Shown in pieces: positions 1 to 64,000 of a stretch of DNA of 64,000 nt. Source of the stretch: Bryobacteraceae bacterium (GTDB taxonomy: Bacteria; Acidobacteriota; Terriglobia; Bryobacterales; Bryobacteraceae); NCBI GenBank assembly GCA_030041495.1, contig JASHNT010000084.1:62001-126000 (forward strand), given 5' to 3'. The notes beneath the pieces are model-generated. The model saw only the letters and a list, made by a program, of their open reading frames with translations, made no database searches and had not been told where the DNA came from. The stretch's first letter is position 1. Each line of letters opens with the position of its first letter. A program made the translations under genes and the position numbers.

Positions 1-317
1 TAAGACCAGAGCGTGACATAAAGACTCTTCCCAGGCGGAAGGCCGGCGAGCTGACCCTGCGTTCCGCTGATCAGCGAAGAATCGCCGGCACTGCTGTCGC
101 CGATACTGGGACCCAAAAGCAGCCGGTAGTTCGGCGTGTTGGTTCCCTGATTCCACGTGAACGTGGCCGGATCTTGCGCGACCGCTTGATCCGCAGCCGG
201 GCAAACCAGCCGCGCGGCAACCGGAGTTGTGGCCGTCGAGGCGCCGGGGTTGGGCGCGTTCTGGGCAACCGCGGACATCGCGGCAACCAGAATCAAGAGC
301 GGCGTTCTAAGCGGCAT
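1..317 (-). CDS. Exported protein of unknown function, partial (cut by left edge)
   Basis: The reading frame opens at an ATG (complement 317-315) and stays open to the window edge, giving about 105 N-terminal residues. The first 20 residues (MPLRTPLLILVAAMSAVAQ) form a Sec signal peptide ending in an A-x-A-like site. The rest is Ala/Thr/Pro rich, then has a stretch with TFTWNQGTNTPNYRLLLG, which resembles the opening strands of fibronectin-III-like or Ig-like folds in acidobacterial surface proteins. An AAGAGGTG ribosome site lies about 8 bases upstream of the start. It is divergent from the dienelactone hydrolase gene at 444. Function cannot be assigned without the missing C-terminus. Confidence 0.6.
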   Translation of the reverse strand, partial: MPLRTPLLILVAAMSAVAQNAPNPGASTATTPVAARLVCPAADQAVAQDPATFTWNQGTNTPNYRLLLGPSIGDSSAGDSSLISGTQGQLAGLPPGKSLYVTLWS

Positions 318-361
318 CGCGTGCACCTCTTTCGTCCATTATTGAACGATTCCGGCGTTGC

Positions 362-380
362 CCACAGCCGGGCCCTGTGG
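362..380. promoter_or_regulatory. Short inverted repeat between divergent genes
   Basis: CCACAG, seven bases, then CTGTGG: perfect 6-base arms in the 126-base gap between the divergent genes starting at 317 (-) and 444 (+). The position suits an operator for either gene, but such a short palindrome may be chance in GC-rich DNA. Confidence 0.2.
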
Positions 381-443
381 ATGTAAACTATTTCGAGTAC
401 GCGCGCAGGTTGCCGCGCAAACAGACGTCGATAAGGAGCGAAT

Positions 444-1307
444 ATGTGCGATCAAGATCATTCTGAGCAGGACTTACAGGATTACGAAGCTCGTGGTTTG
501 GTGACGCGAAAACAATTCGGCGTCATGTTGGGGGCGGGTATCGCGATGATGCTGCCGAAGGTGGCCAACGCGGCCGAGGTGACGGAGACTGATGTGAACA
601 TCAAAACTCCGGACGGCACCTGCGATGCTTACTTCGTGCATCCTTCCAGCGGCACGGCTGCGGGAGTGCTGGTGTGGCCGGACATCTTCGGGCTGCGGCC
701 GGCGTTTCGACAGATGGGCAAGCGGCTGGCGGAATCGGGTTATTCGGTTCTGGTGGTGAACCCGTTCTACCGGACCCAGAGGGCTCCGACGGCATCTAAG
801 GGCGCTGCGACTCAGATCCAGGAATTGATGCCGCTGGCGCGAAGCCTGAATGAGACCACGAACGTGACGGATGCGAAAACGTTCGTCGCATGGCTGGATC
901 AGCAGCGCCCGGTCGCCAAGAATCGCAAGATGGGCACGCAGGGATACTGCATGGGAGGCTCAATGGCGTTTCGCACCGCGTACGCCATGCCGGACCGCGT
1001 CGGCGCCGTGGCCTCCTTCCACGGCGGCAACGGACTGGTGACCAATATGCCGAACAGTCCGCACCTTGAGGCCGCTAAGACCAAGGCGCAGTTTCTGGTC
1101 GCAATTGCGCAAAACGACGATATGACCGCCCCCACCGAGAAGGACGTGATGAAAGAGACCTTCGGTAAGGCGGGTTTGCAAGCGGAGATCGAAGTGTACC
1201 CCGCCATGCACGGCTGGTGCCCGCCGGATTCCGGCGTCTACAGCGAGCCTCAGGCTGAGAAAGCCTGGAGCCGTCTGCTGGCGCTGTACGGCAAGGCGCT
1301 GGCCTGA
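444..1307 (+). CDS. Dienelactone hydrolase family alpha/beta-hydrolase, exported
   Basis: 287 residues. The N-terminus has a basic stretch followed by a hydrophobic segment (TRKQFGVMLGAGIAMMLPKV, residues 21-40) ending at ANA-A, so export is likely; the leader is unusually long and has K rather than RR at the twin-arginine site. The body is a DLH fold: nucleophile elbow GYCMGG with Cys169, acidic residue in QNDD (225-226), and His256 in AMHGW, matching the Cys-Asp-His triad of dienelactone hydrolases. These cleave cyclic enol-lactones in aromatic ring-fission pathways, but family members also hydrolyse other esters, so the substrate is open. A GGAG ribosome site precedes the ATG. It stands alone, 170 bases ahead of the next gene. 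Confidence 0.85.
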   Translation: MCDQDHSEQDLQDYEARGLVTRKQFGVMLGAGIAMMLPKVANAAEVTETDVNIKTPDGTCDAYFVHPSSGTAAGVLVWPDIFGLRPAFRQMGKRLAESGYSVLVVNPFYRTQRAPTASKGAATQIQELMPLARSLNETTNVTDAKTFVAWLDQQRPVAKNRKMGTQGYCMGGSMAFRTAYAMPDRVGAVASFHGGNGLVTNMPNSPHLEAAKTKAQFLVAIAQNDDMTAPTEKDVMKETFGKAGLQAEIEVYPAMHGWCPPDSGVYSEPQAEKAWSRLLALYGKALA

Positions 1308-1321
1308 GCTGCTAAGGAACG

Positions 1322-1402
1322 GCCCGCAAAACGGAGCCTGGCCGCGGTCGATGGAGGCGGTTCCTCTGATGTTTCGAGGGCCGCGACCGGCCCTTTGCGG
1401 GC
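1322..1402. other. Long nested inverted repeat in the 1308-1477 gap
   Basis: Outer arms GCCCGCAAA (1322-1330) and TTTGCGGGC (1394-1402) are a perfect 9-base inverted repeat. Inside it, GGCC (1340-1343) can pair with GGCC (1389-1392), and GGTCG (1346-1350) with CGACC (1384-1388), so RNA from this gap could form a stepped hairpin of about 80 bases. No T-run follows, so it is not a classical terminator. It could be a leader or 3'-end structure. Confidence 0.35.
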
Positions 1403-1477
1403 TGTTGGGCGCGCCGGGATTCGGAGCGTTTGGCAGGCGCTCAAGTCCGGCGCATTTGTGCGTCTGGAGGACCTAAA

Positions 1478-2776
1478 ATGAATGTGAAACTTTCGGTGGC
1501 TCTGCCGGCGATTACCGCTCTTGCGGCCTTCACATTGGCGCTCGATCCCAACGCCGCGCTCGCCCAGAACAACGGAGGGCAAGGGCGCGCAGGACAACAG
1601 GCTCCTGTGCCGGGCCAAGGCAGGGGAGGACGCCGCGCTCCTCCGCCGATTCTGGGACCTCCTCCGGGCGTACAGCCTTTGCCCATCGACTTGTTCACGT
1701 CCAAGAATTTCTACAAAGACAAAGATTCGTGGATGGATAAGCGCTACTACCGCTGCAACACGCCGCGGCTTCTCTCCGAGATGTGGAACCAGCAGCGTAT
1801 GGGCTCCAATCCGCCTACGTCGGCGTCCTGGGGCAACTGCGATGACGATCTGAAGCGCGAAAGCATCCTAAGCCCGTATCCATACAAGACGGCGAAAGAG
1901 CATTACGAAGCACTGCTGGCCGCGGCGAAGGCCAAGGGCGGGCCGACCGTCTACACCAAAGCGAATGTGCCGGACTGGGACGGCTACTATCAGCGTGATA
2001 CGCAGGCTGACCATGGCTCGGAATGGATTTGGGGAGTCAGCCAGGCGCCGACGGTGCTCTCTTTGCTCACTCCGGAGTATCAGCAGCGCATGGTGCAGTT
2101 GATTTATCACGAGGCGGTGACCAACGCTCCGCAATGGAACGCGTCGTTCTGCTACCCGGAAGGATTCATCCGCTGGTGGGCCCAGCCTTCGCAGGCCGGA
2201 AATTTCCAGCTCACCATGAGCACTTGGAACGTCCAGTTCATTTCCGGCATCGCGGACAACTTTCTGCGGCAGGTGATGGTGGGCAAAACCGAGCACGTGC
2301 AAAAGGTGCTTCAGTGGTACGGCGAGACCATCGGATTCTGGGACGGAACCACTCTGGTCACCTGGACGGCGAATATTCAGGGCTGGACTCTGACGCACTC
2401 GATGTTTGAAACCAGCGACAAGCTAGAGACGGTGGAGACGTTCAAGCCGGCCTATGACGCTAGCGGCAAGTTCATCGGCCTAGACCACGAGGCGATTTTC
2501 TACGATCCCGTCGCCTTCGTCGCGCCGGTGCGCGCCAGCTACCGCTTCGTCCGGCGCGCGACTCCGGACGATCCTAATCGCCGCTACACCTACATCGAGT
2601 GCCTTAGCAACATCAAGGACGTCAACGGCAGGCCGACGCAGCTCACCGCAGCCGATCCGGATTACGTGGACTACTACGGACGGCCGTGGGCCAAGGACTG
2701 GGAGAAGTATTTCGAGGCTGGGTGGGATAAACCGGACGACCAGCTTCCGCAAGACATTCTCGATCTTTTCAAGTAG
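1478..2776 (+). CDS. Exported protein of unknown function, acidobacterial type
   Basis: About 432 residues from the ATG at 1478, chosen because CTGGAGG lies 7-8 bases upstream and because it starts a clean signal peptide ([18 protein letters not shown], cleavage near ALAQ). A Gly/Gln/Pro/Arg-rich linker (about residues 30-65) follows, then a mature domain rich in Trp and Tyr. The segment with [17 protein letters not shown] and the following [10 protein letters not shown] resembles, by eye, the WDGDTMVVDTSGF / LHVIERF region of the proteins at 8069 and 31469, so it may be a distant, larger relative. No catalytic motif is recognised. It lies just upstream of cassette 1 on the same strand. Confidence 0.7.
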
Positions 2777-2827
2777 CTCGCGCTTCACCGCTGCACGCGC
2801 CCATGCGATATCATTGTGGACGATTGT

Positions 2828-5245
2828 ATGCAGGGGCGAAGATGGCGGTTTTATTGGCACTTAGCCGCAATGGCCGCGGCCTGTTGCGTCCTCTCCGCCG
2901 GGCCGGTGGATAGCGCCGCCGTTAGCGCCAATCCCGTTCACGGACTCCTCATTCAATACTGCGTCACCTGTCACAACCAGAAGCTGAAGACCGGCGGGTT
3001 GACCCTCGATAACGTGGACCTGACCCAGGTTCCGGCGCATGCGGCCACCTGGGAGAAGGTGATCGTCAAGCTGCGCTCCGGGACCATGCCGCCGGCGGGC
3101 GTTCGCCGGCCGGATCGGGCGACCTACGATGCCGCGGCTGAGTGGATCGAGGACCAGATCGATCAAGCCGCGGCCGGTCATCCTTACGCGGGCCGGCCGG
3201 CGCTGCACCGGATGAATCGAACCGAGTACGCCAATGCGGTTCGCGACCTGCTGGACTTGGAGATTCCGGTGAAGGAGCTGCTTCCGCCGGACGATTCGGC
3301 CTTCGGCTTCGATAATAACGCCGACATGCTGGGCGTGTCGCCCGCGCTCGAAGAGCGGTATCTGACGGCCGCCGGCAAGATCGCGAGCCTGGCGGTGGGA
3401 GATCCCCGCCAACCCGCCGGGAGCGAGACCTGGCGCATCCGGCAGGACCTGTCGCAGGACCGGCATATCGACGGCACGCCTCTGGGAACCGTGGGAGGGA
3501 TTTCGGTCCGCTACGTTTTTCCGCTCGATGGGCGCTATCAGTTCCAGGCCAAGCTGTATCGCACCAATCTGAACATCATGCGCGGATTGGAGACGCCTCA
3601 CCAGGTCGAATTCAGCCTGGACGGCCGCCGCATTCACCTAGCGCTAATCGGCGGAAACCAGGATCTGGCAGATTTGTTTGAGAAGCCCACCGACACCGGA
3701 GACGCCGTCGACGCCCGCTTGCGCGTTGACGTTCCCGTAACCGCCGGTCCCCACACGATTGCGGTGGCGTTCTTGAACAATCCTCAGTTCGCTGAGCCCA
3801 CGCGGCTTCAGCCGTTCCTGCGCAGCTCCGTCGACAATTTCGATTGGAGCGGGCATCCGCATCTGCAGATGGTGACGGTAAGCGGACCCTTCGACGCCGA
3901 CGGCCCCGGCGACACGCTTAGCCGGAGACGGATCTTTGTCTGTTATCCGAAGCAGCCGTCAGCCGCGGATGAGTGCGCGCGCCGGATCGTCTCGGGCTTG
4001 ATCGCGCGGGCTTATCGTGAACCGACGGTTGCGGAAACCGACGTCGAGCGCGCGATGGCGGTGTACCGCTCGGCGAGCCAGCAAGATTCCGTGCGAGGTT
4101 TCGAAGCTGGAATCGAGGCCTCCGTCGAACGGATTCTGGCCAGCCCGAAGTTCATCTTCCGCTCCGAACAAGACCCGCCGGGACTTGCGCCGGGAAGCGT
4201 GTATTCGCTGCGCGGCGCCGGTCTCGCTTCGCGGCTGTCGTTCTTTTTGTGGAGCAGCATTCCGGATGAGGCTCTGCTGCACGCCGCGGCGCAGGGCCGA
4301 TTAAACGATCCGAAGACCCTTGAAGCAGAAGCCCGCCGCATGCTGGCCGATCCGCGCGCCGAGGCTCTGGTCAGCAACTTCGCGGGCCAATGGCTGCAGC
4401 TTCGCAATCTGGCGAACGTGCAGCCGAACACTGACGAATTCCCGAATTTCGACGACAACTTGAGACAGGCGTTCCGCCGTGAGACAGAACTGTTGTTTCA
4501 AACGGTTCTCTCGGAAAATCGCAGCGTTGTGGATCTTCTTGATGCCGATTTCACTTTCGTCAATCAGCGGCTGGCCGAGCATTACGGAATCCCCAATGTG
4601 TACGGCTCGAATTTCCGGCGCGTGGCGATTACCGATGATGCTCGCCGGGGGCTCTTGGGACAGGGGAGCATCCTCGCTTTGACTTCGCATGCCGAACGCA
4701 CTTCGCCGGTGGTTCGCGGCAAATGGATTCTCGAGAATTTGCTTGGATTGGAGGTGCCTCCTCCGCCGCCCGATGTGCCGCCGTTGAAGCCGACTCCGGA
4801 CGGCGAGAAGCCGAAGACCATGCGGGAGCAGATGGCGGAGCATCGCGCGAGCCCGGTGTGTGCGTCGTGCCACAAAACTCTGGACCCCATCGGTTTCGCC
4901 CTCGAAAATTTCGACGCTGTCGGCGCATGGCGAACCGAGGAAGCCGGGAAGCCTGTAGACGCTTCTGGCGAGCTTGCGGACGGCACGAAGGTCAATGGGG
5001 TGGTCGCTTTGCGGAACGCGATCTTGAGCCGCCGTGAAGTCTTCGTTCAAACGGTGACAGAAAAACTGATGATCTACGCCTTGGGCCGCGGTCTGGATTA
5101 TCGCGACATGCCCGCGGTGCGTCAAATCGTGCGGGATTCGCAAAAGAACAACTACAGCCTGGCGAGCCTGATTTTGGGCGTGGCCGACAGCCCGCCGTTT
5201 CGCATGAACACTGTGCCACAGCAAGCAACGGGAGGAGCGCAATGA
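2828..5245 (+). CDS. DUF1592-family di-haem protein (PSCyt1/PSD1 type), cassette 1
   Basis: About 805 residues from the ATG at 2828; a GTG four codons upstream is the alternative. A signal peptide is followed by the domain order of this family: a cytochrome-c-like module with CVTCH near residue 45, a DUF1587 segment (HRMNRTEYANAVRDLL), a carbohydrate-binding-like middle region, DUF1595 (RRIVSGLIARAYREP), DUF1592 (GLASRLSFFLWSSIPDE), DUF1588 with a second haem motif CASCH near residue 677 followed by DPIGFALENFD, and C-terminal DUF1585. Two CxxCH motifs imply covalent haem in the periplasm. Family members are abundant in Planctomycetes and Acidobacteria; their reaction is unknown. The TGA overlaps the next ATG (ATGA at 5242), so translation is probably coupled to the DUF1552 gene. 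Confidence 0.92.
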   Translation: MQGRRWRFYWHLAAMAAACCVLSAGPVDSAAVSANPVHGLLIQYCVTCHNQKLKTGGLTLDNVDLTQVPAHAATWEKVIVKLRSGTMPPAGVRRPDRATYDAAAEWIEDQIDQAAAGHPYAGRPALHRMNRTEYANAVRDLLDLEIPVKELLPPDDSAFGFDNNADMLGVSPALEERYLTAAGKIASLAVGDPRQPAGSETWRIRQDLSQDRHIDGTPLGTVGGISVRYVFPLDGRYQFQAKLYRTNLNIMRGLETPHQVEFSLDGRRIHLALIGGNQDLADLFEKPTDTGDAVDARLRVDVPVTAGPHTIAVAFLNNPQFAEPTRLQPFLRSSVDNFDWSGHPHLQMVTVSGPFDADGPGDTLSRRRIFVCYPKQPSAADECARRIVSGLIARAYREPTVAETDVERAMAVYRSASQQDSVRGFEAGIEASVERILASPKFIFRSEQDPPGLAPGSVYSLRGAGLASRLSFFLWSSIPDEALLHAAAQGRLNDPKTLEAEARRMLADPRAEALVSNFAGQWLQLRNLANVQPNTDEFPNFDDNLRQAFRRETELLFQTVLSENRSVVDLLDADFTFVNQRLAEHYGIPNVYGSNFRRVAITDDARRGLLGQGSILALTSHAERTSPVVRGKWILENLLGLEVPPPPPDVPPLKPTPDGEKPKTMREQMAEHRASPVCASCHKTLDPIGFALENFDAVGAWRTEEAGKPVDASGELADGTKVNGVVALRNAILSRREVFVQTVTEKLMIYALGRGLDYRDMPAVRQIVRDSQKNNYSLASLILGVADSPPFRMNTVPQQATGGAQ

Positions 5246-6573
5246 AGGTTGTTTTCAAGAAGGCTCTGTCGCGGAGGACGTTGCTGCGCGGCGCAGGAAC
5301 CGCGCTATCGCTGCCTTTGTTGGACGCGATGTTTCCGGCGCTCGCGCCGCAAGCCAAGGCTGCCGCTCTGCCGCGATTGCGCTTTGGAGTTTCTTACATC
5401 CCCAACGGCGCGATCATGCAGCAGTTCACGCCCAAGCAAGCCGGCACCGGCTTCGAATTCCCGGAAATCCTCAAGCCGCTGGAGCCTTTTCGCGAGCAAC
5501 TGGCCGTGGTCACGAACCTCACGCGCTCGCATCCCGGCAGCCAGGTGGGCGACCACGCCGTGAGCGCAGCCGGGTTCCTCACCGGGGTCTGGCCCAAGCG
5601 CACCGAAGCCGAAGACGTCCTGGCGAACACCACCATCGATCAAATCGTCGCGCAGCAGATCGGGCAAGACGCGCCGTTGCCTTCGCTTGAACTCGCCACC
5701 GAGGATTTTACCGGTTACGTCGGCGGCTGCTCGCCCGGATTCAGTTGCGCGTACATGAACACGATTTCCTGGAGCACGCCCCAGACTCCGCTGCCGATGG
5801 AGACCAATCCGCGAGCGGTGTTCGAGCGCCTTTTTGGAGAACCGGGCAATGCGCAGGAGCGTTCGCAGCGGCTGCGCGATGAACGGAGCGTGCTCGATTC
5901 GATCGCCGAGGATGCTCGCGACCTGGAGCAAACTCTCGGCGCACACGACCGCGCCCGGTTGACCGAATATCTCGATAACATCCGGGAACTCGAGCGCCGC
6001 ATCGAGCAAGTGGAGGCTCGCAATCGCACGGACGTGAACGCTCCCGACGCCCCCATCGGCACACCGGATTCGTTCGAGGAACACGTCGGTCTGATGTTCG
6101 ACCTGACCGCGGCGGCGTTTGCCTCGGACGCGACGCGCGTGTTTACGTTCATGATGTCGCGCGAGCTGAGCCAGCGCACCTATCCGCAGATCGGCGTCAC
6201 GGAGCAGCATCATTCGGTGTCGCATCATTTGAACAAGCCGGACAAGATGGCGCAAGTGGTGAAAATCAACAGCTACTACATGCGCCTCTACATCAAGTTT
6301 TTGGAAAAACTGCGGGCGACTCCAGATGGCGACGGCAGTGTGCTGGATCACTCGCTGCTGGTTTACGGCGCGGGCATGGGCGATTCCAACGCCCACGCTT
6401 CCGATCCTCTGCCGATGGTGCTGGTGGGCGGAGGAGTGGGTAAGGGAGACCGGCACGTGGAGTTGCCGGTTCGCACGCCGGTGGGAAATCTGTGGCGCAA
6501 TGTAGCGGCGAAGTACGGCCGGCCGATGGATCAATTCGGCGACAGCACGGGGATCGCGGATGTTCTATCGTAG
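5242..6573 (+). CDS. DUF1552 family Tat-exported protein, cassette 1
   Basis: 443 residues. The N-terminus LSRRTLLRGAGTALSLPLLD is a twin-arginine signal. The mature part shows conserved features shared with the window's other two DUF1552 proteins: a GAIM motif after FxYxPHG-type strands, LPSLEL, SYxxTxSW-type strand, PMETNPRAVFERLFG, the ERRIEQVEARN helix, and SHHLNKPDKM followed by SLLVYGAGMGDSNAH. The family is thought to resemble DUF1501/alkaline-phosphatase-like folds; no reaction is established. It overlaps the DUF1592 gene by four bases upstream and the ankyrin gene by 14 bases downstream, an arrangement that implies a single translational unit. Confidence 0.92.
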   Translation: MKVVFKKALSRRTLLRGAGTALSLPLLDAMFPALAPQAKAAALPRLRFGVSYIPNGAIMQQFTPKQAGTGFEFPEILKPLEPFREQLAVVTNLTRSHPGSQVGDHAVSAAGFLTGVWPKRTEAEDVLANTTIDQIVAQQIGQDAPLPSLELATEDFTGYVGGCSPGFSCAYMNTISWSTPQTPLPMETNPRAVFERLFGEPGNAQERSQRLRDERSVLDSIAEDARDLEQTLGAHDRARLTEYLDNIRELERRIEQVEARNRTDVNAPDAPIGTPDSFEEHVGLMFDLTAAAFASDATRVFTFMMSRELSQRTYPQIGVTEQHHSVSHHLNKPDKMAQVVKINSYYMRLYIKFLEKLRATPDGDGSVLDHSLLVYGAGMGDSNAHASDPLPMVLVGGGVGKGDRHVELPVRTPVGNLWRNVAAKYGRPMDQFGDSTGIADVLS

Positions 6574-8068
6574 CGCAGTAGTGTTACTCGTGTGCGCCGG
6601 AGTTGTGCAGGCGGGTTCGCCGGCCTCTTCTTTGGCCGAGGCCGTCCGCAATGGCGATATAGCCCAGGTCCGCGCGCTGCTGCGCCAGCACGTCGATATG
6701 AGTGCGCAGGAGCCGGACGGATCGACCGCGCTGGATTGGGCCGTGCAAGCCGATAATGCCGAGCTCGCGGAGTTGCTACTCAGGGCCGGGGCCAGCGCGA
6801 TTACGCAAACGCCGGACGGCGTCACTCCGCTTTCCCTTGCCGCGCAAAACGGCAATGCCGCGATCGCGAAAGCCCTGCTCGATGCCGGGGCAGATCCCAA
6901 CCAGAAGCTCGCGGGAGGCGAAACCGTCCTGATGGCTGCGGCCCGCAACGGCAACGCGGAATTCTTGAACGCGCTGCTCGCGCACGGTGCTCAAGTTAAC
7001 GACAAGAGCAGCGCTTTCGGCGAGACGGCTCTGATGGTCGCCGCGGACGCAAATAAACCCGAAGCCGCTCGCGCGCTAATCGACCACGGAGCGGAGGTCA
7101 ATGGACGCTCCGTTAAGCTCGAATATCCCAAGGACCGGTTCGGCCTGGAAGGCGTCTTGACGATTCTGCCGCACGGGGATTGGACCGCTCTGATGTACGC
7201 GGCGCGCCAAGGGTCGGCGGAAGCCGCACGGGTGCTGTGCGAAGCCGGTGCAGACGTGAACGCAGTCGATCCGGACGGCACTTCCGCCCTGGTGTTGGCG
7301 ATCATCAACGGGCACTTCGATACCGCCGCGGTCTTGCTGGATTGCGGCGCAAATCCTAATCTCGCCGATAGCGCGGGGATGGGGCCGCTGTATGCCGCCG
7401 TGGACATGAATACGCTTGGCGAAATTTACGGACAGCCGCCCCGCCCGTCCACCGACAAGCTGCAGGCTCCGGACCTGATGAAGCTGCTGCTGGGGAAAGG
7501 CGCGGACCCGAACGGTAGGCTGAAGGGTCCCACACTGCAGCGGGCGCATACTCCGGGCGAGCCCACTCTCAATACCGGTTCGACGCCGCTGATGCGCGCC
7601 GCGAAGAACGGCGACGTGGAGGCGATTGAGTTGCTCGCGTCCCATGGCGCGGACGTGAACGCGGTCGCGAAGAACGGGACCACGGCGCTGATGTTCGCCG
7701 CGGGCCTGGGCCGAGGGGTCGGGACATTCGCCAAGGACTATGCCACCGATACCCAGATGCTCGCCGCGGCGAAGACTTTAGTGGCGCTGGGCGCCGATGT
7801 CAACGCGATCAGCGCAGCGGGTCAAACCCCGATGCATTTCGCTGCGGAGGCCACGGATGCGAATCTTCCACAGCCCTCTGACGACATGGTACGGTTTTTG
7901 GCCGCTCATGGCGTCAAATTGGACGTTGTGGATAAACAGGGACGCACGCCGGTGGAGATGGCGCAGGGCAAAGGTCTTCGCGGCCGGGCTGGGGGCCCGG
8001 TCAAGGCCCGTGAGAGCACCATCGCTCTGCTGCACGCTTTGATGAGCGGGCAGTCGAGTTCTCAGTAG
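6560..8068 (+). CDS. Secreted ankyrin-repeat protein, cassette 1
   Basis: 502 residues. The ATG at 6560 lies inside the end of the DUF1552 gene. A signal peptide (to about residue 26) is followed by ankyrin repeats of about 33 residues, recognisable by repeated G-x-TAL / A-x-xG-x-xE-xAxxLLxxGADVN patterns, with longer inserts between repeats (for example around KLEYPKDRFGLEG and GQPPRPSTDKL). Ankyrin repeats bind proteins, so this is probably a periplasmic or surface adaptor for its operon partners. Its stop abuts the stop of the convergent gene (8068/8069). Confidence 0.93.
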   Translation: MFYRSAVVLLVCAGVVQAGSPASSLAEAVRNGDIAQVRALLRQHVDMSAQEPDGSTALDWAVQADNAELAELLLRAGASAITQTPDGVTPLSLAAQNGNAAIAKALLDAGADPNQKLAGGETVLMAAARNGNAEFLNALLAHGAQVNDKSSAFGETALMVAADANKPEAARALIDHGAEVNGRSVKLEYPKDRFGLEGVLTILPHGDWTALMYAARQGSAEAARVLCEAGADVNAVDPDGTSALVLAIINGHFDTAAVLLDCGANPNLADSAGMGPLYAAVDMNTLGEIYGQPPRPSTDKLQAPDLMKLLLGKGADPNGRLKGPTLQRAHTPGEPTLNTGSTPLMRAAKNGDVEAIELLASHGADVNAVAKNGTTALMFAAGLGRGVGTFAKDYATDTQMLAAAKTLVALGADVNAISAAGQTPMHFAAEATDANLPQPSDDMVRFLAAHGVKLDVVDKQGRTPVEMAQGKGLRGRAGGPVKARESTIALLHALMSGQSSSQ

Positions 8069-8857
8069 CTATTTTCCCACCATGTGAGCGGGGTCGCGAT
8101 TATTCTCTTCGCAGATGTGCTCCATCAATTCGTCGCTGGGGCGCAGGTGCGCGGCCTCGTGGACGCTCCACTGTTTGGTGTAGGCCTTGGGATCGTCGAT
8201 CGTAATGTCGATGCTCAACGAGCCGTAATTCCGGCGCGTGAAGCGCTCGATCACGTGAAGCTGATCGCTGGCCGGATGGCCCTCCATATCCAGCCATCCC
8301 TGGTCTTTGAAACCGCTCGTATCCACCACCATCGTGTCGCCGTCCCAATGGCCGACGGAGTAACCTTGCCAGGCAGGCTGCGGATCCTTCGGCAACTCGC
8401 GGCCGTCGGTAAAGATCTGGCGGAAGATGGTGCGCGACTCATACAGGATCGCGATTAATCCGTTCGTCTGAACAATTTTGAAAGGCGCCGGAACAGCGTC
8501 TTTTTCGGGGATTCCCGAAGGCAGACAGCGCGCGCCGGGATGGTCCACGCTATTGGTCGCCTCGCGTTGTTTGAGAAGCTGCGCCGCCCAGGGCGTTAAC
8601 GGAACATCTTCGGGCTTCATGTCGGCGGCGATATTGAGCAGCAATTTTGGCATCTGAGCTTCGCTGTATTGCTCCCAGAGGCCGGATAAGTCGGGCTTGC
8701 CGTCGGCGGTGCGAGGCGTTGGCGCCGTCATATCCACCTTGCCGTCCGCCTTGCGGGGAGCGTTCTTCGCGATGTTCGGATCCCACTGCGCTTGGGCAGG
8801 CAAGCTCAGCCCCAAAGCGGCGGCGCAAATAATCCAATAGATGCGATCGAATTTCAT
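8069..8857 (-). CDS. Small exported protein with ADGKPDLSGLW motif, unknown function
   Basis: About 262 residues from the ATG at 8857, preceded by a GGGGGGA ribosome site and starting a clear signal peptide (MKFDRIYWIICAAALGLSL, cleavage after AQAQ). Characteristic features are RTADGKPDLSGLWEQ near the mature N-terminus, PWAAQLLKQR, CLPSGIP, the strand pattern ILYESRTIFRQIFTDGREL, GHWDGDTMVVDTSGF, and a C-terminal CEENNRDP. The protein at 31469 shares all of these and both sit directly downstream of a DUF8021-like gene. The family is common in soil acidobacteria; no function is known to me. The gap to the upstream gene stop (8875) is 17 bases. Confidence 0.82.
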   Translation of the reverse strand: MKFDRIYWIICAAALGLSLPAQAQWDPNIAKNAPRKADGKVDMTAPTPRTADGKPDLSGLWEQYSEAQMPKLLLNIAADMKPEDVPLTPWAAQLLKQREATNSVDHPGARCLPSGIPEKDAVPAPFKIVQTNGLIAILYESRTIFRQIFTDGRELPKDPQPAWQGYSVGHWDGDTMVVDTSGFKDQGWLDMEGHPASDQLHVIERFTRRNYGSLSIDITIDDPKAYTKQWSVHEAAHLRPSDELMEHICEENNRDPAHMVGK

Positions 8858-8874
8858 CGCGAAACAAATCCCCC

Positions 8875-9744
8875 CTATTCTGCTTTTAAGTCGTCCCAAC
8901 CAAACCCCGTCCCCAGAGGCTCGGCCATCATGACGGCTTCCACGGCGTGGATCTCGCCGGAGTAAATCTTGAACATTTCCCACACCATGAGCGTGCCTTC
9001 CCGGCCGAAAAGCGAACCGGGTCCGAAACTCATGCGTAGCCAGACGATACCCTGCTCCTCATCGACGGCCGCGACGCGCGCGACGATTCCGGAAAGGGTC
9101 GGCAGGCGCTGCTCCTTGATATTGGTGCAGCCCTGCATGAACGTGCAGCCTGGCCCCGCCATCAACTGGCCGTTTTCCAGGCGATAGGCGTCCGGCGCAA
9201 ACTGCGCGTCCACCTTGACGAAGCTGCCGGCCTTCAGGCCCGCCGGATAGAGCAGCGCGAGCCGGATCATTTCCTCGCGCGAGTTGCGCTGGGCAGGCTC
9301 CGGCGTGAGGTTCATGGCAGGGCTGACGGTTTTGAGCGCTTCAGGATGGAAAATCATTCCCTCAGTCTGATTGCGCACCACGGTCGAATCGATTTCTGAA
9401 AGTTTTCTGGAAACGATCTTCAACCGCACCTGGAAAAGCACGGGCTTGCCGTTTTCCTCGATCACGGCATGCGTCCCGGCGATGCCCTGCCGCGCATCGA
9501 TGACGTCCTGGCGAAAGGTGCCCAGGCCCGACGCCGTCTTCCAAAAACCTTCACCCAGCGCCTTTTCCACCGTGTTCTCTGTAAATCTGACGTTGGGAGC
9601 CAAGGGCAGCATCGTGGGATCGTGCGCGACCAGGGCATTGAGAAACGTGGTCATCATTCCTCGCAAGCAGTCGCGGTCGCAGGATTGCGCTGCGGCCGGC
9701 TTCATGGCGAACACGAGACCTGCGAAAACGAGCGCTAGCCGCAT
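8875..9744 (-). CDS. DUF8021-like exported protein, copy 1
   Basis: 289 residues. Signal peptide to about residue 19 (AAAQ), then the family opening CDRDCLRGMMTTFLNALVAHD with LAPNVRFTEN, an arrangement that resembles NTF2/SnoaL-like folds used by fungal and bacterial DUF8021 proteins. Further landmarks are GEGFWKTASG, YRLENGQ, PGCTF with a nearby second Cys, VAAVDEEQGIVWLRMSFG and a C-terminal GEIHAVEAVMM. The pairs of Cys in the CDRDC motif could form a disulfide in the periplasm. Two paralogues occur in the window (32354, 48278). It is divergent from the GlcG-like gene with only 37 bases between start codons. The family name is from memory. Confidence 0.75.
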   Translation of the reverse strand: MRLALVFAGLVFAMKPAAAQSCDRDCLRGMMTTFLNALVAHDPTMLPLAPNVRFTENTVEKALGEGFWKTASGLGTFRQDVIDARQGIAGTHAVIEENGKPVLFQVRLKIVSRKLSEIDSTVVRNQTEGMIFHPEALKTVSPAMNLTPEPAQRNSREEMIRLALLYPAGLKAGSFVKVDAQFAPDAYRLENGQLMAGPGCTFMQGCTNIKEQRLPTLSGIVARVAAVDEEQGIVWLRMSFGPGSLFGREGTLMVWEMFKIYSGEIHAVEAVMMAEPLGTGFGWDDLKAE

Positions 9745-9781
9745 GGCGTCACTGTATCATGATTTGGTCGATAATGAACCC

Positions 9782-10273
9782 ATGCCACTCAAACCGACCT
9801 TAGCTGTCCTGGCGCTTGCCGCTGCCGGCTTCGCGCAGACTCCACTGACTCCGCCGCCTAATGCTCCCTACGGCATCTCTATTTCTCCGGAAACGGCCAA
9901 AAAGGCCGCGGCGGCCGCGATTGCCGAGGCTCGCAAGAACCATTGGGAGATGGCCGTGGCCATCGTCGACACCGGCGGCTATCTGGTGTACTTCGAAAGG
10001 ATGGACGCTACGCAGTTGGGCAGCGTGCAGATCGCCATCGACAAAGCAAAATCGGCCGTGCTGTTCCGCCGGCCCACCAAGTCGTTCCAGGATACTTTGG
10101 CTGGAGGCGGGCAGGGCCTGCGAATGCTGGGCCTGACGGGAGCGGTGCCGGTGGAAGGCGGCATCCCGCTTGTTGTGGACGGCAAGGTGATCGGAGCGAT
10201 CGGCGCTTCGGGCGGGAGTAGCGACCAGGACGGGCACACAGCGGAAGCCGGCGCTGCCGTGATCAACAAGTAG
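9782..10273 (+). CDS. GlcG/HbpS-type haem-binding family protein, exported
   Basis: 163 residues from the ATG at 9782, chosen because it starts a signal peptide (MPLKPTLAVLALAAAGFAQ); the frame is open upstream but that part overlaps the divergent gene. The mature protein has the GlcG/HbpS hallmarks: AAAAAIAEARKNHW, AVAIVDTGGYLVYFERMD, AIDKAKSAVLFRRPTK, VEGGIPLVVDGKVIGAIGASGG and a C-terminal D-x-x-TAEAGAAV. Family members bind haem (HbpS) or accompany glycolate oxidase and other enzymes; the role here is unclear. A periplasmic form could support the window's haem proteins, which is inference. It converges on the TIGR03435 remnant. Confidence 0.88.
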   Translation: MPLKPTLAVLALAAAGFAQTPLTPPPNAPYGISISPETAKKAAAAAIAEARKNHWEMAVAIVDTGGYLVYFERMDATQLGSVQIAIDKAKSAVLFRRPTKSFQDTLAGGGQGLRMLGLTGAVPVEGGIPLVVDGKVIGAIGASGGSSDQDGHTAEAGAAVINK

Positions 10274-10283
10274 CCGGGCGCGG

Positions 10284-11127
10284 TTAGTTCGCCGCTGGTT
10301 TTTCGACGTGATCCATCACCAGCACCTCCACGGGACCGCGACCCGCGTCAAGTTTCAAGCCCAGTTGTTCCTGGATAGCGGTGAATATGAGGGGCGCGGA
10401 GTCCTCGCCGGGGATCGGAGTGTTGCTCTTATCGTCTTGCAGGCCGGGAACCGATGGATCGACAGCCCATTTGAGATTCACGTCAAATGCACCGGGAAGG
10501 TCCGTGCGGTTTAACACGGCTCGATCAAGTCCGGATCTCGACAGGGTTTCTGCCAACGCGTCCATGGTGATGCCCCTGCCTTCGAGCATTCGATTCAATC
10601 CGCGAGCTCCAGTGCGGGGGATAGCCGCAGAAAAAGACGGGCGGCTGGGGCGCGTTTCTTGCGGGCGCTGGCGGTGCTGGGGCTCCAGGGTCGAAGCGGG
10701 TGCACTCACCTGGTTGCGTAGCTGGCATTTTGATCCCGCCCTTTGCGACGGTGAGCCCGTACACCGGAAGCTGCCGGATCCCGCGATGGAGCTGCAAGTT
10801 GAAGCGATCTTCGAGAAGCTTTTGGAGCATGGGCCCCGTAAGCAGATTGGCGGGAGTCTTTCCGTCCACGGTAGCCTCAATGTCGTACCGATCCGCGAAC
10901 GACGATCCCACGATTTGTTCGACTCGGACTCCATAGGCTAACGCGATGAGGTCCGGCACGGCATAGTAGTTCAGCAAGAGCCTTCCGGGGAGAACCTGCA
11001 AGTAGGGTCCGCCGCCGCGCTTAGCGGGTTTAACGGACACTACGCCGAACGAGGGAGCTTCCGGTTGCTGCGCGAAGCCGAGGCTGGAAATCACCAGCAG
11101 GACGACGCCCGGCGCCCCTTTCAGCAC
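10284..11127 (-). pseudogene. TIGR03435 soil-type protein, frameshifted
   Basis: Two overlapping frames together make a complete TIGR03435 protein of about 280 residues. The N-terminal frame, read from a GTG at 11127, gives a signal peptide (VLLVISSLGFAQ), FGVVSVKPAKRGG, LIALAYGVRVEQIVG, YDIEATVDGK, MLQKLLEDRFNLQLHRG and LPVYGLTVAKGG. The C-terminal frame gives LEGRGITMDALAETLSRS, TDLPGAFDVNLKW, IFTAIQEQLGLKLDAG and VEVLVMDHVEKP. The join is at a run of five C (complement of 10616-10620); removing one C restores the frame through CGYPRTGARGLNRM. Either a recent one-base insertion or a sequencing error. The start lies one base after the ankyrin gene's stop, so it belongs to the cassette 2 operon. 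Confidence 0.8.
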
Positions 11128-11128
11128 G

Positions 11129-12892
11129 TTACTTCTTATCGGCCGCGTTTTCGAGCAGAGTGCGGATCTCGGCCAAGGTTTCCGCGCTAGGCGCTGCGGG
11201 GCCCCGGCCGCGGCCGGCGGGAACTGCTCCAGCGGCTGCTCCACGGCCCGCGCCAGCCCCGGCAGCGGCACCCGCCGCAGCGGGAGGATTCGCTCCGGGG
11301 GTAATGTTGACGCTTGCTCCTTCCGTAGGCGCCGCGGCGCCCCGGGCTCCGCCTCGGCCGCGTGGCGCTCCGGAGGCGACCAGATCGATCGGCTTCTTGC
11401 CGTCGTCGTTGGTGATGTTAGGATTGGCGCCGTGATCGAGGAGGTAGCGCACCAGGTCCAGCTTGCCGGCCTCCGCGGCGAGGTGCAGAGCAGACTGGCC
11501 CTCATTCGCCGACGGCGCTCGCGACACGCGCAGAGAATACGTCAGCGTACCGGTGACACGGGCGTTGACGTCGGCGCCGTGCTGGAGCAGCGCATCCATC
11601 AGAGCCGTGCTGACCGCGCCGCCTGCAGAGCCCTGAGCGGCGAGGCCGGTCCCGCCGCGATTGCCGGGTCCAACTCCAGCGGCGAGCAGGAAGGGTGTCA
11701 AACCCATGGTATTGATGTTGGGGTCCGCGCCTTTATCCAGAAGCATGCGGGCGACCTCGATGTCCCCGCCCTCAACCGCGCGCAGCAGAGGCGTGCAACC
11801 GGTGCTGCGAAGGTTCTCGATGAAGCGTCCACTGTTGCCTCCGCGGCTAGGGCGATGCATGTTGAGCTGCGGGTTGAGGTCGACGTTGGCGGCCAGCAGC
11901 GCTTCGATGATATCCATGCTAGAGACGCTCGGTCCGCTCTCGGCTACGACCGGAGCTGCGCCCCGGCCGCGTCCAATGCCGCCGCGCCCGCCCGCTCCAC
12001 CACGCCCTCCTCCTCCGCTCACGGCGGCTTCCTTGCGGTCGATGGCGATGTACAGAGCTGTCCGGCCCCACCAATCCCACAGGCCCGGCTTCGCGCCACG
12101 TTCGAGCAGCAGTTTCGCCACGTCATTATGATCGTTGTCGAGCGCCAGCATCAGCGGAGTCACGCCTTCCGGCGTCGGGCGGTTGATATCGTCGCCCGCT
12201 CCCAGCAGCTCTTCGACGCAGGCGTAGCAGCCGTCGCGAGCGGCATACAACATGGCGGTGAGCCCTCCCACCGGACGATACTGCGCGCGAGGCTCGGAGC
12301 TGATCTGGCTCGGCCAATCGGTGTAGAGCGCCCGGGGTTTGACTTCCGCGTCTTTTGCCAGCAGTAGCTTGACCATCTCGGCGGCGTTTTTGGGCGCGCT
12401 AGCGGCCCACATCAGCGGGGTCTGATTGTGGAATTTCTCGATCGTGTTGACTTTTGCGCCGGCTTTAATCAACATCTCGACGATGGGCAGCTCGCCGGTC
12501 TTGATCGCGAGCATCAATGCGGTCTCGCCGTCCTGATTCGCGGCTTCGGCCTGCGCGCCGGCGTCTAGCAACATCTTGACCAGGCGCGCGTCGGCGAGTT
12601 GAACGGCTTCGGCCAGCGGAGCCGATCCGAATTGATTGGTGACGTTGACGTTGGCCCTCTTGGCGAGCAGCGCGGCCAGTAGATCGTAATCGACGTGATA
12701 AACGGCCCAATGGACCGGAGTGGTGCCGTCGGGCTGCGCCTGATTTACGTCCGCGCCGGCGCGAATCTTTTCAAGTGCGGCCTTGCGGTTGCCCGCTTCA
12801 ATCAAATTGGCGAGGGAATCCTGCTGCGCTTGCGCCAGCAGGGGCACAGCGACGGCCGCCACGCAGATAACGGCAAGAATCGAATGTTTCAC
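11129..12892 (-). CDS. Secreted ankyrin-repeat protein with Gly/Arg and Ala/Gly inserts, cassette 2
   Basis: About 587 residues from a GTG at 12892 with GGAGG five bases ahead; an ATG at 12907 is the alternative. The signal peptide (KHSILAVICVAAVAVPLLAQ) is followed by ankyrin repeats such as PDGTTPVHWAVY, NQDGETALMLAIKTGE and EGQSALHLAAEAGKLDLV. A Gly/Arg-rich insert (SGGGGRGGAGGRGGIGRGRG) splits the repeats midway, and the C-terminal part is Ala/Gly/Pro-rich before a final short helix. It follows the MBL gene and precedes the TIGR03435 gene. A protein-binding exported adaptor is the likely role. Confidence 0.92.
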   Translation of the reverse strand: MKHSILAVICVAAVAVPLLAQAQQDSLANLIEAGNRKAALEKIRAGADVNQAQPDGTTPVHWAVYHVDYDLLAALLAKRANVNVTNQFGSAPLAEAVQLADARLVKMLLDAGAQAEAANQDGETALMLAIKTGELPIVEMLIKAGAKVNTIEKFHNQTPLMWAASAPKNAAEMVKLLLAKDAEVKPRALYTDWPSQISSEPRAQYRPVGGLTAMLYAARDGCYACVEELLGAGDDINRPTPEGVTPLMLALDNDHNDVAKLLLERGAKPGLWDWWGRTALYIAIDRKEAAVSGGGGRGGAGGRGGIGRGRGAAPVVAESGPSVSSMDIIEALLAANVDLNPQLNMHRPSRGGNSGRFIENLRSTGCTPLLRAVEGGDIEVARMLLDKGADPNINTMGLTPFLLAAGVGPGNRGGTGLAAQGSAGGAVSTALMDALLQHGADVNARVTGTLTYSLRVSRAPSANEGQSALHLAAEAGKLDLVRYLLDHGANPNITNDDGKKPIDLVASGAPRGRGGARGAAAPTEGASVNITPGANPPAAAGAAAGAGAGRGAAAGAVPAGRGRGPAAPSAETLAEIRTLLENAADKK

Positions 12893-12920
12893 ACTTCCCT
12901 CCAGCATTTCACCAACAGTT

Positions 12921-13856
12921 TTAGACCACGTTGCGGTCCATTTTGTCGTGGTGAGCCCACAATCCCTTAGCCGCTTCATACAAGAATTTTTCCGGATCTT
13001 TCCAGGTCCGCGGCAGTCCCTTCAGCACGCCGTCGGCCAGCATATCCTGGGGACCATCGCCTTCGCGGACATATTTGAAGAGGCGGTCACGAACCTGGTC
13101 CATCAGGTCGCGCTCAGCTTTGAACTCCGCGCGCGTCATCACGGGGCCATAGGCGGGCACAATCTTGGTTTGATCGTTGCTCAGCTTGAGCACGGTATCC
13201 ATGGCGTCAACGCGTCCGCCGATCCAAGCTCCGGTGAACCAATCGAGCGCCGGATCGCGCACCGGCGAAGCCACGTCGCCCACAGCGATTACATTCGAGT
13301 TCTTGAAGTGAACATAAATGTCGCCATTGGTGTGAGCGAGCAGCAGGTATCCGTAGTCGATCTGTTCGTCCCCGGCTTTGAGAGAGCCGGTTTCCTGGAA
13401 GGTTTCCGTTGGCAGAGCGGCTTTCGGGCGAGCCTTCTCGTAGCGGTCTTCCGAAGGCACCCAGTAATCGTTGGCCATCCATTCGCGAGTGCGCTCATGC
13501 GCGATGATTTTCGCTCCGGCCGCGCCAAACGTTTCATTGTTGCCGGTCTGATCGAGATGGTAGTGAGTATTGAATAGCGTTTGCACTTTCGCGCCCGGAG
13601 CGAGACTCTTGAGCCCGGCTATCACGTGATCAGCTGATTTCGGAGCACCGCTATCCACCAGCACCCGCCCCTCACCCGAGGAAAAAGCGACAACGTTCGC
13701 GCCGCCGTCGATGATTGCGAGCTTGTCTGAGATGCGGCGAACGCCATTTACCTGTTGCCCTTTGAGCAGCCGCGGCGACGCCCAGGCGGCCGCAATCGCC
13801 GCCGCGCCTTTCAAAATGTCTCTACGGTTCACTTGCTGTTCAGACTCCTTATACAT
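12921..13856 (-). CDS. MBL-fold hydrolase, Tat-type export, cassette 2
   Basis: 311 residues; the start overlaps the DUF1552 stop by eight bases, and a GTG at 13832 behind AAGGAG is an alternative. NRRDILKGAAAIAAAWA is a twin-arginine-type leader. The fold is metallo-beta-lactamase: VLVDSGAP, NTHYHLDQTGNN, LLAHTNGDIYVHF, VIAVGDVAS. The metal motif reads H98-x-H100-x-D102-Q103, so the fourth residue of canonical HxHxDH is Gln, as in some quinoprotein-associated (SoxH-like) members. It may still bind one or two metals through the His of AHTNGD and the Asp of VGD. Substrate unknown; lies between DUF1552 and the ankyrin gene. Confidence 0.88.
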   Translation of the reverse strand: MYKESEQQVNRRDILKGAAAIAAAWASPRLLKGQQVNGVRRISDKLAIIDGGANVVAFSSGEGRVLVDSGAPKSADHVIAGLKSLAPGAKVQTLFNTHYHLDQTGNNETFGAAGAKIIAHERTREWMANDYWVPSEDRYEKARPKAALPTETFQETGSLKAGDEQIDYGYLLLAHTNGDIYVHFKNSNVIAVGDVASPVRDPALDWFTGAWIGGRVDAMDTVLKLSNDQTKIVPAYGPVMTRAEFKAERDLMDQVRDRLFKYVREGDGPQDMLADGVLKGLPRTWKDPEKFLYEAAKGLWAHHDKMDRNVV

Positions 13857-15186
13857 CGGCGATGGTTCCGGTGCTGTCGCCGAAATGGTCGCGCTCGAGC
13901 CCGGCTTTTTGCAGCAGTGTCAGATGCAGATTCGCGATCGGCGTGCGCTCCGGCAGCAGGATGTGCTTGCCGCCCAGTTTCACCTTGCCGTTGCCGCCGC
14001 CCACGATGATGTTCGGCTCGGGATAGTTGTTGTGCAGGTCGCTGTTGCTCATGTTCGATCCGTACATGAAGATCGAATGATCCAGCAGCGATCCCTCGCC
14101 GTCCTGCGTCGAAGCCATCTTGGCGACGAACTCCGAAAACTTCTCCATGTGCCAGGTCTGAATCTTGATCAGCTTGTTGATCCGTTCGACGTCGTTGGCG
14201 TGGTGGGAGACGGGATGGAAGGCGTCCGGAACGCCGATGTGATTGTAAGTCCGGTTGGTGCCTTCGGCCACCATGATGTAGGAAACCACGCGCGTCAGGT
14301 CGGCCTGATAGGCCAGAGCGATCAGGTCGAACATCAACTTCACCTGTTCGGCGAAGTCTTCGAGTTCTCCCACCGGAGCATTGGGAATTTTGAGTGTGGA
14401 AACGTCCTTGGCTGCAGCTTTCTGCGTGCGGCGTTCGATTTCGCGAACGCTTTCCAGATATCCATCGAGCGCGACGTTGTCGGCTGGCCCCAGTTCGCTC
14501 TGGAGTTTTTTGGTGCGGTCCAGCATCAGGTCCAGGATGCTGCCGGTTTCCTGGCTGATTGCCGTGCGTTCCTGCGCCGTGTCGCCTTCGCCGAACAGCT
14601 CCAGGAACACTTTGCGCGGATTATTCTCCATCGGCAGCGGCGATTCGGCGTCGCGGAAAGAAAGCGTCGTGTACGATCCGCCGCCCCCCGCCGCGGTCTG
14701 AACGATGGTTTCAGACGCGACTTCGAGCGATGGCATCGGCGTCTCCTGGCCAATGAACTTCGCGATCACCTGGTCCAGCGTGATGGCCATGTGCGCGCGC
14801 GGGCCGCCGGTGTCGGGCCGCGTGGCGCTGAGCCAGGTTGCGGGAGTGAAAGTGTGCACCGAGCCGGCGGTGGCCGCATTCTCCAGGTTGCCGAACGAGT
14901 TGATGTATTTCTTGTACGGCTCGAGCGAAGCCATAATTGTGTTCAGCTTGAAGTCCGCGCCGGAACCGCTCGGCGTCCAACCGTCGAGCGAGGGGCCGTG
15001 CGAGGTGTTGCCCATGATGGCGCCGTGAGGGAGGTAGAAGAAGCCCGCGCGCATCTTGGGCACGGCGGCCGTCTGGGCCAAAGCCGTGGAGGCTGGTATC
15101 ATCGCGTCCAGCAACGGCAGCGCCAGGCTGACTCCGGCTCCCTTCAACATGGTTCTGCGGGCGATGTGCTTCTTGGTGATAAACAT
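13849..15186 (-). CDS. DUF1552 family Tat-exported protein, cassette 2
   Basis: 445 residues, GGGAGG ribosome site. Twin-arginine leader KKHIARRTMLKGAGVSLALP. Shares with the other two copies FxYLPHGAIM, LPSLEVASE, SPLPMENNPRKVFLELFGEGD, REIERRTQKA, LMFDLIALAYQADLTRVVSYIM, HPVSHHANDVERI, and LLDHSIFMYGSNMSNSDLHNN. The pattern of conserved Asp/His/Asn in the last block (SNMSNSDLHN) could line an active or metal site, but this is not established for the family. It begins 27 bases after the DUF1592 stop and overlaps the MBL start by eight bases. Confidence 0.92.
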   Translation of the reverse strand: MFITKKHIARRTMLKGAGVSLALPLLDAMIPASTALAQTAAVPKMRAGFFYLPHGAIMGNTSHGPSLDGWTPSGSGADFKLNTIMASLEPYKKYINSFGNLENAATAGSVHTFTPATWLSATRPDTGGPRAHMAITLDQVIAKFIGQETPMPSLEVASETIVQTAAGGGGSYTTLSFRDAESPLPMENNPRKVFLELFGEGDTAQERTAISQETGSILDLMLDRTKKLQSELGPADNVALDGYLESVREIERRTQKAAAKDVSTLKIPNAPVGELEDFAEQVKLMFDLIALAYQADLTRVVSYIMVAEGTNRTYNHIGVPDAFHPVSHHANDVERINKLIKIQTWHMEKFSEFVAKMASTQDGEGSLLDHSIFMYGSNMSNSDLHNNYPEPNIIVGGGNGKVKLGGKHILLPERTPIANLHLTLLQKAGLERDHFGDSTGTIADV

Positions 15187-15213
15187 CTGAACCTCCCTAA
15201 TAAAGCCTCGAGT

Positions 15214-17682
15214 CTAGTTCGGCCTTTCGTTGGCAGCCACAGCTTTGGCTAGGCCCTCTTTAACAGGAGCCGGCGCCGGGCCTTGGTTCCGGAACGCATC
15301 CGTATTGACGATTCCCAAAATTATGCTCGAAAACTTGTAGTTGTTTTTCGCCGCCTGCCGCACTACCGTGCGAACCTGCGGCATGTCGAAATATTCCAGA
15401 TCCCGGTTGACGGCGTACATCAACAGCCTTTCCGTCACGGTTGTGGCGAACAACTGTGGATTTGCGGCGAGATGCTGCGCCAGCTCCACCGGACCGTTGA
15501 TCGGAGTGCCGCTGGGCAATATCGTGCTGGCGTCGATCACGGCATTGTTGGCTTGCTGGTCCCGGGTGCGGAACTCACCGGTGGCGTCGAAACTTTCTAG
15601 CGGCAGCCCGACCGGATCGATGACGCCGTGGCACTGCATGCACACCGGCTTGGTGCGGTGCTGCTCCAGCCGCGCGCGGATGGTTTTGGGCGCCTCGCCG
15701 GCTTTCTGCGAAAGGTCCGTCGCGGTGTTGGGCGGAGGCGGCGAGGGCGGCGTACCCATCAGCTTATCCAGCACCCAGGCTCCGCGCAGCACCGGCGACG
15801 TTCGGTCGCCGTAGGAAGTGCGCAGCTCGACCGCGCCCTTCCCGAGGATGCCCCAGCGGACTTTTTCTTGATCCGTCAAAGTGACCTTACGAAATTGGGA
15901 ACCGGTCACGTCCGAAATACCGTAGTGCGCCGCCAGACGATCATTCAAGAAGGTGTAGTTGGCGGTGAGCAGGTCGACGACGCTACGATCTTCCAAGAAG
16001 ATGCTGCTGATGAATTGCTCGGCTTCCGCCGAAAAATCGTGCCGTAGTTGTTCGTTGAACCCGGGGTAGATCATCGGGTCCGGTTTGACGGCGTCGAGAT
16101 CGGCGATGTTCAACCACTTCATGGCGAAGCTGGTGACCAGGCTGGAGGCCTTCGGATCCGCGAGCATGCGGCGCACTTGCTTTTCCATGGCTCCAGGCTT
16201 GCTCAAGCCATTCGCCGCGGCTAGCGCCAGCAGTTCGTCATCCGGAGGCGTGTTCCACAGGAAGAAGGAAAGCCGCGAAGCCAATTCGAGGTCGGTGAGC
16301 GGGAATTCCTTGTCTGGCGATGCGGTTTTCGGACCGCGGATAGAGCGGAACAGAAAATCCGGGCTGCCCAGCACGGCCGCCACCACCAGCTCGATTCCGT
16401 GGTCGAAGCTGCCACCGTTCTTGCGTCCGGCTTCGTAGAACGGCATCAAGCTGGCGACATCGTCCGCAGTGACCGGTCTGCGGAAAGCCCGGCGCGCGAG
16501 GGTCTCCGCGATCTTCTGGGCGCAGGCTTGCTCGCCGACGCTTTTGGGATCGCACACGAAAATCAGCTTGCGGCTGGGAGTCTCCGAAATCCCGGTCGGG
16601 TTGTAGGGCCCCACGATTTCGACGCCATTCACCAGCCGCGCCATGCGGCCATTGCCTGCGCCGAATCCCAGAGGACCCAGCCCGCCAAATCCGCTGCCGA
16701 TATTCTCGTCGGATTCGACATGCGAACGGTCGATGAATGCGATCACCACGTCGCGCACGCCGGCTTTCACTTGCACGGGAATCTTCTGGAACCGGGTCAT
16801 GATCTCGGCGCGACCGTCGGCTCCCTTCCGCTCCGCCAGGGCAAGATCCGCGGGGCCGCCGATCGATTGGCGGAACACGATCTTGTCGTCGATCATGATC
16901 ACTAGAGTGCTTGCGTTCTCCACCGTTCCGGTGTAGAGGCCGACGGCAAGATCGAGGATATTGATGCGATATTCGCCATCGGCTGCGAAATCATGCTTGA
17001 AGCGGATGCCGCCGCGGGTGCCGGGAGGCAGTGGATCGTCGCCGTTCTGATACGCGGTGATCGAATACTTCACGTTGGAAATTCGCGGGTCAGGGCTGCT
17101 GACCGCAGTCGCCGCGATGTGCCGGGCGGCGGTGATGTATTGATCCAGAAACGCGGGCGAAACGCTTAACGCAGCCGCGATATTGTCGAAACCGTTCACC
17201 TGAATGTCCTGCGGCAGAACGTCCTTCGCGTTCACGTCAACGCCCACCAGCGCTTTCACTGAAGCCGCATATTCCGTGCGGTTCAGTCTCTGGATCGGCA
17301 CGTAGCCGGCGGTGGGACCCTTGGGATGCGCGTCGAGGGTGCTCTCCATCCAGTTCGTGAACGTATCGATCTCCGCCTGCGATGGCTGAGGATTGCCAGG
17401 GGGCGGCATCAGGCGTCCACGCAGCTTGCGCAAAGCCTTCTCCCAGATCTGCGCGTCGCCGGACGGGTCATTGAGATTAAGCTTGTCCAGCGCGAGGCCG
17501 CCGGTCTTGATCTGGGTATTGTGGCAGTCAAAACAGTAGGTTTCGAGCATCGCGTGAGCTTGATCTGCCCCGCCCGCCGCAGTCGCGCCGGCGCGAGGCG
17601 TCTGCCCCACAGCCCTGTTCGGCGACAAGGAAAGGGAGGCGATTGCAACTGCAAGGGCACTCACATAAACCAAACGCTTCAT
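15214..17682 (-). CDS. DUF1592-family di-haem protein, cassette 2
   Basis: About 822 residues from the ATG at 17682 (a TTG three codons upstream is possible; no strong ribosome site for either). Signal peptide, then CFDCH at residues 50-54, RKLRGRLMPPPGNPQPS, the DUF1587 segment RLNRTEYAASVKALVGVDV, DUF1595 (LARRAFRRPVTADDV), DUF1592 (LASRLSFFLWNTPPDDELL), DUF1588 with CMQCH near residue 679, and DUF1585 ending ILGIVNTDAFRNQ. The protein carries a Pro-rich linker before the second haem motif. It follows a single-haem cytochrome gene on the same strand, suggesting an electron partner. Confidence 0.92.
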   Translation of the reverse strand: MKRLVYVSALAVAIASLSLSPNRAVGQTPRAGATAAGGADQAHAMLETYCFDCHNTQIKTGGLALDKLNLNDPSGDAQIWEKALRKLRGRLMPPPGNPQPSQAEIDTFTNWMESTLDAHPKGPTAGYVPIQRLNRTEYAASVKALVGVDVNAKDVLPQDIQVNGFDNIAAALSVSPAFLDQYITAARHIAATAVSSPDPRISNVKYSITAYQNGDDPLPPGTRGGIRFKHDFAADGEYRINILDLAVGLYTGTVENASTLVIMIDDKIVFRQSIGGPADLALAERKGADGRAEIMTRFQKIPVQVKAGVRDVVIAFIDRSHVESDENIGSGFGGLGPLGFGAGNGRMARLVNGVEIVGPYNPTGISETPSRKLIFVCDPKSVGEQACAQKIAETLARRAFRRPVTADDVASLMPFYEAGRKNGGSFDHGIELVVAAVLGSPDFLFRSIRGPKTASPDKEFPLTDLELASRLSFFLWNTPPDDELLALAAANGLSKPGAMEKQVRRMLADPKASSLVTSFAMKWLNIADLDAVKPDPMIYPGFNEQLRHDFSAEAEQFISSIFLEDRSVVDLLTANYTFLNDRLAAHYGISDVTGSQFRKVTLTDQEKVRWGILGKGAVELRTSYGDRTSPVLRGAWVLDKLMGTPPSPPPPNTATDLSQKAGEAPKTIRARLEQHRTKPVCMQCHGVIDPVGLPLESFDATGEFRTRDQQANNAVIDASTILPSGTPINGPVELAQHLAANPQLFATTVTERLLMYAVNRDLEYFDMPQVRTVVRQAAKNNYKFSSIILGIVNTDAFRNQGPAPAPVKEGLAKAVAANERPN

Positions 17683-17799
17683 GGGTATCAATTGCCGTTA
17701 GATCAGTAATTTGCAGCCGGGTCTTCGGACCCTCCTTTTCTATCACAGATACTGGCGGGTGGAAAGGCCAACCGCTCGTGATGGGACCTGCTTAAGAAT

Positions 17800-18339
17800 C
17801 TATTGGCAGCGGTTCCGGGCGCGGTACCGGTTGTGGCAGTTCGCGCAAGCTGTGTTGAGGACGTCGGAGGCCTGGATCATGTTGTCCATATTTTTGGTCT
17901 GCGCCGCTTTGTAGGCGACCATTCCGGCGTCGCGAAGCTGATTCACGAAACGGACCCAGTCCGCCTTATCGAGCGGGACATCTTTGCCGTTACTGCACTT
18001 GCGGCCCGGCGTCATCAGCAGGTCCGCCGCATCGGCCAGCACCAGCGCGCTATCTTCGACGGCTTCCCAGTTGCCGAAGACCCCGGTCAGGGGGTCGGTC
18101 GATGTGGACGGCTCGGCCAAGCGCTTGATCTCGGCGGGATCGATGCGCTGCGTCGCAAAGATCACGTTTGAGTGCGGAAAGAAAAGGCCGCGCATGAGCT
18201 GGTTGAGGTTGGCCACGGGCGCGGCCGAAGGCGTTGAAGATTGCGCGGCCAGCGCTCCGGCCAAAACAAGTATCGCGGCCGCCGCGGGCAGGACCTTGGC
18301 TATCAAGTTCAATTTCAATCGGCGGTTTCCCGGATGCAT
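17800..18339 (-). CDS. Exported c-type cytochrome, cytochrome c'-like
   Basis: 179 residues with GGGAGG eight bases before the ATG. A basic N-terminus and hydrophobic core (AAAAILVLAGALAAQ) form the signal peptide. The only haem motif, CANCH, is nine residues from the C-terminus, inside a final helix, which is the layout of four-helix cytochrome c' type proteins rather than class I cytochromes. Upstream of it is a helical region including WEAVEDSALVLADAADLLM. It is the first gene of the run that continues with DUF1592, so it may carry electrons to or from that di-haem protein. The gap to the DUF1592 start is 117 bases, so a separate promoter is possible. Confidence 0.85.
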   Translation of the reverse strand: MHPGNRRLKLNLIAKVLPAAAAILVLAGALAAQSSTPSAAPVANLNQLMRGLFFPHSNVIFATQRIDPAEIKRLAEPSTSTDPLTGVFGNWEAVEDSALVLADAADLLMTPGRKCSNGKDVPLDKADWVRFVNQLRDAGMVAYKAAQTKNMDNMIQASDVLNTACANCHNRYRARNRCQ

Positions 18340-18437
18340 CCTTTACCTCCCTGGCTCGGTCTTTGGACCAGGATACCTGATTCCCCGCAGGATTCAGAAC
18401 TGGCAGCCGGAAATGGCTTGACTGCGGCTCCGCTTTG

Positions 18438-18475
18438 GTTTACGCTATAAACTGCATTTGGTTTATGTAATAAAC
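18438..18475. promoter_or_regulatory. Twin palindromic operator GTTTA-N5-TAAAC
   Basis: Two perfect copies of GTTTA-N5-TAAAC lie at 18438-18452 and 18461-18475, centres 23 bases apart; the second has 6-base arms (GGTTTA/TAAACC). They sit 13-50 bases before the ATG at 18488 and overlap a TATAAA-like hexamer (18446-18451). The winged-helix regulator encoded two genes on (19110) is the natural candidate to bind them, giving autoregulation of the pair. Confidence 0.7.
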
Positions 18476-18487
18476 CTGGAGCGAGCC

Positions 18488-19117
18488 ATGACCCACGCGC
18501 AACGTCTGCAATTCGCCGCCCGCCACTTTAACGATTTGCAGACGATTCGCTTTGCGCCGGTGCCCCTCGCGATGCTTCTGGCTCCCGCGCTGCAACTGGT
18601 GCCCGATCACCCCAGCCGGGCCATGGCGTGGACCTTGCTGGCGTTCTTTCTGCTCTACCTATCGACCATCGCCGGATTTTATTGGTGGAGCACTAAAGCT
18701 ATCCGGCGGCGCTACGGGGAGGTCAAAAAATCCACCGATGAGGCGCTCCGGATGCGGTATCACCCGGTAATCTTCCTTCTGTCTCTTGCGCTGGCCTTGT
18801 ACGCGATTGCTCCTCATAAACCGTGGCCCTTCAATGAGGTTTACGCCATATACGCGGCTCTCAGCATAATGCTGGTAACCATTCTCGATCCCACCAATCT
18901 CCGCAGCCGGAGGATTGCGTGGGCGATCGGGCTCGTGATTCTGTTCGGCGCGGCTCCGTTTCTTGTGAGGATGGAGGAACAAGACGCGCTCTGCTCACTG
19001 GCCGGCGCGGTATGGCTGTCGCTGAGCACGTTCGACTTCCTGCTCCTGCGGCAGGTTCTTTCGGAAACGCCGCCTCCCCCGGCCTCGATCACGGACGCGG
19101 TGATGCGCCATGTCTAA
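18488..19117 (+). CDS. Multi-pass membrane protein of unknown function
   Basis: About 209 residues from the ATG at 18488, chosen over an upstream GTG because CTGGAG precedes it and the upstream stretch overlaps the palindromes. Five or six hydrophobic segments are visible, including VPLAMLLAPALQLVP, MAWTLLAFFLLYLSTIAGF, HPVIFLLSLALALYAIAP, VYAIYAALSIMLVTIL and IAWAIGLVILFGAAPFLV. There is a short basic loop (KAIRRRYGEVKKS) between segments two and three. No domain recognised. It overlaps the regulator gene by eight bases, a pairing seen widely for this type of winged-helix regulator, so it is probably the regulator's target or sensor partner. Confidence 0.8.
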   Translation: MTHAQRLQFAARHFNDLQTIRFAPVPLAMLLAPALQLVPDHPSRAMAWTLLAFFLLYLSTIAGFYWWSTKAIRRRYGEVKKSTDEALRMRYHPVIFLLSLALALYAIAPHKPWPFNEVYAIYAALSIMLVTILDPTNLRSRRIAWAIGLVILFGAAPFLVRMEEQDALCSLAGAVWLSLSTFDFLLLRQVLSETPPPPASITDAVMRHV

Positions 19118-19478
19118 GCCCCGCGGCGCTGTGGCATCAAAGCCAACGCCGCGCGAGAGCCAGAACGGCTCGCTGGTGGCCGCGCTTGCGGACTTGAATC
19201 GCCTGGTGCATGAGCCGGCTCGACTCGCTATCCTCACCGTGCTCGCCCATTGCGACAGCGCCGATTTTGCGTTCCTCGAAGGAGCCACGGGCTTGACCAA
19301 AGGCAACCTGTGGGTGCAATTGACGCGCCTGGAAGAAGCGTCGCTGATCGGCGTGGAAAAAACCCAAAAGAAGAACCGCACCATCACCACTGTGCGCCTG
19401 CTTCCGGAAGGCCGCTCCCAGTTGCAGCGCTATTGGTGGCGGATGGAGGAGATTCGCAATGGCGCGAGCGGTTCGTAG
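19110..19478 (+). CDS. Winged-helix transcriptional regulator (HTH_34/MarR-like)
   Basis: 122 residues. After a variable Lys/Arg-rich N-terminus the body is a small winged helix: LNRLVHEPARLAILTVLAHCDSADF (helices 1-2), LEGATGLTKGNLWVQLTRLEEASLI (recognition helix), then the wing with KKNRTITTVRLLPEGRSQLQ and a dimerisation helix. This is the PF13601-type fold. It has no sensory domain, so the membrane protein it overlaps may provide the signal. The twin palindrome before that gene is a likely binding site. Confidence 0.88.
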   Translation: MSKPRGAVASKPTPRESQNGSLVAALADLNRLVHEPARLAILTVLAHCDSADFAFLEGATGLTKGNLWVQLTRLEEASLIGVEKTQKKNRTITTVRLLPEGRSQLQRYWWRMEEIRNGASGS

Positions 19479-19545
19479 CCGAGCCGCGCCAGAGGCGCGC
19501 TTCCAGCTTCGACGTCCAGCCGCGGCACCAGAAAGTAGCCGGAGG

Positions 19546-22026
19546 CTACTCGTGACGCAGGGCGACCGCCGGATCGACGTTCACGGCTCGGCGAGCCGGA
19601 ATCTGGCAGGCGAGCAGCGCGGTCAAGAGTAGCAGCACGGGGGCGGCCGCCATCGAGACGGGATCGTGGGGCGATACCCCAACCAGTTGCGACTCTAAAA
19701 TGCGATTCACTCCCAGGGCCGCCGCGAGGCCGAGCATCACGCCCAGCGCCACTGGCGGCATTCCGTCGCGGAAGACCATTCCGCGAATATCCGCAGCCGC
19801 CGCGCCAATCGCCATGCGCACGCCGATTTCTCTGGTGCGCTGATTGACCGAATGCGCGATCACCGCGTACAGCCCGACGGCCGCCAGCAGCAGCGCGATG
19901 GCGGCAAAGATAGGAGCGACGGCCGCGTATTTGCCCATCTCCGCATGCTCCAGATCCATGCGGTCGCGGCGGAACGCGAAGCTGGCCTTCAACGAGCCCA
20001 GCTCTTGCAGTGTCACATCGGGATCCAGCTTCTGAATCGCGGCTCGAACGGCCGGCTCCAGTTGAGCCGGAGGCACGCTGGTCCGCGCCAGGAAATACGC
20101 GCCTTCAGCGCCTTCGGCGTCACTGTTGTGGGCCCGCGCCGTGGGACTCTGGCGGAAAGGCAGGTACACCAGAGGTATGAACCGCTGACGCGTAGGATCG
20201 CCTTGCATGATGTTGGGGACCACGCCTACCGCGGTGAGCCATTCGCCGCCTTGGCTGCGATCGCTTTGGTCAGGACCTTGGATGTGAAGACGCCTGCCGA
20301 GCGGCTGCTGGTTCGGCCAGTAGGCGGCCGCAAAGGCCTGGTTCACTATAGCCACGGGCAGGGACGCGGCATCGTCGCCGTTATTGAAGTCGCGGCCCGA
20401 GATCGCGGATGCACCCAGTAGCCGGAAATAGTCCGATCCGACCAAGAAGAACTGGGCGGTTTCGGCACCACCGGGCCGGCCCTCAATTTCGAACGTTCGT
20501 AGGTCTCCGAAATTTACCGGGATGCTGCTTGCTACGGATTCTTGCTCCACTCCGGGAATGTTCCGCAGTTGGGCTTCCACTTTGTCGAAGTAGGCGAGCT
20601 TAGCCGCGAGAGTCGTGTACTCGCCGGGCGGCAGGCCGATCAACCCAGTCAGCACGTTTTGCGGATCGCGAACGCCGGTCGCTGCGCCCACCACGCTCCA
20701 CAGGCTTCGCGCGAGCACGCCCGCACCCGCGAGCAGCACGATGGCCAGAGCCATTTGGCCGACGACCAGGATCGCCGCCAGGCGTTTCCCCCCGCGACTC
20801 TGAGTTGCGCCGCGCGCCTCGCCTTTCAGCGCGCCATGCGAGCGAAGTTGCAGCACTTTAGCGATCGGAGCTAACGAAAACAGAATCGCTGCCGCGATGG
20901 AAACAGCAATCAGGTACGCCAGCGTACCGGAATTAATGCGGTAATCCAGAATCTGAAATCGCGACGCGGTTTCGACAGCCCAGGTGTGAACGCTCCCTTT
21001 GACGATCCACCATCCCAGCACGCCGGCCACGGCCGCCAGCGTCAGGCTCTCCGCGAAGATCTGGCGCACCATGCGCGTTTGACTTGCGCCCAGGGCGAGC
21101 CTGACGGAAAAATCGTGCTGCCGGCCGATGGTTCGCGCCACGCTAAGATTCGCCAGGTTCGCGCAGGCGATCAACAGCACGAACCACGCCGCAGCCCACA
21201 GCGATCCATAGATGACGCTCGCCTCCGGACCAACGAAGAATTGCGAATAGTCATCGACCCTGGGAACGACGCCTCGATTGGTCACCGGATATTCGGATTC
21301 CAGGCGGCGATTGATGGCGTTGAGCTCCGCGCGGGCCTGCTGGATGCTCACGCCGCCGCGCAACCGCCCGACCGCCATGTAGCCTCCGGGCCCGCGTTGC
21401 CGCAACTGCGCCGTATGCTCGAGCGGCATCCACACGTCATGCTGCTCCGGGAATTCGAAGCCTTCGGGCATCACGCCGACGATGGTGGCGGGCGCGTCAT
21501 CAATATGGACGGTCAAGCCGGCGATGTCCGGGCGCTGGTTGAAGCGGTACTCCCAAAAGGAGTAGCTGATCATCGCTACGGGCGCCGCTCCGGGAATTTC
21601 GTCCGCGGGCGCGAAATCGCGGCCCAGAATGGGCCGCACTCCCAGTAGTCCAAATGCGTTGCTGGTCAGCAGCGCCGTGACCGTGTTCGTCGCGCGGCCA
21701 TTTCCGCTCTGGAACGCGATGCTTTTCCCGCTCACGAATGCCATGTCTTCAAAGGAATGCGCCTGCGCGCGCCAGTCTTCATAATCCGGATAAGAGGTGC
21801 AGCACCGGCCCGAGGGAAAGCGCTCTTGTATGTAGAGCAACCGGTCATTTCTTTTGACCAGAGGGAATCCGCGGAACAGCATCGTGTTCATCACCGCGAA
21901 CACGCTGACATTCAAGCCGATGGCGAGCGCCAGCATCGCGACGGCTGCGAGCGTGAAGCCTCGGTCGCGCCACAGCCCGCGTAGCGCGAAGCGCAAGTCG
22001 TAAGCCAGACCCTCCAGCCACGCCAT
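19546..22026 (-). CDS. ADOP-type MacB/FtsX permease
   Basis: About 826 residues from the ATG at 22026 (AAGGAG about 11 bases upstream; a longer frame reaches into the gap before the divergent gene). It starts with LAYDLRFALRGLWRDRGFTLAAV, the typical opening of acidobacterial duplicated orphan permeases, then a MacB periplasmic core (LLTSNAFGLLGVRPILGRDF, MISYSFWEYRF), an FtsX transmembrane block (LLIACANLANLSVART), a second periplasmic core, and a final FtsX block with RTREIGVRMAIGA. No ATPase gene is adjacent, hence orphan. The canonical N-terminal permease-prefix domain is absent or very short. Probable function: mechanotransmission or export across the inner membrane, substrate unknown. 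Confidence 0.9.
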   Translation of the reverse strand: MAWLEGLAYDLRFALRGLWRDRGFTLAAVAMLALAIGLNVSVFAVMNTMLFRGFPLVKRNDRLLYIQERFPSGRCCTSYPDYEDWRAQAHSFEDMAFVSGKSIAFQSGNGRATNTVTALLTSNAFGLLGVRPILGRDFAPADEIPGAAPVAMISYSFWEYRFNQRPDIAGLTVHIDDAPATIVGVMPEGFEFPEQHDVWMPLEHTAQLRQRGPGGYMAVGRLRGGVSIQQARAELNAINRRLESEYPVTNRGVVPRVDDYSQFFVGPEASVIYGSLWAAAWFVLLIACANLANLSVARTIGRQHDFSVRLALGASQTRMVRQIFAESLTLAAVAGVLGWWIVKGSVHTWAVETASRFQILDYRINSGTLAYLIAVSIAAAILFSLAPIAKVLQLRSHGALKGEARGATQSRGGKRLAAILVVGQMALAIVLLAGAGVLARSLWSVVGAATGVRDPQNVLTGLIGLPPGEYTTLAAKLAYFDKVEAQLRNIPGVEQESVASSIPVNFGDLRTFEIEGRPGGAETAQFFLVGSDYFRLLGASAISGRDFNNGDDAASLPVAIVNQAFAAAYWPNQQPLGRRLHIQGPDQSDRSQGGEWLTAVGVVPNIMQGDPTRQRFIPLVYLPFRQSPTARAHNSDAEGAEGAYFLARTSVPPAQLEPAVRAAIQKLDPDVTLQELGSLKASFAFRRDRMDLEHAEMGKYAAVAPIFAAIALLLAAVGLYAVIAHSVNQRTREIGVRMAIGAAAADIRGMVFRDGMPPVALGVMLGLAAALGVNRILESQLVGVSPHDPVSMAAAPVLLLLTALLACQIPARRAVNVDPAVALRHE

Positions 22027-22067
22027 CTCTACCGCCGCTCCTTGTTTCTTCTGCATAGACTGTAGGA

Positions 22068-23666
22068 ATGGATTTCGACACTCGAGTGATGCAAGGTTTC
22101 GCCGCCGCTCTACTCGCGCTCGCCTCAATGCCCGCGCGGGCGCAGGCGTTCAATGACGCCAAAAGCGCGCTGGTGGATTATGCGAAGGCCGATCTCGCAC
22201 CGCATGAGGCTTGCGACGCGCTCGGCAAATTCAAGTCATCGGACATCGCGAAGATCGACGCCGCGTCGATTCCGGCGGACGCATCCGCGCCGGCGCATTG
22301 CCGCGTGACGGGCCTGCTCTCGCCGGAGATCGCCTTTGAAGTCAGTCTGCCGGCGAAATGGAACGGGCGCTTTTACATGATCGGCAACGGGGGTCTGGCG
22401 GGCGAATCTCTGACCGACCCCGGCCGCGTCTCGCAGCGCAATCAAGCTCTGCAACTCGGGTTCGCTTTCGCGCAGACCAACACCGGCCACGAAGCCGCTA
22501 AAGAACCCGGTGGGACGTTCGCCATGAGCAATCCGGAGAAGGCGACCGACTACGCCTGGCGAGCCGTGCATCTCACCGCCGTCACCGCCAAGGCAATCAC
22601 CAAGGAGTATTACGGCAAGGCGGTCGCGCGCGCTTACTGGAACTCGTGCTCCAACGGCGGACGCCAGGGCATGCTCGAAGCGGAGCGCTTCCCCGAGGAT
22701 TTCGACGGCATCGTGGCCAATGCTCCGTGGCTGAATCAGACCGGTTTCACGGTCGGCGAGATCTGGAACCAGCAGGCCCTCACGCAGGACGCTCTCAAAT
22801 CCGCGCCGATTACTCCGGCGAAGCTGGCCATGGTCGCCGGCAAAGTGATGGCGAAGTGCGATGCCATCGATGGCCTGAAAGACGGCTTGATCGACGATCC
22901 GCGCAAGTGCGATTTCAACCCGGTGCGCGATGTTCCCGCTTGCGCCGCGGATAACGACGAATCCACTTGCCTCACGCCCGCGCAGGCGGACGCGATCGAA
23001 AAAGTCTACAGCGGTGCGGTGAGCAACGGCAAGCCTTTCTTCCCGGGCTACATGCCGGGCAGCGAGGCGGTCATGGGATTATTCGGCGGCGGCACCGGAA
23101 GCGGCTGGCTGAACGTGATTGTGGCCGCGCAGCCCGCCGACTTCAATCTCGCCGACAACATCATCCGCTACCTGGTGCACAAGCCTCCGCGGCCGGACTA
23201 CAACTACAAGACCTTCAATTTCGACCGCGACATTCCCATGCTGGATGACTGGAGCAAGCAAGCCGACGCGAAGAACCCGGATCTGGCGAAATTCCGCCGG
23301 CATGGCGGCAAGCTGATCATGACCCACGGATGGGCGGATACCATCCTTCAACCCATGGCGAGCGTGGATTACTACGAACAGGCCTCAGCCAAGAACGGAC
23401 CAGGAACCAAGGATTTCTTCCGCCTGTTCATGGTGCCCGGCATGGCGCATTGCAGCGGCGGAGTCGGTCCGGATCTGCACGATCCAGTCACGGCTGTCAT
23501 CGATTGGGTGGAGAAAGGCAAAGCTCCGGATTCGATGATCGCCAAGCGGGTGGTGAATAACCAGGTGGTTCGGACGCGGCCGTTGTGCCCGTATCCTCAG
23601 GTAGCGCGCTATTCCGGGCAAGGAAGCATCGACGACGCGGCCAACTTCCGCTGCGTCGCTCCTTGA
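22068..23666 (+). CDS. Tannase/feruloyl esterase family hydrolase, exported
   Basis: 532 residues; the ATG at 22068 gives a signal peptide ending MPARAQA, with a second ATG at 22089. The CS-D-HC signature of the family is complete: Cys194-Ser195 in NSCSNGG, Asp424 in HGWAD, and His461-Cys462 in MAHCSGG; the two Cys are expected to form the disulfide linking nucleophile and His. A calcium-type loop, CDAIDGLKDGLIDDP, is also present (about residues 264-278). Such enzymes release gallic, ferulic or related aromatic acids from plant esters. With the dienelactone hydrolase at 444 this hints at aromatic ester use; that link is inference. Confidence 0.93.
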   Translation: MDFDTRVMQGFAAALLALASMPARAQAFNDAKSALVDYAKADLAPHEACDALGKFKSSDIAKIDAASIPADASAPAHCRVTGLLSPEIAFEVSLPAKWNGRFYMIGNGGLAGESLTDPGRVSQRNQALQLGFAFAQTNTGHEAAKEPGGTFAMSNPEKATDYAWRAVHLTAVTAKAITKEYYGKAVARAYWNSCSNGGRQGMLEAERFPEDFDGIVANAPWLNQTGFTVGEIWNQQALTQDALKSAPITPAKLAMVAGKVMAKCDAIDGLKDGLIDDPRKCDFNPVRDVPACAADNDESTCLTPAQADAIEKVYSGAVSNGKPFFPGYMPGSEAVMGLFGGGTGSGWLNVIVAAQPADFNLADNIIRYLVHKPPRPDYNYKTFNFDRDIPMLDDWSKQADAKNPDLAKFRRHGGKLIMTHGWADTILQPMASVDYYEQASAKNGPGTKDFFRLFMVPGMAHCSGGVGPDLHDPVTAVIDWVEKGKAPDSMIAKRVVNNQVVRTRPLCPYPQVARYSGQGSIDDAANFRCVAP

Positions 23667-24689
23667 TTACTTCGCCTTACCCTTGCCCCGGCCCGGTGCG
23701 CCGGTACGCTCGAATACCTCGATGTTCATACCGTTGGGGTCTTCCACGAAGATGGTGTGCGTTCCTCCGCCGAAGTCGACAATCTGGCCGTTGGTGGAAA
23801 TAATATTGACGCCCGCGGCTTTCATCTCCGCGATCATACCGGTGAGATCGTTCACCTGGACGGCCATAGCCGGCGCGCCGGGATCGCGCACCCGCAGGTG
23901 GAACTTGGTGCGCGGAACGCCGCGAAATTCGGTGAACTCGATGGGGACCTGAGGACCCGGCATCACGCCAGTTAAGGTTCGAAATTCTGTGCCCTTCGGC
24001 GCACCGATCAATTTCAGCGTAGCCGAGTCTTTCGACCAAGCCGAGGGGCTGCTGAGCTCGACGCCGAGCATGCCGCTATAGAACTTGGAAGTCGCCTCGG
24101 CGCTCTCCATGGTGTAGGCGAGCGAAACGCGGTGGACATTCCCTTGGGGCGCTCCGGCATCCGGTAATTCCTGGACGGCTTGAATGAAAAACCCGTCAGG
24201 ATCGCGCAGCAGGATCGAGCGGGCTTTGCCCTTGGCGGTCGTGATTTCGACCGGAGCGCCACCGGTTGTGACGATCGGCGCATTCGCCTTCTTCGCGTTG
24301 CCGACTACGGTATCAAGGTCGCGGACATAGAAGACGATGCTGCCCGCGCCGGGATCGGTGTACGCGGCCCGGGCGGGCTTGCGCTCCAGACCCATGAAAT
24401 GCGTGAGCTCGAATTGCATTCCCGGCAGCCGCATCATCGAAAGGCGCAAAGTAACTCCGGGAGCGTTGGTGAGCAGCGGAACCGCAGGGTTGGGAAAATC
24501 CTGGGGCATGCCATTGAGGCCGAACACATCGCGATAGAAGGCGAGCGTCGTATCCAGGTCATCGACCGCGTGGATCGCGTGCGAAAGACTGCGGATGCGG
24601 GGCTTTTCCCCGGACTCGGTTTGCGCCCACGCGGCGAATACTCCCACAGTCGCCGCCGCAAAGAAGCAAGAGGCAAGTACGGTTCTCAT
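23667..24689 (-). CDS. Two-domain VOC (glyoxalase/bleomycin-resistance fold) protein, exported
   Basis: 340 residues, AAGGAGGTTGA directly before the ATG. Signal peptide (LASCFFAAATVGVFAAWAQ), then two VOC modules: the first opens with LSHAIHAVDDLDTTLAFYRDVFGL and has LRDPDGFFIQAVQ; the second has VSLAYTMESAEATSKFYSGMLGVEL and ends FVEDPNGMNIEVFERTG. Paired VOC modules make a metal-dependent dioxygenase, lyase or isomerase site, but several metal positions cannot be assigned by eye, so the reaction is open. Export is unusual for this fold. The protein at 49183 is similar in plan. Its stop abuts the tannase stop. Confidence 0.88.
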   Translation of the reverse strand: MRTVLASCFFAAATVGVFAAWAQTESGEKPRIRSLSHAIHAVDDLDTTLAFYRDVFGLNGMPQDFPNPAVPLLTNAPGVTLRLSMMRLPGMQFELTHFMGLERKPARAAYTDPGAGSIVFYVRDLDTVVGNAKKANAPIVTTGGAPVEITTAKGKARSILLRDPDGFFIQAVQELPDAGAPQGNVHRVSLAYTMESAEATSKFYSGMLGVELSSPSAWSKDSATLKLIGAPKGTEFRTLTGVMPGPQVPIEFTEFRGVPRTKFHLRVRDPGAPAMAVQVNDLTGMIAEMKAAGVNIISTNGQIVDFGGGTHTIFVEDPNGMNIEVFERTGAPGRGKGKAK

Positions 24690-24771
24690 TCAACCTCCTT
24701 GTGTGTCGCGTGAGTCGCCGGCGCTCTTCGCTCCGGTTTCAGAGAGTATATCGCAACGCAGACGAGCGAAC

Positions 24772-24799
24772 TTGAGAGCAGCCCGTTTCCTGGTATACT
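24772..24799 (+). promoter_or_regulatory. Sigma-70-like promoter with near-zero leader
   Basis: TTGAGA (24772-24777), a 16-base spacer and TATACT (24794-24799), 5/6 matches to each consensus. Transcription would start about seven bases on, at or next to the ATG at 24807, so the mRNA for the sugar dehydrogenase may lack a 5' leader. Confidence 0.5.
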
Positions 24800-24806
24800 C
24801 GCGCGC

Positions 24807-26096
24807 ATGAAGTCGACTGCCTCGATTGTGTGTGCGCTATTAATCGCTTCGTCCGCGTTCGCGCAACGCAGTTTTTCGGGCGACGCCCCGAAGAAACCGA
24901 AGCCGTCCTTCCCCGGGCAAACCGATGCACCCATGCCTTCCAAGCCCTCCGCGCCCGTCAAGGTCGAGAGCATCACCAACCGGCTGACCAGTCCCTGGGC
25001 CGTGGCCCTGCTTCCCGATGGAAATTTTTTGGTAACGGAAAGTATCGGCACCATGCGCGTGGTGCATCCCAACGGAGTGGTCTCCGCGCCGCTCGCCGGA
25101 GTGCCTGGAGTGAAGGTGGTCGCGGCGCAGGGGCTGCATGACATCCTGCTCGACCCGGATTTTGCGCGCAATCGAGTTCTGTACTTCACTTATTTCGCGC
25201 CGCCACCCGGCGAAAAACCCGCCATCTGGCCTAACGAGTACTTCTATCAAATGGTCTGGAACAAGCCGCTGGCCGAGCGCCGCTTGATCGACTACGGGAC
25301 GGAGCGCGTGGCGCGCGCCCGCCTGAGCCAGGATGAATCGAGCCTGGAAGACCTGCAGACTTTGGCCGAAGGCACCGAGCGCCGCGTGGTGCTTGCACCC
25401 GATGGCACGCTTTACGTCACGGGCGCGGACCGCTTCCGCTTCTATGATTCGAAGTACGACGGCGTCGAGCACGATTTCACCGACAATCCCGACATCGGCC
25501 GCAACTTCTCCGGCCGCGTGCTGCGCATTAATCGCGACGGATCGATACCGAAAGACAATCCTTGGCTGAGCCGCGCGACGGTCGACGCCAAAACTTTCGC
25601 GCATGGCTTGCGCGACCCCGAGGGCGCGGCGATCAATCCGGCCACTGGCGAGCTGTGGGTGACCGATCACGGCCCGCAGGGCGGCGACGAGATCGACATC
25701 ATTCGCGCGGGCAAGAACTACGGCTGGCCGGATGTCTCTTATGGTACGCAATACGATTTTCAGCGCACCGACGGGCGGATCAACGTTCCCGTCGGCAACG
25801 GAAAGACATCGATGCCCGGCGTCGAGGAGCCCACTTACTTCTGGTTCCCCGACATCGCGCCCTCCGGCATGCTGTTCTACACCGGCAATCTGTTTCCCGA
25901 TTGGAAGGGCAACTTGTTCGTCGGTGGCATGGGGGCGCAAGCCCTGGTGCGGCTGGTGCTGAACGGCGACCGCATCGCCGCTGAAGAGCATCTGCTCAGC
26001 GAGCGCAAGGAGCGCGTCCGCGAAATCCGGCAAGGCCCCAACGGCGAGATTTATCTGCTGGCCGGCAATGAGCTGCTGCGCGTGACCCCGAAGTAG
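24807..26096 (+). CDS. PQQ-type sorbosone/glucose dehydrogenase (YliI/Asd-like), exported
   Basis: 429 residues: signal peptide to about residue 20 (SSAFAQ), a Pro/Lys linker, then a six-bladed propeller with GSDH/PF07995 features: LTSPWAVALLPDGNFLVTE, VAAQGLHDILLDPDFARNRVLYF, FSGRVLRINRDGSIPKDNPW, FAHGLRDPEGAAINPATGELWVTDHGPQGGDEID and GKNYGWPDVSYG. The conserved His and the GPQGGDE loop match the PQQ- and calcium-binding region of soluble aldose dehydrogenases. The enzyme would oxidise aldoses in the periplasm and pass electrons to a cytochrome or copper protein. PQQ synthesis genes are not in the window. Confidence 0.9.
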   Translation: MKSTASIVCALLIASSAFAQRSFSGDAPKKPKPSFPGQTDAPMPSKPSAPVKVESITNRLTSPWAVALLPDGNFLVTESIGTMRVVHPNGVVSAPLAGVPGVKVVAAQGLHDILLDPDFARNRVLYFTYFAPPPGEKPAIWPNEYFYQMVWNKPLAERRLIDYGTERVARARLSQDESSLEDLQTLAEGTERRVVLAPDGTLYVTGADRFRFYDSKYDGVEHDFTDNPDIGRNFSGRVLRINRDGSIPKDNPWLSRATVDAKTFAHGLRDPEGAAINPATGELWVTDHGPQGGDEIDIIRAGKNYGWPDVSYGTQYDFQRTDGRINVPVGNGKTSMPGVEEPTYFWFPDIAPSGMLFYTGNLFPDWKGNLFVGGMGAQALVRLVLNGDRIAAEEHLLSERKERVREIRQGPNGEIYLLAGNELLRVTPK

Positions 26097-26117
26097 ACGC
26101 GCGGTTCAGCCTGCGAA

Positions 26118-26717
26118 TCAGCCCAGGTACATCACGTGCACGTAAGTCCCAAGCCGGACGTTATAGGCCAGATACCACCCGACGTGGTCCGGGTCGTCGT
26201 AGATCACGATGTCGTCGCTGTTCCACAGCCAGTCGCTGCACAGGTCGAGATCGTAGGGCGCGACGCTCCAGTAGAAACCGCTGAACCAGAAGCGGTCGGG
26301 GCCGCCGCCCTCCAATCGCCATACATGGCTGGCGCCGATTCCGCCCATGAAGTGCCCATGCTCGAAGGAATGGTCCAGGTGATAATGGGGATCGTTCGGG
26401 CCGGAATCGTGGCCCACCCATTGCCCGTTCGGGTGCACGTGGGGAGCTTGGGGGTGGCCCGGCATGTCAGCCGGAGGTCTTGGCGCGCGTCCGGGTTGCG
26501 CGGCGCGTGCGGGCGCCTGAGCGCGGGGCGCGGCTTGTTGTCGAGGCACCGCTTTCGCCGGTGCTGGACCGCGCGGTGGAATGTATCCGCCGCCAACGCG
26601 GCCTGCGCTGGGCGCGCGGCCGCCGCCGCCCTCCTTGTCTCTACCCTGCGCCCAGGCCGGCGCGGCCATCAACGCGAACGCAAAAAAACAGACAGACCCG
26701 GTTCGTAAAGATGACAC
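26118..26717 (-). CDS. Small exported protein with His/Trp/Tyr-rich C-terminal domain
   Basis: About 199 residues from a GTG at 26717, chosen because AGGAGG lies exactly five bases upstream and it begins the signal peptide ([20 protein letters not shown]). A Gly/Pro/Ala/Arg-rich linker (to about residue 90) is followed by a compact C-terminal domain with [46 protein letters not shown] and a tail [15 protein letters not shown]. The cluster of His residues could bind metal. The domain is found in acidobacterial and proteobacterial exported proteins with no known function. It converges on the sugar dehydrogenase gene with 21 bases between stops. Confidence 0.72.
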
Positions 26718-26915
26718 AGACTCCTCCTGCGGCCAGCGTAACATGCGCGGGAGCAGGGTGAGCTGCTGGAGGCCCGCCCGATGGGTGTGGCCGTGTGGGC
26801 GATCTGCGTGATGCTCTTGCCCGCCCTCGCCTTCACCAAGGGCCCTCAAGTTGTGGAAAAATCCAGCCAGGCACTTTCTATTTTGTGAAGCGGCTCTGCG
26901 TGCGCGCCGCGCCGA

Positions 26916-27983
26916 TCAATTCCACGCACCCGAGATCGCGCGGAAAGCGGTCACGAACTGGATTGCAACGGTATGGTCGAGCCCGGCGGTCGATCCCGGA
27001 TATTGCTCGAGCATGTAATCGAATTTCACTATCTCCCTCGGGCCGGGCCGAAATCCTAACGCGGCTTCGTACACCTGGTCGCCGGGACCCGCGCTCGCGC
27101 GCAAGGCTCCGAAGCGTGCGGCGGCGTACCAGCGGGGCGAAAGGATGCGCCGGGCTTCCAGATAACCACCATGTTCGCGAAAAGTCGGGATGACTGTGTA
27201 GTCCATTTGGAACCACTGCATCTCGCCGTAAAGATTCCACGGACCGCGCCCCCATGACCCATCGATTCCGATTCCCGATCCGGGAAGATCGCGAGGAGGA
27301 AGTTCGCCCGGCCAGTAGTAGGGGGATTCACGATCCAGATACGGTCCGTGAAACCCGGATGCCCCGATGCGAAGCCCCTGCAGGATGGTGTAGCCCACGC
27401 CGCCGGCCCAGTTGCCTTACTGATCGTGGTCGAAAATGCTGCGGCGGTTCAATGGCGAGGAGTTCGTGAGCTGCGCGCGGAAGTCGAAATTGCCCTCGGT
27501 CGCGTCCACCGAAACGCCGGCGAGCCCGAGCGGCGTAATGCCGCTGTAGTATCCGTAAGTGAGCGGCATATCGACCAACGGATTCACGCTGTCGTCGTAG
27601 CGCAGCAGAAACGATCCGAATGTAGAAGATAAGATGCCGGCGCGCACCACGATCGAGCCGTGGTTCCAGAACTGGGAGTAGTTCAAATGCGCCTGAAGGA
27701 GATCCCCTTTCACGCCGTAGCCTTGCGTCGAGAACTCCTCGGCGAAGTAGGGTCGCGAATGAAGCTGGTACGATCCTTCGAAGGTCCAATGCTGATTCAA
27801 TTTGATCAGCGGATACAGCATGGCGCGGAACCCGGCTGATTCCGGCGCTCCCAAGCGCGGCGCATCGGTCAACTCGGTGCTATAGAAACCCTCACCGCTG
27901 AGGGTTGTGTTCAGTTCGAATCCCGAACTCGCCTCCTGAGCCCAGCAGACCGGCAGCAGCGGCAATATGAGTAATACGCGCAT
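26916..27983 (-). pseudogene. Outer-membrane beta-barrel protein with in-frame stop
   Basis: One frame runs from ATG 27983 to TGA 26916 (about 354 residues) with a single TAA at 27417-27419. Before the stop are a signal peptide (VLLILPLLPVCWAQ) and alternating strand patterns such as WTFEGSYQLHSRPYF and AHLNYSQFWNHGSIVVRAG; after it come GVGYTILQGLRIGASGFHG, WNLYGEMQWFQMDYTV and RWYAAARFGALRAS, also barrel-like, ending in a strand HTVAIQFVTAF. TAA for CAA (Gln) would need one C-to-T change. The N-terminal half alone would lack the C-terminal strands. The start overlaps the HD-GYP stop by one base (TGATG). Confidence 0.75.
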
Positions 27984-29689
27984 CAGCCGGCCGCCTCCTC
28001 GGTCACGTTCTCCCGAGGCTGGGACGCGGAGGAGACCGTTGCCTCAACGGCTTCCGCCAACCGGTTGAGCGAGCTCGCTGCGGCCGCCAGGGCGGGAACG
28101 GCGAGGGCCGGGAGACCGCAAAGCGCTTCCACCACCCGGCGGTCAACCTGCGTATCGGAAATGCGCCGCAGCACCTCAAGCGCGTCCTGATGCCCCATGC
28201 CTTTGCGGTACACCCGGTCTGAGGTCATGGCATCGTAGGCGTCGGCAACTTTGACGATCCGGGCCGTCAGAGGAGTTTGCTCTTTCACCAGCCCGTGCGG
28301 ATAGCCGGAGCCGTCCCAGTTTTCGTGATGTAATTCCACGACGGCTATAAAGGGTTGCAGCCCGTGCACGCTTTCGAGAATTTTGCGGCCGATCGAAGGA
28401 TGCTGCCGGATCAACGCTTCCTCTTCCACGGTCAGCCGACCCGGCTTCAGGAGTACGGCGTCGCTGATGCCGATCTTACCTATGTCATGCAACAACGCGC
28501 CGGTGCGGATTTCGGCGAGCTCCTTCTCGCTAACTTGCATGGCGGTCGCGATCGCACAGGCGTATTCACTGACGCGGCGGCTATGGCCCGCCGTATAAGG
28601 ATCGCGCGCGTCCAGCGCATTCGCCAGCGATTCGACAAACTGCACGTTAGCTTCGATCAGCCGCGCTTGCCCCTCGCGAATGGCGTCGCCGGCGCGATTG
28701 AAACCATCGGCCAGGTCGCGAATCTCGGCAATGCGTTCGGTACGGCTCTCGAAGTGCGGCAACCGGCCGGTATTTTCGCTATCCCGCAGTTTCGCGATCA
28801 GCTCGGAAATCGGCCGTACCAGCCCGCGCGAGGAGATCCCGCTAAGCAGCATCGCCGCGAGCAGCGCGCCTAGCCCGGCCAGCAGAAAGGCTCCTCGAAT
28901 CGCAGCCGAAACCGGGCGCGTGGCTGCATCCAGGCTCTGGAGACTGCGCAGTGAGTAGCCCGCTCCGGCCTCGCCGTCCTCCATCGGTACTGACCAGTAG
29001 TTCTCTCCTCCAAGCCGCATCTCGCATTCGCCGGATGGCCCGCATCTCTGAAACGCCGTTTCGATGGCCGCCGCCGGCAGACCGGGCAGATTCGTTTGCA
29101 CGATTCGTCCGCCTTGCACCAAGATGGCGCCGATAGGGAGCTCGGATAAATCCACGGCTTCTCCCACGGAAAGCATGGCAAGGTTCTCGGTGTTTTGATT
29201 TACCGGTTCGGAGGCGACTTGATAAGTCTGGCCCAGCCAGGTGAAATAGCCGCTGCGAGACGGGTGTTCGTCCGGCGGAATGGACTTGAAATCCAGCGGC
29301 GTGATTTGCCCGTTTGCTCTCAGGACTCCCGCCAGCGGCTTGGAATCGGGATCGGAGACCACCAGCAGTTCGAACCCGGTTTCGGAGCCGATTTCGGCGA
29401 GTTGATCTTCCACGGTTGGCCGCGCTTCAGGGTCATCGCGGTTGGCGATGAGATTTTGGATGCCGGCTTTGAGCGCTGGATTTTCAGCCACGATGCGGAT
29501 GGCCCGCTGGTTTCTCTGCGCGGCCTTTGCCCGCATGGCCGAAATCGAGGATTGGCTTTGCTGCACGGAGCGGCGCAAGCCTTCACGAATCGCGGAGACC
29601 GCTAGATTTTGCACCACCCAGAAGCTGGCGGCCAAAAGCACGGAGAACGGGATAAAGGACCAGAGAAACGCGCGCGTGGAAAGCCGCAT
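27983..29689 (-). CDS. Membrane HD-GYP c-di-GMP phosphodiesterase with HAMP
   Basis: 568 residues. TM1 about 8-28, a periplasmic sensor region (30-260) with two Cys (216, 222), TM2 about 264-285, HAMP 286-340, then HD-GYP from about 348. The catalytic motifs are intact: HDIGKIG (His401-Asp402), HHENWDGSGYPHG (His454-His455) and DAYDAMTSDRVYRK. The enzyme should hydrolyse cyclic di-GMP in the cytoplasm in response to a periplasmic signal. The cupredoxin gene ends two bases upstream and the barrel gene starts on its stop codon, so the trio is one operon and the cupredoxin is a candidate redox or copper signal. Confidence 0.92.
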   Translation of the reverse strand: MRLSTRAFLWSFIPFSVLLAASFWVVQNLAVSAIREGLRRSVQQSQSSISAMRAKAAQRNQRAIRIVAENPALKAGIQNLIANRDDPEARPTVEDQLAEIGSETGFELLVVSDPDSKPLAGVLRANGQITPLDFKSIPPDEHPSRSGYFTWLGQTYQVASEPVNQNTENLAMLSVGEAVDLSELPIGAILVQGGRIVQTNLPGLPAAAIETAFQRCGPSGECEMRLGGENYWSVPMEDGEAGAGYSLRSLQSLDAATRPVSAAIRGAFLLAGLGALLAAMLLSGISSRGLVRPISELIAKLRDSENTGRLPHFESRTERIAEIRDLADGFNRAGDAIREGQARLIEANVQFVESLANALDARDPYTAGHSRRVSEYACAIATAMQVSEKELAEIRTGALLHDIGKIGISDAVLLKPGRLTVEEEALIRQHPSIGRKILESVHGLQPFIAVVELHHENWDGSGYPHGLVKEQTPLTARIVKVADAYDAMTSDRVYRKGMGHQDALEVLRRISDTQVDRRVVEALCGLPALAVPALAAAASSLNRLAEAVEATVSSASQPRENVTEEAAG

Positions 29690-29691
29690 CG

Positions 29692-30417
29692 TTACTTGCT
29701 CCTTGAGTGAACGTCCTGAAGGTTGTTCTTGAGAGTGTCGTCGTCCGTAAGAGGAATCAGAAATTGAAGGTCCGGAGCACCCTCCTCGTCCACCACCACC
29801 GTTTGACGGAAGAAGCCGGCCGACTTATGCCAGGCGGTTACCGTATATTTTCCCGGCGGTACGTCCGCGAGCGTGAAGCGGCCTTCTGCATCCGGTCTGG
29901 TAGCCCAGCGGCTGGGGCTGATGACGATGGACGCCTCCATGTTCGAATGCAGATGACAGTAGACGAACACGATCCCAGGCTTGGGAAAAGTCACATCCCG
30001 GCTTTGCCCGCGAGGATAGTTCCCTAGATCGAAAGACCGCGGCTTGGACAGCGAAAAGACGTTGTGGAAGATGGGGTCGAGATTGGGGAACGATATGGTC
30101 GAGCCCACCGGCGCAACCACCATGTCGGGAACGAATTCGCGGCCCTTCTGCTCGATCGAGGCCTTGACTGGCTGGGAGGGAAGCTTGGTGCCCTCGATAT
30201 AGATCGCGACGTGCGTTCGCTCAAAACCTAACGGGTCCTGGCGCGATTCGCCTAGCTTCACGGCCACGCCGCGCCCGTAAGCGCTGATGGGTGCCGTCAG
30301 ATTGGGCCGGGTGAGCTTCTTCTCGATGACGACGGTGCCATGGAGACCGGCGGCGAACGCCGAAGCGGCGAAGCAGCTTGCCAGCAACACTTCCAGCCCG
30401 CGATACACCATAGACAT
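29692..30417 (-). CDS. Exported cupredoxin (methylamine-utilisation-like plastocyanin family)
   Basis: About 241 residues from the ATG at 30417 (30411 also possible). Signal peptide ending AFAAG. A first strand-rich region (residues about 25-95) is followed by the copper domain: VVAPVGSTISFPNLDPIFHNVFS supplies the first His, and VFVYCHLHSNMEASIVIS supplies Cys, His and Met, a type I copper set. The C-terminus (FTLADVPPGKYTVTAWHKSAG) is a transthyretin/carboxypeptidase-regulatory-like module. Proteins of this build are often annotated as methylamine utilisation proteins and found beside signalling proteins of the GGDEF/EAL/HD type, as here. Confidence 0.87.
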   Translation of the reverse strand: MSMVYRGLEVLLASCFAASAFAAGLHGTVVIEKKLTRPNLTAPISAYGRGVAVKLGESRQDPLGFERTHVAIYIEGTKLPSQPVKASIEQKGREFVPDMVVAPVGSTISFPNLDPIFHNVFSLSKPRSFDLGNYPRGQSRDVTFPKPGIVFVYCHLHSNMEASIVISPSRWATRPDAEGRFTLADVPPGKYTVTAWHKSAGFFRQTVVVDEEGAPDLQFLIPLTDDDTLKNNLQDVHSRSK

Positions 30418-30479
30418 ACGTTCGGCTTCGCACACAGCTTGAGAGAGTAGGCGGGAACCCTTGGAATACGGCGAAATTC

Positions 30480-30509
30480 CCTAAGGCGCTCTAGGGGGTG
30501 CGTCTTAGG
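30480..30509 (-). terminator. Possible stem-loop terminator after the MBL gene
   Basis: CCTAAGGCGC (30480-30489) and GCGTCTTAGG (30500-30509) pair at 9 of 10 positions around a 10-base loop. On the minus strand the stem is followed by GGAATTTCG, a weak T-tract. It lies between the MBL stop (30534) and the cupredoxin start (30417), so it may end the cassette 3 transcript or act in the cupredoxin leader. Confidence 0.4.
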
Positions 30510-30533
30510 CGCGAACCAGGCCCTTAGTTGGGT

Positions 30534-31466
30534 TTATTTGGGAGCCTCGGAGTACAGCCGGCTCACGAAGCCGTTCATAGAGCTCACGTTGGGCCAGTCG
30601 GTGTTGGCAGCCCAGTCCGGGTAATTCATCTTGAACACTTCGGTCAGACGCGTCGCGGCATCGGCAGCGGAAACCCCGGAGCGCTTCAGTTCGGCCACGC
30701 GAGCCTGCATGTCGCGAATGAACGCCGCCTCAGCGGCAATCAGTGACCCATCGCCCACTTTGCTGTGGTCCGGAATGACGATTTTCGGATTCAGTGGCCG
30801 CAGCCTGTCGAGCACCGTCAGCCAACTCGTGAAGCTTCCGCCCGATGACGCCACGGCTGGCACCACTTTGTTCTGAACGATATCTCCGGAGATCAGCCCG
30901 CTGTCCGGCTCGACCAGCGTCAACTCATCGCTGGCGGTGTGCCCCGCGCCCAGAAACATGAGCCTGGCGGTGACTCCGCCGCCCAGGTCGAGCTTGGCGT
31001 CGTCGCCGAAGGTGATGTCGGGCGGCCGCAGCGGCTTCAGACCCTCAAGCGACGGGGCAAATTGCGGCGAATTCCGGAAAAAGGTCATGGTCTGCTCACC
31101 TTCCTTCTCCAGTTCCTGTTGCTGGATGGCGGGGCGGATGAGGACCGTCTCCGGAGGAAACGAATTGACCCCGGAAGCGTGTTCCGGATGGTAGTGCGTC
31201 GTGGTCAGGAACAGCTTTGCGCCTTTCGAAAGCCTTTTGGCGACTCGCGCTGCCGTCGCCCCGTTGGCGTTGCCCAGGCCGGTATCCACAACAAGCGTGG
31301 CCGTATCGCCGATCACATAAACTACGTTGGGGAACCCCGAGGTCATGTAGATGTGATTGGAGACTTTCGTGCTGGTTTCGGGTAGCGTCGGAGAAGGAAA
31401 CTGTCCGAACGCCGCCGCGGCGGCGAGGATGCTGAGGATGAATCCGGCCTTGGTGAGTCCGCGCAT
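30534..31466 (-). CDS. MBL-fold hydrolase, exported, end of cassette 3
   Basis: About 310 residues from the ATG at 31466, two bases after the preceding stop. Sec-type signal peptide (LTKAGFILSILAAAAAFGQ). MBL landmarks: ATLVVDTGLGN, TTTHYHPEHASGVNSF, GAGHTASDELTLVEP, LISGDIVQN and IVIPDHSKVGDG. The metal motif reads H91-x-H93-x-E95-H96, with Glu in place of the usual Asp. The other metal-binding His (AGHT) and Asp (SGD) are present, so a binuclear site is plausible. Substrate unknown. Of the three MBL proteins here it is the least like the other two. Confidence 0.87.
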   Translation of the reverse strand: MRGLTKAGFILSILAAAAAFGQFPSPTLPETSTKVSNHIYMTSGFPNVVYVIGDTATLVVDTGLGNANGATAARVAKRLSKGAKLFLTTTHYHPEHASGVNSFPPETVLIRPAIQQQELEKEGEQTMTFFRNSPQFAPSLEGLKPLRPPDITFGDDAKLDLGGGVTARLMFLGAGHTASDELTLVEPDSGLISGDIVQNKVVPAVASSGGSFTSWLTVLDRLRPLNPKIVIPDHSKVGDGSLIAAEAAFIRDMQARVAELKRSGVSAADAATRLTEVFKMNYPDWAANTDWPNVSSMNGFVSRLYSEAPK

Positions 31467-31468
31467 GC

Positions 31469-32317
31469 TCACTTGCGCTGCTCCTTCGCCTTCAACATGT
31501 GGTCGAGGTCTTTGTTGTTCTCCGCGCATATGAAGTCGATCATCTCGGTGTCCAGCAGAGGCCGCATGTGCAGGTTCACGGTCCAGACTTTCGTGAACAC
31601 CTTGGGATCGTCCACCGTTACGTCAACATCCAGGCTACCGAAATTGGGCCGGCGAATGCGTTCCGTCACGTGAGCCGCGCTCGAGAAGAAATTGCCCGCC
31701 GTGTCGAGCCAGGAATCGTCGCGATAACCAGCGGATTCGACCACCAGAGTGCCGCCGTCCCAACGCGCGATGGAATACCCGTTCCAGGTCGGCAGCATGT
31801 CGTCCGGCAACTTTCGTCCATCGAAGAAAATCTGGCGGTAGCTGGCGTTGTATTCGTGCAGAATTACCAGCTCGCCCCGAGTCTGGAAGATTTTCTGCGT
31901 CTCCGGAAAAGCCCAGGCGCGCGGATAGTTGGGAGGCATGCAATGCACGTGCGGGTCGATGTAGGGCACGTCGTCGGCGCGTTTCTTCACCAGCTCCGCG
32001 GCCCAAGGCTGGTAGGGAAGGCCATCCTTCATGCCCGCGGCGAAATTGAGCACCTGGGGCGTCAAGGGAAGTTCGACGCACTGGACGCCGCGCTCCTTTA
32101 CGTCGCAGGGAAGGATGTCGCGCGGCACCCACATGCCGGAAAAATCAGGCTGACCCTCCGGCGTTTTGGGCGCAGCAGCGGTGAGATCCGGCTTTCCATC
32201 CGCCGTTCGAGGAATTCCGGGAGTGGGTAAGTGCAGCCATTGCGCTGCGGCCGGCAGGGCAAGCAACGCAGCGATGCTGAATCGGGCGAGGCCTGGGATG
32301 CGCATGCGATAGATCAT
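31469..32317 (-). CDS. Small exported protein with ADGKPDL motif, unknown function
   Basis: 282 residues (a second ATG at 32305 also gives a good signal peptide, RIPGLARFSIAALLALPAAA). Same family as the protein at 8069: PRTADGKPDLTAAAP, EGQPDFSGMWVPRD, YQPWAAELVKKR, CMPPNYP, LHEYNASYRQIFFDGRKLP, ARWDGGTLVVESAGY and a C-terminal ICAENNKD. Extra Cys residues (DILPCDVK, GVQCVEL) appear in this copy. It again lies directly downstream of a DUF8021-like gene, suggesting the two products act together. Confidence 0.8.
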   Translation of the reverse strand: MIYRMRIPGLARFSIAALLALPAAAQWLHLPTPGIPRTADGKPDLTAAAPKTPEGQPDFSGMWVPRDILPCDVKERGVQCVELPLTPQVLNFAAGMKDGLPYQPWAAELVKKRADDVPYIDPHVHCMPPNYPRAWAFPETQKIFQTRGELVILHEYNASYRQIFFDGRKLPDDMLPTWNGYSIARWDGGTLVVESAGYRDDSWLDTAGNFFSSAAHVTERIRRPNFGSLDVDVTVDDPKVFTKVWTVNLHMRPLLDTEMIDFICAENNKDLDHMLKAKEQRK

Positions 32318-32353
32318 AAACCCGCGCGTGCCCGGAAACCAGGGACCTCTCGC

Positions 32354-33355
32354 CTACTGCCGCGCGGGGCCGCGCCCGGCCGGCGCTGCCTGCGGCGAAG
32401 CCAGTTCCTTGGGCAACGGGAAATTGCCGTCGTAGGGCGGCCAGTTCGGCACCGGCTGGTCGTTGGGCGGATAGAACATAGTCGAATACACGTCCCGGAT
32501 TTTATTGTGGTCGATGGCGAACCATTCGGCGAACGCGTTGCGGCGCGAAGGCGATCCCGGCCGGCGAATAAACACCGCGTAAGCCAGGACAATCTGTGCC
32601 TCGGTATCGACCACCGGAAAACGCCGCGCGCCCACGTTGCTCAAATTGAAGTTCTGCAGGCCCGAGGCGCACGATCCTCTGCCGCGCCCGCCTGGAGCCG
32701 CAGGAGGAGGCGCACCGCCGGGATTGCTGCTCGGAATGCCGGACACGGTTTGCCCGTTCTCCAGGCGCGAGCAGTCCGGATCCGCCATGATGATCGATCC
32801 GTCATGCGCCGTGATGCCGTCGAAGTAACTGTTGGTGATCGCGATCAATTCTTCGCGCGAAAGACGCTGCGCGGCAGGCACCACGCGCTGCTCGATCGGA
32901 TGTAATGCCAGGTTGTCGGGGGAAAAGGCATAGGCCTGCGGTCTGCCTTGCGCATCGAAGCCGTTGATACCGGCCGCAACACGCCGCGCGATCATCCATT
33001 CGCCCTCGGTGATCTTGCGATCCTCCACGCGAATGCGAACCGTGGCTATCGTCGGCTCGGAGCCCTCGTTCAACACGCCGAAGAACGCCGCTTGCCCGCT
33101 CACGGCATCGTAGTAGCGCCGGTCGACTTTGCCGACGGCGGTGACCGATTTCCAGGCTCCTTCGCCGAGCTTGACCGCAACCGCGTTCTCGGTCTGGCGA
33201 TAGCCGATGGAAAGCGGCGCGGCCTGCGGATCGTGCTTGAAAATGGCTTGCAGGTATTGGTCGAGCGAAGTCTTCAGGCAGACCCGGTCACAAGTTGCGC
33301 CGAGCGCAGGCAGCGCGGCCGCGAATGCCGCGCCGAGAATGTAAGACAAGCGCAT
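32354..33355 (-). CDS. DUF8021-like exported protein, copy 2
   Basis: 333 residues. Signal peptide (RLSYILGAAFAAALPALGA), then TCDRVCLKTSLDQYLQAIFKHD and LSIGYRQTENA, GEGAWKSVTAVG, REELIAITNSYFDG, DCSRLENGQTVSG and VVDTEAQIVLAYAVFIRR. It is longer than the copies at 8875 and 48278 because of a Gly/Pro/Ala-rich insert (GGAPPPAAPGGRGRG) before a conserved Cys and a longer Pro-rich C-terminus. The ITNSYFDGITAHD segment resembles SnoaL/NTF2-like helices. Located 15 bases after the ankyrin gene, probably the same transcript. Confidence 0.75.
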   Translation of the reverse strand: MRLSYILGAAFAAALPALGATCDRVCLKTSLDQYLQAIFKHDPQAAPLSIGYRQTENAVAVKLGEGAWKSVTAVGKVDRRYYDAVSGQAAFFGVLNEGSEPTIATVRIRVEDRKITEGEWMIARRVAAGINGFDAQGRPQAYAFSPDNLALHPIEQRVVPAAQRLSREELIAITNSYFDGITAHDGSIIMADPDCSRLENGQTVSGIPSSNPGGAPPPAAPGGRGRGSCASGLQNFNLSNVGARRFPVVDTEAQIVLAYAVFIRRPGSPSRRNAFAEWFAIDHNKIRDVYSTMFYPPNDQPVPNWPPYDGNFPLPKELASPQAAPAGRGPARQ

Positions 33356-33370
33356 GGAAAGTTCTTCGGG

Positions 33371-35173
33371 TTATTTCTCTTCGGGACCAGCGTTGGACGC
33401 GACGGGGATGCCCTTTTCCTTCATCAGGGATTCGAGCAGAGTCACGGTTTTGGGGAAGGCGTCCGGGCCTCCGCGCTGGCCTCCGGCTCCACGCGCAGCA
33501 TCGAGAGGCGTGCGTCCGTTGGCGTCCTTGGCGGTCAGGTCCGCGCCGTGATTGACCAAGTACACGATGAACTTGTCGAAACCGTGTTCGGCTGCGCCAT
33601 GCAAAGCGGTTTGATTGGGCACGGCGTTCGCGCTAGGCATCTGGCTGCCGCGGCGGAATTGTTGGGCGATACGCGCCGACGCGCTATCAGCAGCGGGAGC
33701 GGCAATCGACGTGGTCCCAGCCTGTGCGCCCGGAGCACCCCCGCCGCCCCTGGCTCCGCGGCCTCCTCCACCAGCGGCCCCACCCCGGCCTGCGCCGCCA
33801 GCAGCCGCACCGCGCCCTCCACCGCCAGGAGCGCCACCGCCTCCGCGGCCGCCCCGGCCGCCGGCATTGCGATCGGCGACGTCGCGGGCGTTTACGTCAG
33901 CACCGGCTTTGATCAGCAGATCCATAGTGGCCAGCACGCCTTCATCGGTGCGATTCCTTCCGCGCGTGACGCGAGTGCCGTAATCGACACCCGCTGCGGC
34001 CATCAGCGGCGTGATGCCCTCCTTGCTCGGCAAATCCACCAGAGCGTGGTACTGAAGCAGCAGCGCGGTAAACTTGTCGTCGCCGGCGCGCGCCGCGCGC
34101 AATAGAGGCGTCGCGCCCTGGGCCAGCATCTGGTCGCCGCCGCGATCCTGCGGAACGTCGCGGTACGGAGGACGCCGCTTCAATTGAATATTCGGGTCCG
34201 CCCCCTTTTCGAGCAGCATGCGTCCTACGTCCAGAGCCGACAGCTTATCCGTGCTGGGAATCACGGCCATCGCGCCGTTGCCTTTCATCGGCAGAGTGCT
34301 GACGTCAGCCGCCATGTACACCGGTGAGCGGCCGAACAGGTCCCACTTGTCCAGATCCGCGCCGCCGTTGATGAGCACCGCTGCCGTGTCGAAGTGCATG
34401 TTCTCGATCGCCAGCAGCAGCGGCGTCTCGCGATCCGGATCTTCAGGATCGGGATTGGCGCCCGCCGCGAGCAAGTACTGAACGCATAGCGCGCAGCCCT
34501 CGCGGGAAGCGTAATGCAGGGCGGTAAATCCGCCCTTGTTCATATCTTTCGGCCGAGGCTCCTGGATGACTTTCCGCTCCCACTGATTGATCTTGCCGTG
34601 ATCGTTCAGGTTCGCGCCCTTCGACGCCAGGAACTTCACCATCTCGGGCTGGCTCTGCGCAGCCGCCCACATCAGCGCGGACTGTTCGCCCCAGCTCTCC
34701 TTGGCATTGATATCCGCTCCCGCGTCAAGCAACACTTTAGCCGCGCCGACCTCGCCGCTGCGCGCGGCGGCCATGATCGGAGTTTCACCGTTGGGCGTCT
34801 TGAAATTGGGATCGGCGCCGGCTTTGAGCAGCGCTTCCAGAACCGGCGCGTTGCCGATAATCGCGGCTTCCGTGATCGCGGAGCTGCCCAACTGGGTCTC
34901 CAACTTGACGTTCGCGCCCGCCTTGATCAGCGCGCGCACCAGCTCCAGATCGCCATTGGCCGCCGCGTACATGATGGCGGTGCTGCCATCGGCCTCGGCG
35001 GCGTTGACGCTCGCGCCCTTGACGTTCACCAGCCGCATTGCAGCCGCGTGGTCTCCGGAAGAGACTGCTTCCAGCAGCGCTGTGCTTTTTGGCGTCGCGA
35101 TATCGGCCGCCAGCGCGAGCGACGCGCCGACGTATACAAATACGGGCGCAAATACGGCAAGCAGCTTCCTCAT
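33371..35173 (-). CDS. Secreted ankyrin-repeat protein with long Gly/Arg-rich insert, cassette 3
   Basis: 600 residues, GGAGG ribosome site. Signal peptide (LLAVFAPVFVYVGASLALA). Ankyrin units include ADGSTAIMYAAANGDLELVRAL, PNGETPIMAAARSGEVGAAKVLL and DRETPLLLAIENMHFDTAAVL. Between repeats near residues 435-490 is an insert made almost only of Gly, Arg and Ala (RGGRGGGGAPGGGGRG and more), followed by an Ala/Ser/Gln linker and two last repeats. The insert is too composition-biased to fold normally and looks like a flexible or nucleic-acid/polyanion-binding tract; its role is unknown. The gene follows DUF1552 by 20 bases. Confidence 0.92.
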   Translation of the reverse strand: MRKLLAVFAPVFVYVGASLALAADIATPKSTALLEAVSSGDHAAAMRLVNVKGASVNAAEADGSTAIMYAAANGDLELVRALIKAGANVKLETQLGSSAITEAAIIGNAPVLEALLKAGADPNFKTPNGETPIMAAARSGEVGAAKVLLDAGADINAKESWGEQSALMWAAAQSQPEMVKFLASKGANLNDHGKINQWERKVIQEPRPKDMNKGGFTALHYASREGCALCVQYLLAAGANPDPEDPDRETPLLLAIENMHFDTAAVLINGGADLDKWDLFGRSPVYMAADVSTLPMKGNGAMAVIPSTDKLSALDVGRMLLEKGADPNIQLKRRPPYRDVPQDRGGDQMLAQGATPLLRAARAGDDKFTALLLQYHALVDLPSKEGITPLMAAAGVDYGTRVTRGRNRTDEGVLATMDLLIKAGADVNARDVADRNAGGRGGRGGGGAPGGGGRGAAAGGAGRGGAAGGGGRGARGGGGAPGAQAGTTSIAAPAADSASARIAQQFRRGSQMPSANAVPNQTALHGAAEHGFDKFIVYLVNHGADLTAKDANGRTPLDAARGAGGQRGGPDAFPKTVTLLESLMKEKGIPVASNAGPEEK

Positions 35174-35193
35174 GGATTGACCTCCGCGAACGC

Positions 35194-36477
35194 TTAAACC
35201 TCGGCGAGACCTTCGGTCGAATCACCGATCGACTTCACCGGCATCTCATTGCGCTGCAACAGAGTGAACAGCAGGTCGCCATGGCGCGAATCCTGCGGAT
35301 ACTTCAGGTGCTGGCCGCCCTTGATCTTCCCGTTAGCGTGGCCCAGAATCGCCGAAGGCAGTGGATCGTTGTTGTGGCGGTCGGAGTTGCTCATGTCGCT
35401 GCCGAACAGGATGGTCGCGTGATCCAGCACCGTCGCATCGGCCTCCTTGATCGTCTCCAGCTTCTTGACGTATTCGGCGAATACCTTGGTGTGGTACTGC
35501 TGTATCTGCACCAGCTTGTCCATCTTCTGCGGATTGTTGCCGTGATGCGACAGCGGATGGAACCCCTCGGCGATGCCTAAATTAGTGTAGGTGCGCATGC
35601 TAGCTTCGTGATCCATGGAGAAGGTGATCACGCGCGTGATGTCGGCCTGGAAGGCAAGCGCCATCAGGTCGAACATAACTTTGAAATACTCGGTGATATC
35701 GTTGGGCGTGCCGATGGGGGCGTCCGGAATCACCAGTTCGGGGTTATCCTGTTTTTCGGCCATGTGCACGCGGCGTTCAATCTCGCGAACCGAGTCGAGA
35801 TAGTCGCTGACTACGCTCCGATCCTGCACGCCAAGGCTCGCCTGCAGCCGCTTGGCCTCTCCTTGCACGCGGTCGAGGATGCTGCTGGTTTCCGAAAGAA
35901 TCTGGGCCCGCTCCAGATTGGTGTCGCCTTGTCCGAACAGCTTCTGGAACACCGCGCGCGGATTGCTTTCCTGCGGCAGAGGCTGGGTGGGCGTGCGCCA
36001 AGCCACGCGAGCGCTGGTGGTGGTGGTGAGTTCCAGAGATGGCAGCCGCGTGTCCTGACCGACGTAACGGACCGCGATCTGGTCCGCGCTCACGCCGGAG
36101 TCCGGACCGGCCTTGCCGAAGTCGTAGGGCTTGACGGCCGTGAGCCAGCCCTGTTCGATATAGGCGTGCGGCTCGGGCGTTTCCGCGGGCTTGTTGCGTA
36201 GGCCGGAGACGATGGTCAGGTGCTTGCGCAGAGGCTCCAGGGGCTCAAGGATGGTCGACATCTTATAGTCCGTGCCGGTCTGCTCGGGCGACCAGTGAGC
36301 CATGATCGCTCCGTGCGGGAATCCCACGAATGCGAAGCGCTTGGGGGGCTTCCCGGCGGGCGTGTCAGCCCAGGCTGTATTGGCGGGAAGCATCGCGTCG
36401 ATCAAGGGCAGAGCGATCGCGGCTCCGGCGCCCTTCAGAACAGCGCGGCGGGGAACGTGCTTCTTGGACAGGAACAT
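35194..36477 (-). CDS. DUF1552 family Tat-exported protein, cassette 3
   Basis: 427 residues with AAAGGAG nine bases upstream. Leader KKHVPRRAVLKGAGAAIALP is a twin-arginine signal. Family landmarks FVGFPHGAIMAHW, LPSLELTTT, PLPQESNPRAVFQKLFGQGD, REIERRVHMAEK, LMALAFQADITRVITFSMD, HPLSHHGNNPQKM and ILFGSDMSNSDRHNN. The last block matches the copy at 13849 closely (SNSD-x-HNN), while the copy at 5242 has GDSNAHAS there. Its usual partner DUF1592 is separated from it by the toxin-antitoxin insertion (36478-37385). Confidence 0.92.
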   Translation of the reverse strand: MFLSKKHVPRRAVLKGAGAAIALPLIDAMLPANTAWADTPAGKPPKRFAFVGFPHGAIMAHWSPEQTGTDYKMSTILEPLEPLRKHLTIVSGLRNKPAETPEPHAYIEQGWLTAVKPYDFGKAGPDSGVSADQIAVRYVGQDTRLPSLELTTTTSARVAWRTPTQPLPQESNPRAVFQKLFGQGDTNLERAQILSETSSILDRVQGEAKRLQASLGVQDRSVVSDYLDSVREIERRVHMAEKQDNPELVIPDAPIGTPNDITEYFKVMFDLMALAFQADITRVITFSMDHEASMRTYTNLGIAEGFHPLSHHGNNPQKMDKLVQIQQYHTKVFAEYVKKLETIKEADATVLDHATILFGSDMSNSDRHNNDPLPSAILGHANGKIKGGQHLKYPQDSRHGDLLFTLLQRNEMPVKSIGDSTEGLAEV

Positions 36478-36516
36478 GCTGTCAGTCTCCTTTACCTGAA
36501 ACCACTTACGGGTATC

Positions 36517-36699
36517 TTATACCAGAATTTTCAAGAACGCACGGGGGGAGTGCGCTAAATCTGCGTCCTTGGGCCTCCGCAAGTTGGGCATAGGACTTCC
36601 CAGTCCCCACCAGATAGGCGAACGATCCAACCGGCCCTCATCGTAGGGATCGCTGGCATCGTATTCGTAATCTAAACCCACGTTTCCATCATCAATCAT
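36517..36699 (-). CDS. Possible small acidic protein, 60 residues
   Basis: An ATG at 36699 with TTGGAGG four bases upstream opens a 60-residue frame that begins MIDDGNVGLDYEYDASDPYDE and ends in a hydrophobic FLKILV. The N-terminal third is acidic. No family is recognised. The excellent ribosome site argues for translation, but the frame lies in the interrupted stretch between DUF1552 and the toxin gene and could be debris of the insertion. The rest of the 36478-36780 gap shows nothing recognisable. Confidence 0.35.
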   Translation of the reverse strand: MIDDGNVGLDYEYDASDPYDEGRLDRSPIWWGLGSPMPNLRRPKDADLAHSPRAFLKILV

Positions 36700-36780
36700 G
36701 CAGCCTCCAAGAGTTCTCGCACACTCCAAATGTGATCGCTGATCCCAGCTTGTATTCCTCCCGAGCCGCTCCTACCCGGC

Positions 36781-37113
36781 TCATCGCAGGATGAGCAAGC
36801 CTCGCTTGAGATCCGCTTCGAACTCAGACAGCCGGACGGCATTCTTCTGAACGATCCGCTGGATGTCGGCAGTAGAGCAGTTCCCGGTTCGAAGCAAGAT
36901 GACTTTTGGCGGCGCCACCACCACTATGCCAAGATTCGCGAAATCCTTGTGCTTGGTCAGGCAAGTAAACCCGTGTGCTTTCGCGAATTGCCAGATGACT
37001 GCGTCCTCAGTGCTTCCCATCTCGACGCCGGAGACGTGAATTGACCCCGGAAACAAGTCCGCAAGATCGGCGGCGAGCCTCGGGGCCAAGTTCTCGTCAA
37101 CGAGAAGTTTCAA
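36781..37113 (-). CDS. DUF5615 PIN-like toxin
   Basis: About 110 residues from a TTG at 37113 with AGAGGA upstream; this puts the start inside the end of the DUF433 gene. It opens with LKLLVDENLAPRLAADLADLFPG, the DUF5615 signature, in which the Asp-Glu pair and Asn match a PIN-like nuclease active site, and continues with TEDAVIWQFAKAHGFTCLTKHKDFANL, which holds further acidic residues. Such proteins are the toxin halves of DUF433-DUF5615 modules, thought to be RNases. The overlap with its antitoxin gene is typical. Located inside cassette 3. Confidence 0.88.
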   Translation of the reverse strand: MKLLVDENLAPRLAADLADLFPGSIHVSGVEMGSTEDAVIWQFAKAHGFTCLTKHKDFANLGIVVVAPPKVILLRTGNCSTADIQRIVQKNAVRLSEFEADLKRGLLILR

Positions 37114-37330
37114 GAACCGAGATCCTCTCCGGAATACTGGCAAAGAACTGGTATACTGCTTGAAAGTCTTCTTTCTCCAGATACGGGAAGGCTTCCAGAA
37201 TCTCGGCTTCCGTCATTCCGGAGGCAAGATAAGACGCCAGATCGTAGACCGTGAAACGCAGCCCACGGATGCACGGCTTGCCGCCCATCTTTCCGGGTTC
37301 GACGGTGATACGCGGGTTCAGCCCAGACAT
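37097..37330 (-). CDS. DUF433 antitoxin
   Basis: 77 residues, the usual size. The sequence has the DUF433 landmarks RITVEPGKMGGKPCIRGLRFTVYDLASYLASGMTE (within this, the GGKPCIRG-R motif) and EAEILEAFPYLEKEDFQAVYQF, a small winged or homeodomain-like helix set. It neutralises the DUF5615 product and probably represses its own promoter. No ribosome site is evident before the ATG. The 55-base gap to the DUF1592 stop (37386) is AT-richer than its surroundings. Confidence 0.9.
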   Translation of the reverse strand: MSGLNPRITVEPGKMGGKPCIRGLRFTVYDLASYLASGMTEAEILEAFPYLEKEDFQAVYQFFASIPERISVLETSR

Positions 37331-37385
37331 AGGAGGTACAACTCGATTATAAGCCGCGTGCCGCCGATGCGAGCGAAGAACAGAT

Positions 37386-39866
37386 CTACTTGCTGGCGAC
37401 CTGCTTATTGGCTGCCGGCGCCGGCTGGGGAACGCGGCGCATCTTGAACTGATCGCTGTTGACCACCGCCAGAACGATGGACGAGAACTTGTAATCTTTC
37501 GCCGCGGCCTCGCGCACGATTTTGCGAACCGTCGGCATGTCGTAGTATTCGCGCTCGCGGCCCATCGCGTAGGTCAGCAGGGCCTCGGTGAACGTCTGCA
37601 CGAACTGCTCCGGCTTTTTCAGCAGCGCCTTGCGCAGATCGTCCGGGCCATTGACCATGCTCCCGTCCGGCAACTCGCCCGCCGAATCGATCGCCGTGTT
37701 GGCGAAGCGATCCTTGTCCCGCCACATCCCGGTGGCGTCGAAGTTCTCCAGCGCAAAGCCCAGGGGGTCCATGATCGCGTGGCAGGAGGAACAAGCCGGG
37801 CTCGCGCGATGCTTGGCCATCAACTGGCGGACCGTCAAGGCCTTGGTCGTGCCGATGTCTTTGTCATCCAGCGTCGGGACATTCGGTGGAGGATTGGCCG
37901 GCGGAACGCCTTCTAAATACACCAGAATGGCTTTGCCGCGCAGCACCGGCGAGGTGCGATTCGGATACGCCGCCGCCATCAGAAACGCGCCCTTGCCCAA
38001 CAAGCCCCACCGCGCGGAGTCTTTCAATTCGACGCGCCGGAACTCGTCGCCCTTGACGTCGGTGATGCCGTATTGCAACGCCAGGCGCTCATTCAAATAG
38101 GTATGGCTGGCGCTGAGCAGATCCACGATATTGCGGTCCGCGCGGAAGATGCTGTCGGCGAACAACGCCAGCTCGGTCTTGAAATCCTGGCGTGGATCCA
38201 TGCGGCCGGAAGCGTACGGGAACACGTCGCGATCCGGCACCACGTCGTCCAGGCGCTTCATTTCCAGCCACTGAAACACGAAGTTGCTGGCCAGCGTCTT
38301 GGAGCGCGGATCGGCCAGCATGCGCTTCACTTCCCTTTCGAGAGTCGCCGGTTCGCTGAGCTTATTCTTCGAGGCCACGTCCACCAGTTCTTCGTCGGGA
38401 ATCGAATTCCACAGGAAGAAAGACAGCTTGGAGGCGAGCTCCAGATCGGTGATCTGGTACTTGTCGCCGGGCTTCAGTCCGGCGGGAACGCGTTGGCCGC
38501 GATACAGGAAGAACGGACTCGCCAGAATTCCGGTGACGCCTTCGCGAATGCCGGATTCGAAGCTTGAACTGCTCTCGCCCTGAGAACCGGGCGAACGCAG
38601 GCCCCCCTGTTTCGCGCCATCGTAGTAATACTGCATCAGCTCCGTGATGTCGTCATTGGTCGCCGGGCGGCGGTACGCGCGCCGCGCCAAGTTTGCGAAA
38701 ATCTGCCGGGCGCAGACCTCCGGAGACTTGGTCTTGTCTTTGTCGGGGTCGCAGGTCAGGATCAGGTTCCGGCTGGGGGTAGCGCTCAAGCCCTTCACAT
38801 CAAAAGGTCCCAGAAGCTGGAACGAATTTACGCGATACGACCGATCCTGCCCGCCGCCGGGCTCGAAGATCTGCAACTGATCGTCGGACTCGGCAAAACT
38901 TTGCCGCCGGAATGCCACGCCGATGTCGTGTGGTCCGGCGGTGGTCTCGAACTTGATGTTCTTCAGGCGCGCGTTCACGCGATCCAGCGCGCCATTCTGC
39001 ACCTGGTCATACAACTTCATGTCTTCTTCGCCGCCGATGACGGTCTGGTAAACGATCTTGTTGTCCACCGTCACCACCAGCGGATTCTCGTACTCCATGC
39101 CGTTGCCCCAGATGTGGGTGGCCATGTCAGCGATGTTGATGCGATACTCGCCGTCGGCCGGAAGATCCACCTTCGCGAGAATGCCCCCGCGCGTACCCAA
39201 CGGCAATCCCGGAACGTGCGTGAGCTGGCTCCCCGGACCCGCTTTAAACGACCAGCCTTGCGGCCGGGCATCCGGCTTGCCCATCGCCTCGACGGCGATG
39301 TTGTGCGCGGCGTGCACGTACTGCTCAATAAAGGATGGGGAGACCTGCAACGCCGAGGCGATGTTGTCGAACCCCTGCGCCGTGTCGTCCGGCGGCAGCA
39401 ACTCGGCCGCGTTGACGTCGACCAACAGCAGGTCGTGGACGGCGTTTTGATACTCCTCGCGATTCAGCCGGTGCAGCACCTCTTTGTCGCTGATGTGCTG
39501 CGGCTCGGGAAGCTTATCGAGCGAGCCTTCCAGGTACGCCACCAGCGCGTCAACCGCCTTACTGTCCGGCTGCTCGTTGCCCGGCGGCGGCATGACGCGC
39601 CCACGCAGCTTGCGCACTGCCTTTTCGAAAAGCTCCGGATTCTGCGCGATGCTCGCGGGCGTAATGCCGTCGAAGCTGACCCCGGCGGTCTTGGAAACAT
39701 TGTTGTGGCAGTCCGTGCAATACGTGGTGATGGTGGCCAGTTGAGCTTCGCCGGGCGCAGGCGAGTGGCCGGCAGCAGGAGTCTGACCCGTGAGCGGGGC
39801 GCACAGCACCGCGGCCAAGCCGGCGGCAGCGTAGAGAGGCATCCGAAGGTTTCGCACGGTTTTCAT
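37386..39866 (-). CDS. DUF1592-family di-haem protein, cassette 3
   Basis: About 826 residues from the ATG at 39866, picked as the start of the signal peptide (LRMPLYAAAGLAAVLCAPL); in-frame ATGs at 39887 and 39899 overlap the end of the MBL gene. CTDCH at residues 50-54, RKLRGRVMPPPGNEQPDS, DUF1587 (RLNREEYQNAVHDLLLVDV), DUF1595 (LARRAYRRPATNDDI), DUF1592 (LASKLSFFLWNSIPDEELV), DUF1588 with CSSCH near residue 690 and DPLGFALENFDATG, then DUF1585 (ALLTYAMGREREYYDMP). The protein has a 20-residue Ser-rich insert (SQGESSSSFESG) in the DUF1595-1592 linker. Same architecture as the other two copies. Confidence 0.92.
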   Translation of the reverse strand: MKTVRNLRMPLYAAAGLAAVLCAPLTGQTPAAGHSPAPGEAQLATITTYCTDCHNNVSKTAGVSFDGITPASIAQNPELFEKAVRKLRGRVMPPPGNEQPDSKAVDALVAYLEGSLDKLPEPQHISDKEVLHRLNREEYQNAVHDLLLVDVNAAELLPPDDTAQGFDNIASALQVSPSFIEQYVHAAHNIAVEAMGKPDARPQGWSFKAGPGSQLTHVPGLPLGTRGGILAKVDLPADGEYRINIADMATHIWGNGMEYENPLVVTVDNKIVYQTVIGGEEDMKLYDQVQNGALDRVNARLKNIKFETTAGPHDIGVAFRRQSFAESDDQLQIFEPGGGQDRSYRVNSFQLLGPFDVKGLSATPSRNLILTCDPDKDKTKSPEVCARQIFANLARRAYRRPATNDDITELMQYYYDGAKQGGLRSPGSQGESSSSFESGIREGVTGILASPFFLYRGQRVPAGLKPGDKYQITDLELASKLSFFLWNSIPDEELVDVASKNKLSEPATLEREVKRMLADPRSKTLASNFVFQWLEMKRLDDVVPDRDVFPYASGRMDPRQDFKTELALFADSIFRADRNIVDLLSASHTYLNERLALQYGITDVKGDEFRRVELKDSARWGLLGKGAFLMAAAYPNRTSPVLRGKAILVYLEGVPPANPPPNVPTLDDKDIGTTKALTVRQLMAKHRASPACSSCHAIMDPLGFALENFDATGMWRDKDRFANTAIDSAGELPDGSMVNGPDDLRKALLKKPEQFVQTFTEALLTYAMGREREYYDMPTVRKIVREAAAKDYKFSSIVLAVVNSDQFKMRRVPQPAPAANKQVASK

Positions 39867-39891
39867 GTTTTCAGGCGTCCGGGGCATATCT

Positions 39892-40809
39892 TTAAGCATC
39901 CGGCGAAAGATAGGCCCACTGGCTTTCAAACGCGCGGCGAATGAATTCGTCGGAGTTGCCCATCTTGGCTTCGTATTCCTTGGCCACTTTGGCCTCGACG
40001 GCTTCCGTCGGGCTGTGTCCTTTGTTCAACATCTGGTTCAGACGGTCGAAGATGTTGCCGTACATGTCGATCTGAGCGGTGATGTCGTCGTGGCTTAGCA
40101 CCGGGCCTTGCCCGGGGACGATCTTCGTGGTCTTATTGGCCACGCTCTGGATGCGCTGCAATCCGCCGACAATGCCGCCGATCCAGCCTCCGGTCCACCA
40201 ATCCATCACCGGCCAGCCTTGCCCGTAGGCCGCGTCGCCCACGGCGAGGATGTTCTGCTGCGGGAAGTAGACGTACAGATCGCCGTCTGTATGCGCGGCG
40301 TCAGAGATGTAGCCATAGCGGATTCCGGAGTCGAGCGTTCCCGTGGTGTAGAAAGTCTTGTTGGGCTGCGCAATCTTGGGCAGCTTCTTGAATTTCTGCC
40401 CGTTCCACGGCCAGGTGATATCTTCGGTGAGCCACAGCCGCGTGTTCTCCTGGGCGATGATGGCGACACCCGCCGCGCCCAGGCTTTGATTCGACCCGGT
40501 TTGTTGGGGATGCCAGTGCGTGTTGAACAGCGTCTTCACCGGACCGCTGTTCGGTAGCGCAGCCACCGCCTGCCCCAGTGCTGCGGCATTTTCGGCGAGT
40601 CCGCCGTCCACCATCAGGACTCCGTCAGACCCCGTATGCACCACGACGTTCGCTCCCGCGCCCCCCAACAGATAAAGGTTTTCGCCGAGCTTGGTGGTGG
40701 TGATCGCCGCTTGCCCGTTACGGGCCGAGCTACTTTGTGCGAAGGCGTAGGGCACGGTTACACCCGCCGCCGCAGCTTTGAGGAACGTCCTTCGCGTTGA
40801 ATCGGCCAT
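39892..40809 (-). CDS. MBL-fold hydrolase with altered metal motif, head of cassette 3
   Basis: 305 residues. Leader STRRTFLKAAAAGVTVPYAFA is a short twin-arginine type signal. MBL landmarks: GVLMVDGGLAEN, NTHWHPQQTGSN, DAAHTDGDLYVYF, ILAVGDAAYG, GQGPVLSHDD. The metal motif reads H98-x-H100-x-Q102-Q103: both the Asp and the following His of HxHxDH are Gln. It is a clear relative of the protein at 12921 (shared FNTH-H--QTG-N and HTDGD/HTNGD), where the Asp is kept. It may be single-metal or non-catalytic. The promoter hexamer is listed separately. Confidence 0.87.
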   Translation of the reverse strand: MADSTRRTFLKAAAAGVTVPYAFAQSSSARNGQAAITTTKLGENLYLLGGAGANVVVHTGSDGVLMVDGGLAENAAALGQAVAALPNSGPVKTLFNTHWHPQQTGSNQSLGAAGVAIIAQENTRLWLTEDITWPWNGQKFKKLPKIAQPNKTFYTTGTLDSGIRYGYISDAAHTDGDLYVYFPQQNILAVGDAAYGQGWPVMDWWTGGWIGGIVGGLQRIQSVANKTTKIVPGQGPVLSHDDITAQIDMYGNIFDRLNQMLNKGHSPTEAVEAKVAKEYEAKMGNSDEFIRRAFESQWAYLSPDA

Positions 40810-40825
40810 AGTTAGATGTCGCTAC

Positions 40826-40831
40826 AGTATA
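40826..40831 (-). promoter_or_regulatory. -10 hexamer of the MBL gene
   Basis: On the minus strand TATACT reads at 40831-40826, about 16 bases before the ATG at 40809 (start near 40819). The repeat element at 40845-40859 covers the -35 side. Confidence 0.4.
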
Positions 40832-40844
40832 CTCCGGCGGGTGG

Positions 40845-40892
40845 CCGGTGACTAGGCCCCAGATGAGCCCCACGGACCCGGTCGCTAGGGCC
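40845..40892. promoter_or_regulatory. Two related 15-base elements upstream of the MBL gene
   Basis: CCGGTGACTAGGCCC (40845-40859) and CCGGTCGCTAGGGCC (40878-40892) match at 12 of 15 positions, 33 bases apart. The core GTCGC(T/C)AGGG recurs twice upstream of the quinoprotein gene (43031-43065). A short inverted repeat TGACC-N6-GGTCA follows at 40902-40917. Confidence 0.5.
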
Positions 40893-41050
40893 GCGGCGTG
40901 ATGACCGTTAATGGTCACGACGGCGGCTTCCGACAGGAGCTTGAACCCGGCCCCTTGCGCCGCCACCTCAGCGTTCAGGCAGTACACTTCCGGAAGCAAC
41001 GCGGGAACATCAAAGGAACCGTCACTCGACAGCGCGGCGCGCACAGCCTC

Positions 41051-42976
41051 CTATCGATCCTGCACCTCCGGCGCGGCTGGCTGCCCGGCGTTGTTCCCGG
41101 GCTGCTCGCCATTGCCGCCGCGTCCCCCGCCGCGTGCGGGCGGAGGCGGAGCGGCTTTGGGCATCTCCGCGTTCCCGTCCAGTGCGAACACGAACAGGAC
41201 CGGCGGATTCTCGATCTTCGCGTCATTCGGACCGACCGTCGCCGCGGGACGGCCCAGGCCGCCCTGGAACGCGACGTACTGCTTGCCATCGACCTCGTAA
41301 GTGATGGGAGGCGCCATGCCGGTGCGGCCGGTCTGGATCTCGTACAGGACTTCGCCCTTGTCAGCGGTCACCGCGCGGAAGCGCCCGTCGTTGAGCACCT
41401 GGAATACGAGGTTGCCCGCGGTGGCGACGGTTCCTCCGCCAATTCCTCCGCCGCCGTCGGTGCGCCACACCAGTTTCTGATTCACCGGATCCCAAGCCTC
41501 CAGCGCTCCGCGCATGCCGTCCGCCGTCGGCGGACCGATCGCAGGGCTGTCGATTAGCTTCGGCGTTCCGCTGCCGCGCGAGTAGCCGGTCGTGCCGGCC
41601 TTCAGCTCCTCGGTTGCCGCGTAGGTGAACGGCATCAGGGATACTGGAATGTACACCCAGCCAGTCAGCGGACTGTAGGACATCGGCGACCAGTTATGCG
41701 CACCGCCTCCGGTCGGAAACAGTGAGATCGGGTCTGTGCCATAGTAGGCCGCGGGATTCACGATCGGCCGGCCCTTGGCGTCGAGGCCCAGCGCCCACGT
41801 CGTCTTCACGTAGGGAGCTCCGGAGATGAACTCGCCCGTGATCCGATCCAGCACCCAGAAGAAGCCGTTCTTCGAAGCTTGCGTGATCACTTTCCGAGTT
41901 TTGCCCTTGATGTTCAGGTCGAGCAGCATCAACTGCTGCACGCTATCGTAATCCCAGTTGTCGTTGGGCGTGGTCTGGAAGTACCACTTGAGTTGGCCCG
42001 AGTTCAGATCCACGGCCAGAATCGAGCAAGTATAGAGATTGTCCACGTTCTGCTTGCCGCGGAACTTCTGCACCCACGGCTCGGCATTGCCGGTGCCCAC
42101 GTAGATCAGGTTCGCTTCCGGATCGTAGGCGAAGCCGTCCCACACCGCGCCCCCTCCGCCCTTGGTCCAGAAATCGCCGCCCCAGGTCTTGAGGGCGGCT
42201 TTCATCGCTTCGTTCTCCGGCGGATTTTCAGGATTGCCGGGCACCGTGTAGAACTTCCACGCGGCGTGCCCGGTTTTGGCATCGAACGCCGCAAAGAAGC
42301 CGCGCGTCGGTTTGTCGCCTCCGGAAGCCCCGATGATCACCCGGTCGCCGGCGATGCGCGGAGCCATCGTCAGCGTGTACAGATCCTGCGAATAAGCCAC
42401 GCGCGATTCCCACACTGGTTTGCCGGTCAGCGCGTCGAGCGACACCAGCCGCCCGTCGTTGATCGCCGCAATGATGGTTCCGTTGTACAGCGCCAGACCG
42501 CGGTTCACGATGCCGCAGCAGATTTTCGGCCGCACCGCGGCCTGGTTCACTTCCGGATCCCAGCGCCACCGCTCCTTGCCCGTGGCGGCGTCCAGCGCGT
42601 AGATCACGCTCCAGGTGGTGATGCCGTAGAGCGTGTTGTTCCACATCAGCGGAGTGCCTTCCTGATTGCCTCCGCCCGCACCCACCACGTAGCTCCAGGC
42701 CAGGCCGAGGCGCTTCACGTTGCTATCGTTGATCTGCTTCAGGGTGCTGTAACGAGTCTCGTTTTGATTGCGCCCGTAGCTCAGCCAGGAACCCGGAAGA
42801 GGGTCATTCGCGCTGCCCGCGTTGCGCAGGACCTTGCTGTCGACGTTTACGGGTTTAGCCGCTTGCTGCGCGTTGAGCGAGCCGGCCGCGAGTCCCAGGA
42901 TTCCCAGAGCGAGTGTCGCGTGCGTGCATCTGGATGCGCAAAGGCCGAAAGCGGGTCTGCGAAGAATTGGCATCAT
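41051..42976 (-). CDS. PQQ-dependent alcohol-dehydrogenase-type quinoprotein, exported
   Basis: 641 residues. Signal peptide (HATLALGILGLAAGSLNAQ). The eight-bladed propeller features are clear: WLSYGRNQNETRYSTLKQIN, repeated W-motifs such as YALDAATGKERWRW and VSLDALTGKPVWESR, a vicinal Cys153-Cys154 pair (KICCG) typical of the PQQ site, VDNLYTCSILAVD and TTPNDNWDYDSVQQ near the catalytic Asp region, and GGAHNWSPMSYSP. No C-terminal cytochrome c domain; the tail is Pro/Gly/Arg-rich, so electrons must go to a separate acceptor. Whether the metal is calcium or a lanthanide cannot be settled by eye. AGGGGGA precedes the start. Confidence 0.92.
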   Translation of the reverse strand: MMPILRRPAFGLCASRCTHATLALGILGLAAGSLNAQQAAKPVNVDSKVLRNAGSANDPLPGSWLSYGRNQNETRYSTLKQINDSNVKRLGLAWSYVVGAGGGNQEGTPLMWNNTLYGITTWSVIYALDAATGKERWRWDPEVNQAAVRPKICCGIVNRGLALYNGTIIAAINDGRLVSLDALTGKPVWESRVAYSQDLYTLTMAPRIAGDRVIIGASGGDKPTRGFFAAFDAKTGHAAWKFYTVPGNPENPPENEAMKAALKTWGGDFWTKGGGGAVWDGFAYDPEANLIYVGTGNAEPWVQKFRGKQNVDNLYTCSILAVDLNSGQLKWYFQTTPNDNWDYDSVQQLMLLDLNIKGKTRKVITQASKNGFFWVLDRITGEFISGAPYVKTTWALGLDAKGRPIVNPAAYYGTDPISLFPTGGGAHNWSPMSYSPLTGWVYIPVSLMPFTYAATEELKAGTTGYSRGSGTPKLIDSPAIGPPTADGMRGALEAWDPVNQKLVWRTDGGGGIGGGTVATAGNLVFQVLNDGRFRAVTADKGEVLYEIQTGRTGMAPPITYEVDGKQYVAFQGGLGRPAATVGPNDAKIENPPVLFVFALDGNAEMPKAAPPPPARGGGRGGNGEQPGNNAGQPAAPEVQDR

Positions 42977-43004
42977 TGTCCCCCTTTTCGAGACAAATCG
43001 TCAA

Positions 43005-43065
43005 AGTATCACAGACCGACTCGGGTTTCACCCGTCGCCAGGGTCCGACACCGTCGCTAGGGTCC
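43005..43065 (-). promoter_or_regulatory. Promoter region of the quinoprotein gene with twin elements
   Basis: CCCGTCGCCAGGGTCC (43031-43046) and ACCGTCGCTAGGGTCC (43050-43065) match at 14 of 16 positions, 19 bases apart (two helical turns). On the minus strand a GATACT hexamer (43010-43005) lies between them and the ATG at 42976. Confidence 0.5.
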
Positions 43066-43104
43066 ATCCTTGCACCCGGCGGCGGCAAGGCGAAGCCCGC
43101 GGAA

Positions 43105-43482
43105 TCAATTTCGGGTAACGCGTTTCGCAAACAAGAGCGTTAGGTCGATCTCGCCCGCCTCCGTTTCACATCCTCCTGAGGTCCCATCGACCAGCACTCC
43201 AACATTGCACATGTGTCCGTCTACTTGGCGTGCGTACCGGATCTCGCCCGTCAGATCCACATTACGGTAGGAGATCTTGACCCGTGTGCCTGAAGAAAAA
43301 GTGTTGGAAGAGCTCAGCCGAAGGCCCGTGGCCGAAACGTCGAGAATCGTCACCAGAAACGGCCCCGGTTTTCCCTCGACCCTCATGATCGCCGAAGCCT
43401 CGACCTCGAAACGCGGGCTTCTCCTCTGGTCCGGTGCGGATATCTGCAGGCGGCCGGTTAATACCGAGTTAGCAGACGCCAT
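43105..43482 (-). CDS. PilZ domain protein
   Basis: 125 residues, a single PilZ domain. The c-di-GMP-binding signature is present: an R-x3-R block in QRRSPRF (residues 20-25) and DVSATGLRL (48-56), the D/N-x-S-x-x-G motif. Late strands VDGHMCNVGVLVDG complete the barrel. It starts inside the last 14 bases of the REC-HDOD gene, so the two are co-translated. Stand-alone PilZ proteins act by binding a partner once loaded with c-di-GMP. Confidence 0.9.
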   Translation of the reverse strand: MASANSVLTGRLQISAPDQRRSPRFEVEASAIMRVEGKPGPFLVTILDVSATGLRLSSSNTFSSGTRVKISYRNVDLTGEIRYARQVDGHMCNVGVLVDGTSGGCETEAGEIDLTLLFAKRVTRN

Positions 43483-44824
43483 GCTGCAGCTCCTTCAAGT
43501 CAGAACGAAATTCCTGGAGAAATTGCGAGGGAGCCGGGATTCTGAGCGCGTCAAACAGCCCCTCCGTGGCGCGATCCTGATCCGAATTGAACAACGCCAT
43601 CGATTGCCCGTCGGCAATGAGAGTCGCGCTCTTCACCACCGCTCCCAATGGCAGAGGGTCGATGAACTCGAATCCCGGGCGCTGGCTGAACAGAGCCGCC
43701 TCCTGCACTGCCACCGGGCAATTCCAGCGCGCCAGCGTCTCCGCTCCGATTTCAAAGTGCGTGAACCCGAGCGCAGCGCGTTCCCGATCGGCCAAACTCA
43801 GGTCTCCGCCCCGGTGAGCCATGAGAGCTTCGAACTCCGCGGGCAACCCGCAGGCAATCACTAGGAGTCCGACGTCGTGAAGCAAGCCAGCCATGAAGGC
43901 CCACTCAGGATCCGCCGAAGGAAGCCTCCGAACGATGAGATCGCTCAATACGGCGGAAGCAAGAGAATGCCGGTTAAAGCGACCCAGCGACCAGCCGTCG
44001 GGCAACGGCATTTTCTTGAAGGATCGCGTCACGGACAACCCGAGCAGCACATTGCGAGTTTTGTTGAGTCCGATGCGGGCGATTGCCGGCCGCAGTGAAG
44101 AGATGGCCTTGCTTCCGCCGTAAGCCGCGGAATTTGCGATTCCGAGCACAGTGCCGGCGATAACCACGTCCTGTTCGACATTCGAAGCGAGCTGGGCTAC
44201 GGAGACATCCTCGCCTTGTGAGAACAGAGTGAGCGATCTCTGCAGGACCGCGCCAACCACGGGCAAAGCTTCCACCGCTCGTAGCACCCGTGCCCGCAGT
44301 TCGCCGGTCGAGACGTGCGGGTTCAGGACCGGCGGCGGTTCGAAATCCATGTCCAATAGTTCAATCTCTGCAGCCGATAGTTGCGCCTCCGCGGCCACGG
44401 ATTGAACCTTAAGGACGTTTCTGGCTCTCGCAATCAGATCCGAAGGGTGAAACGGCTTGATCACCACGTCCGCAGCGCCGGCAGCCAAAGCCCGGTCGCG
44501 GGCTTTGGAAGAATTGTCGCTGGTCACCACCAGCACCGGCAAGCGGCCATCACCGGCTTCAGCGGCCAAACTCTTCATCACCGCAATACCGTCCATGCCA
44601 GGCATGTGCAGATCCAGAAAAACCAGATCGGGCTGCCAGTTCGCATAGATCCGCTGCGCGTCTCTGGGATCGGTGGTGAGGCGGAACCTTTTGATTCCCG
44701 CCTCGCGCAGAACCGATATGAGAAGCCGGATGTTTTCGAGCGCATCGTCCACGATTAGGACTTTCGAGGATCCCAACGTTCCTGCGGCAGTCACGGTCGC
44801 GGGAACCGGCATGGCTTGTGTCAT
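43469..44824 (-). CDS. Response regulator with HDOD output domain
   Basis: 451 residues. REC domain (about 20-135) with acidic pocket VDD (25-26), phospho-acceptor Asp71 in VFLDLHMPGMDG, Thr/Ser in VVTSDN and Lys in VIKPFHPSD. A linker is followed by HDOD (about 195-400): ALPVVGAVLQRSLTLF, ANSAAYGGSKAISSLRPAIARIGLNKTRNVLLGL, LLHDVGLLVI and RERAALGFTHFEIGAETLARW. HDOD domains resemble HD hydrolases but usually lack activity and serve in signalling, often in c-di-GMP circuits, agreeing with the co-translated PilZ gene. No kinase gene is adjacent. Confidence 0.92.
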   Translation of the reverse strand: MTQAMPVPATVTAAGTLGSSKVLIVDDALENIRLLISVLREAGIKRFRLTTDPRDAQRIYANWQPDLVFLDLHMPGMDGIAVMKSLAAEAGDGRLPVLVVTSDNSSKARDRALAAGAADVVIKPFHPSDLIARARNVLKVQSVAAEAQLSAAEIELLDMDFEPPPVLNPHVSTGELRARVLRAVEALPVVGAVLQRSLTLFSQGEDVSVAQLASNVEQDVVIAGTVLGIANSAAYGGSKAISSLRPAIARIGLNKTRNVLLGLSVTRSFKKMPLPDGWSLGRFNRHSLASAVLSDLIVRRLPSADPEWAFMAGLLHDVGLLVIACGLPAEFEALMAHRGGDLSLADRERAALGFTHFEIGAETLARWNCPVAVQEAALFSQRPGFEFIDPLPLGAVVKSATLIADGQSMALFNSDQDRATEGLFDALRIPAPSQFLQEFRSDLKELQHGVC

Positions 44825-45146
44825 AAAGGACTAAATCCTCCTCCTTGTCATCTCGCTACCAAGGAATGCAACTGTCGAGCCAGTCCTGTTCTGCTGATTC
44901 TAAAAAGGATGACTCCAAAGCGCAGGTGAATCTGTGAAGGGATTTGAAACGCTGGTTTCAGAATGTAACAGCGCTGGGAGGGCGCTTGGAGGAGTACTAC
45001 TCAGCGAACGCCAAAGCCGATCCGATGGCAATATTCCGATCCGACAGAAGCTCCCAGATTGTCGTTGTCATGCCTTACGTGAGTCGCTCCTGGCCCTGAA
45101 GCGAGCTAACCTTGCTGGTCTATCCCATGGGCGGTACTCTTGCGTA
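44825..45146. other. 322-base gap between divergent genes
   Basis: No convincing gene. The only structure noted is TGAAAC-GCTG-GTTTCA (44945-44960), a perfect 6-base inverted repeat with a 4-base loop. Promoters for both flanking genes should lie here but none stands out. Confidence 0.5.
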
Positions 45147-45710
<564 letters not shown>

Positions 45711-45767
45711 GTTCGACACCGCCGCATCCGCAGCAACGTTGTCACTGCGGCATGCCAGTAGCGCGCT

Positions 45768-47201
45768 CTACTTCTCGGTCTGCTCTTCGAGGTTACTTTG
45801 CTCTTCGAGCAGGCGATAAATCGTGGTGCGGCTGATACCCAAGATTTCGGCCGCTTTGCCGCGATTTCCATTCACGTGCGCGAGAACCCTCTGCAGATGC
45901 CGAAGCTCCATGGTGCGCATGGGGACCAGCAGGTCGTCGCCTTCGGCGATGTCTTGGCGGACCTGCTTTTGCAGATAGTCTGGCAGATCGCGGATGTCGA
46001 TCTGCTCGCCTTCCGCCATCATACAGCAATAGGAGAGAACGTTTTCCAGCTCTCGGATATTACCAGCCCAGTTGTGGTTTGCCAGCACCGCCTGCACGCG
46101 GCGCGTGAGATTCAAATGTTGCTTGCCATAGCGGCTCGCAAAGCGATCCAGAAAGTGCCGCTGCAACAAAGGGAGGTCTTCCTTGCGGTCCGCCAGCTTC
46201 GGCAAGCCGACCTCGATCATGGAGAGTCTGTAATACAGATCCTCGCGCAGCCGGTTCTCATCCACCAGGCGGCGCAGGTCGCGGTTGGTGGCCGCGACAA
46301 TGCGAAGATCCACCTGTTTGGTGCGCGAAGTGCCGACCCGCTGGATCTCGCTGTTCTGCAGGAGCCGCAGCAGCTTCGCCTGAGCCGCGAGCGGAATCTC
46401 GCCGATTTCATCCAGGAACAGAGTCCCGCCCTGGGCGGATTCGACGAAGCCGACTTTCTCCCGCGTCGCCCCAGTGAAAGCTCCCTGGGAGTGCCCAAAA
46501 AGTTCGCTTTCGAACAGGTTCTCGGGAATCGCGGCGCAGTTGCACACGACGAAGGGTCCGGTGCTATAAGGGCTCAAGCTGTGCAGGGCCTTTGCGACGG
46601 ATTCCTTGCCGGTGCCGGACTCGCCCGTTACCAGCGCCGTCTGAAAGTGGGGCGCGATCCGGCGAATCTTAGAGAAAACGTCGAGCATCGACGGGCTGCG
46701 CCCGACGATCCCTTCGAACTGGCAGGCTTGCGCCAGTTCGGCTTCAAGCATGCCGGTCCGAAGCCTCGCCGAGGCGTCACCGCGCCATTTCCCCAGCTTC
46801 TGGAGGAAACGGTCCACCTGGAGGGGCTTCGCCAGGTAATCATAGGCGCCCTTCTGAATCGCCTCCACGGCGGATTCCATGGAGTAGTGGCCCGTGACCA
46901 GGATCACGTCGATGCTGGGATCGAAGGCCAGAATCCGCTTGAGCAGATCCATTCCGCTGACGCCGGGCAATACCAGATCCAGCAGCACCAGCGGCGGCCT
47001 GAGCCGCGAAATCAGGTCCAATCCCGCGTGCGCGTCGGCCGCGCCGTGCACTCTGAACTTCTCAAGACTTAGAATGTCGGTCACCAGACCGATGGCGGAC
47101 TGGTCATCGTCGATAACCAATAAGTCATAGACTGCCTGATCCACTACCTGATCCAATGCCTGACCGGGGGAATCAACTTGCCGCGATGACGGGGAACTCA
47201 T
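45768..47201 (-). CDS. NtrC-family sigma-54 response regulator
   Basis: 477 residues with AATAAGG before the ATG. REC (about 25-140): acidic DDD (31-33), phospho-acceptor Asp75 in LLDLVLPG, Lys125 in LAKP. AAA+ sigma-54 activation domain (about 165-400): Walker A GESGTGKE (193-200), the sigma-54 contact loop GAFTGA (240-245), Walker [12 protein letters not shown]-terminal Fis-type [24 protein letters not shown]. It would activate sigma-54 promoters when phosphorylated. The HisKA-only gene sits 18 bases upstream in the same operon. Confidence 0.95.
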
Positions 47202-47219
47202 AGCCTTATTCTCTTGCGC

Positions 47220-47660
47220 CTATTCGTTGACCTGATTTTTTGCTCCTGCCCGTACCAGAGCCTGAAAGCGTTCCAGGCAAGTATCGATATCGCGCTGGGC
47301 CCTTTGCGTCCCGGTCCGGATTTCTTCGACGAATCGCTTCTGCCGCGGATTCAAAGACCCCACCGACTCCAGAGCCAAAAGGTCCGCATATCCCGACACC
47401 ACGTTCAGGGCTCCTCGAAGATCGTGCCCCAACTTCGGCGCAAGTTCCTCCACTCGTTCCAAGATGTCGGCCAGGCGTTGCTCGGCGTTCTCCACAGTAC
47501 TTGTATGATCTAGTAATCGATTGGAATGACCTCGGGCATTAGCCCTATTCCATGGTTGTATTTCTGCTTGGTCCGCCGATAGGACCGCGGCTGGCGCTGG
47601 AACTCCCATGCGATTGAGTACCAGCCACTTGCCGAGGTATGCCTCCTGGCAGGTTTCCAT
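47220..47660 (-). CDS. HisKA-like protein without ATPase domain
   Basis: About 146 residues from the ATG at 47660 (others at 47609 or a TTG at 47678). The N-terminal 50 residues show nothing. The C-terminal part, NAEQRLADILERVEELAPKLGHDLRGALNVVSGYADLL and QKRFVEEIRTGTQRAQRDIDTCLERF, is a dimerisation/phospho-acceptor (DHp) helical hairpin with the H-box His in GHDLRGALN. The protein ends there: no N, G1 or G2 ATP-binding boxes follow before the stop or in the next gene. It could be a phosphotransfer or scaffold partner of the NtrC-type regulator. Confidence 0.7.
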   Translation of the reverse strand: METCQEAYLGKWLVLNRMGVPAPAAVLSADQAEIQPWNRANARGHSNRLLDHTSTVENAEQRLADILERVEELAPKLGHDLRGALNVVSGYADLLALESVGSLNPRQKRFVEEIRTGTQRAQRDIDTCLERFQALVRAGAKNQVNE

Positions 47661-47809
47661 TGCCTCACCGGTTCCCAAAAACGCCAGCAGCCCGGCTCGA
47701 CCTTAGTCTCAAACGCCAGCTCGACTTCGGGCAATTGGCGCAATCGGTGCGCGGTAAATGGCGCAGCCCTGGCACGGTGCACGGGATCCTCCTTTGGAAT
47801 CAGGCAGTC

Positions 47810-48259
47810 ATGAAGGCCACCGCAGTGCTCCACGTAGCTTCGGGAGGAGACCGGATGCTCGCTCATGCCGGAAACGAGGCCGCCGGAGCCAACGGCTCTA
47901 GAAGCGACCGGCGGCGTGAAGTTCTGATTTGGGTCGCCGCCGAGTTTTTACAGTCACCCGGCATCCTCCGAATCCTCCACGAGGCCGAGCTCCTGCCTGT
48001 GCCCGAGAACAAATGGGAGGATTTTATCCACTCCGCCGTCGAAAGCGGCGGCTTCGCCCTGGCCGGCCGGCTCGCCGAGGCCGGTCACGGAGCCGGCATT
48101 TGGATTTCTCCGGAGTCAGCGCCGGGGCTCGAAGTCATGATTCCGTGGACGTTCGTCAGAAGCGTCGCGACCGCTCCCGAACTCGAAGCTCGAAGAATTT
48201 TTGGACTGGCCCGCGACGGGAAATTCACCCAGCCGAAGAGCCGCGTCCCCGCTCAATAA
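47810..48259 (+). CDS. Hypothetical protein
   Basis: About 149 residues from the ATG at 47810; the frame is open upstream but that part overlaps the divergent HisKA-like gene. Ribosome site weak. Visible features: VLIWVAAEFLQSPGILRILHEAELLPV, SGGFALAGRLAEAGHGAGIWIS and LEVMIPWTFVRSVATAPELEARRIFGLARDG, suggesting a mixed alpha/beta soluble protein with an N-terminal disordered stretch. No family recognised. It converges on the DUF8021-like gene with 18 bases between stops. Confidence 0.5.
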   Translation: MKATAVLHVASGGDRMLAHAGNEAAGANGSRSDRRREVLIWVAAEFLQSPGILRILHEAELLPVPENKWEDFIHSAVESGGFALAGRLAEAGHGAGIWISPESAPGLEVMIPWTFVRSVATAPELEARRIFGLARDGKFTQPKSRVPAQ

Positions 48260-48277
48260 CGATTTCGCCAGCCCGGC

Positions 48278-49147
48278 CTATTCCGCCGACGGCCAGCCGC
48301 GTTGCGTGTCCTTGGGCAAAATGCGGAAGAAGGCGTTAACGGCATGAATCTCTCCGCCCCAGACCTTGAACGCCTCAAAGGTCACCAGCGCGTTGCCCGG
48401 ACCATAGGAGTGCGTATCGCCGAAATTCATCCATAGCAGCACGATGCCGCTTTCTTCATCCACCGCGGCAACGCTCGGCTTCACATCCGGATGCAGCATG
48501 ATCTTCTGACCGAGGATATCGGAGCAGTTTGCGCGGGGACACCCGGCTCCGACCACGAAGGTGCCGTTCTCCACGCGGTAGGCCTCTTTGGCGAACGGCG
48601 TCTTGGCATCAACGAAGCTTCCGATCCGCAATCCCGCGGGATAGAGCAGTGCGGTGCGGACCATCTCCGCGCGCGGCATCCGCTTGCCCGCGGGCACCGG
48701 CTCGTTGATGCCGGCCAGCGGCTTGTTGAGCATGTCGGGCTTGAAGCGCGATTCGGGGGTGACGCGATCCACCAGCGTCTCGATGCCGGTGATCTTCCGC
48801 TTGGCGACGTGCAGCACCACGGAATAAAGGACCGTTGTATCGCCCTCGAACAACATGACATGCGAAGCGGCCATCTGCTTCTTCAGGTCGATGTAATCCT
48901 GCCGGAAGCCGCCCTTCTTGGTTACCGTCTTCCAGAGTCCTTCGCCGAGCTTGAGCTCCTGCGAATCTTCGGTGAACCGCACGTTTGCGGCTAAGCGCAA
49001 GCGCGAAGGAGCGTGCGCCACCATTGCATCGACATAATTCGTAATCGTGTCCTCGAGGCAATCGCGGTCACAATCCGCTGCCTGGGCCACGCCGGTTGCC
49101 GCCGCTAGAACCAGCACGCCCGCCGCGTGCGCGTAGGATCGATTCAT
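48278..49147 (-). CDS. DUF8021-like exported protein, copy 3
   Basis: 289 residues with AAGGAGG eight bases before the ATG. Signal peptide (YAHAAGVLVLAAATGVAQA), DCDRDCLEDTITNYVDAMVAHA, LAANVRFTEDSQ, GEGLWKTVTKKG, YRVENGTFVVGAGCPRANCSD, VAAVDEESGIVLLWMNFG and GEIHAVNAFFR. This copy is the closest to the one at 8875 (same length; shared LLYPAGL and GEIHAV). It lacks the small ADGKPDL-type neighbour of the other two copies and is instead divergent from a VOC gene, with which it shares a palindromic -10 element. Confidence 0.75.
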   Translation of the reverse strand: MNRSYAHAAGVLVLAAATGVAQAADCDRDCLEDTITNYVDAMVAHAPSRLRLAANVRFTEDSQELKLGEGLWKTVTKKGGFRQDYIDLKKQMAASHVMLFEGDTTVLYSVVLHVAKRKITGIETLVDRVTPESRFKPDMLNKPLAGINEPVPAGKRMPRAEMVRTALLYPAGLRIGSFVDAKTPFAKEAYRVENGTFVVGAGCPRANCSDILGQKIMLHPDVKPSVAAVDEESGIVLLWMNFGDTHSYGPGNALVTFEAFKVWGGEIHAVNAFFRILPKDTQRGWPSAE

Positions 49148-49168
49148 GCCGCATTCCTCCTTTGAAGG

Positions 49169-49176
49169 AGTATACT
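49169..49176. promoter_or_regulatory. Palindromic -10 element shared by divergent genes
   Basis: AGTATACT is its own reverse complement, so TATACT reads on both strands: six bases before the ATG at 49183 (+) and about 21 bases before the ATG at 49147 (-), leaving room for the AAGGAGG site of the latter. Confidence 0.45.
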
Positions 49177-49182
49177 TCGGGG

Positions 49183-50217
49183 ATGCACCGCCCGAGGAGC
49201 TACGCGTTTTTAGCCACGTTGATCGCCGCCGCTCCGATCACGGCCCTCGCACAGCAAGCGGACATTCCTGTGATCGGCCTGGGCAACCTGGCCCATGCGG
49301 TCGAGAGTCTCGATAAGACCGTGCCGTTTTACCGCGACGTGCTGGGGCTGCCGGTGAATGGCGCTCGCGACCCGCTGAGCCAGAAGCCGCAGCCGCTGGA
49401 TGCCGATATGTCGCGGTTCACCGCCACCCAGGGCGCGAGTTTCCGCGGCGCCACGTTCCGCATCCCCGGCGTGAATTTTGGATGGGAGCTGACCGAGTTC
49501 ACCGGCACGCCGCGCACGGCCGGCCGGTTCGAGATTCAAGATCCCGGGTCGGCGACGCTGGCTCTGATGGTGCGCGATATCGATAAAGTCTTCGCACGGG
49601 TGAAGGAGGCAGACGTGACCGTGGTAACCTCGGGCGGAGCTCCCGTCAACCCAACCGGGAATCCGAATTCGAAACTGCGCGAAGTGGTGCTGCGCGACCC
49701 GGACGGGTTCTTCGTGGAGCTGCAGCAGCCCGACCCGTTGCCAGCCAATGCCCCGGCGCAAGGCGACATCCTCGGCGGAAGCGTTCAAATCTCCATCGAT
49801 GACACAGAGAAATCAGTTCAGTTTTACCGCGCGGCGCTTGGATTTAACGCGCGTCCCAGCGGGCAATGGGCTACGAATGACACCGTGCTGAAGTTGATCG
49901 GATTGCAAGGAGCCCAGTGGCGCATCACTCACGGTGCGATTCCCGCCCAGACCGCGGACTTCGCGTTGATTGAGTACAAGGGCGTCCCCCGCACTAAGCG
50001 GCTGATGAGCCCGGCCGACCCCGGCTCTCCCGCGTTCACCATGGTGGTTCGCGACTTGGATGCCGCCGTCGCGCAGTGGAAGGCGGCCGGAGGGACGGTG
50101 GTGTCAACGGGCGGAGCTCCGGTGAAGCGCGCCGGCGGAGCGGGCAATGTCTTCGTCCGCGATGTGAATGGATTCACCTGGGAGCTTTATACCAGGCCCG
50201 CCCCGCCCGCGAAATAG
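49183..50217 (+). CDS. Two-domain VOC fold protein, exported
   Basis: About 344 residues from the ATG at 49183, which starts the signal peptide (RSYAFLATLIAAAPITALAQ). Two VOC modules: GLGNLAHAVESLDKTVPFYRDVLGL with LRDPDGFFVELQQ, and GSVQISIDDTEKSVQFYRAALGF with FVRDVNGFTWELYTR. A VRDIDKVFARVKEADVTVVTSGGAPV block and a related VRDLDAAVAQWKAAGGTVVSTGGAPV block show the internal duplication. Overall plan and length match the protein at 23667. Periplasmic VOC proteins of this type have no assigned reaction. Confidence 0.88.
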   Translation: MHRPRSYAFLATLIAAAPITALAQQADIPVIGLGNLAHAVESLDKTVPFYRDVLGLPVNGARDPLSQKPQPLDADMSRFTATQGASFRGATFRIPGVNFGWELTEFTGTPRTAGRFEIQDPGSATLALMVRDIDKVFARVKEADVTVVTSGGAPVNPTGNPNSKLREVVLRDPDGFFVELQQPDPLPANAPAQGDILGGSVQISIDDTEKSVQFYRAALGFNARPSGQWATNDTVLKLIGLQGAQWRITHGAIPAQTADFALIEYKGVPRTKRLMSPADPGSPAFTMVVRDLDAAVAQWKAAGGTVVSTGGAPVKRAGGAGNVFVRDVNGFTWELYTRPAPPAK

Positions 50218-50261
50218 AGCCTGTCAACGGGGCCATCAAGTGTAGTGCCGTCTCGCGCTCC

Positions 50262-53200
50262 TCACTTGAATCGCCTGCGGTACTGGAAGTCGATTCCGAA
50301 TAATCCATTGGCGTCCCGCACCGCGATTGCCGACCAGTTCCGGTTCAGGTCCCACTGCAGGCGGACGATCTGTTCGGCGGTATAGTTGAGGTTGGTGATA
50401 TAGGTCATGGTCACGTTGCGCGAGACCTGCTGCTCGAAGGTCAGGCGCGCCTGCGGGGTGTTGTCGACGCCGGTCATGGTGGGGTCGATCTTGACCCGGC
50501 TCGCGCCCAGGAAGCGCTGTAGTTTGCTGCTGAGCTGCTCGGAAAGGGCCTGGCTCAGGAGGCTTCCGCCGGCGCCCGAAAAATTAGTCGAGCCGGTGGC
50601 CTGCACTGTGCTGTAATCGGTTTGCTGCGACGGACTCTGCCCGACGGCCAACAAAGCGATGATCTTGGATGGTTCCAAAGGTGGATCGGAGCTGTAGTTG
50701 GTCCGCAGCTTGTCCATGGTGCCGTTGAAAGTGATGTTCACCGTAACGCCGCTCACCTTGGTTTCGAGCGCCAGATCGAACATCGGCTCGATACGCGCGG
50801 CGTTGGTGAAGCGGATGTCGCCCCGGTCGATGGTGTACTCATTGCCAAAAACCTGGACCTGGCCGGAGTCGACCGATACCGATCCCAGCAGCAGCGGCTG
50901 GCGCGGCGTGCCTCGCAAACGCAGGTCGACCTCCGCCTGCACGTCGCGGGTAAGCGACGTCTGCAACTCGAAATTGGGCGCGCTGGCCACGCGCACGTCG
51001 AACTGCATGCCGCGCAGGTAGTCGTTGGGCGAGACCTGAGGCGTGGGCGTGGAGAAAGCCTCCAGGAGCTGCCCGAGGTCGGTGTGCGGGTTGAACGCGG
51101 CGCGATTCAGAGTCAGCGTGCCGGAAAGTGTGCTGGTATCCGAGGTTCCGTCCAGGGCAAGGTTGGCGCTGAAGGTCGTGCTCAGGTCAATAGGCAGGCG
51201 GACGCGCACTTGCTCCGCCATGGCCTGCAGCCGGTATACCAGCGGCGTGCCGAATTCGAGGAACCCGCCCAGCGCGAGCGTCCCGCTGCCGATTTGCGCG
51301 GTCAGCTTGTCGATGGTCGCCCGGTTACGATTGAACACAACTCCGCCGTTCACATTGTCCAGGCCGGTAGTGGCGTCCTTGAGATATAACGAAGCGTTCT
51401 TCAGATCCATGCGCCCGTTGAGCGCCGGATCGCTGAGGGCTCCGCGTAAAGTCGCCTCGACGTTGGCGTTGCCGCGCGCGAGCAGATTCGGATTCAGCAA
51501 CTGCAACGCCACCAGGTTGACGGCACCACGCACCGCCAGATCCGCTCCGCCGGAGGCAGCCGCGAAGGGAATGGTCCCGCTGATTTCGAGATTGGTGTCG
51601 CGGCCGGTCAAGCGCGCCGTTTGAATGCGCGCCTCCTTGGCATTGACGGCGATCATCACGGGTTGCACGCTGTTGAGCACCACGTCTTGCGGTTGCACTC
51701 CCAGTCCCAAAGCCTGGCCCGCTTTGGGATTGAACTGCAGGCCATCCAAGGTTACCGATGCCTGAAAATCGCGAGGATGGCGCAGGGCTGCGGTGACCGC
51801 GACAGAACCTCCGCTGAGCGACCCCTCCAGAGGCAAAGGCGTATCGCTGGCCGGAGCGGCCCCGACCAGGATCGCCAGCCGGTGGGCGTCTTCCAGGGAT
51901 ATGCGGGAAAACCGGACGGAAGCCGACCCCTTCTCGTCCCCGCTCAATTGCCACTCTCCGGAGCCTTCCAGCTCGGCCGAATCGACCTTCCCCGCGATCT
52001 GGAGCGAGGCATCCTCACCGCGCGTATCGGCGGTGAGCGTGAACTCGCCCAGAGGCTGGCCATGGATGGTGACCGATTGCGCCGCGACGGTCCCGGAAGC
52101 GGAGCGCAGCAAAAACGCTCCGCCGGCCACCTTCCCTTGCGCACGGATGTCGGCCGTGACACGTCCATCGAGGCCGGTATTCAAGGCGTTCAGAGCCTCC
52201 ACGCGCGTCGCCCTGAGATTACGGGTGGTTGCTTGCAATTCAACATCGCCGCTGCTCCAATCCGGCGTCGAGGCACGATATGCGCCCGAAAACGCGATTC
52301 TTCCCATACCATCCTCGGCTTGGCCGTTCGAAACCTCGATCGCGTTGGGAGTGAGTTTCAGCATCGCGCTGATGCGGTCCAGCGACTCTCCGAAGGCCCG
52401 TGGATCCGTCACCGTGAGCGTTCCCTCCGCTTGCGGGACACGCACAGATCCGGAGACGCGCAGGTTGGCGGAAGCCGTTCCCTTTACGGACAGACCCAAG
52501 CCTGCCTCTTTGGCGAGCTGTTCCACGTTCCCGTTCCGCAGATTCACCTGCGCGGAAAGAGCGGCGCCTTCGAAGCTTCCTTCGTGTGCGGTGAGAGTGG
52601 CCATACCGCTGGCCTGGGTCATACCGCGGGTCAGGGTGAAGGCCGATGAGGAGAGGGAGTTGAGTGTCAAGTCGACCGCCGCGTCAAACTTGTCGAAGAT
52701 ATGGCCCTCGAAGCTTGCATTGGCGACCGTCACTTGGCCGCGGAAACGCGGATTATCGAGGGTTCCGGTGAGGGAGCCGTTCGCGGCTACGGATCCGCGG
52801 CTGGATTCGAGCGAGCTCAACTTCAGCGGCAATTCCTTCGGAGCATTCTCTTCGAGCAGGGGCAGCGCCGCCAGCATATCGCCCAGGTCGGTGGAATGGA
52901 GCTGGACCTCCATCCTGCGGCTCAGCGTGCCGTGAGCTTCCAGGCGCGTGGCAGACGTCGCGATGTAAGAATCGCCGAAGGAAACCTCCCCCTCGCGCTG
53001 ATCGTAGAAGGCGTCCAGGAGTCCTTGGATGGGCGTGCCTTCGGCCGCGGGCGCGATCGCCAGCCTGGCGTGCGCCACCGTTGCAGCTTCACCCACGGTG
53101 TAGTCCGCCATCACGTCGCCCGAAAGAGTGCCATCCCAGGGAAGAGGCCGCGGCGTCACGATGCTGGCCGCTTCGGAGACGGTCAGGCCGTCGAGCGTTC

Positions 53201-54287
53201 CTTCCACGTGAAGCTGCTTCTGCCGGGCGAGCGAAAGCTTGCCGTTGAAGCTTGCTCCCAGGGCGCTTGCCTCCAAGCTGGTGGCCCTAACAAGCCGCGC
53301 GCTGGCCTCGACCGAGGCGCGAACGCTCGCGTCGCGGATGTGCAGCCGGCCGCTCGAATAGGCCACGCCACGCGCGTCGACGCGGCCGGAAAGCGCGAAG
53401 TCAGCGGGCGTTGCAAAGTCGATCGCCAGCGTTCCGGTGAAATCGGCGGAGCCCGCCGGCTCCAGCGGCAACCGGAACATGGGGACGGCTTCCCGGAGGT
53501 TCGCCGCCGCCCGGATGTTAAGGGTGCCGCGCGGTGAGACCGGATTGTCCAGGGTGCCGCTCAAATCTGCGTGGGACTGGGGCGCGAACAAGCGCAGCGC
53601 GGAGATCACAATCCGCGTTTTCTCCAGCACGAAGCGCGAGGAGAAGCCGAGCTCCGTGGGCGCAATTCCCGGCGCCGCGACGCGCAGCCCGCGCGAGCTC
53701 AGCTCACCCAGATACGACGGCGTGCCGGCATCGTAAGTCAGCTTCAGCGCGAGTCCGTTGCCCCGCAGATTCACCGGCGTACTGCGTTCATCCATCTCAA
53801 AGACACCGTCGGTGACTTCGTAATGGCCGACCGCCAGATCGATGACTTGTTCCGCCCAATTGCCGGTAGTGCGGCCGGGAATATTGTTGGAGCCGTCCGG
53901 GTAAATGACGATGCGTACTCGCGGCCTATCGACCCTCAGCGAAGCCAGATCGATCGTGCGCTTCTTGAACGAAAGAATGCGCAGCGCCAGCGTGACTGAA
54001 GCCACGCGCAGCAGCGGCGGCTCGCCGGGCGCCTCGTTCCCATGGATCACCAGCGGAGCGATGCTCGCCGTCAACGTCGGCCCGCGGAAGGAGAAGCGGC
54101 CGATTTCGACGCGTCCCCCTGTGGAATGCTCCAATTCCGTGATGATCCGCCCGCGGACATACTCATGGAACCATCCGCTCTGAACCACCACTAACCCTGC
54201 CAGAGCGGCGATCACCAGCAGGACGGCCAATGCGGCGGTCACGCGCAGCAGGATCCGGCCAAAAACGCGCCATCGGGATCGTCTCAC
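50262..54287 (-). CDS. tamB: TamB-like translocation/assembly protein
   Basis: About 1341 residues from a GTG at 54287, chosen because its GTGA overlaps the upstream stop; a longer frame to 54344 runs deep into that gene. N-terminal membrane anchor (FGRILLRVTAALAVLLVIAALAGLVVV), then about 1000 residues of repeating beta-strand patterns (AsmA/TamB-type groove), for example LRVDRPRVRIVIYPDGS, and a C-terminal DUF490/TamB domain: TDLGQLLEAFSTPTPQ, GSVSVDSGQVQVFGNEYTID, NITFNGTMDKLRTNYSSDPPLEPSKIIALLAVG, ending RLQWDLNRNWSAIAVRDANGLFGIDFQYRRRF. It would span from the inner membrane to a BamA/TamA protein, moving lipids or barrel proteins. Confidence 0.88.
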   Translation of the reverse strand: MRRSRWRVFGRILLRVTAALAVLLVIAALAGLVVVQSGWFHEYVRGRIITELEHSTGGRVEIGRFSFRGPTLTASIAPLVIHGNEAPGEPPLLRVASVTLALRILSFKKRTIDLASLRVDRPRVRIVIYPDGSNNIPGRTTGNWAEQVIDLAVGHYEVTDGVFEMDERSTPVNLRGNGLALKLTYDAGTPSYLGELSSRGLRVAAPGIAPTELGFSSRFVLEKTRIVISALRLFAPQSHADLSGTLDNPVSPRGTLNIRAAANLREAVPMFRLPLEPAGSADFTGTLAIDFATPADFALSGRVDARGVAYSSGRLHIRDASVRASVEASARLVRATSLEASALGASFNGKLSLARQKQLHVEGTLDGLTVSEAASIVTPRPLPWDGTLSGDVMADYTVGEAATVAHARLAIAPAAEGTPIQGLLDAFYDQREGEVSFGDSYIATSATRLEAHGTLSRRMEVQLHSTDLGDMLAALPLLEENAPKELPLKLSSLESSRGSVAANGSLTGTLDNPRFRGQVTVANASFEGHIFDKFDAAVDLTLNSLSSSAFTLTRGMTQASGMATLTAHEGSFEGAALSAQVNLRNGNVEQLAKEAGLGLSVKGTASANLRVSGSVRVPQAEGTLTVTDPRAFGESLDRISAMLKLTPNAIEVSNGQAEDGMGRIAFSGAYRASTPDWSSGDVELQATTRNLRATRVEALNALNTGLDGRVTADIRAQGKVAGGAFLLRSASGTVAAQSVTIHGQPLGEFTLTADTRGEDASLQIAGKVDSAELEGSGEWQLSGDEKGSASVRFSRISLEDAHRLAILVGAAPASDTPLPLEGSLSGGSVAVTAALRHPRDFQASVTLDGLQFNPKAGQALGLGVQPQDVVLNSVQPVMIAVNAKEARIQTARLTGRDTNLEISGTIPFAAASGGADLAVRGAVNLVALQLLNPNLLARGNANVEATLRGALSDPALNGRMDLKNASLYLKDATTGLDNVNGGVVFNRNRATIDKLTAQIGSGTLALGGFLEFGTPLVYRLQAMAEQVRVRLPIDLSTTFSANLALDGTSDTSTLSGTLTLNRAAFNPHTDLGQLLEAFSTPTPQVSPNDYLRGMQFDVRVASAPNFELQTSLTRDVQAEVDLRLRGTPRQPLLLGSVSVDSGQVQVFGNEYTIDRGDIRFTNAARIEPMFDLALETKVSGVTVNITFNGTMDKLRTNYSSDPPLEPSKIIALLAVGQSPSQQTDYSTVQATGSTNFSGAGGSLLSQALSEQLSSKLQRFLGASRVKIDPTMTGVDNTPQARLTFEQQVSRNVTMTYITNLNYTAEQIVRLQWDLNRNWSAIAVRDANGLFGIDFQYRRRFK

Positions 54288-54928
54288 CGAAAAACGTCCT
54301 CTCGATAGTCGACGTGCCTCTGCATCCGCTGGGTTTCCAGCCATTGATCGAGCGCCTGCGTGGTGCGCTGATCGGTCAGGAGTTGTTCCAGATTGGCGCG
54401 GTTTTGGTCGAAGGAGGCCGGTGGCTCCTTATGCGTCGTGCGCCATTCCGCCACGAATTTATCATACGCTGCGTGGAGATCCTGATCCGAAATTTGCACC
54501 TCCGGCCGGAAGCGCAAATCCGCGAAACGCAGCGCCCGCACGCCGGACTGCAGATGGTTTTCCACGTCCTGCTCCGTGATGCCGTATTTTTTGAGCGCGG
54601 CTTGATAGGCCTCCTCGGTGGGGTATTGCGTCTTTACCTGCTGGAGCATGGGCGGAATTTCTTGCGGCGAGAGCAGCGTAATGTGGCTATCGGAGGCGTC
54701 CATCAGGATAAGAGCTTGATCCACCAGAGCCGTCGCCGCCGTGCGCTTGGAGGGGCCGCTTAAGTCCACAGGTTTGTCGTCCAGAAACGCGGCCACGCGG
54801 AGAAAGCGGATGATGTCGCTTTCGGCGATGACCTCCTGATCCACCGTCACGGCGATACGATCGAGAACTTGTAGTGTCTGGGCATGAACCAGAAATGGCG
54901 CGAAACAGAGAAACACCGCAGTTCGCAT
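54284..54928 (-). CDS. SurA-like periplasmic chaperone without PPIase domain
   Basis: 214 residues. Signal peptide (VFLCFAPFLVHAQ), then a SurA N-domain pattern: DRIAVTVDQEVIAESDIIRFLRVAAFL, ATALVDQALILMDA, AYQAALKKYGITEQDVENHLQ, and a last helix region with LEQLLTDQRTTQALDQWLETQRM. No parvulin domain. The start overlaps the BamA-like stop by one base and its stop overlaps the TamB start by four, so the three are translated together. Probable role: holding outer-membrane or TamB client proteins in the periplasm. Confidence 0.83.
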   Translation of the reverse strand: MRTAVFLCFAPFLVHAQTLQVLDRIAVTVDQEVIAESDIIRFLRVAAFLDDKPVDLSGPSKRTAATALVDQALILMDASDSHITLLSPQEIPPMLQQVKTQYPTEEAYQAALKKYGITEQDVENHLQSGVRALRFADLRFRPEVQISDQDLHAAYDKFVAEWRTTHKEPPASFDQNRANLEQLLTDQRTTQALDQWLETQRMQRHVDYREDVFR

Positions 54929-57924
54929 CAGAATGTCTGCCCCAAAGCGAAGTGAAATTGGAACACACTGATGCGTTGATTGACCGGATTCTGCTGCCCG
55001 GCCAGCAACTGCTCTAGCGTGCCGGAGTATCCGAAGAAACGCGGAGAATCGGGGCTCAAGCTGAAGTCCAGGCGGATGGGACCGATGGGAGTGCGGTAAC
55101 GGATTCCGAAACCGAAAGAGTTCACGGCGTATTCGAAATCCTTTATGTTTTCCTGGCGGAAGCGGAAGCTGATGTCGGTGATGCTGTCATAGACGTTGCC
55201 GATATCGTGAAACAGCACGCCCCCGACGCTATCGCCGATCAAAGGAAAGCGCAACTCGGTGGAGTGGAATAGAAACGCGTCGCCGCCGAGCGGAAATCCA
55301 GTGGTGGGGTCGCGCGGGCCGGCCTGGTTGTCGGGAAAGGCGCGGTCGGTGGAGGGGCCGCCGGAATAGAAGCGCTCCGCCAGCGGAATAAACGCGGGCG
55401 TGCCGCTGATGTAGCCGAACTGGTTGCTCTGCGCCAGCACCAACTCGCGCCCCAGTGGATAGTAACTGGAGTTTCGGAACACAACGCGCGTATAGCCGGT
55501 GGCGGATCCGAAGGCGCTCCACGCCTCCCCGACATCCAGCGTATTCAAGTAGCCGCGATGGGAATCGGTGGGATCGTCGCGGCGATCCTGCACCAGAGAA
55601 ATCGAGACCAGACCGGCACGGTCCGGCCGGGACAAAATCGGAATCAACAATGGTGAGATTTTGAGCGTGTCCTGCGGGACGGTTACGCGCCGCACGGTGT
55701 AGCGGTATTGCACCGTATAGACCTTGGAGATTTTCTGCGCCAACTGGACCGTGCCCTCCAGGCGGTGCGCAACAAACGTGCGGATGTCTTTGGAGTCGTC
55801 GAAGAGGCCGGAGAAGGTCAGCGTCAGATTGTCGTGACCCATGAATTGAGAGGCCTCATAGGTCAAGCCTATGCGCTGTTCCAGGGTGGAAAGCAGTGTT
55901 TGCAGGCTCACCGTGTGCGCCAGTCCCAGGAAATTCAAGCGGCTGACGCCGGCCGAGATCTGCGGGCTGAAGGCCGTGGTTCCCGCGGGCGCGTCAAAGG
56001 TGGTGACGCCGCCGCCGATGCGCGCCAATTCCGCTCCGAAGCCCAGATTGAAGGAATACTTGCTGGCTTCGTCCAAGAGGAACAGCACGTTCTTACTGTC
56101 TTCTTCGCCATCCGGATTCTGGAGCGCGGTCTGCACCTTTGAGAAGATTCCCAAATCGTAGAGCTTCTGCTGGCTTTCGGAGGTGCGCTCCTGCGAGACC
56201 GGGTCGCGCGGCGTGAGCAGGATGTGCCGCGTGACCAGGTCAGGCCGCGTGTAGTGCAGGCCGCGCACGAAAATGTTCCGCACGAATACCTGTTTGCCCG
56301 GCCGCACGATGAAATGCAGGTCCACTTGTGTCGGCAGAGGGCCGGCCGATTCGATCCAATCGAAGGCCGCGTCCGGGTAGCCGTTGTTGTAGTAGTAGTT
56401 CAGAATCGTGTCGCGATCCGCGCCGATATTGGCTTCGCTGAATGGTTGGCCGGGAATCGAGCGCAGGATGGAGCGGAAATAGGCGTCCTCCTCAATGCGC
56501 ACTCCTTCAATCTCCAGACTGTGGACCTGCCACTGCGGTCCCTCGCGAATGTCCAAAGTGACGCTTAGGTGTCCGTGTTTGCCCTGATAATCGTCGTTCT
56601 GGCTGGGCATCACCATCACATCGCGAAAGCCGTTGGCGCGGTACAAGTCCGCGATGGCGTTACTGTCGCGCATGAGCATCCGCGGAGAGAAGCGTCCCCA
56701 GTGGTAACGGATGAAGCTCGCCGGGGTCATGAGCAGCCGCTCGCGCAGCGTCTCATCGTCGAAGTATTCGTTGCCGGTGATATCCAGATGGTCCAGCTTG
56801 CTGCGCGGCCCGCGGGAGATGGTGTATTCGATCACGGAGCGGTCCGGCTGCGGCTCGAGTTGCTCGTAATCGACCCTGGCTTCGAGGTAGCCCTGGGATT
56901 GCAGGTACTCCAGCAGATTGCCCTGGCCTTCGATCAGCAAACCGCGGTCGACCGTGCGCTCCTGATAAATCGGGATCAGTTGCCGCAGGCGGCCGGTGGA
57001 GATTTTGTCTCCGATCACGTTCACCTCCAGCGCGGGCCCGCTGTCGATGCGCAGAGTCGGCGTGACCAGGTTGTTTTCGGGGTGATACTGCAAACCGTCC
57101 AGCGTGACGTGCGCGGCCAAATGGTTGCCTCTTTGCACGCGCGTTTCGACCCGGTTGATGCCAGTCTGGACCCGCTGCTCGGTCAGTTGCTTCCACCCCG
57201 GCAGCGTCAGGAAAAAAAGATTACGGCGCCATCCAGCGATGCGCCCGATCGATTCCGGAGGCTCGGCCAGAGTACCGGAGACTTTCACGCCGTCGAAGCG
57301 GGCGCGATCTCCGGTCGAAAGCTGGAAATAGACGCCGGTTTCCTGGGTTCCGGGATTGAGGTCGACGTGATAGGAGACCTGGGCCTGATACAGGCCGTTA
57401 GCGTGCAGCCGCTCCAACATGTTCGAAACGGCCGGCTCCATCTGGTCCTGATTGAACAACGCGCCGAGCTCCAGCTTGGTTGCCGTGCGCAGTTGTTCCA
57501 GGCTGGGGGGATCGTCCACGCCGTCGATGGTGACGCCGCTGACGAAGTAGTTGAAGGTGGTGACCACGTGCAGCTCGACTCCGTCGCCGGAAGCTTGCGC
57601 CTCGATCGAGATGTCGTGATAGCGTCCGGTGCGATACAGCGAGTCGATGGCAGTGCGCACGTCTGCCAGCGATAAGGGAGCGCCGACGCGCAGGCCCAAG
57701 CGCCGGTCGAATTCATCTTGCTGCAATGGCTGCTGGGGCGGGTCGCGGACAATGGCGACGATGGTCTTGCCCTCCCATTGCGCCGGACTCGTCAGGGAGC
57801 TGCCGGAGCCGCCTGAGCCGTCTTGTGCAAGCGCCGCGACGGAGCACACCAGGAGCAGGAGCGGCAGGGCCACGAAACGCACGTGCTTCAATGATATCGC
57901 GGCATTTCTTCCAGTTTCACGCAT
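54928..57924 (-). CDS. BamA/TamA family outer-membrane assembly protein
   Basis: 998 residues, longer than typical BamA (about 800) or TamA (about 580). Signal peptide (VALPLLLLVCSVAALAQ). A series of POTRA modules, e.g. LSLADVRTAIDSLYRTGRYHDIS and RPDLVTRHILLTPRDPVSQERTSESQQKLYDLGIFSKV, then a 16-strand-type barrel including YNLGFGAELARIGGG-like strands and the VSISLVQDRRDDPTDSHRG turn, with FGIRYRTPIGPIRLDFSLSP near the end and a C-terminal aromatic beta-signal (FHFALGQTF). Placed with TamB it may serve as the TamA partner. Divergent from the ThiF-type gene. Confidence 0.92.
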   Translation of the reverse strand: MRETGRNAAISLKHVRFVALPLLLLVCSVAALAQDGSGGSGSSLTSPAQWEGKTIVAIVRDPPQQPLQQDEFDRRLGLRVGAPLSLADVRTAIDSLYRTGRYHDISIEAQASGDGVELHVVTTFNYFVSGVTIDGVDDPPSLEQLRTATKLELGALFNQDQMEPAVSNMLERLHANGLYQAQVSYHVDLNPGTQETGVYFQLSTGDRARFDGVKVSGTLAEPPESIGRIAGWRRNLFFLTLPGWKQLTEQRVQTGINRVETRVQRGNHLAAHVTLDGLQYHPENNLVTPTLRIDSGPALEVNVIGDKISTGRLRQLIPIYQERTVDRGLLIEGQGNLLEYLQSQGYLEARVDYEQLEPQPDRSVIEYTISRGPRSKLDHLDITGNEYFDDETLRERLLMTPASFIRYHWGRFSPRMLMRDSNAIADLYRANGFRDVMVMPSQNDDYQGKHGHLSVTLDIREGPQWQVHSLEIEGVRIEEDAYFRSILRSIPGQPFSEANIGADRDTILNYYYNNGYPDAAFDWIESAGPLPTQVDLHFIVRPGKQVFVRNIFVRGLHYTRPDLVTRHILLTPRDPVSQERTSESQQKLYDLGIFSKVQTALQNPDGEEDSKNVLFLLDEASKYSFNLGFGAELARIGGGVTTFDAPAGTTAFSPQISAGVSRLNFLGLAHTVSLQTLLSTLEQRIGLTYEASQFMGHDNLTLTFSGLFDDSKDIRTFVAHRLEGTVQLAQKISKVYTVQYRYTVRRVTVPQDTLKISPLLIPILSRPDRAGLVSISLVQDRRDDPTDSHRGYLNTLDVGEAWSAFGSATGYTRVVFRNSSYYPLGRELVLAQSNQFGYISGTPAFIPLAERFYSGGPSTDRAFPDNQAGPRDPTTGFPLGGDAFLFHSTELRFPLIGDSVGGVLFHDIGNVYDSITDISFRFRQENIKDFEYAVNSFGFGIRYRTPIGPIRLDFSLSPDSPRFFGYSGTLEQLLAGQQNPVNQRISVFQFHFALGQTF

Positions 57925-57957
57925 GCCCGCTGCTACTATCGAGAAAGCAAGGTTACT

Positions 57958-58980
57958 ATGACGCGTGGCGCTGAATCACGTTACTCGCGGCAAATTCGTT
58001 TCGCGCCTTTGGGCGCGGAGGGGCAGCAGCGCATCGCATCCGCGCGCGTGGCGATGATCGGTTTGGGCGCTCTCGGATCCGTGCAGGCCGAGCTGCTGGC
58101 TCGCGCCGGCGTGGGCTCGCTGCGGCTGGTCGATCGCGATTTCGTGGAGCTGTCGAACCTCCAGCGGCAGACTCTCTATGATGAATCCGACGCCGCGGAA
58201 GCGCTGCCGAAAGCCGTGGCCGCCGCCCGCCGGCTAGCGCGGGTGAATTCAAGCATTACTATCGAGCCGGTGGTCAGCGATCTCTCTCCCGCGAACATCG
58301 AAGAAACTCTGGAGGGCGTCGATCTGATTCTCGATGCCACCGACAACTTCGAGACTCGCTACCTGATCAACGATTTCGCCGTTCGCGAAGGCATCGCGTG
58401 GGTCTACGGCGCCGCCGTGGCAAGTTACGGGATCAAGCTGGCCATCGTCCCGGGCGTCACGGCCTGCTTTCGCTGCGTGTATCCGGAGCCTCCGCGCGGC
58501 GCGCAGCCGACCTGCGAAACCGAGGGCGTGCTGGGACCCGTGACGGGAGCGATCGCCGCGCTACAGGCGGGCGATGCGTTGAAGATTCTGGCTTGCGGCG
58601 GCGAATCTGTCAGCGCACGGATGACCATGATCGATGTGTGGACCGGACAGATGCGCCAGACCGCTGCTCCGGGTCGCGATCCGGATTGCCCGTGCTGCGC
58701 GCGGCGCGAGTTCCCCCATCTTGACGGCAAACATCGCGCGCCCATCAGCCTGTGCGGCCGCAACGCAGTGCAGATTCACGAGCGCTCCCGGCCGGTGGAC
58801 CTCGCCGAGCTGGCTTTGCGGTTGCGGGATCTCGCCGAAGTTCGCGTGAACGAATTCGCCCTGCGCGCCTCGCTCGATTCTTTCGAGCTGACCGTGTTCC
58901 CCGACGGCCGCGCAATCATCAAGGGGACCACGGACACCGGCGTCGCCCGCAGCGTCTACGCGCGGTACGTGGGGGTGTGA
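57958..58980 (+). CDS. ThiF/MoeB-family adenylyltransferase (E1-like)
   Basis: 340 residues. E1-like fold: RYSRQIRFAPLGAEGQQ opening, nucleotide loop GLGALG (35-40), Asp in VDRDFVELSNLQRQ, DATDN (126-130), zinc pairs Cys170-x-x-Cys173 and Cys244-x-x-Cys247, and candidate catalytic Cys186 in CETEGVLGP. The last 85 residues form a small domain with ISLCGRNAVQIHERS and RALRLRD-like helices, not a rhodanese. The enzyme should adenylate a ubiquitin-like sulfur carrier (ThiS or MoaD), none of which is nearby, so thiamin versus molybdopterin use is unresolved. AAGG ribosome site. Confidence 0.9.
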   Translation: MTRGAESRYSRQIRFAPLGAEGQQRIASARVAMIGLGALGSVQAELLARAGVGSLRLVDRDFVELSNLQRQTLYDESDAAEALPKAVAAARRLARVNSSITIEPVVSDLSPANIEETLEGVDLILDATDNFETRYLINDFAVREGIAWVYGAAVASYGIKLAIVPGVTACFRCVYPEPPRGAQPTCETEGVLGPVTGAIAALQAGDALKILACGGESVSARMTMIDVWTGQMRQTAAPGRDPDCPCCARREFPHLDGKHRAPISLCGRNAVQIHERSRPVDLAELALRLRDLAEVRVNEFALRASLDSFELTVFPDGRAIIKGTTDTGVARSVYARYVGV

Positions 58981-59052
58981 TCCCACATCAATCCCCCGCG
59001 CGACTTTAGGGGAATATGCAGAGGCTCTTTCCTAAAACCGATTCCTTATGCA

Positions 59053-62000
59053 ATGAGCATAAGGTATGTCATCGGTTTTGTGCTGCTGGCCGCCGCGCCG
59101 GTGTTGGCACAGCATCCCGAGCGCGCTGGGCGTTCGCTTCCGGCGTTCTTCATTCCCAATGCCGGCCAGGCCGCGCCGGAGATCCGCTACATCGTGCGCA
59201 CTCCCGGCCTAAACGCCGGGTTCACAGCGACCGGCGCGGTCTTCCAACTCGGCCAGATGACGCTGCGCGTGCATTTCGCGCGCGCTAATCCGGACCCGGT
59301 CATCGAAGGTGAACAGCGCCTTGAGGCAGCGGCCAATTTTCTGATCGGCAACCGTCCGCAAGAATGGAAAACCAACCTTCCAACCTACCAGAAGATTCTG
59401 TACAGGAACCTCTATCCCGGCATCGACATGACTTACGGCGGCACCGGGCATCGCATCAAGTCGGAATTCCTGGCCGCGCCCGGAGCCGATCCGAAACAGA
59501 TACGCCTGGAATATTTGGGAGTAGAGCGGCTCTCGATCGAGCCCAACGGCGACTTGCTGATCTCAAACGGCCGCGCCGAAGCACGCGAAGAGGCGCCGGT
59601 TGTTTTTCAGAACGGTATGCGGATTCCGGGGCGCTACCTGCTGCTAGACGAACACACGGCCGGCTTTGAGATTGGGCCGTTCGATTCTTCTCAGCCTCTG
59701 CTGATCGACCCGGTGCTCTCCTACGCGACCTACTATGGCGGCACGGGCATGAGCGACGTAACCGGTCTGGCCGTGGATGCCTCGGGCGATCTATACGTGG
59801 CCGGCTGGACCGAGTCGCTTAACGCGCAGATCGCCGCGCCGATTCAGGCCTCTAATGGCGGTGGTGTGGACGCGTTCGTGGCTAAGCTCAACCCGAGCGG
59901 CAGTGCGCTGCTCTACGCGACCTACATCGGCGGCAGCGGCGATGACCGCGCGGCGGGGATCGCCGTGGATAGCTCCGGCGAAGCCTATGTCGCCGGTTCC
60001 ACGGCGTCCGCCAACTTTCCAGTGGTGAACGCGGCGAGCTCCAAGCTGGCTGGAGGGCACGACGCCTTCGCGCTCAAGATCAACTCGGTCGGCAATCTGC
60101 TGGTCTATAGCACCTACCTAGGCGGCACCAACACCGACTACGGCTATGCCATCGCGGTGGATTCTTCCGGCAACGCGTACATTGCCGGGGACACATTATC
60201 CGCTAACTTCCCCATCTCCAGTGGCGCGGCGCAGACCAATTTCGGCGGCGACCAAAACGTTTTTGTGACAAAGCTGACCTCGGCCGGCGCAATCTCCTAC
60301 AGCACGTTTTTGGGCGGATCCGGAACAGATCACGCCGGCGGAATCGCGGCCGATTCGAGTGGCAACGCCTATGTTGCCGGAGGAACCACCTCGACGAATT
60401 TCCCCGTGGCGGACGCGATTCAGTCCACGAATGGCGGAGGGCAGGACGCGTTTCTGACCAAGCTCAACAGCGCCGGATCGCAGTTTCTTTACAGCACGTA
60501 CCTAGGCGGAAACGGAGGAGGCTCGGGGTCGCCCGAGGAGGCTAACGCGGTTGCGGTGGACTCCAGCGGCAATGCGTACATCGCGGGCACGACCAACTCA
60601 ACCAATTTTCCCGTCACCGCTGGAGCCTTCCAAACCCAGTTCACCGCGGTCCAGGACGCCTTCGTGGCCAAAGTGAATCCGTCGGGCAATGGACTGGCGT
60701 TCAGTTCCCTGCTGGGCGGCAGCGCCTTCAATTGGGCCAGTGGCGTCGCGGCCGGCGCGGGTGGAATCCTCTACGTGGACGGGTACACTTCCTCCGCCGA
60801 TTTCCCGATCGTCGCCGCGACGCAAGGCGTGTTCGGCGGCCTGTATGACGCATTCGTGTCCGTTTTCACGGCGAACGGCTCTTCGCTGAGCTTTTCCACT
60901 TATTTCGGCGGCTCCGGCTCGGATTCCGCCAACGCCCTGGCGGTCGATTCCAGCGGGAACATCTACCTGGGAGGGCAGACCAGCTCAGTCGATTTAGCCA
61001 CGGCTAATTCGATCCAAGCCACGAACGCGGGCAATCCGGTCGGCTGGATGGCACGCATCGGAGTCACCACAGTCCTGACGCCGCAGCTTCCGGCAGTGAT
61101 CGGCGTCACACCCACGTCCGGCTCCGGCAACTCGGCGAACTTCACGGCTCAGTTCTCCGATCCGGCCGGGATTTCCGCGCTGGCGTCCACTACCGTCCTG
61201 GTCAACACCACCGCTTCTTCCAATTACGGTTGCCAAGTGACGTACTCGGTCACCACGAACCAATTCGCGTTGGCCAATGACGTCGCCAGCACCGGCTCCT
61301 CGCTGGTGAATCCGGGAGGCGGCAACGGGCAAAACGATCAGTGCACGCTGAACGGTTCCGGCAGCTACATCACGGAATCCGGAAACACGCTGACCATGGT
61401 GATCTCGCTGACTTTCGAGCCGGGATTCACCGGCAATGACACCGTCTACCTGAACGCAGTGGATACCAGCGGCAACAACACGGGACTGGTGGCCAGCGGC
61501 ACATGGACCGCGACGGTTCCTCCTCCGCAGCCCACGGCCAGTTCCGTCTCACCCAATAGCGGCCTCGGTTCCAGCCAGACCTTCACCTTCGTTTTTTCCG
61601 ACACGCAAAATGCCAACAACATTACCGGCATGGCGATGTTGTTCAACTCTTCGTTCGCGTACACCGACGCCTGCTACATCATTGTCGACACCAATGCCGG
61701 GACAGTGGCGCTGGCGTTCGATAGCGCGGCAGGGTCCAACAGCAAACCGATAAGCTCCACCGCGACACTTTCCAACAGCCAGTGCACCATCGGCGCGACC
61801 ACGCTTCAAGTTTCCGGACTCTCCCAAATTCTGACGGTGGCCATCACATTTAGCGGCGCCTTCAGCGGAGCTAAAAACATTTATATGTTTGGTTCGGAAA
61901 GCGGCATTTACACCACCGGTTGGGTGCAAATGGGGACATATACGGTTGCGGCAGGAGGTGTGCCGGTGGCCAATGGCGTCTCGCCGTCCTCGGGCTCAGG

Positions 62001-62820
62001 GCCCAGCGACCGGTTCAGCTTCACAGTGTCCGACGCCGGAGGCTCGAGCTTCATCACCGGTCTGACCGGTCTCATCGCGTCTTCGCTCAACACAACACAG
62101 GCATGCTACATCGTCTACGACCGCACCGCCGGGACCATTTCGCTGGCTTACGACAACCCCGCCAACGGCGCATCGCCGGTGACGCCTGGTGGAACGCAAA
62201 TCGTCTCCAACAGCCAGTGCACGCTCAAGGCGTCCGATTCGACGGTCACCATCGGCACCACCACGGTGGTGGTCACGGTGGACCTGACCTTCAACGCTAA
62301 CTATTTCGGCGCGAAGAACATCTACCTGGATGCGATCGAACCCGGTTTCACTTCTGGCTGGACCACCGTGGGAAGCTGGACCGTCACCGGCGGAGCTCCG
62401 GAGGCCAATTCGGTGAGCCCGGCTTCTGGATCCGGTTCAGCGCCCAGCTTCACCTTCACCGTCTCCGATTCCGCCTCGTCGGCGAATATTTCCGGAATGT
62501 CGATGCTGATTACCTCCGGAGCTCCCACGAATCTTGCCAACGCCTGCTATCTGACTTACACCGTCGCCAACGGGACCATCAGCCTGTACAACAATGCCGG
62601 GACCTCGTCGAGCTCTAAGCCGATCGGCTCTTCGGCAACACTTTCCAACAGCCAATGTGCCGTGGGCTACACGGTCGGATATCCTTCGGGGAATTCGGTG
62701 GTGTTCGAGATCAACCTGCAGTTCTCGAGCGGCTACACCAGCCCGGAGAACGTGTACCTGGACGCGCTGGAGCCGAGCGCCAGCTCCGGATGGGTTTCGG
62801 TGGGGACCTGGACGCCGTAG
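59053..62820 (+). CDS. Large secreted SBBP beta-propeller protein with Ig-like repeats
   Basis: 1255 residues. Signal peptide (MSIRYVIGFVLLAAAPVLAQ). An N-terminal domain (about 25-215) of the type that precedes SBBP repeats (YRNLYPGIDMTYGG). Then seven SBBP repeats of about 64 residues, each with YSTYLGGSGxDxAxxIAVDSSGNAYVAGxTxSxNFP-like spacing. From about residue 690 four Ig-like repeats of about 135 residues begin SVSPxSGSGxSxxFTFxxSD; each keeps a Cys in an ACY-type strand and another in SQCT/NDQC, suggesting one disulfide per repeat. Probably a surface adhesin or carbohydrate-interacting protein. No anchor seen. Confidence 0.88.
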   Translation: MSIRYVIGFVLLAAAPVLAQHPERAGRSLPAFFIPNAGQAAPEIRYIVRTPGLNAGFTATGAVFQLGQMTLRVHFARANPDPVIEGEQRLEAAANFLIGNRPQEWKTNLPTYQKILYRNLYPGIDMTYGGTGHRIKSEFLAAPGADPKQIRLEYLGVERLSIEPNGDLLISNGRAEAREEAPVVFQNGMRIPGRYLLLDEHTAGFEIGPFDSSQPLLIDPVLSYATYYGGTGMSDVTGLAVDASGDLYVAGWTESLNAQIAAPIQASNGGGVDAFVAKLNPSGSALLYATYIGGSGDDRAAGIAVDSSGEAYVAGSTASANFPVVNAASSKLAGGHDAFALKINSVGNLLVYSTYLGGTNTDYGYAIAVDSSGNAYIAGDTLSANFPISSGAAQTNFGGDQNVFVTKLTSAGAISYSTFLGGSGTDHAGGIAADSSGNAYVAGGTTSTNFPVADAIQSTNGGGQDAFLTKLNSAGSQFLYSTYLGGNGGGSGSPEEANAVAVDSSGNAYIAGTTNSTNFPVTAGAFQTQFTAVQDAFVAKVNPSGNGLAFSSLLGGSAFNWASGVAAGAGGILYVDGYTSSADFPIVAATQGVFGGLYDAFVSVFTANGSSLSFSTYFGGSGSDSANALAVDSSGNIYLGGQTSSVDLATANSIQATNAGNPVGWMARIGVTTVLTPQLPAVIGVTPTSGSGNSANFTAQFSDPAGISALASTTVLVNTTASSNYGCQVTYSVTTNQFALANDVASTGSSLVNPGGGNGQNDQCTLNGSGSYITESGNTLTMVISLTFEPGFTGNDTVYLNAVDTSGNNTGLVASGTWTATVPPPQPTASSVSPNSGLGSSQTFTFVFSDTQNANNITGMAMLFNSSFAYTDACYIIVDTNAGTVALAFDSAAGSNSKPISSTATLSNSQCTIGATTLQVSGLSQILTVAITFSGAFSGAKNIYMFGSESGIYTTGWVQMGTYTVAAGGVPVANGVSPSSGSGPSDRFSFTVSDAGGSSFITGLTGLIASSLNTTQACYIVYDRTAGTISLAYDNPANGASPVTPGGTQIVSNSQCTLKASDSTVTIGTTTVVVTVDLTFNANYFGAKNIYLDAIEPGFTSGWTTVGSWTVTGGAPEANSVSPASGSGSAPSFTFTVSDSASSANISGMSMLITSGAPTNLANACYLTYTVANGTISLYNNAGTSSSSKPIGSSATLSNSQCAVGYTVGYPSGNSVVFEINLQFSSGYTSPENVYLDALEPSASSGWVSVGTWTP

Positions 62821-62854
62821 AGGCCGCTCATGACCCATCGATAGGCGAGGGGGC

Positions 62855-62883
62855 TTGACAATTCCGCCAAGCTCCCTCATACT
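62855..62883 (+). promoter_or_regulatory. Sigma-70-like promoter of the PadR gene
   Basis: TTGACA (62855-62860), a 17-base spacer and CATACT (62878-62883). The start would be near 62890, only about 11 bases before the ATG at 62901, and no ribosome site lies between. A self-repressing PadR could bind over this element. Confidence 0.55.
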
Positions 62884-62900
62884 TCCTCCATCGAAAGACG

Positions 62901-63227
62901 ATGGGAACCAACAATCCAGAAATTCTCCCCGGCACGCTGGACCTGCTGATCCTGAAATCGCTCCAGCGTGGCAAGATGCACGGCTACGGAATCGCACAGC
63001 ATTTGAAATCGGTCTCCGATGAGGTGTTGCAAGTGGGCGAAAGCTCGCTGTATCCGGCTTTGCAGAGGCTGCTGTTGAACGGATGGGTCGAGGCCGAATG
63101 GGGCGCGTCGGAAAATAATCGCCGCGCCCGTTATTACACCCTCACGGCTTTCGGACGGAAACAATTACAGCGCGAGCGCGCGGAATTCGACCGCATGGTG
63201 CTGGCGATTCACAAAGTTCTTGCATGA
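62901..63227 (+). CDS. PadR family transcriptional regulator
   Basis: 108 residues, the short form of the family. PadR landmarks: PEILPGTLDLLILKSLQRGKMHGYGIAQHLKSVSDEVLQVGESSLYPALQRLLLNGWVEAEWG and NRRARYYTLTAFGRKQLQRE. In acidobacteria this form is usually followed by an ADOP permease gene. Here the TGA overlaps the ATG of a different membrane protein by four bases (ATGA), so the two are co-translated. Confidence 0.95.
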   Translation: MGTNNPEILPGTLDLLILKSLQRGKMHGYGIAQHLKSVSDEVLQVGESSLYPALQRLLLNGWVEAEWGASENNRRARYYTLTAFGRKQLQRERAEFDRMVLAIHKVLA

Positions 63228-64000
63228 AACTGCTCAACCGCATCCTGCACCTGGGGCGCCTTCAGCAGATCGAGAAGGAGCTTACTGAAGAGATGGATCT
63301 CCACCGTGGGATGAGTGGGGATCCGGCGATGGGCGATATCGACCGGGCCTTGCGCGAGGCAACCGGGGTGTGGCGCTGGCCTTGGTGGGACCGCCTCGGC
63401 CGCCTGCGCTCCGCACCACGGTGGTTTGTCCGCCGATTCTGGAAGCTTCCGGACCGGGCCGTCTCGTTTATCGAGGGGCTCGGGTCCGTCGCGTTCATGG
63501 CGGTGCTGTTCGGATGGAGATGGCTCACCGGAAAGCCCCTGACCACTCGCGGCGCACTGTGGCTGGCCGCGTTCTACATCTTCTGGTCATTGCTGCAGGC
63601 CGTCGTGAGCGGGTGCGTGCGGGGCGTGCTTGCCGCGAAGGTCGAGACGCAGCGCAAGTTCGTCAAAGACCCGGAGGCCGTCTTGGAACTGGCCAAGCTC
63701 ACGGGCTATGAATCCATTCAGCCGCTAAATCGTTATCGCGGCAAATGGATGACCATCAGCGGCGAGTACGAAGGGTTTACTGAATCGTTCGAGCGCGACG
63801 TCATCCACGCGTCCGTGCGGCTGGAAGACGGGCGGCGGCTCATCCTGCGTTTCAATCGGGACCAGCGGGAGAGCCTCGAACCACTTCAGCCGGGACAGCG
63901 GATTACGGCCATTGGCGAGATCGAGCAAGTCCGTTTCGAGCTCCGCCCGCAGAACTGCGAACTGGTGCGGGTCGAGCCCTTGCGCCCCGCGCCGCGCCTG
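63224..64000 (+). CDS. Membrane protein with permease-prefix-like N-terminus and OB-like domain, partial
   Basis: ATG at 63224 overlaps the PadR stop; the frame is open to the window end (259 codons). The start (KLLNRILHLGRLQQIEKELTEEMDLHRGM, then IDRALREATGVWRWPWWDRLG) resembles the prefix domain that begins ADOP permeases behind PadR genes. Instead of an FtsX core it has two hydrophobic segments (VAFMAVLFGW, ALWLAAFYIFWSLLQAVVSG), a basic helix, and a C-terminal part (KWMTISGEYEG, DGRRLILRFNRD, ITAIGEIEQV) like tRNA_anti-type OB folds. Not an ADOP; a PadR-linked partner of unknown role. Confidence 0.75.
   Translation, partial: MKLLNRILHLGRLQQIEKELTEEMDLHRGMSGDPAMGDIDRALREATGVWRWPWWDRLGRLRSAPRWFVRRFWKLPDRAVSFIEGLGSVAFMAVLFGWRWLTGKPLTTRGALWLAAFYIFWSLLQAVVSGCVRGVLAAKVETQRKFVKDPEAVLELAKLTGYESIQPLNRYRGKWMTISGEYEGFTESFERDVIHASVRLEDGRRLILRFNRDQRESLEPLQPGQRITAIGEIEQVRFELRPQNCELVRVEPLRPAPRL

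What the first reader, a model, noticed from the sequence alone, without database searches (positions are those of the whole stretch)
2828..42976. Triplicated exported redox cassette: DUF1592, DUF1552, secreted ankyrin protein, MBL
Three separate loci (2828-8068, 18339-11129, 40809-30534) keep the order DUF1592, DUF1552, ankyrin, with overlaps of 4-14 bases in cassettes 1 and 2. Cassettes 2 and 3 add MBL proteins; cassette 2 begins with a soluble cytochrome; cassette 3 follows a quinoprotein. Every product has a Sec or Tat signal. DUF1592 and DUF1552 co-occurrence is known from acidobacterial and planctomycete genomes, but no function is established, and the fixed presence of a secreted ankyrin protein as third partner suggests a complex. 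Inference: a periplasmic multi-protein oxidation or hydrolysis machine whose copies differ in substrate.
Basis: partly seen in the sequence, partly recalled or inferred. Interest (0 to 1): 0.75.

Follow-up and report, generated by a model that had tools for sequence, protein, structure and literature searches.

The report
Secreted ankyrin–cytochrome–hydrolase gene triad
A soil bacterium carries about sixteen copies of a three-gene unit for exported proteins (a two-haem cytochrome, a sulfatase-fold protein and an ankyrin-repeat protein) that stay together and diverge together across several bacterial groups, which suggests one machine whose job is still unknown.

Summary
The genome has 19 DUF1592 genes: 16 have both DUF1552 and a secreted ankyrin gene beside them, 2 lack the ankyrin, 1 lies at a contig end. 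Across 203 DUF1592 records from many genomes, ankyrin linkage marks one subfamily: 141 of 148 decidable rows inside one clade have it, 0 of 34 outside. The outside genes mostly still sit beside DUF1552. The three genes diverge in step among 16 paralogous triads of one genome (Mantel r 0.79-0.82, 0 of 2000 permutations). Models give DUF1552 an alkaline-phosphatase/sulfatase fold, nearly always without the sulfatase motif (3 of 184 have it). DUF1592 is a two-haem protein with a carbohydrate-binding-like beta-sandwich in an otherwise unmatched fold. Best reading: the ankyrin protein is the dedicated scaffold or assembly partner of an exported redox/hydrolase pair. Contact, cofactors, reaction and substrate are not shown. 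The DUF1592-DUF1552 pair is in print; I found no report of the ankyrin partner.

The parts
2816..5245 (+). Cassette 1: DUF1592 protein (PSCyt1-PSD3-beta-sandwich-PSD5-PSD4-PSCyt3-PSD2), two CXXCH
   Evidence: Pfam PF07631 1.1e-49 and five more PSD/PSCyt domains; model pLDDT 92.5
5242..6573 (+). Cassette 1: DUF1552 (HXXSHH) protein, twin-arginine N-terminus, alkaline-phosphatase/sulfatase-like fold
   Evidence: PF07586 1e-94; model pLDDT 92.0; Foldseek best E 3.2e-7
6560..8068 (+). Cassette 1: secreted ankyrin-repeat protein
   Evidence: PF12796 1.2e-66
17800..18339 (-). Cassette 2: small ORF with one CXXCH, weak cytochrome c' resemblance
   Evidence: PF01322 20.6 bits, under cutoff 26.5; CXXCH
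15214..17691 (-). Cassette 2: DUF1592 protein
   Evidence: PF07631 1.9e-44
13849..15186 (-). Cassette 2: DUF1552 protein
   Evidence: PF07586 8.9e-75
12921..13856 (-). Cassette 2: metallo-beta-lactamase-fold protein, Tat-type N-terminus, between DUF1552 and ankyrin
   Evidence: PF00753 5.8e-15 and sub-cutoff PF10518 TAT_signal; NCBIfam matches all below their cutoffs
11129..12979 (-). Cassette 2: secreted ankyrin-repeat protein
   Evidence: PF12796 3.3e-57
41051..42976 (-). Upstream of cassette 3: PQQ quinoprotein dehydrogenase-like
   Evidence: PF01011 7.5e-82
39892..40809 (-). Cassette 3: metallo-beta-lactamase-fold protein
   Evidence: PF00753 1.1e-12; TIGR04559 60.5 bits, cutoff 280
37386..39929 (-). 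Cassette 3: DUF1592 protein
   Evidence: PF07631 1.7e-38
35194..36477 (-). Cassette 3: DUF1552 protein
   Evidence: PF07586 7.7e-86
33371..35173 (-). Cassette 3: secreted ankyrin-repeat protein
   Evidence: PF12796 9.6e-57
30534..31529 (-). Downstream of cassette 3: metallo-beta-lactamase-fold protein
   Evidence: PF00753 5.2e-13; TIGR04559 69.9 bits, cutoff 280

Best explanation
Each cassette encodes one exported working unit. DUF1592 goes out through Sec and receives two c-type haems; a beta-sandwich inside it may bind a sugar chain or similar polymer. DUF1552 goes out folded through Tat and is predicted to be a metal-dependent hydrolase-like enzyme of alkaline-phosphatase fold that is not a classical sulfatase. 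The secreted ankyrin protein is their dedicated scaffold or assembly partner, holding DUF1552 and DUF1592 together. The unit would attack organic material outside the cytoplasm, with electrons passing between the haems and soluble cytochrome or PQQ dehydrogenase. Shown by computation: the fixed triad, its single-clade distribution, co-divergence, folds, and export signals by a crude test. Inferred: physical contact, metal and haem content, scaffold role, reaction and substrate.
For: 141 of 148 decidable rows inside one clade (support 99) are ankyrin-linked, 0 of 34 outside; DUF1552 is assigned to all 141. The same rule held in same-order relatives that have 18-23 DUF1592 but 1-7 strong ankyrin matches each: of 34 rows from five of these genomes, 21 lie in the clade and all have the ankyrin, 13 lie outside and none has. 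Inside the clade, 3 of the 7 ankyrin-less genes are DUF1592 with no DUF1552 either, as if both partners go together. Co-divergence of all three genes in 16 paralogous triads of this genome (0.79, 0.82, 0.81) and 12 of G025 (0.96, 0.91, 0.90); in the full set and in this genome the ankyrin tracks each partner with the other held constant. Gammaproteobacterial triads L041 and L057 have, after each other, the same nearest cassette, L002 of this genome, in all three genes. Folds. Near cassettes: a PQQ-type cluster at 15 loci, two receptor-like clusters at 10 loci each, MBL within 6.5 kb of 16 of 116.
Against: No contact is shown; no natural fusion of any two of the families was found among the ORFs scanned (window, L001-L016 and L027-L156). 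Conservation of the ankyrin concave surface over its outer surface was not significant overall (p = 0.28). Partial correlations are uneven in the smaller genomes' sets: in G025 the ankyrin keeps its link to DUF1592 but hardly to DUF1552 (0.43 and 0.20), in G023 the reverse (0.13 and 0.58). An orphan ankyrin gene (C69) and an orphan DUF1552 (C18) exist in the genome, and 4 clade members have DUF1552 but no ankyrin of their own. Outside the clade the pair does without this ankyrin. DUF1552 matches to solved structures reach TM 0.46 only, and the carbohydrate-module matches of DUF1592 are weak.
Confidence: 0.5

Rival explanations
1. The ankyrin protein is a cofactor-loading or maturation chaperone for the haem protein (or DUF1552), as ankyrin proteins are for catalase in Pseudomonas aeruginosa (AnkB-KatB) and Campylobacter jejuni (Cj1386-KatA), and is not part of the working enzyme.
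For: [quoted passage not shown] The partner here is also a haem protein with an ankyrin gene beside it.
Against: The haems of DUF1592 are CXXCH-bound c-type and would be attached by the general cytochrome c machinery (recalled). DUF1592 proteins outside the clade with the same PSCyt1 and PSCyt3 cytochrome domains do without this ankyrin.
Confidence: 0.2
2. The three genes belong to one pathway and are duplicated and transferred together as an operon, but the proteins do not touch; ankyrin might bind substrate or another surface protein.
For: Co-duplication alone gives correlated distance matrices; the ankyrin gene lies downstream on the same strand (117), upstream on the same strand (14) or upstream on the other strand (10) in the 141 triads, so strict co-translation is not needed.
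Against: Persistence of the triad through divergence to about 45% identity inside one genome, where the commonest other neighbours recur at no more than 17 loci.
Confidence: 0.2
3. The ankyrin protein is a specific inhibitor or regulator that protects the cell envelope from the DUF1592/DUF1552 activity.
For: One-to-one pairing and co-divergence would fit enzyme-inhibitor pairs.
Against: The 30 decidable DUF1592/DUF1552 pairs outside the clade have no such gene, and 4 pairs inside it lack one of their own.
Confidence: 0.07

Closest known systems
'Planctomycete-specific' cytochrome/domain gene pairs (PSCyt3-type gene beside an unknown family), He et al. 2017, PMC5615132 (section 13 read)
   Same: Same PSCyt/PSD multi-domain proteins and the same habit of sitting next to a second unknown family, in many copies per genome.
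   Different: That section names no ankyrin partner, and 'ankyrin' did not occur in the paper's main text. Here a subclade has a third, secreted ankyrin gene; function unknown in both.
DUF1501-DUF1800 pairs (e.g. beside bacterial chitin synthases, PMC5122149, passages read)
   Same: A Tat-type protein paired with a second unknown family in an operon; motif order of DUF1501 looks similar to DUF1552 by eye.
   Different: Different second family; no ankyrin named in the passages read; profile comparison of DUF1552 with DUF1501 gave no significant match (probability 3%).
Sulfatase/alkaline phosphatase superfamily
   Same: DUF1552 model matches 30 chains at E 0.001 or better, the best a carrageenan sulfatase.
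   Different: C-x-P/A-x-R in only 3 of 184 sequences; it has its own universal His/Asp set.
Periplasmic ankyrin-catalase pairs (AnkB-KatB; Cj1386-KatA; Leptospira ank-katE; PMC7567364 passages)
   Same: Ankyrin protein encoded with a haem enzyme and needed for its activity.
   Different: Partner here is a c-type two-haem protein plus an alkaline-phosphatase-fold protein; sequence kinship of the ankyrins was not tested.
Cbp2D/Cbp2E redox proteins of Cellvibrio japonicus (PMC12542752 passages)
   Same: c-type cytochrome domain with a carbohydrate-binding module, important for growth on insoluble cellulose: a model for what a CBM-like haem protein might do.
   Different: Different domains (X158, X183, X132, CBM2 named there); 'DUF' did not occur in its main text; homology not tested.

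Membership tests
PSCyt/PSD (DUF1592-type) protein family | Domains PSD3, PSD5, PSD4, PSCyt3, PSD2 in order | tested here: met
   All three window copies above Pfam cutoffs
PSCyt/PSD (DUF1592-type) protein family | Two haem-binding CXXCH motifs | tested here: met
   141 of 141 ankyrin-linked proteins have two or more
DUF1552 (HXXSHH) | Pfam PF07586 match | tested here: met
   E 1e-94, 8.9e-75, 7.7e-86
Alkaline-phosphatase/sulfatase superfamily | Common fold | tested here: met
   Foldseek E 3.2e-7 to 1e-3 for 30 chains named as sulfatases, phosphonate hydrolases and other superfamily members, TM to the query 0.36-0.46
Type I sulfatases | C/S-x-P/A-x-R formylglycine motif and PF00884 match | tested here: not met
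   C.[PA].R in 3 of 184 DUF1552 sequences; S.[PA].R somewhere in the protein in 44 of 144, position not checked; no PF00884 match in the window copies
Alkaline-phosphatase/sulfatase superfamily | Metal site geometry and hydrolase activity | not testable with these tools
   Model coordinates not available for geometry; no assay
Di-haem cytochrome c peroxidase / MauG fold | Fold match of the helical two-haem part | tested here: inconclusive
   None among the 50 best PDB matches shown of 443; these are beta-sandwich or unrelated proteins by title; the helical part was not searched alone
Carbohydrate-binding module (CBM35/36-like) | Beta-sandwich fold | tested here: inconclusive
   CBM35/CBM36 and sugar-active enzymes among the matches, but C1q/TNF-like folds match as well and only 3 matches reach E 0.001; no Pfam CBM match
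Quinoprotein relay MBL (TIGR04558/TIGR04559) | Score above NCBIfam cutoff | tested here: not met
   Best 69.9 bits against cutoff 280
AnkB/Cj1386-type catalase ankyrin proteins | Sequence kinship and haem binding | not tested
   Only the published precedent was read

The most novel reading that the evidence does not exclude
A new exported three-protein machine: a two-haem, carbohydrate-binding-like protein and a non-sulfatase alkaline-phosphatase-fold enzyme clamped by a dedicated ankyrin scaffold, attacking recalcitrant soil polymers by coupled electron transfer and hydrolysis, expanded to a dozen or more copies per genome for different substrates.
Probability: 0.25. Interest if true: 0.85.

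Novelty: new variant of a known kind. Interest (0 to 1): 0.6.

Why it matters
DUF1592 and DUF1552 occur in many copies in some soil Acidobacteria and in planctomycete and verrucomicrobial genomes and have no function that I found in print. A fixed third partner gives a definite handle: it separates one subfamily from the rest, predicts a stoichiometric complex that can be co-expressed and purified, and offers within-genome controls (solitary DUF1592, ankyrin-less pairs). If the complex is real it could lead to a first function for these families and show a role for exported ankyrin proteins beyond the catalase case.

Tried and rejected
Plain sulfatase reading of DUF1552: fold yes, motif no. 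Homology of DUF1552 to DUF1501 or to the genome's one strong sulfatase match by profile comparison: no significant match (few template sequences). Solved-structure sequence search for DUF1552 and DUF1592: best E 0.47 and 0.94, nothing convincing. Recent tandem triplication: rejected, the window copies are about 40% identical and scattered on the tree. Ankyrin as universal partner of DUF1592/DUF1552: rejected, only one clade. Ankyrin concave-surface conservation as a sign of a binding face: not significant overall. Natural fusions as proof of contact: none among the ORFs scanned. Clade-specific features as an interface: three positions (E73, F469, R762, trimmed numbering) and one 5-residue stretch in DUF1592 and none in DUF1552, too few to say anything. 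The first neighbourhood table lost divergent DUF1592 through domain splitting and was replaced. Searches gave an ankyrin to every DUF1592 within 6.5 kb; on rechecking I found that this credited some genes with the adjacent cassette's ankyrin and counted one G025 gene twice (L115_1 and L116_7233). One search assigns each ankyrin to one cassette only and removes repeats more strictly: the set goes from 116 linked, 19 not, 18 undecidable of 153 to 113, 21 and 18 of 152, and the clade counts from 145 of 150 to 141 of 148. One search repeats the correlations; the earlier odd result in G025 (ankyrin tracking DUF1552 only) came from that mis-paired triad and is gone. The ankyrin-family search over 60 Acidobacteriota genomes at 1e-60 found it in 3 and DUF1592 in 10; reading the neighbourhoods then showed ankyrins that the cut-off had missed in G032, G048, G075 and G088, so that count is not used as evidence.
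Full report
What is there. The window (62% G+C) comes from a 6.12 Mb draft genome. The nearest named DUF1592 relatives are records titled Terriglobia, Bryobacteraceae/Bryobacterales and other Acidobacteria, so it is most likely an acidobacterium; the exact taxon is not told.

Copy number. The genome has 19 DUF1592, 20 DUF1552 and 90 Ank_2 matches in about 21 ORFs (ORFs counted by eye). I read the surroundings of all 19 DUF1592 genes: 16 have both DUF1552 and ankyrin, 2 have no ankyrin (L001, which also lacks DUF1552, and L011), 1 is cut by a contig end (L006). Thirteen have the ankyrin downstream on the same strand (cytochrome, MBL or other genes interposed in some), two have it upstream and one upstream on the other strand. 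Other ankyrin genes of the genome were read too: C69 is an orphan of the same family, C85 lies at a contig end, C52, C72 and C65 are only distant ankyrins. Three DUF1552 without DUF1592 were read as well: C18 stands alone, C65 is a divergent copy, C112 is cut by a contig end.

Other genomes. One named sample: the 79 loci most similar to this genome's DUF1592 (the tool kept the best 80 of 581). DUF1552 is within 6.5 kb in 77 of 79 and ankyrin in 68 of 79; among the 44 with enough flank on both sides the numbers are 43 and 42 (proximity only). This sample is biased to close relatives, so I added every DUF1592 match found in five genomes behind some of those loci: records titled Isosphaeraceae (G021), Verrucomicrobia (G022) and Gammaproteobacteria (G023-G025). 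With each ankyrin assigned to one cassette and repeats removed, these and the own-genome loci give 152 records: 113 ankyrin-linked, 21 not, 18 undecidable at ends; DUF1552 in 113 of 113 and 18 of 21. In G021 and G022 only the copy already found by similarity has an ankyrin; the others (11 decidable in G021; 3 decidable and 4 not in G022) have none.

One clade. A first FastTree of the C-terminal 480 residues needed 5 changes of the ankyrin label. I then tested the rule on samples not chosen for likeness to the ankyrin-linked type: DUF1592 genes of 9 other Acidobacteriota genomes, out of 60 genomes drawn over the phylum with the own one included (18 of their 20 matches fetched; two partial ones in G055 were not), two from planctomycetes, and 35 stretches from five same-order relatives (G014, G016, G017, G018, G020) that have 18-23 DUF1592 but only 1-7 strong ankyrin matches (35 of 102 DUF1592 matches, taken from a truncated list and hence the higher-scoring ones). 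Final tree: 203 rows, 182 decidable, 7 changes. One clade (support 99) holds 162 rows: 141 ankyrin-linked, 7 not, 14 undecidable. Outside: 0 linked, 34 not, 7 undecidable; 30 of the 34 have DUF1552. The phylum sample splits 7 linked inside against 7 not linked and 3 undecidable outside; the same-order sample 21 linked inside against 13 not linked outside. Seven changes fit one gain and about six losses. Of the seven ankyrin-less members of the clade three lack DUF1552 as well (L001, L032, L150), four keep it (L011, L060, L095_8992, and L069_8914, which shares a single ankyrin gene with a divergent neighbour pair). The tree is FastTree with local support only.

Co-divergence. For 129 of the 141 triads (12 dropped for short sequences) pairwise distances correlate: DUF1592-DUF1552 0.85, DUF1592-ankyrin 0.84, DUF1552-ankyrin 0.83 (0 of 500 permutations each). 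Within this genome's 16 paralogous triads, which removes species history, the values are 0.79, 0.82 and 0.81, and within 12 of G025 0.96, 0.91 and 0.90 (0 of 2000 permutations each); within 8 of G023 0.91, 0.83 and 0.89 (2, 3 and 0 of 2000). Partial correlations keep both ankyrin links in this genome (0.47 with DUF1552, 0.49 with DUF1592) and in the full set (0.40, 0.47); in G025 the link is mainly to DUF1592 (0.43 against 0.20, the latter reached by 106 of 2000), in G023 mainly to DUF1552 (0.58 against 0.13). Gammaproteobacterial cassettes L041 and L057 have L002, of this genome, as their nearest cassette after each other in all three genes, consistent with transfer of the triad as a unit. 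Such correlations show linkage and shared history; they do not prove contact.

What the proteins are. DUF1552: model pLDDT 92.0; Foldseek finds alkaline-phosphatase/sulfatase superfamily chains, best E 3.2e-7, TM 0.46. Residues kept in both ankyrin-linked and other members include H105, D133, Q134, D236, R248, E251, R299, H324, H328 and H385; the C-x-P/A-x-R motif of sulfatases occurs in 3 of 184. A metal-dependent hydrolase is likely by fold, unproved by activity. DUF1592: model pLDDT 92.5; two CXXCH; invariant M91 after the first and H676 before the second among 16 own-genome copies, haem ligands by inference. A central beta-sandwich resembles CBM35/CBM36 but also C1q-like folds; the helical remainder has no evident PDB match among the 50 shown. 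Ankyrin: about eleven repeat anchors in the consensus after a hydrophobic N-terminus.

Surroundings. Near the 118 ankyrin-linked cassettes (proximity rule, not freed of repeats) the commonest other neighbours are an unknown exported family (17 loci), PQQ-type dehydrogenases (15 loci), two groups of receptor-like proteins (10 loci each; one representative confirmed as a TonB-dependent receptor by Pfam, the other judged by eye) and small c-type cytochromes (4 loci); MBL genes lie near 16 of 116. The window also has a tannase/feruloyl-esterase gene and a dienelactone hydrolase gene. No background rate was computed, so this is a hint towards breakdown of plant-derived matter, not evidence.

Mechanism. 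I commit to a scaffolded exported redox/hydrolase pair (0.5). The main rivals are a maturation chaperone like the catalase ankyrins (0.2), a precedent read in passages of PMC7567364, and a pathway operon without contact (0.2). Shown by computation: linkage, clade, co-divergence, folds; export signals by a crude test. Inferred: contact, cofactors, reaction, substrate.

Known or new. Section 13 of PMC5615132 reports that PSCyt3 genes usually lie next to an unknown family and that nothing is known of their functions; the pair is therefore not new. Full-text searches for DUF1592 with DUF1552 (0 papers), DUF1592 (2), DUF1552 (2), PSCyt1 (2), DUF1501 (10), ankyrin with Acidobacteria, cytochrome c, secreted and operon (1) and planctomycete-domain terms with ankyrin (63 holding at least two terms, 12 listed) showed me no report of the ankyrin partner. 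The library lacks most subscription papers, and apart from PMC5615132, PMC6004670, PMC11495043 and PMC5122149 (passages or a section) I opened none of the papers listed there, PMC2754498 and PMC7789669 included. PMC6004670 (one passage) lists a CBM2-tagged DUF1592-domain protein assigned to Cellvibrio in a lignocellulose-degrading community, a lead towards polysaccharide work.

Noticed in passing
window 36781-37143 (-); L007:10489-10824: A small ORF sits between DUF1592 and DUF1552 in cassette 3 and one of similar look at the same place in another cassette of the genome; perhaps a PIN/DUF5615-like toxin module (recalled, not tested).
   Followed up: no
window 8875-9744 (-) and 32354-33355 (-): Two exported proteins without Pfam match flank cassettes 1 and 3 and look alike at their N-termini (CDR-CL); the family of the second recurs at 3 loci.
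   Followed up: partly
window 31469-32317 (-); L141:5020-5844: Exported proteins with an N-terminal 'ADG(K/S)' motif recur beside cassettes (17 loci for the L141 cluster) with no Pfam match; that the window protein belongs to the same family is by eye.
   Followed up: partly
L159:6896-8710 and L160:6699-8636 (own genome C52, C72): Exported-looking ankyrin proteins joined to a squalene-hopene-cyclase-like part (sub-cutoff in L160) and carrying a C..CH motif: another ankyrin combination in the same genome.
   Followed up: partly
window 22068-23666 (+) and 444-1307 (+): Tannase/feruloyl-esterase (PF07519) and dienelactone hydrolase (PF01738) genes in the window, pointing to plant-derived aromatic substrates.
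   Followed up: no
L125:7469-11584 (G021): A 1371-residue DUF1592 protein with about 750 residues between PSD3 and PSD5 that match no Pfam family; it lies outside the ankyrin clade.
   Followed up: no
L162:7565-8908 and L157:7479-9314 (own genome C18, C69): Orphan DUF1552 and orphan cassette-type ankyrin genes, useful as natural controls.
   Followed up: partly
L069:4448-12731: Two divergent DUF1592-DUF1552 pairs with one ankyrin gene between them: a shared ankyrin, or one lost copy.
   Followed up: no
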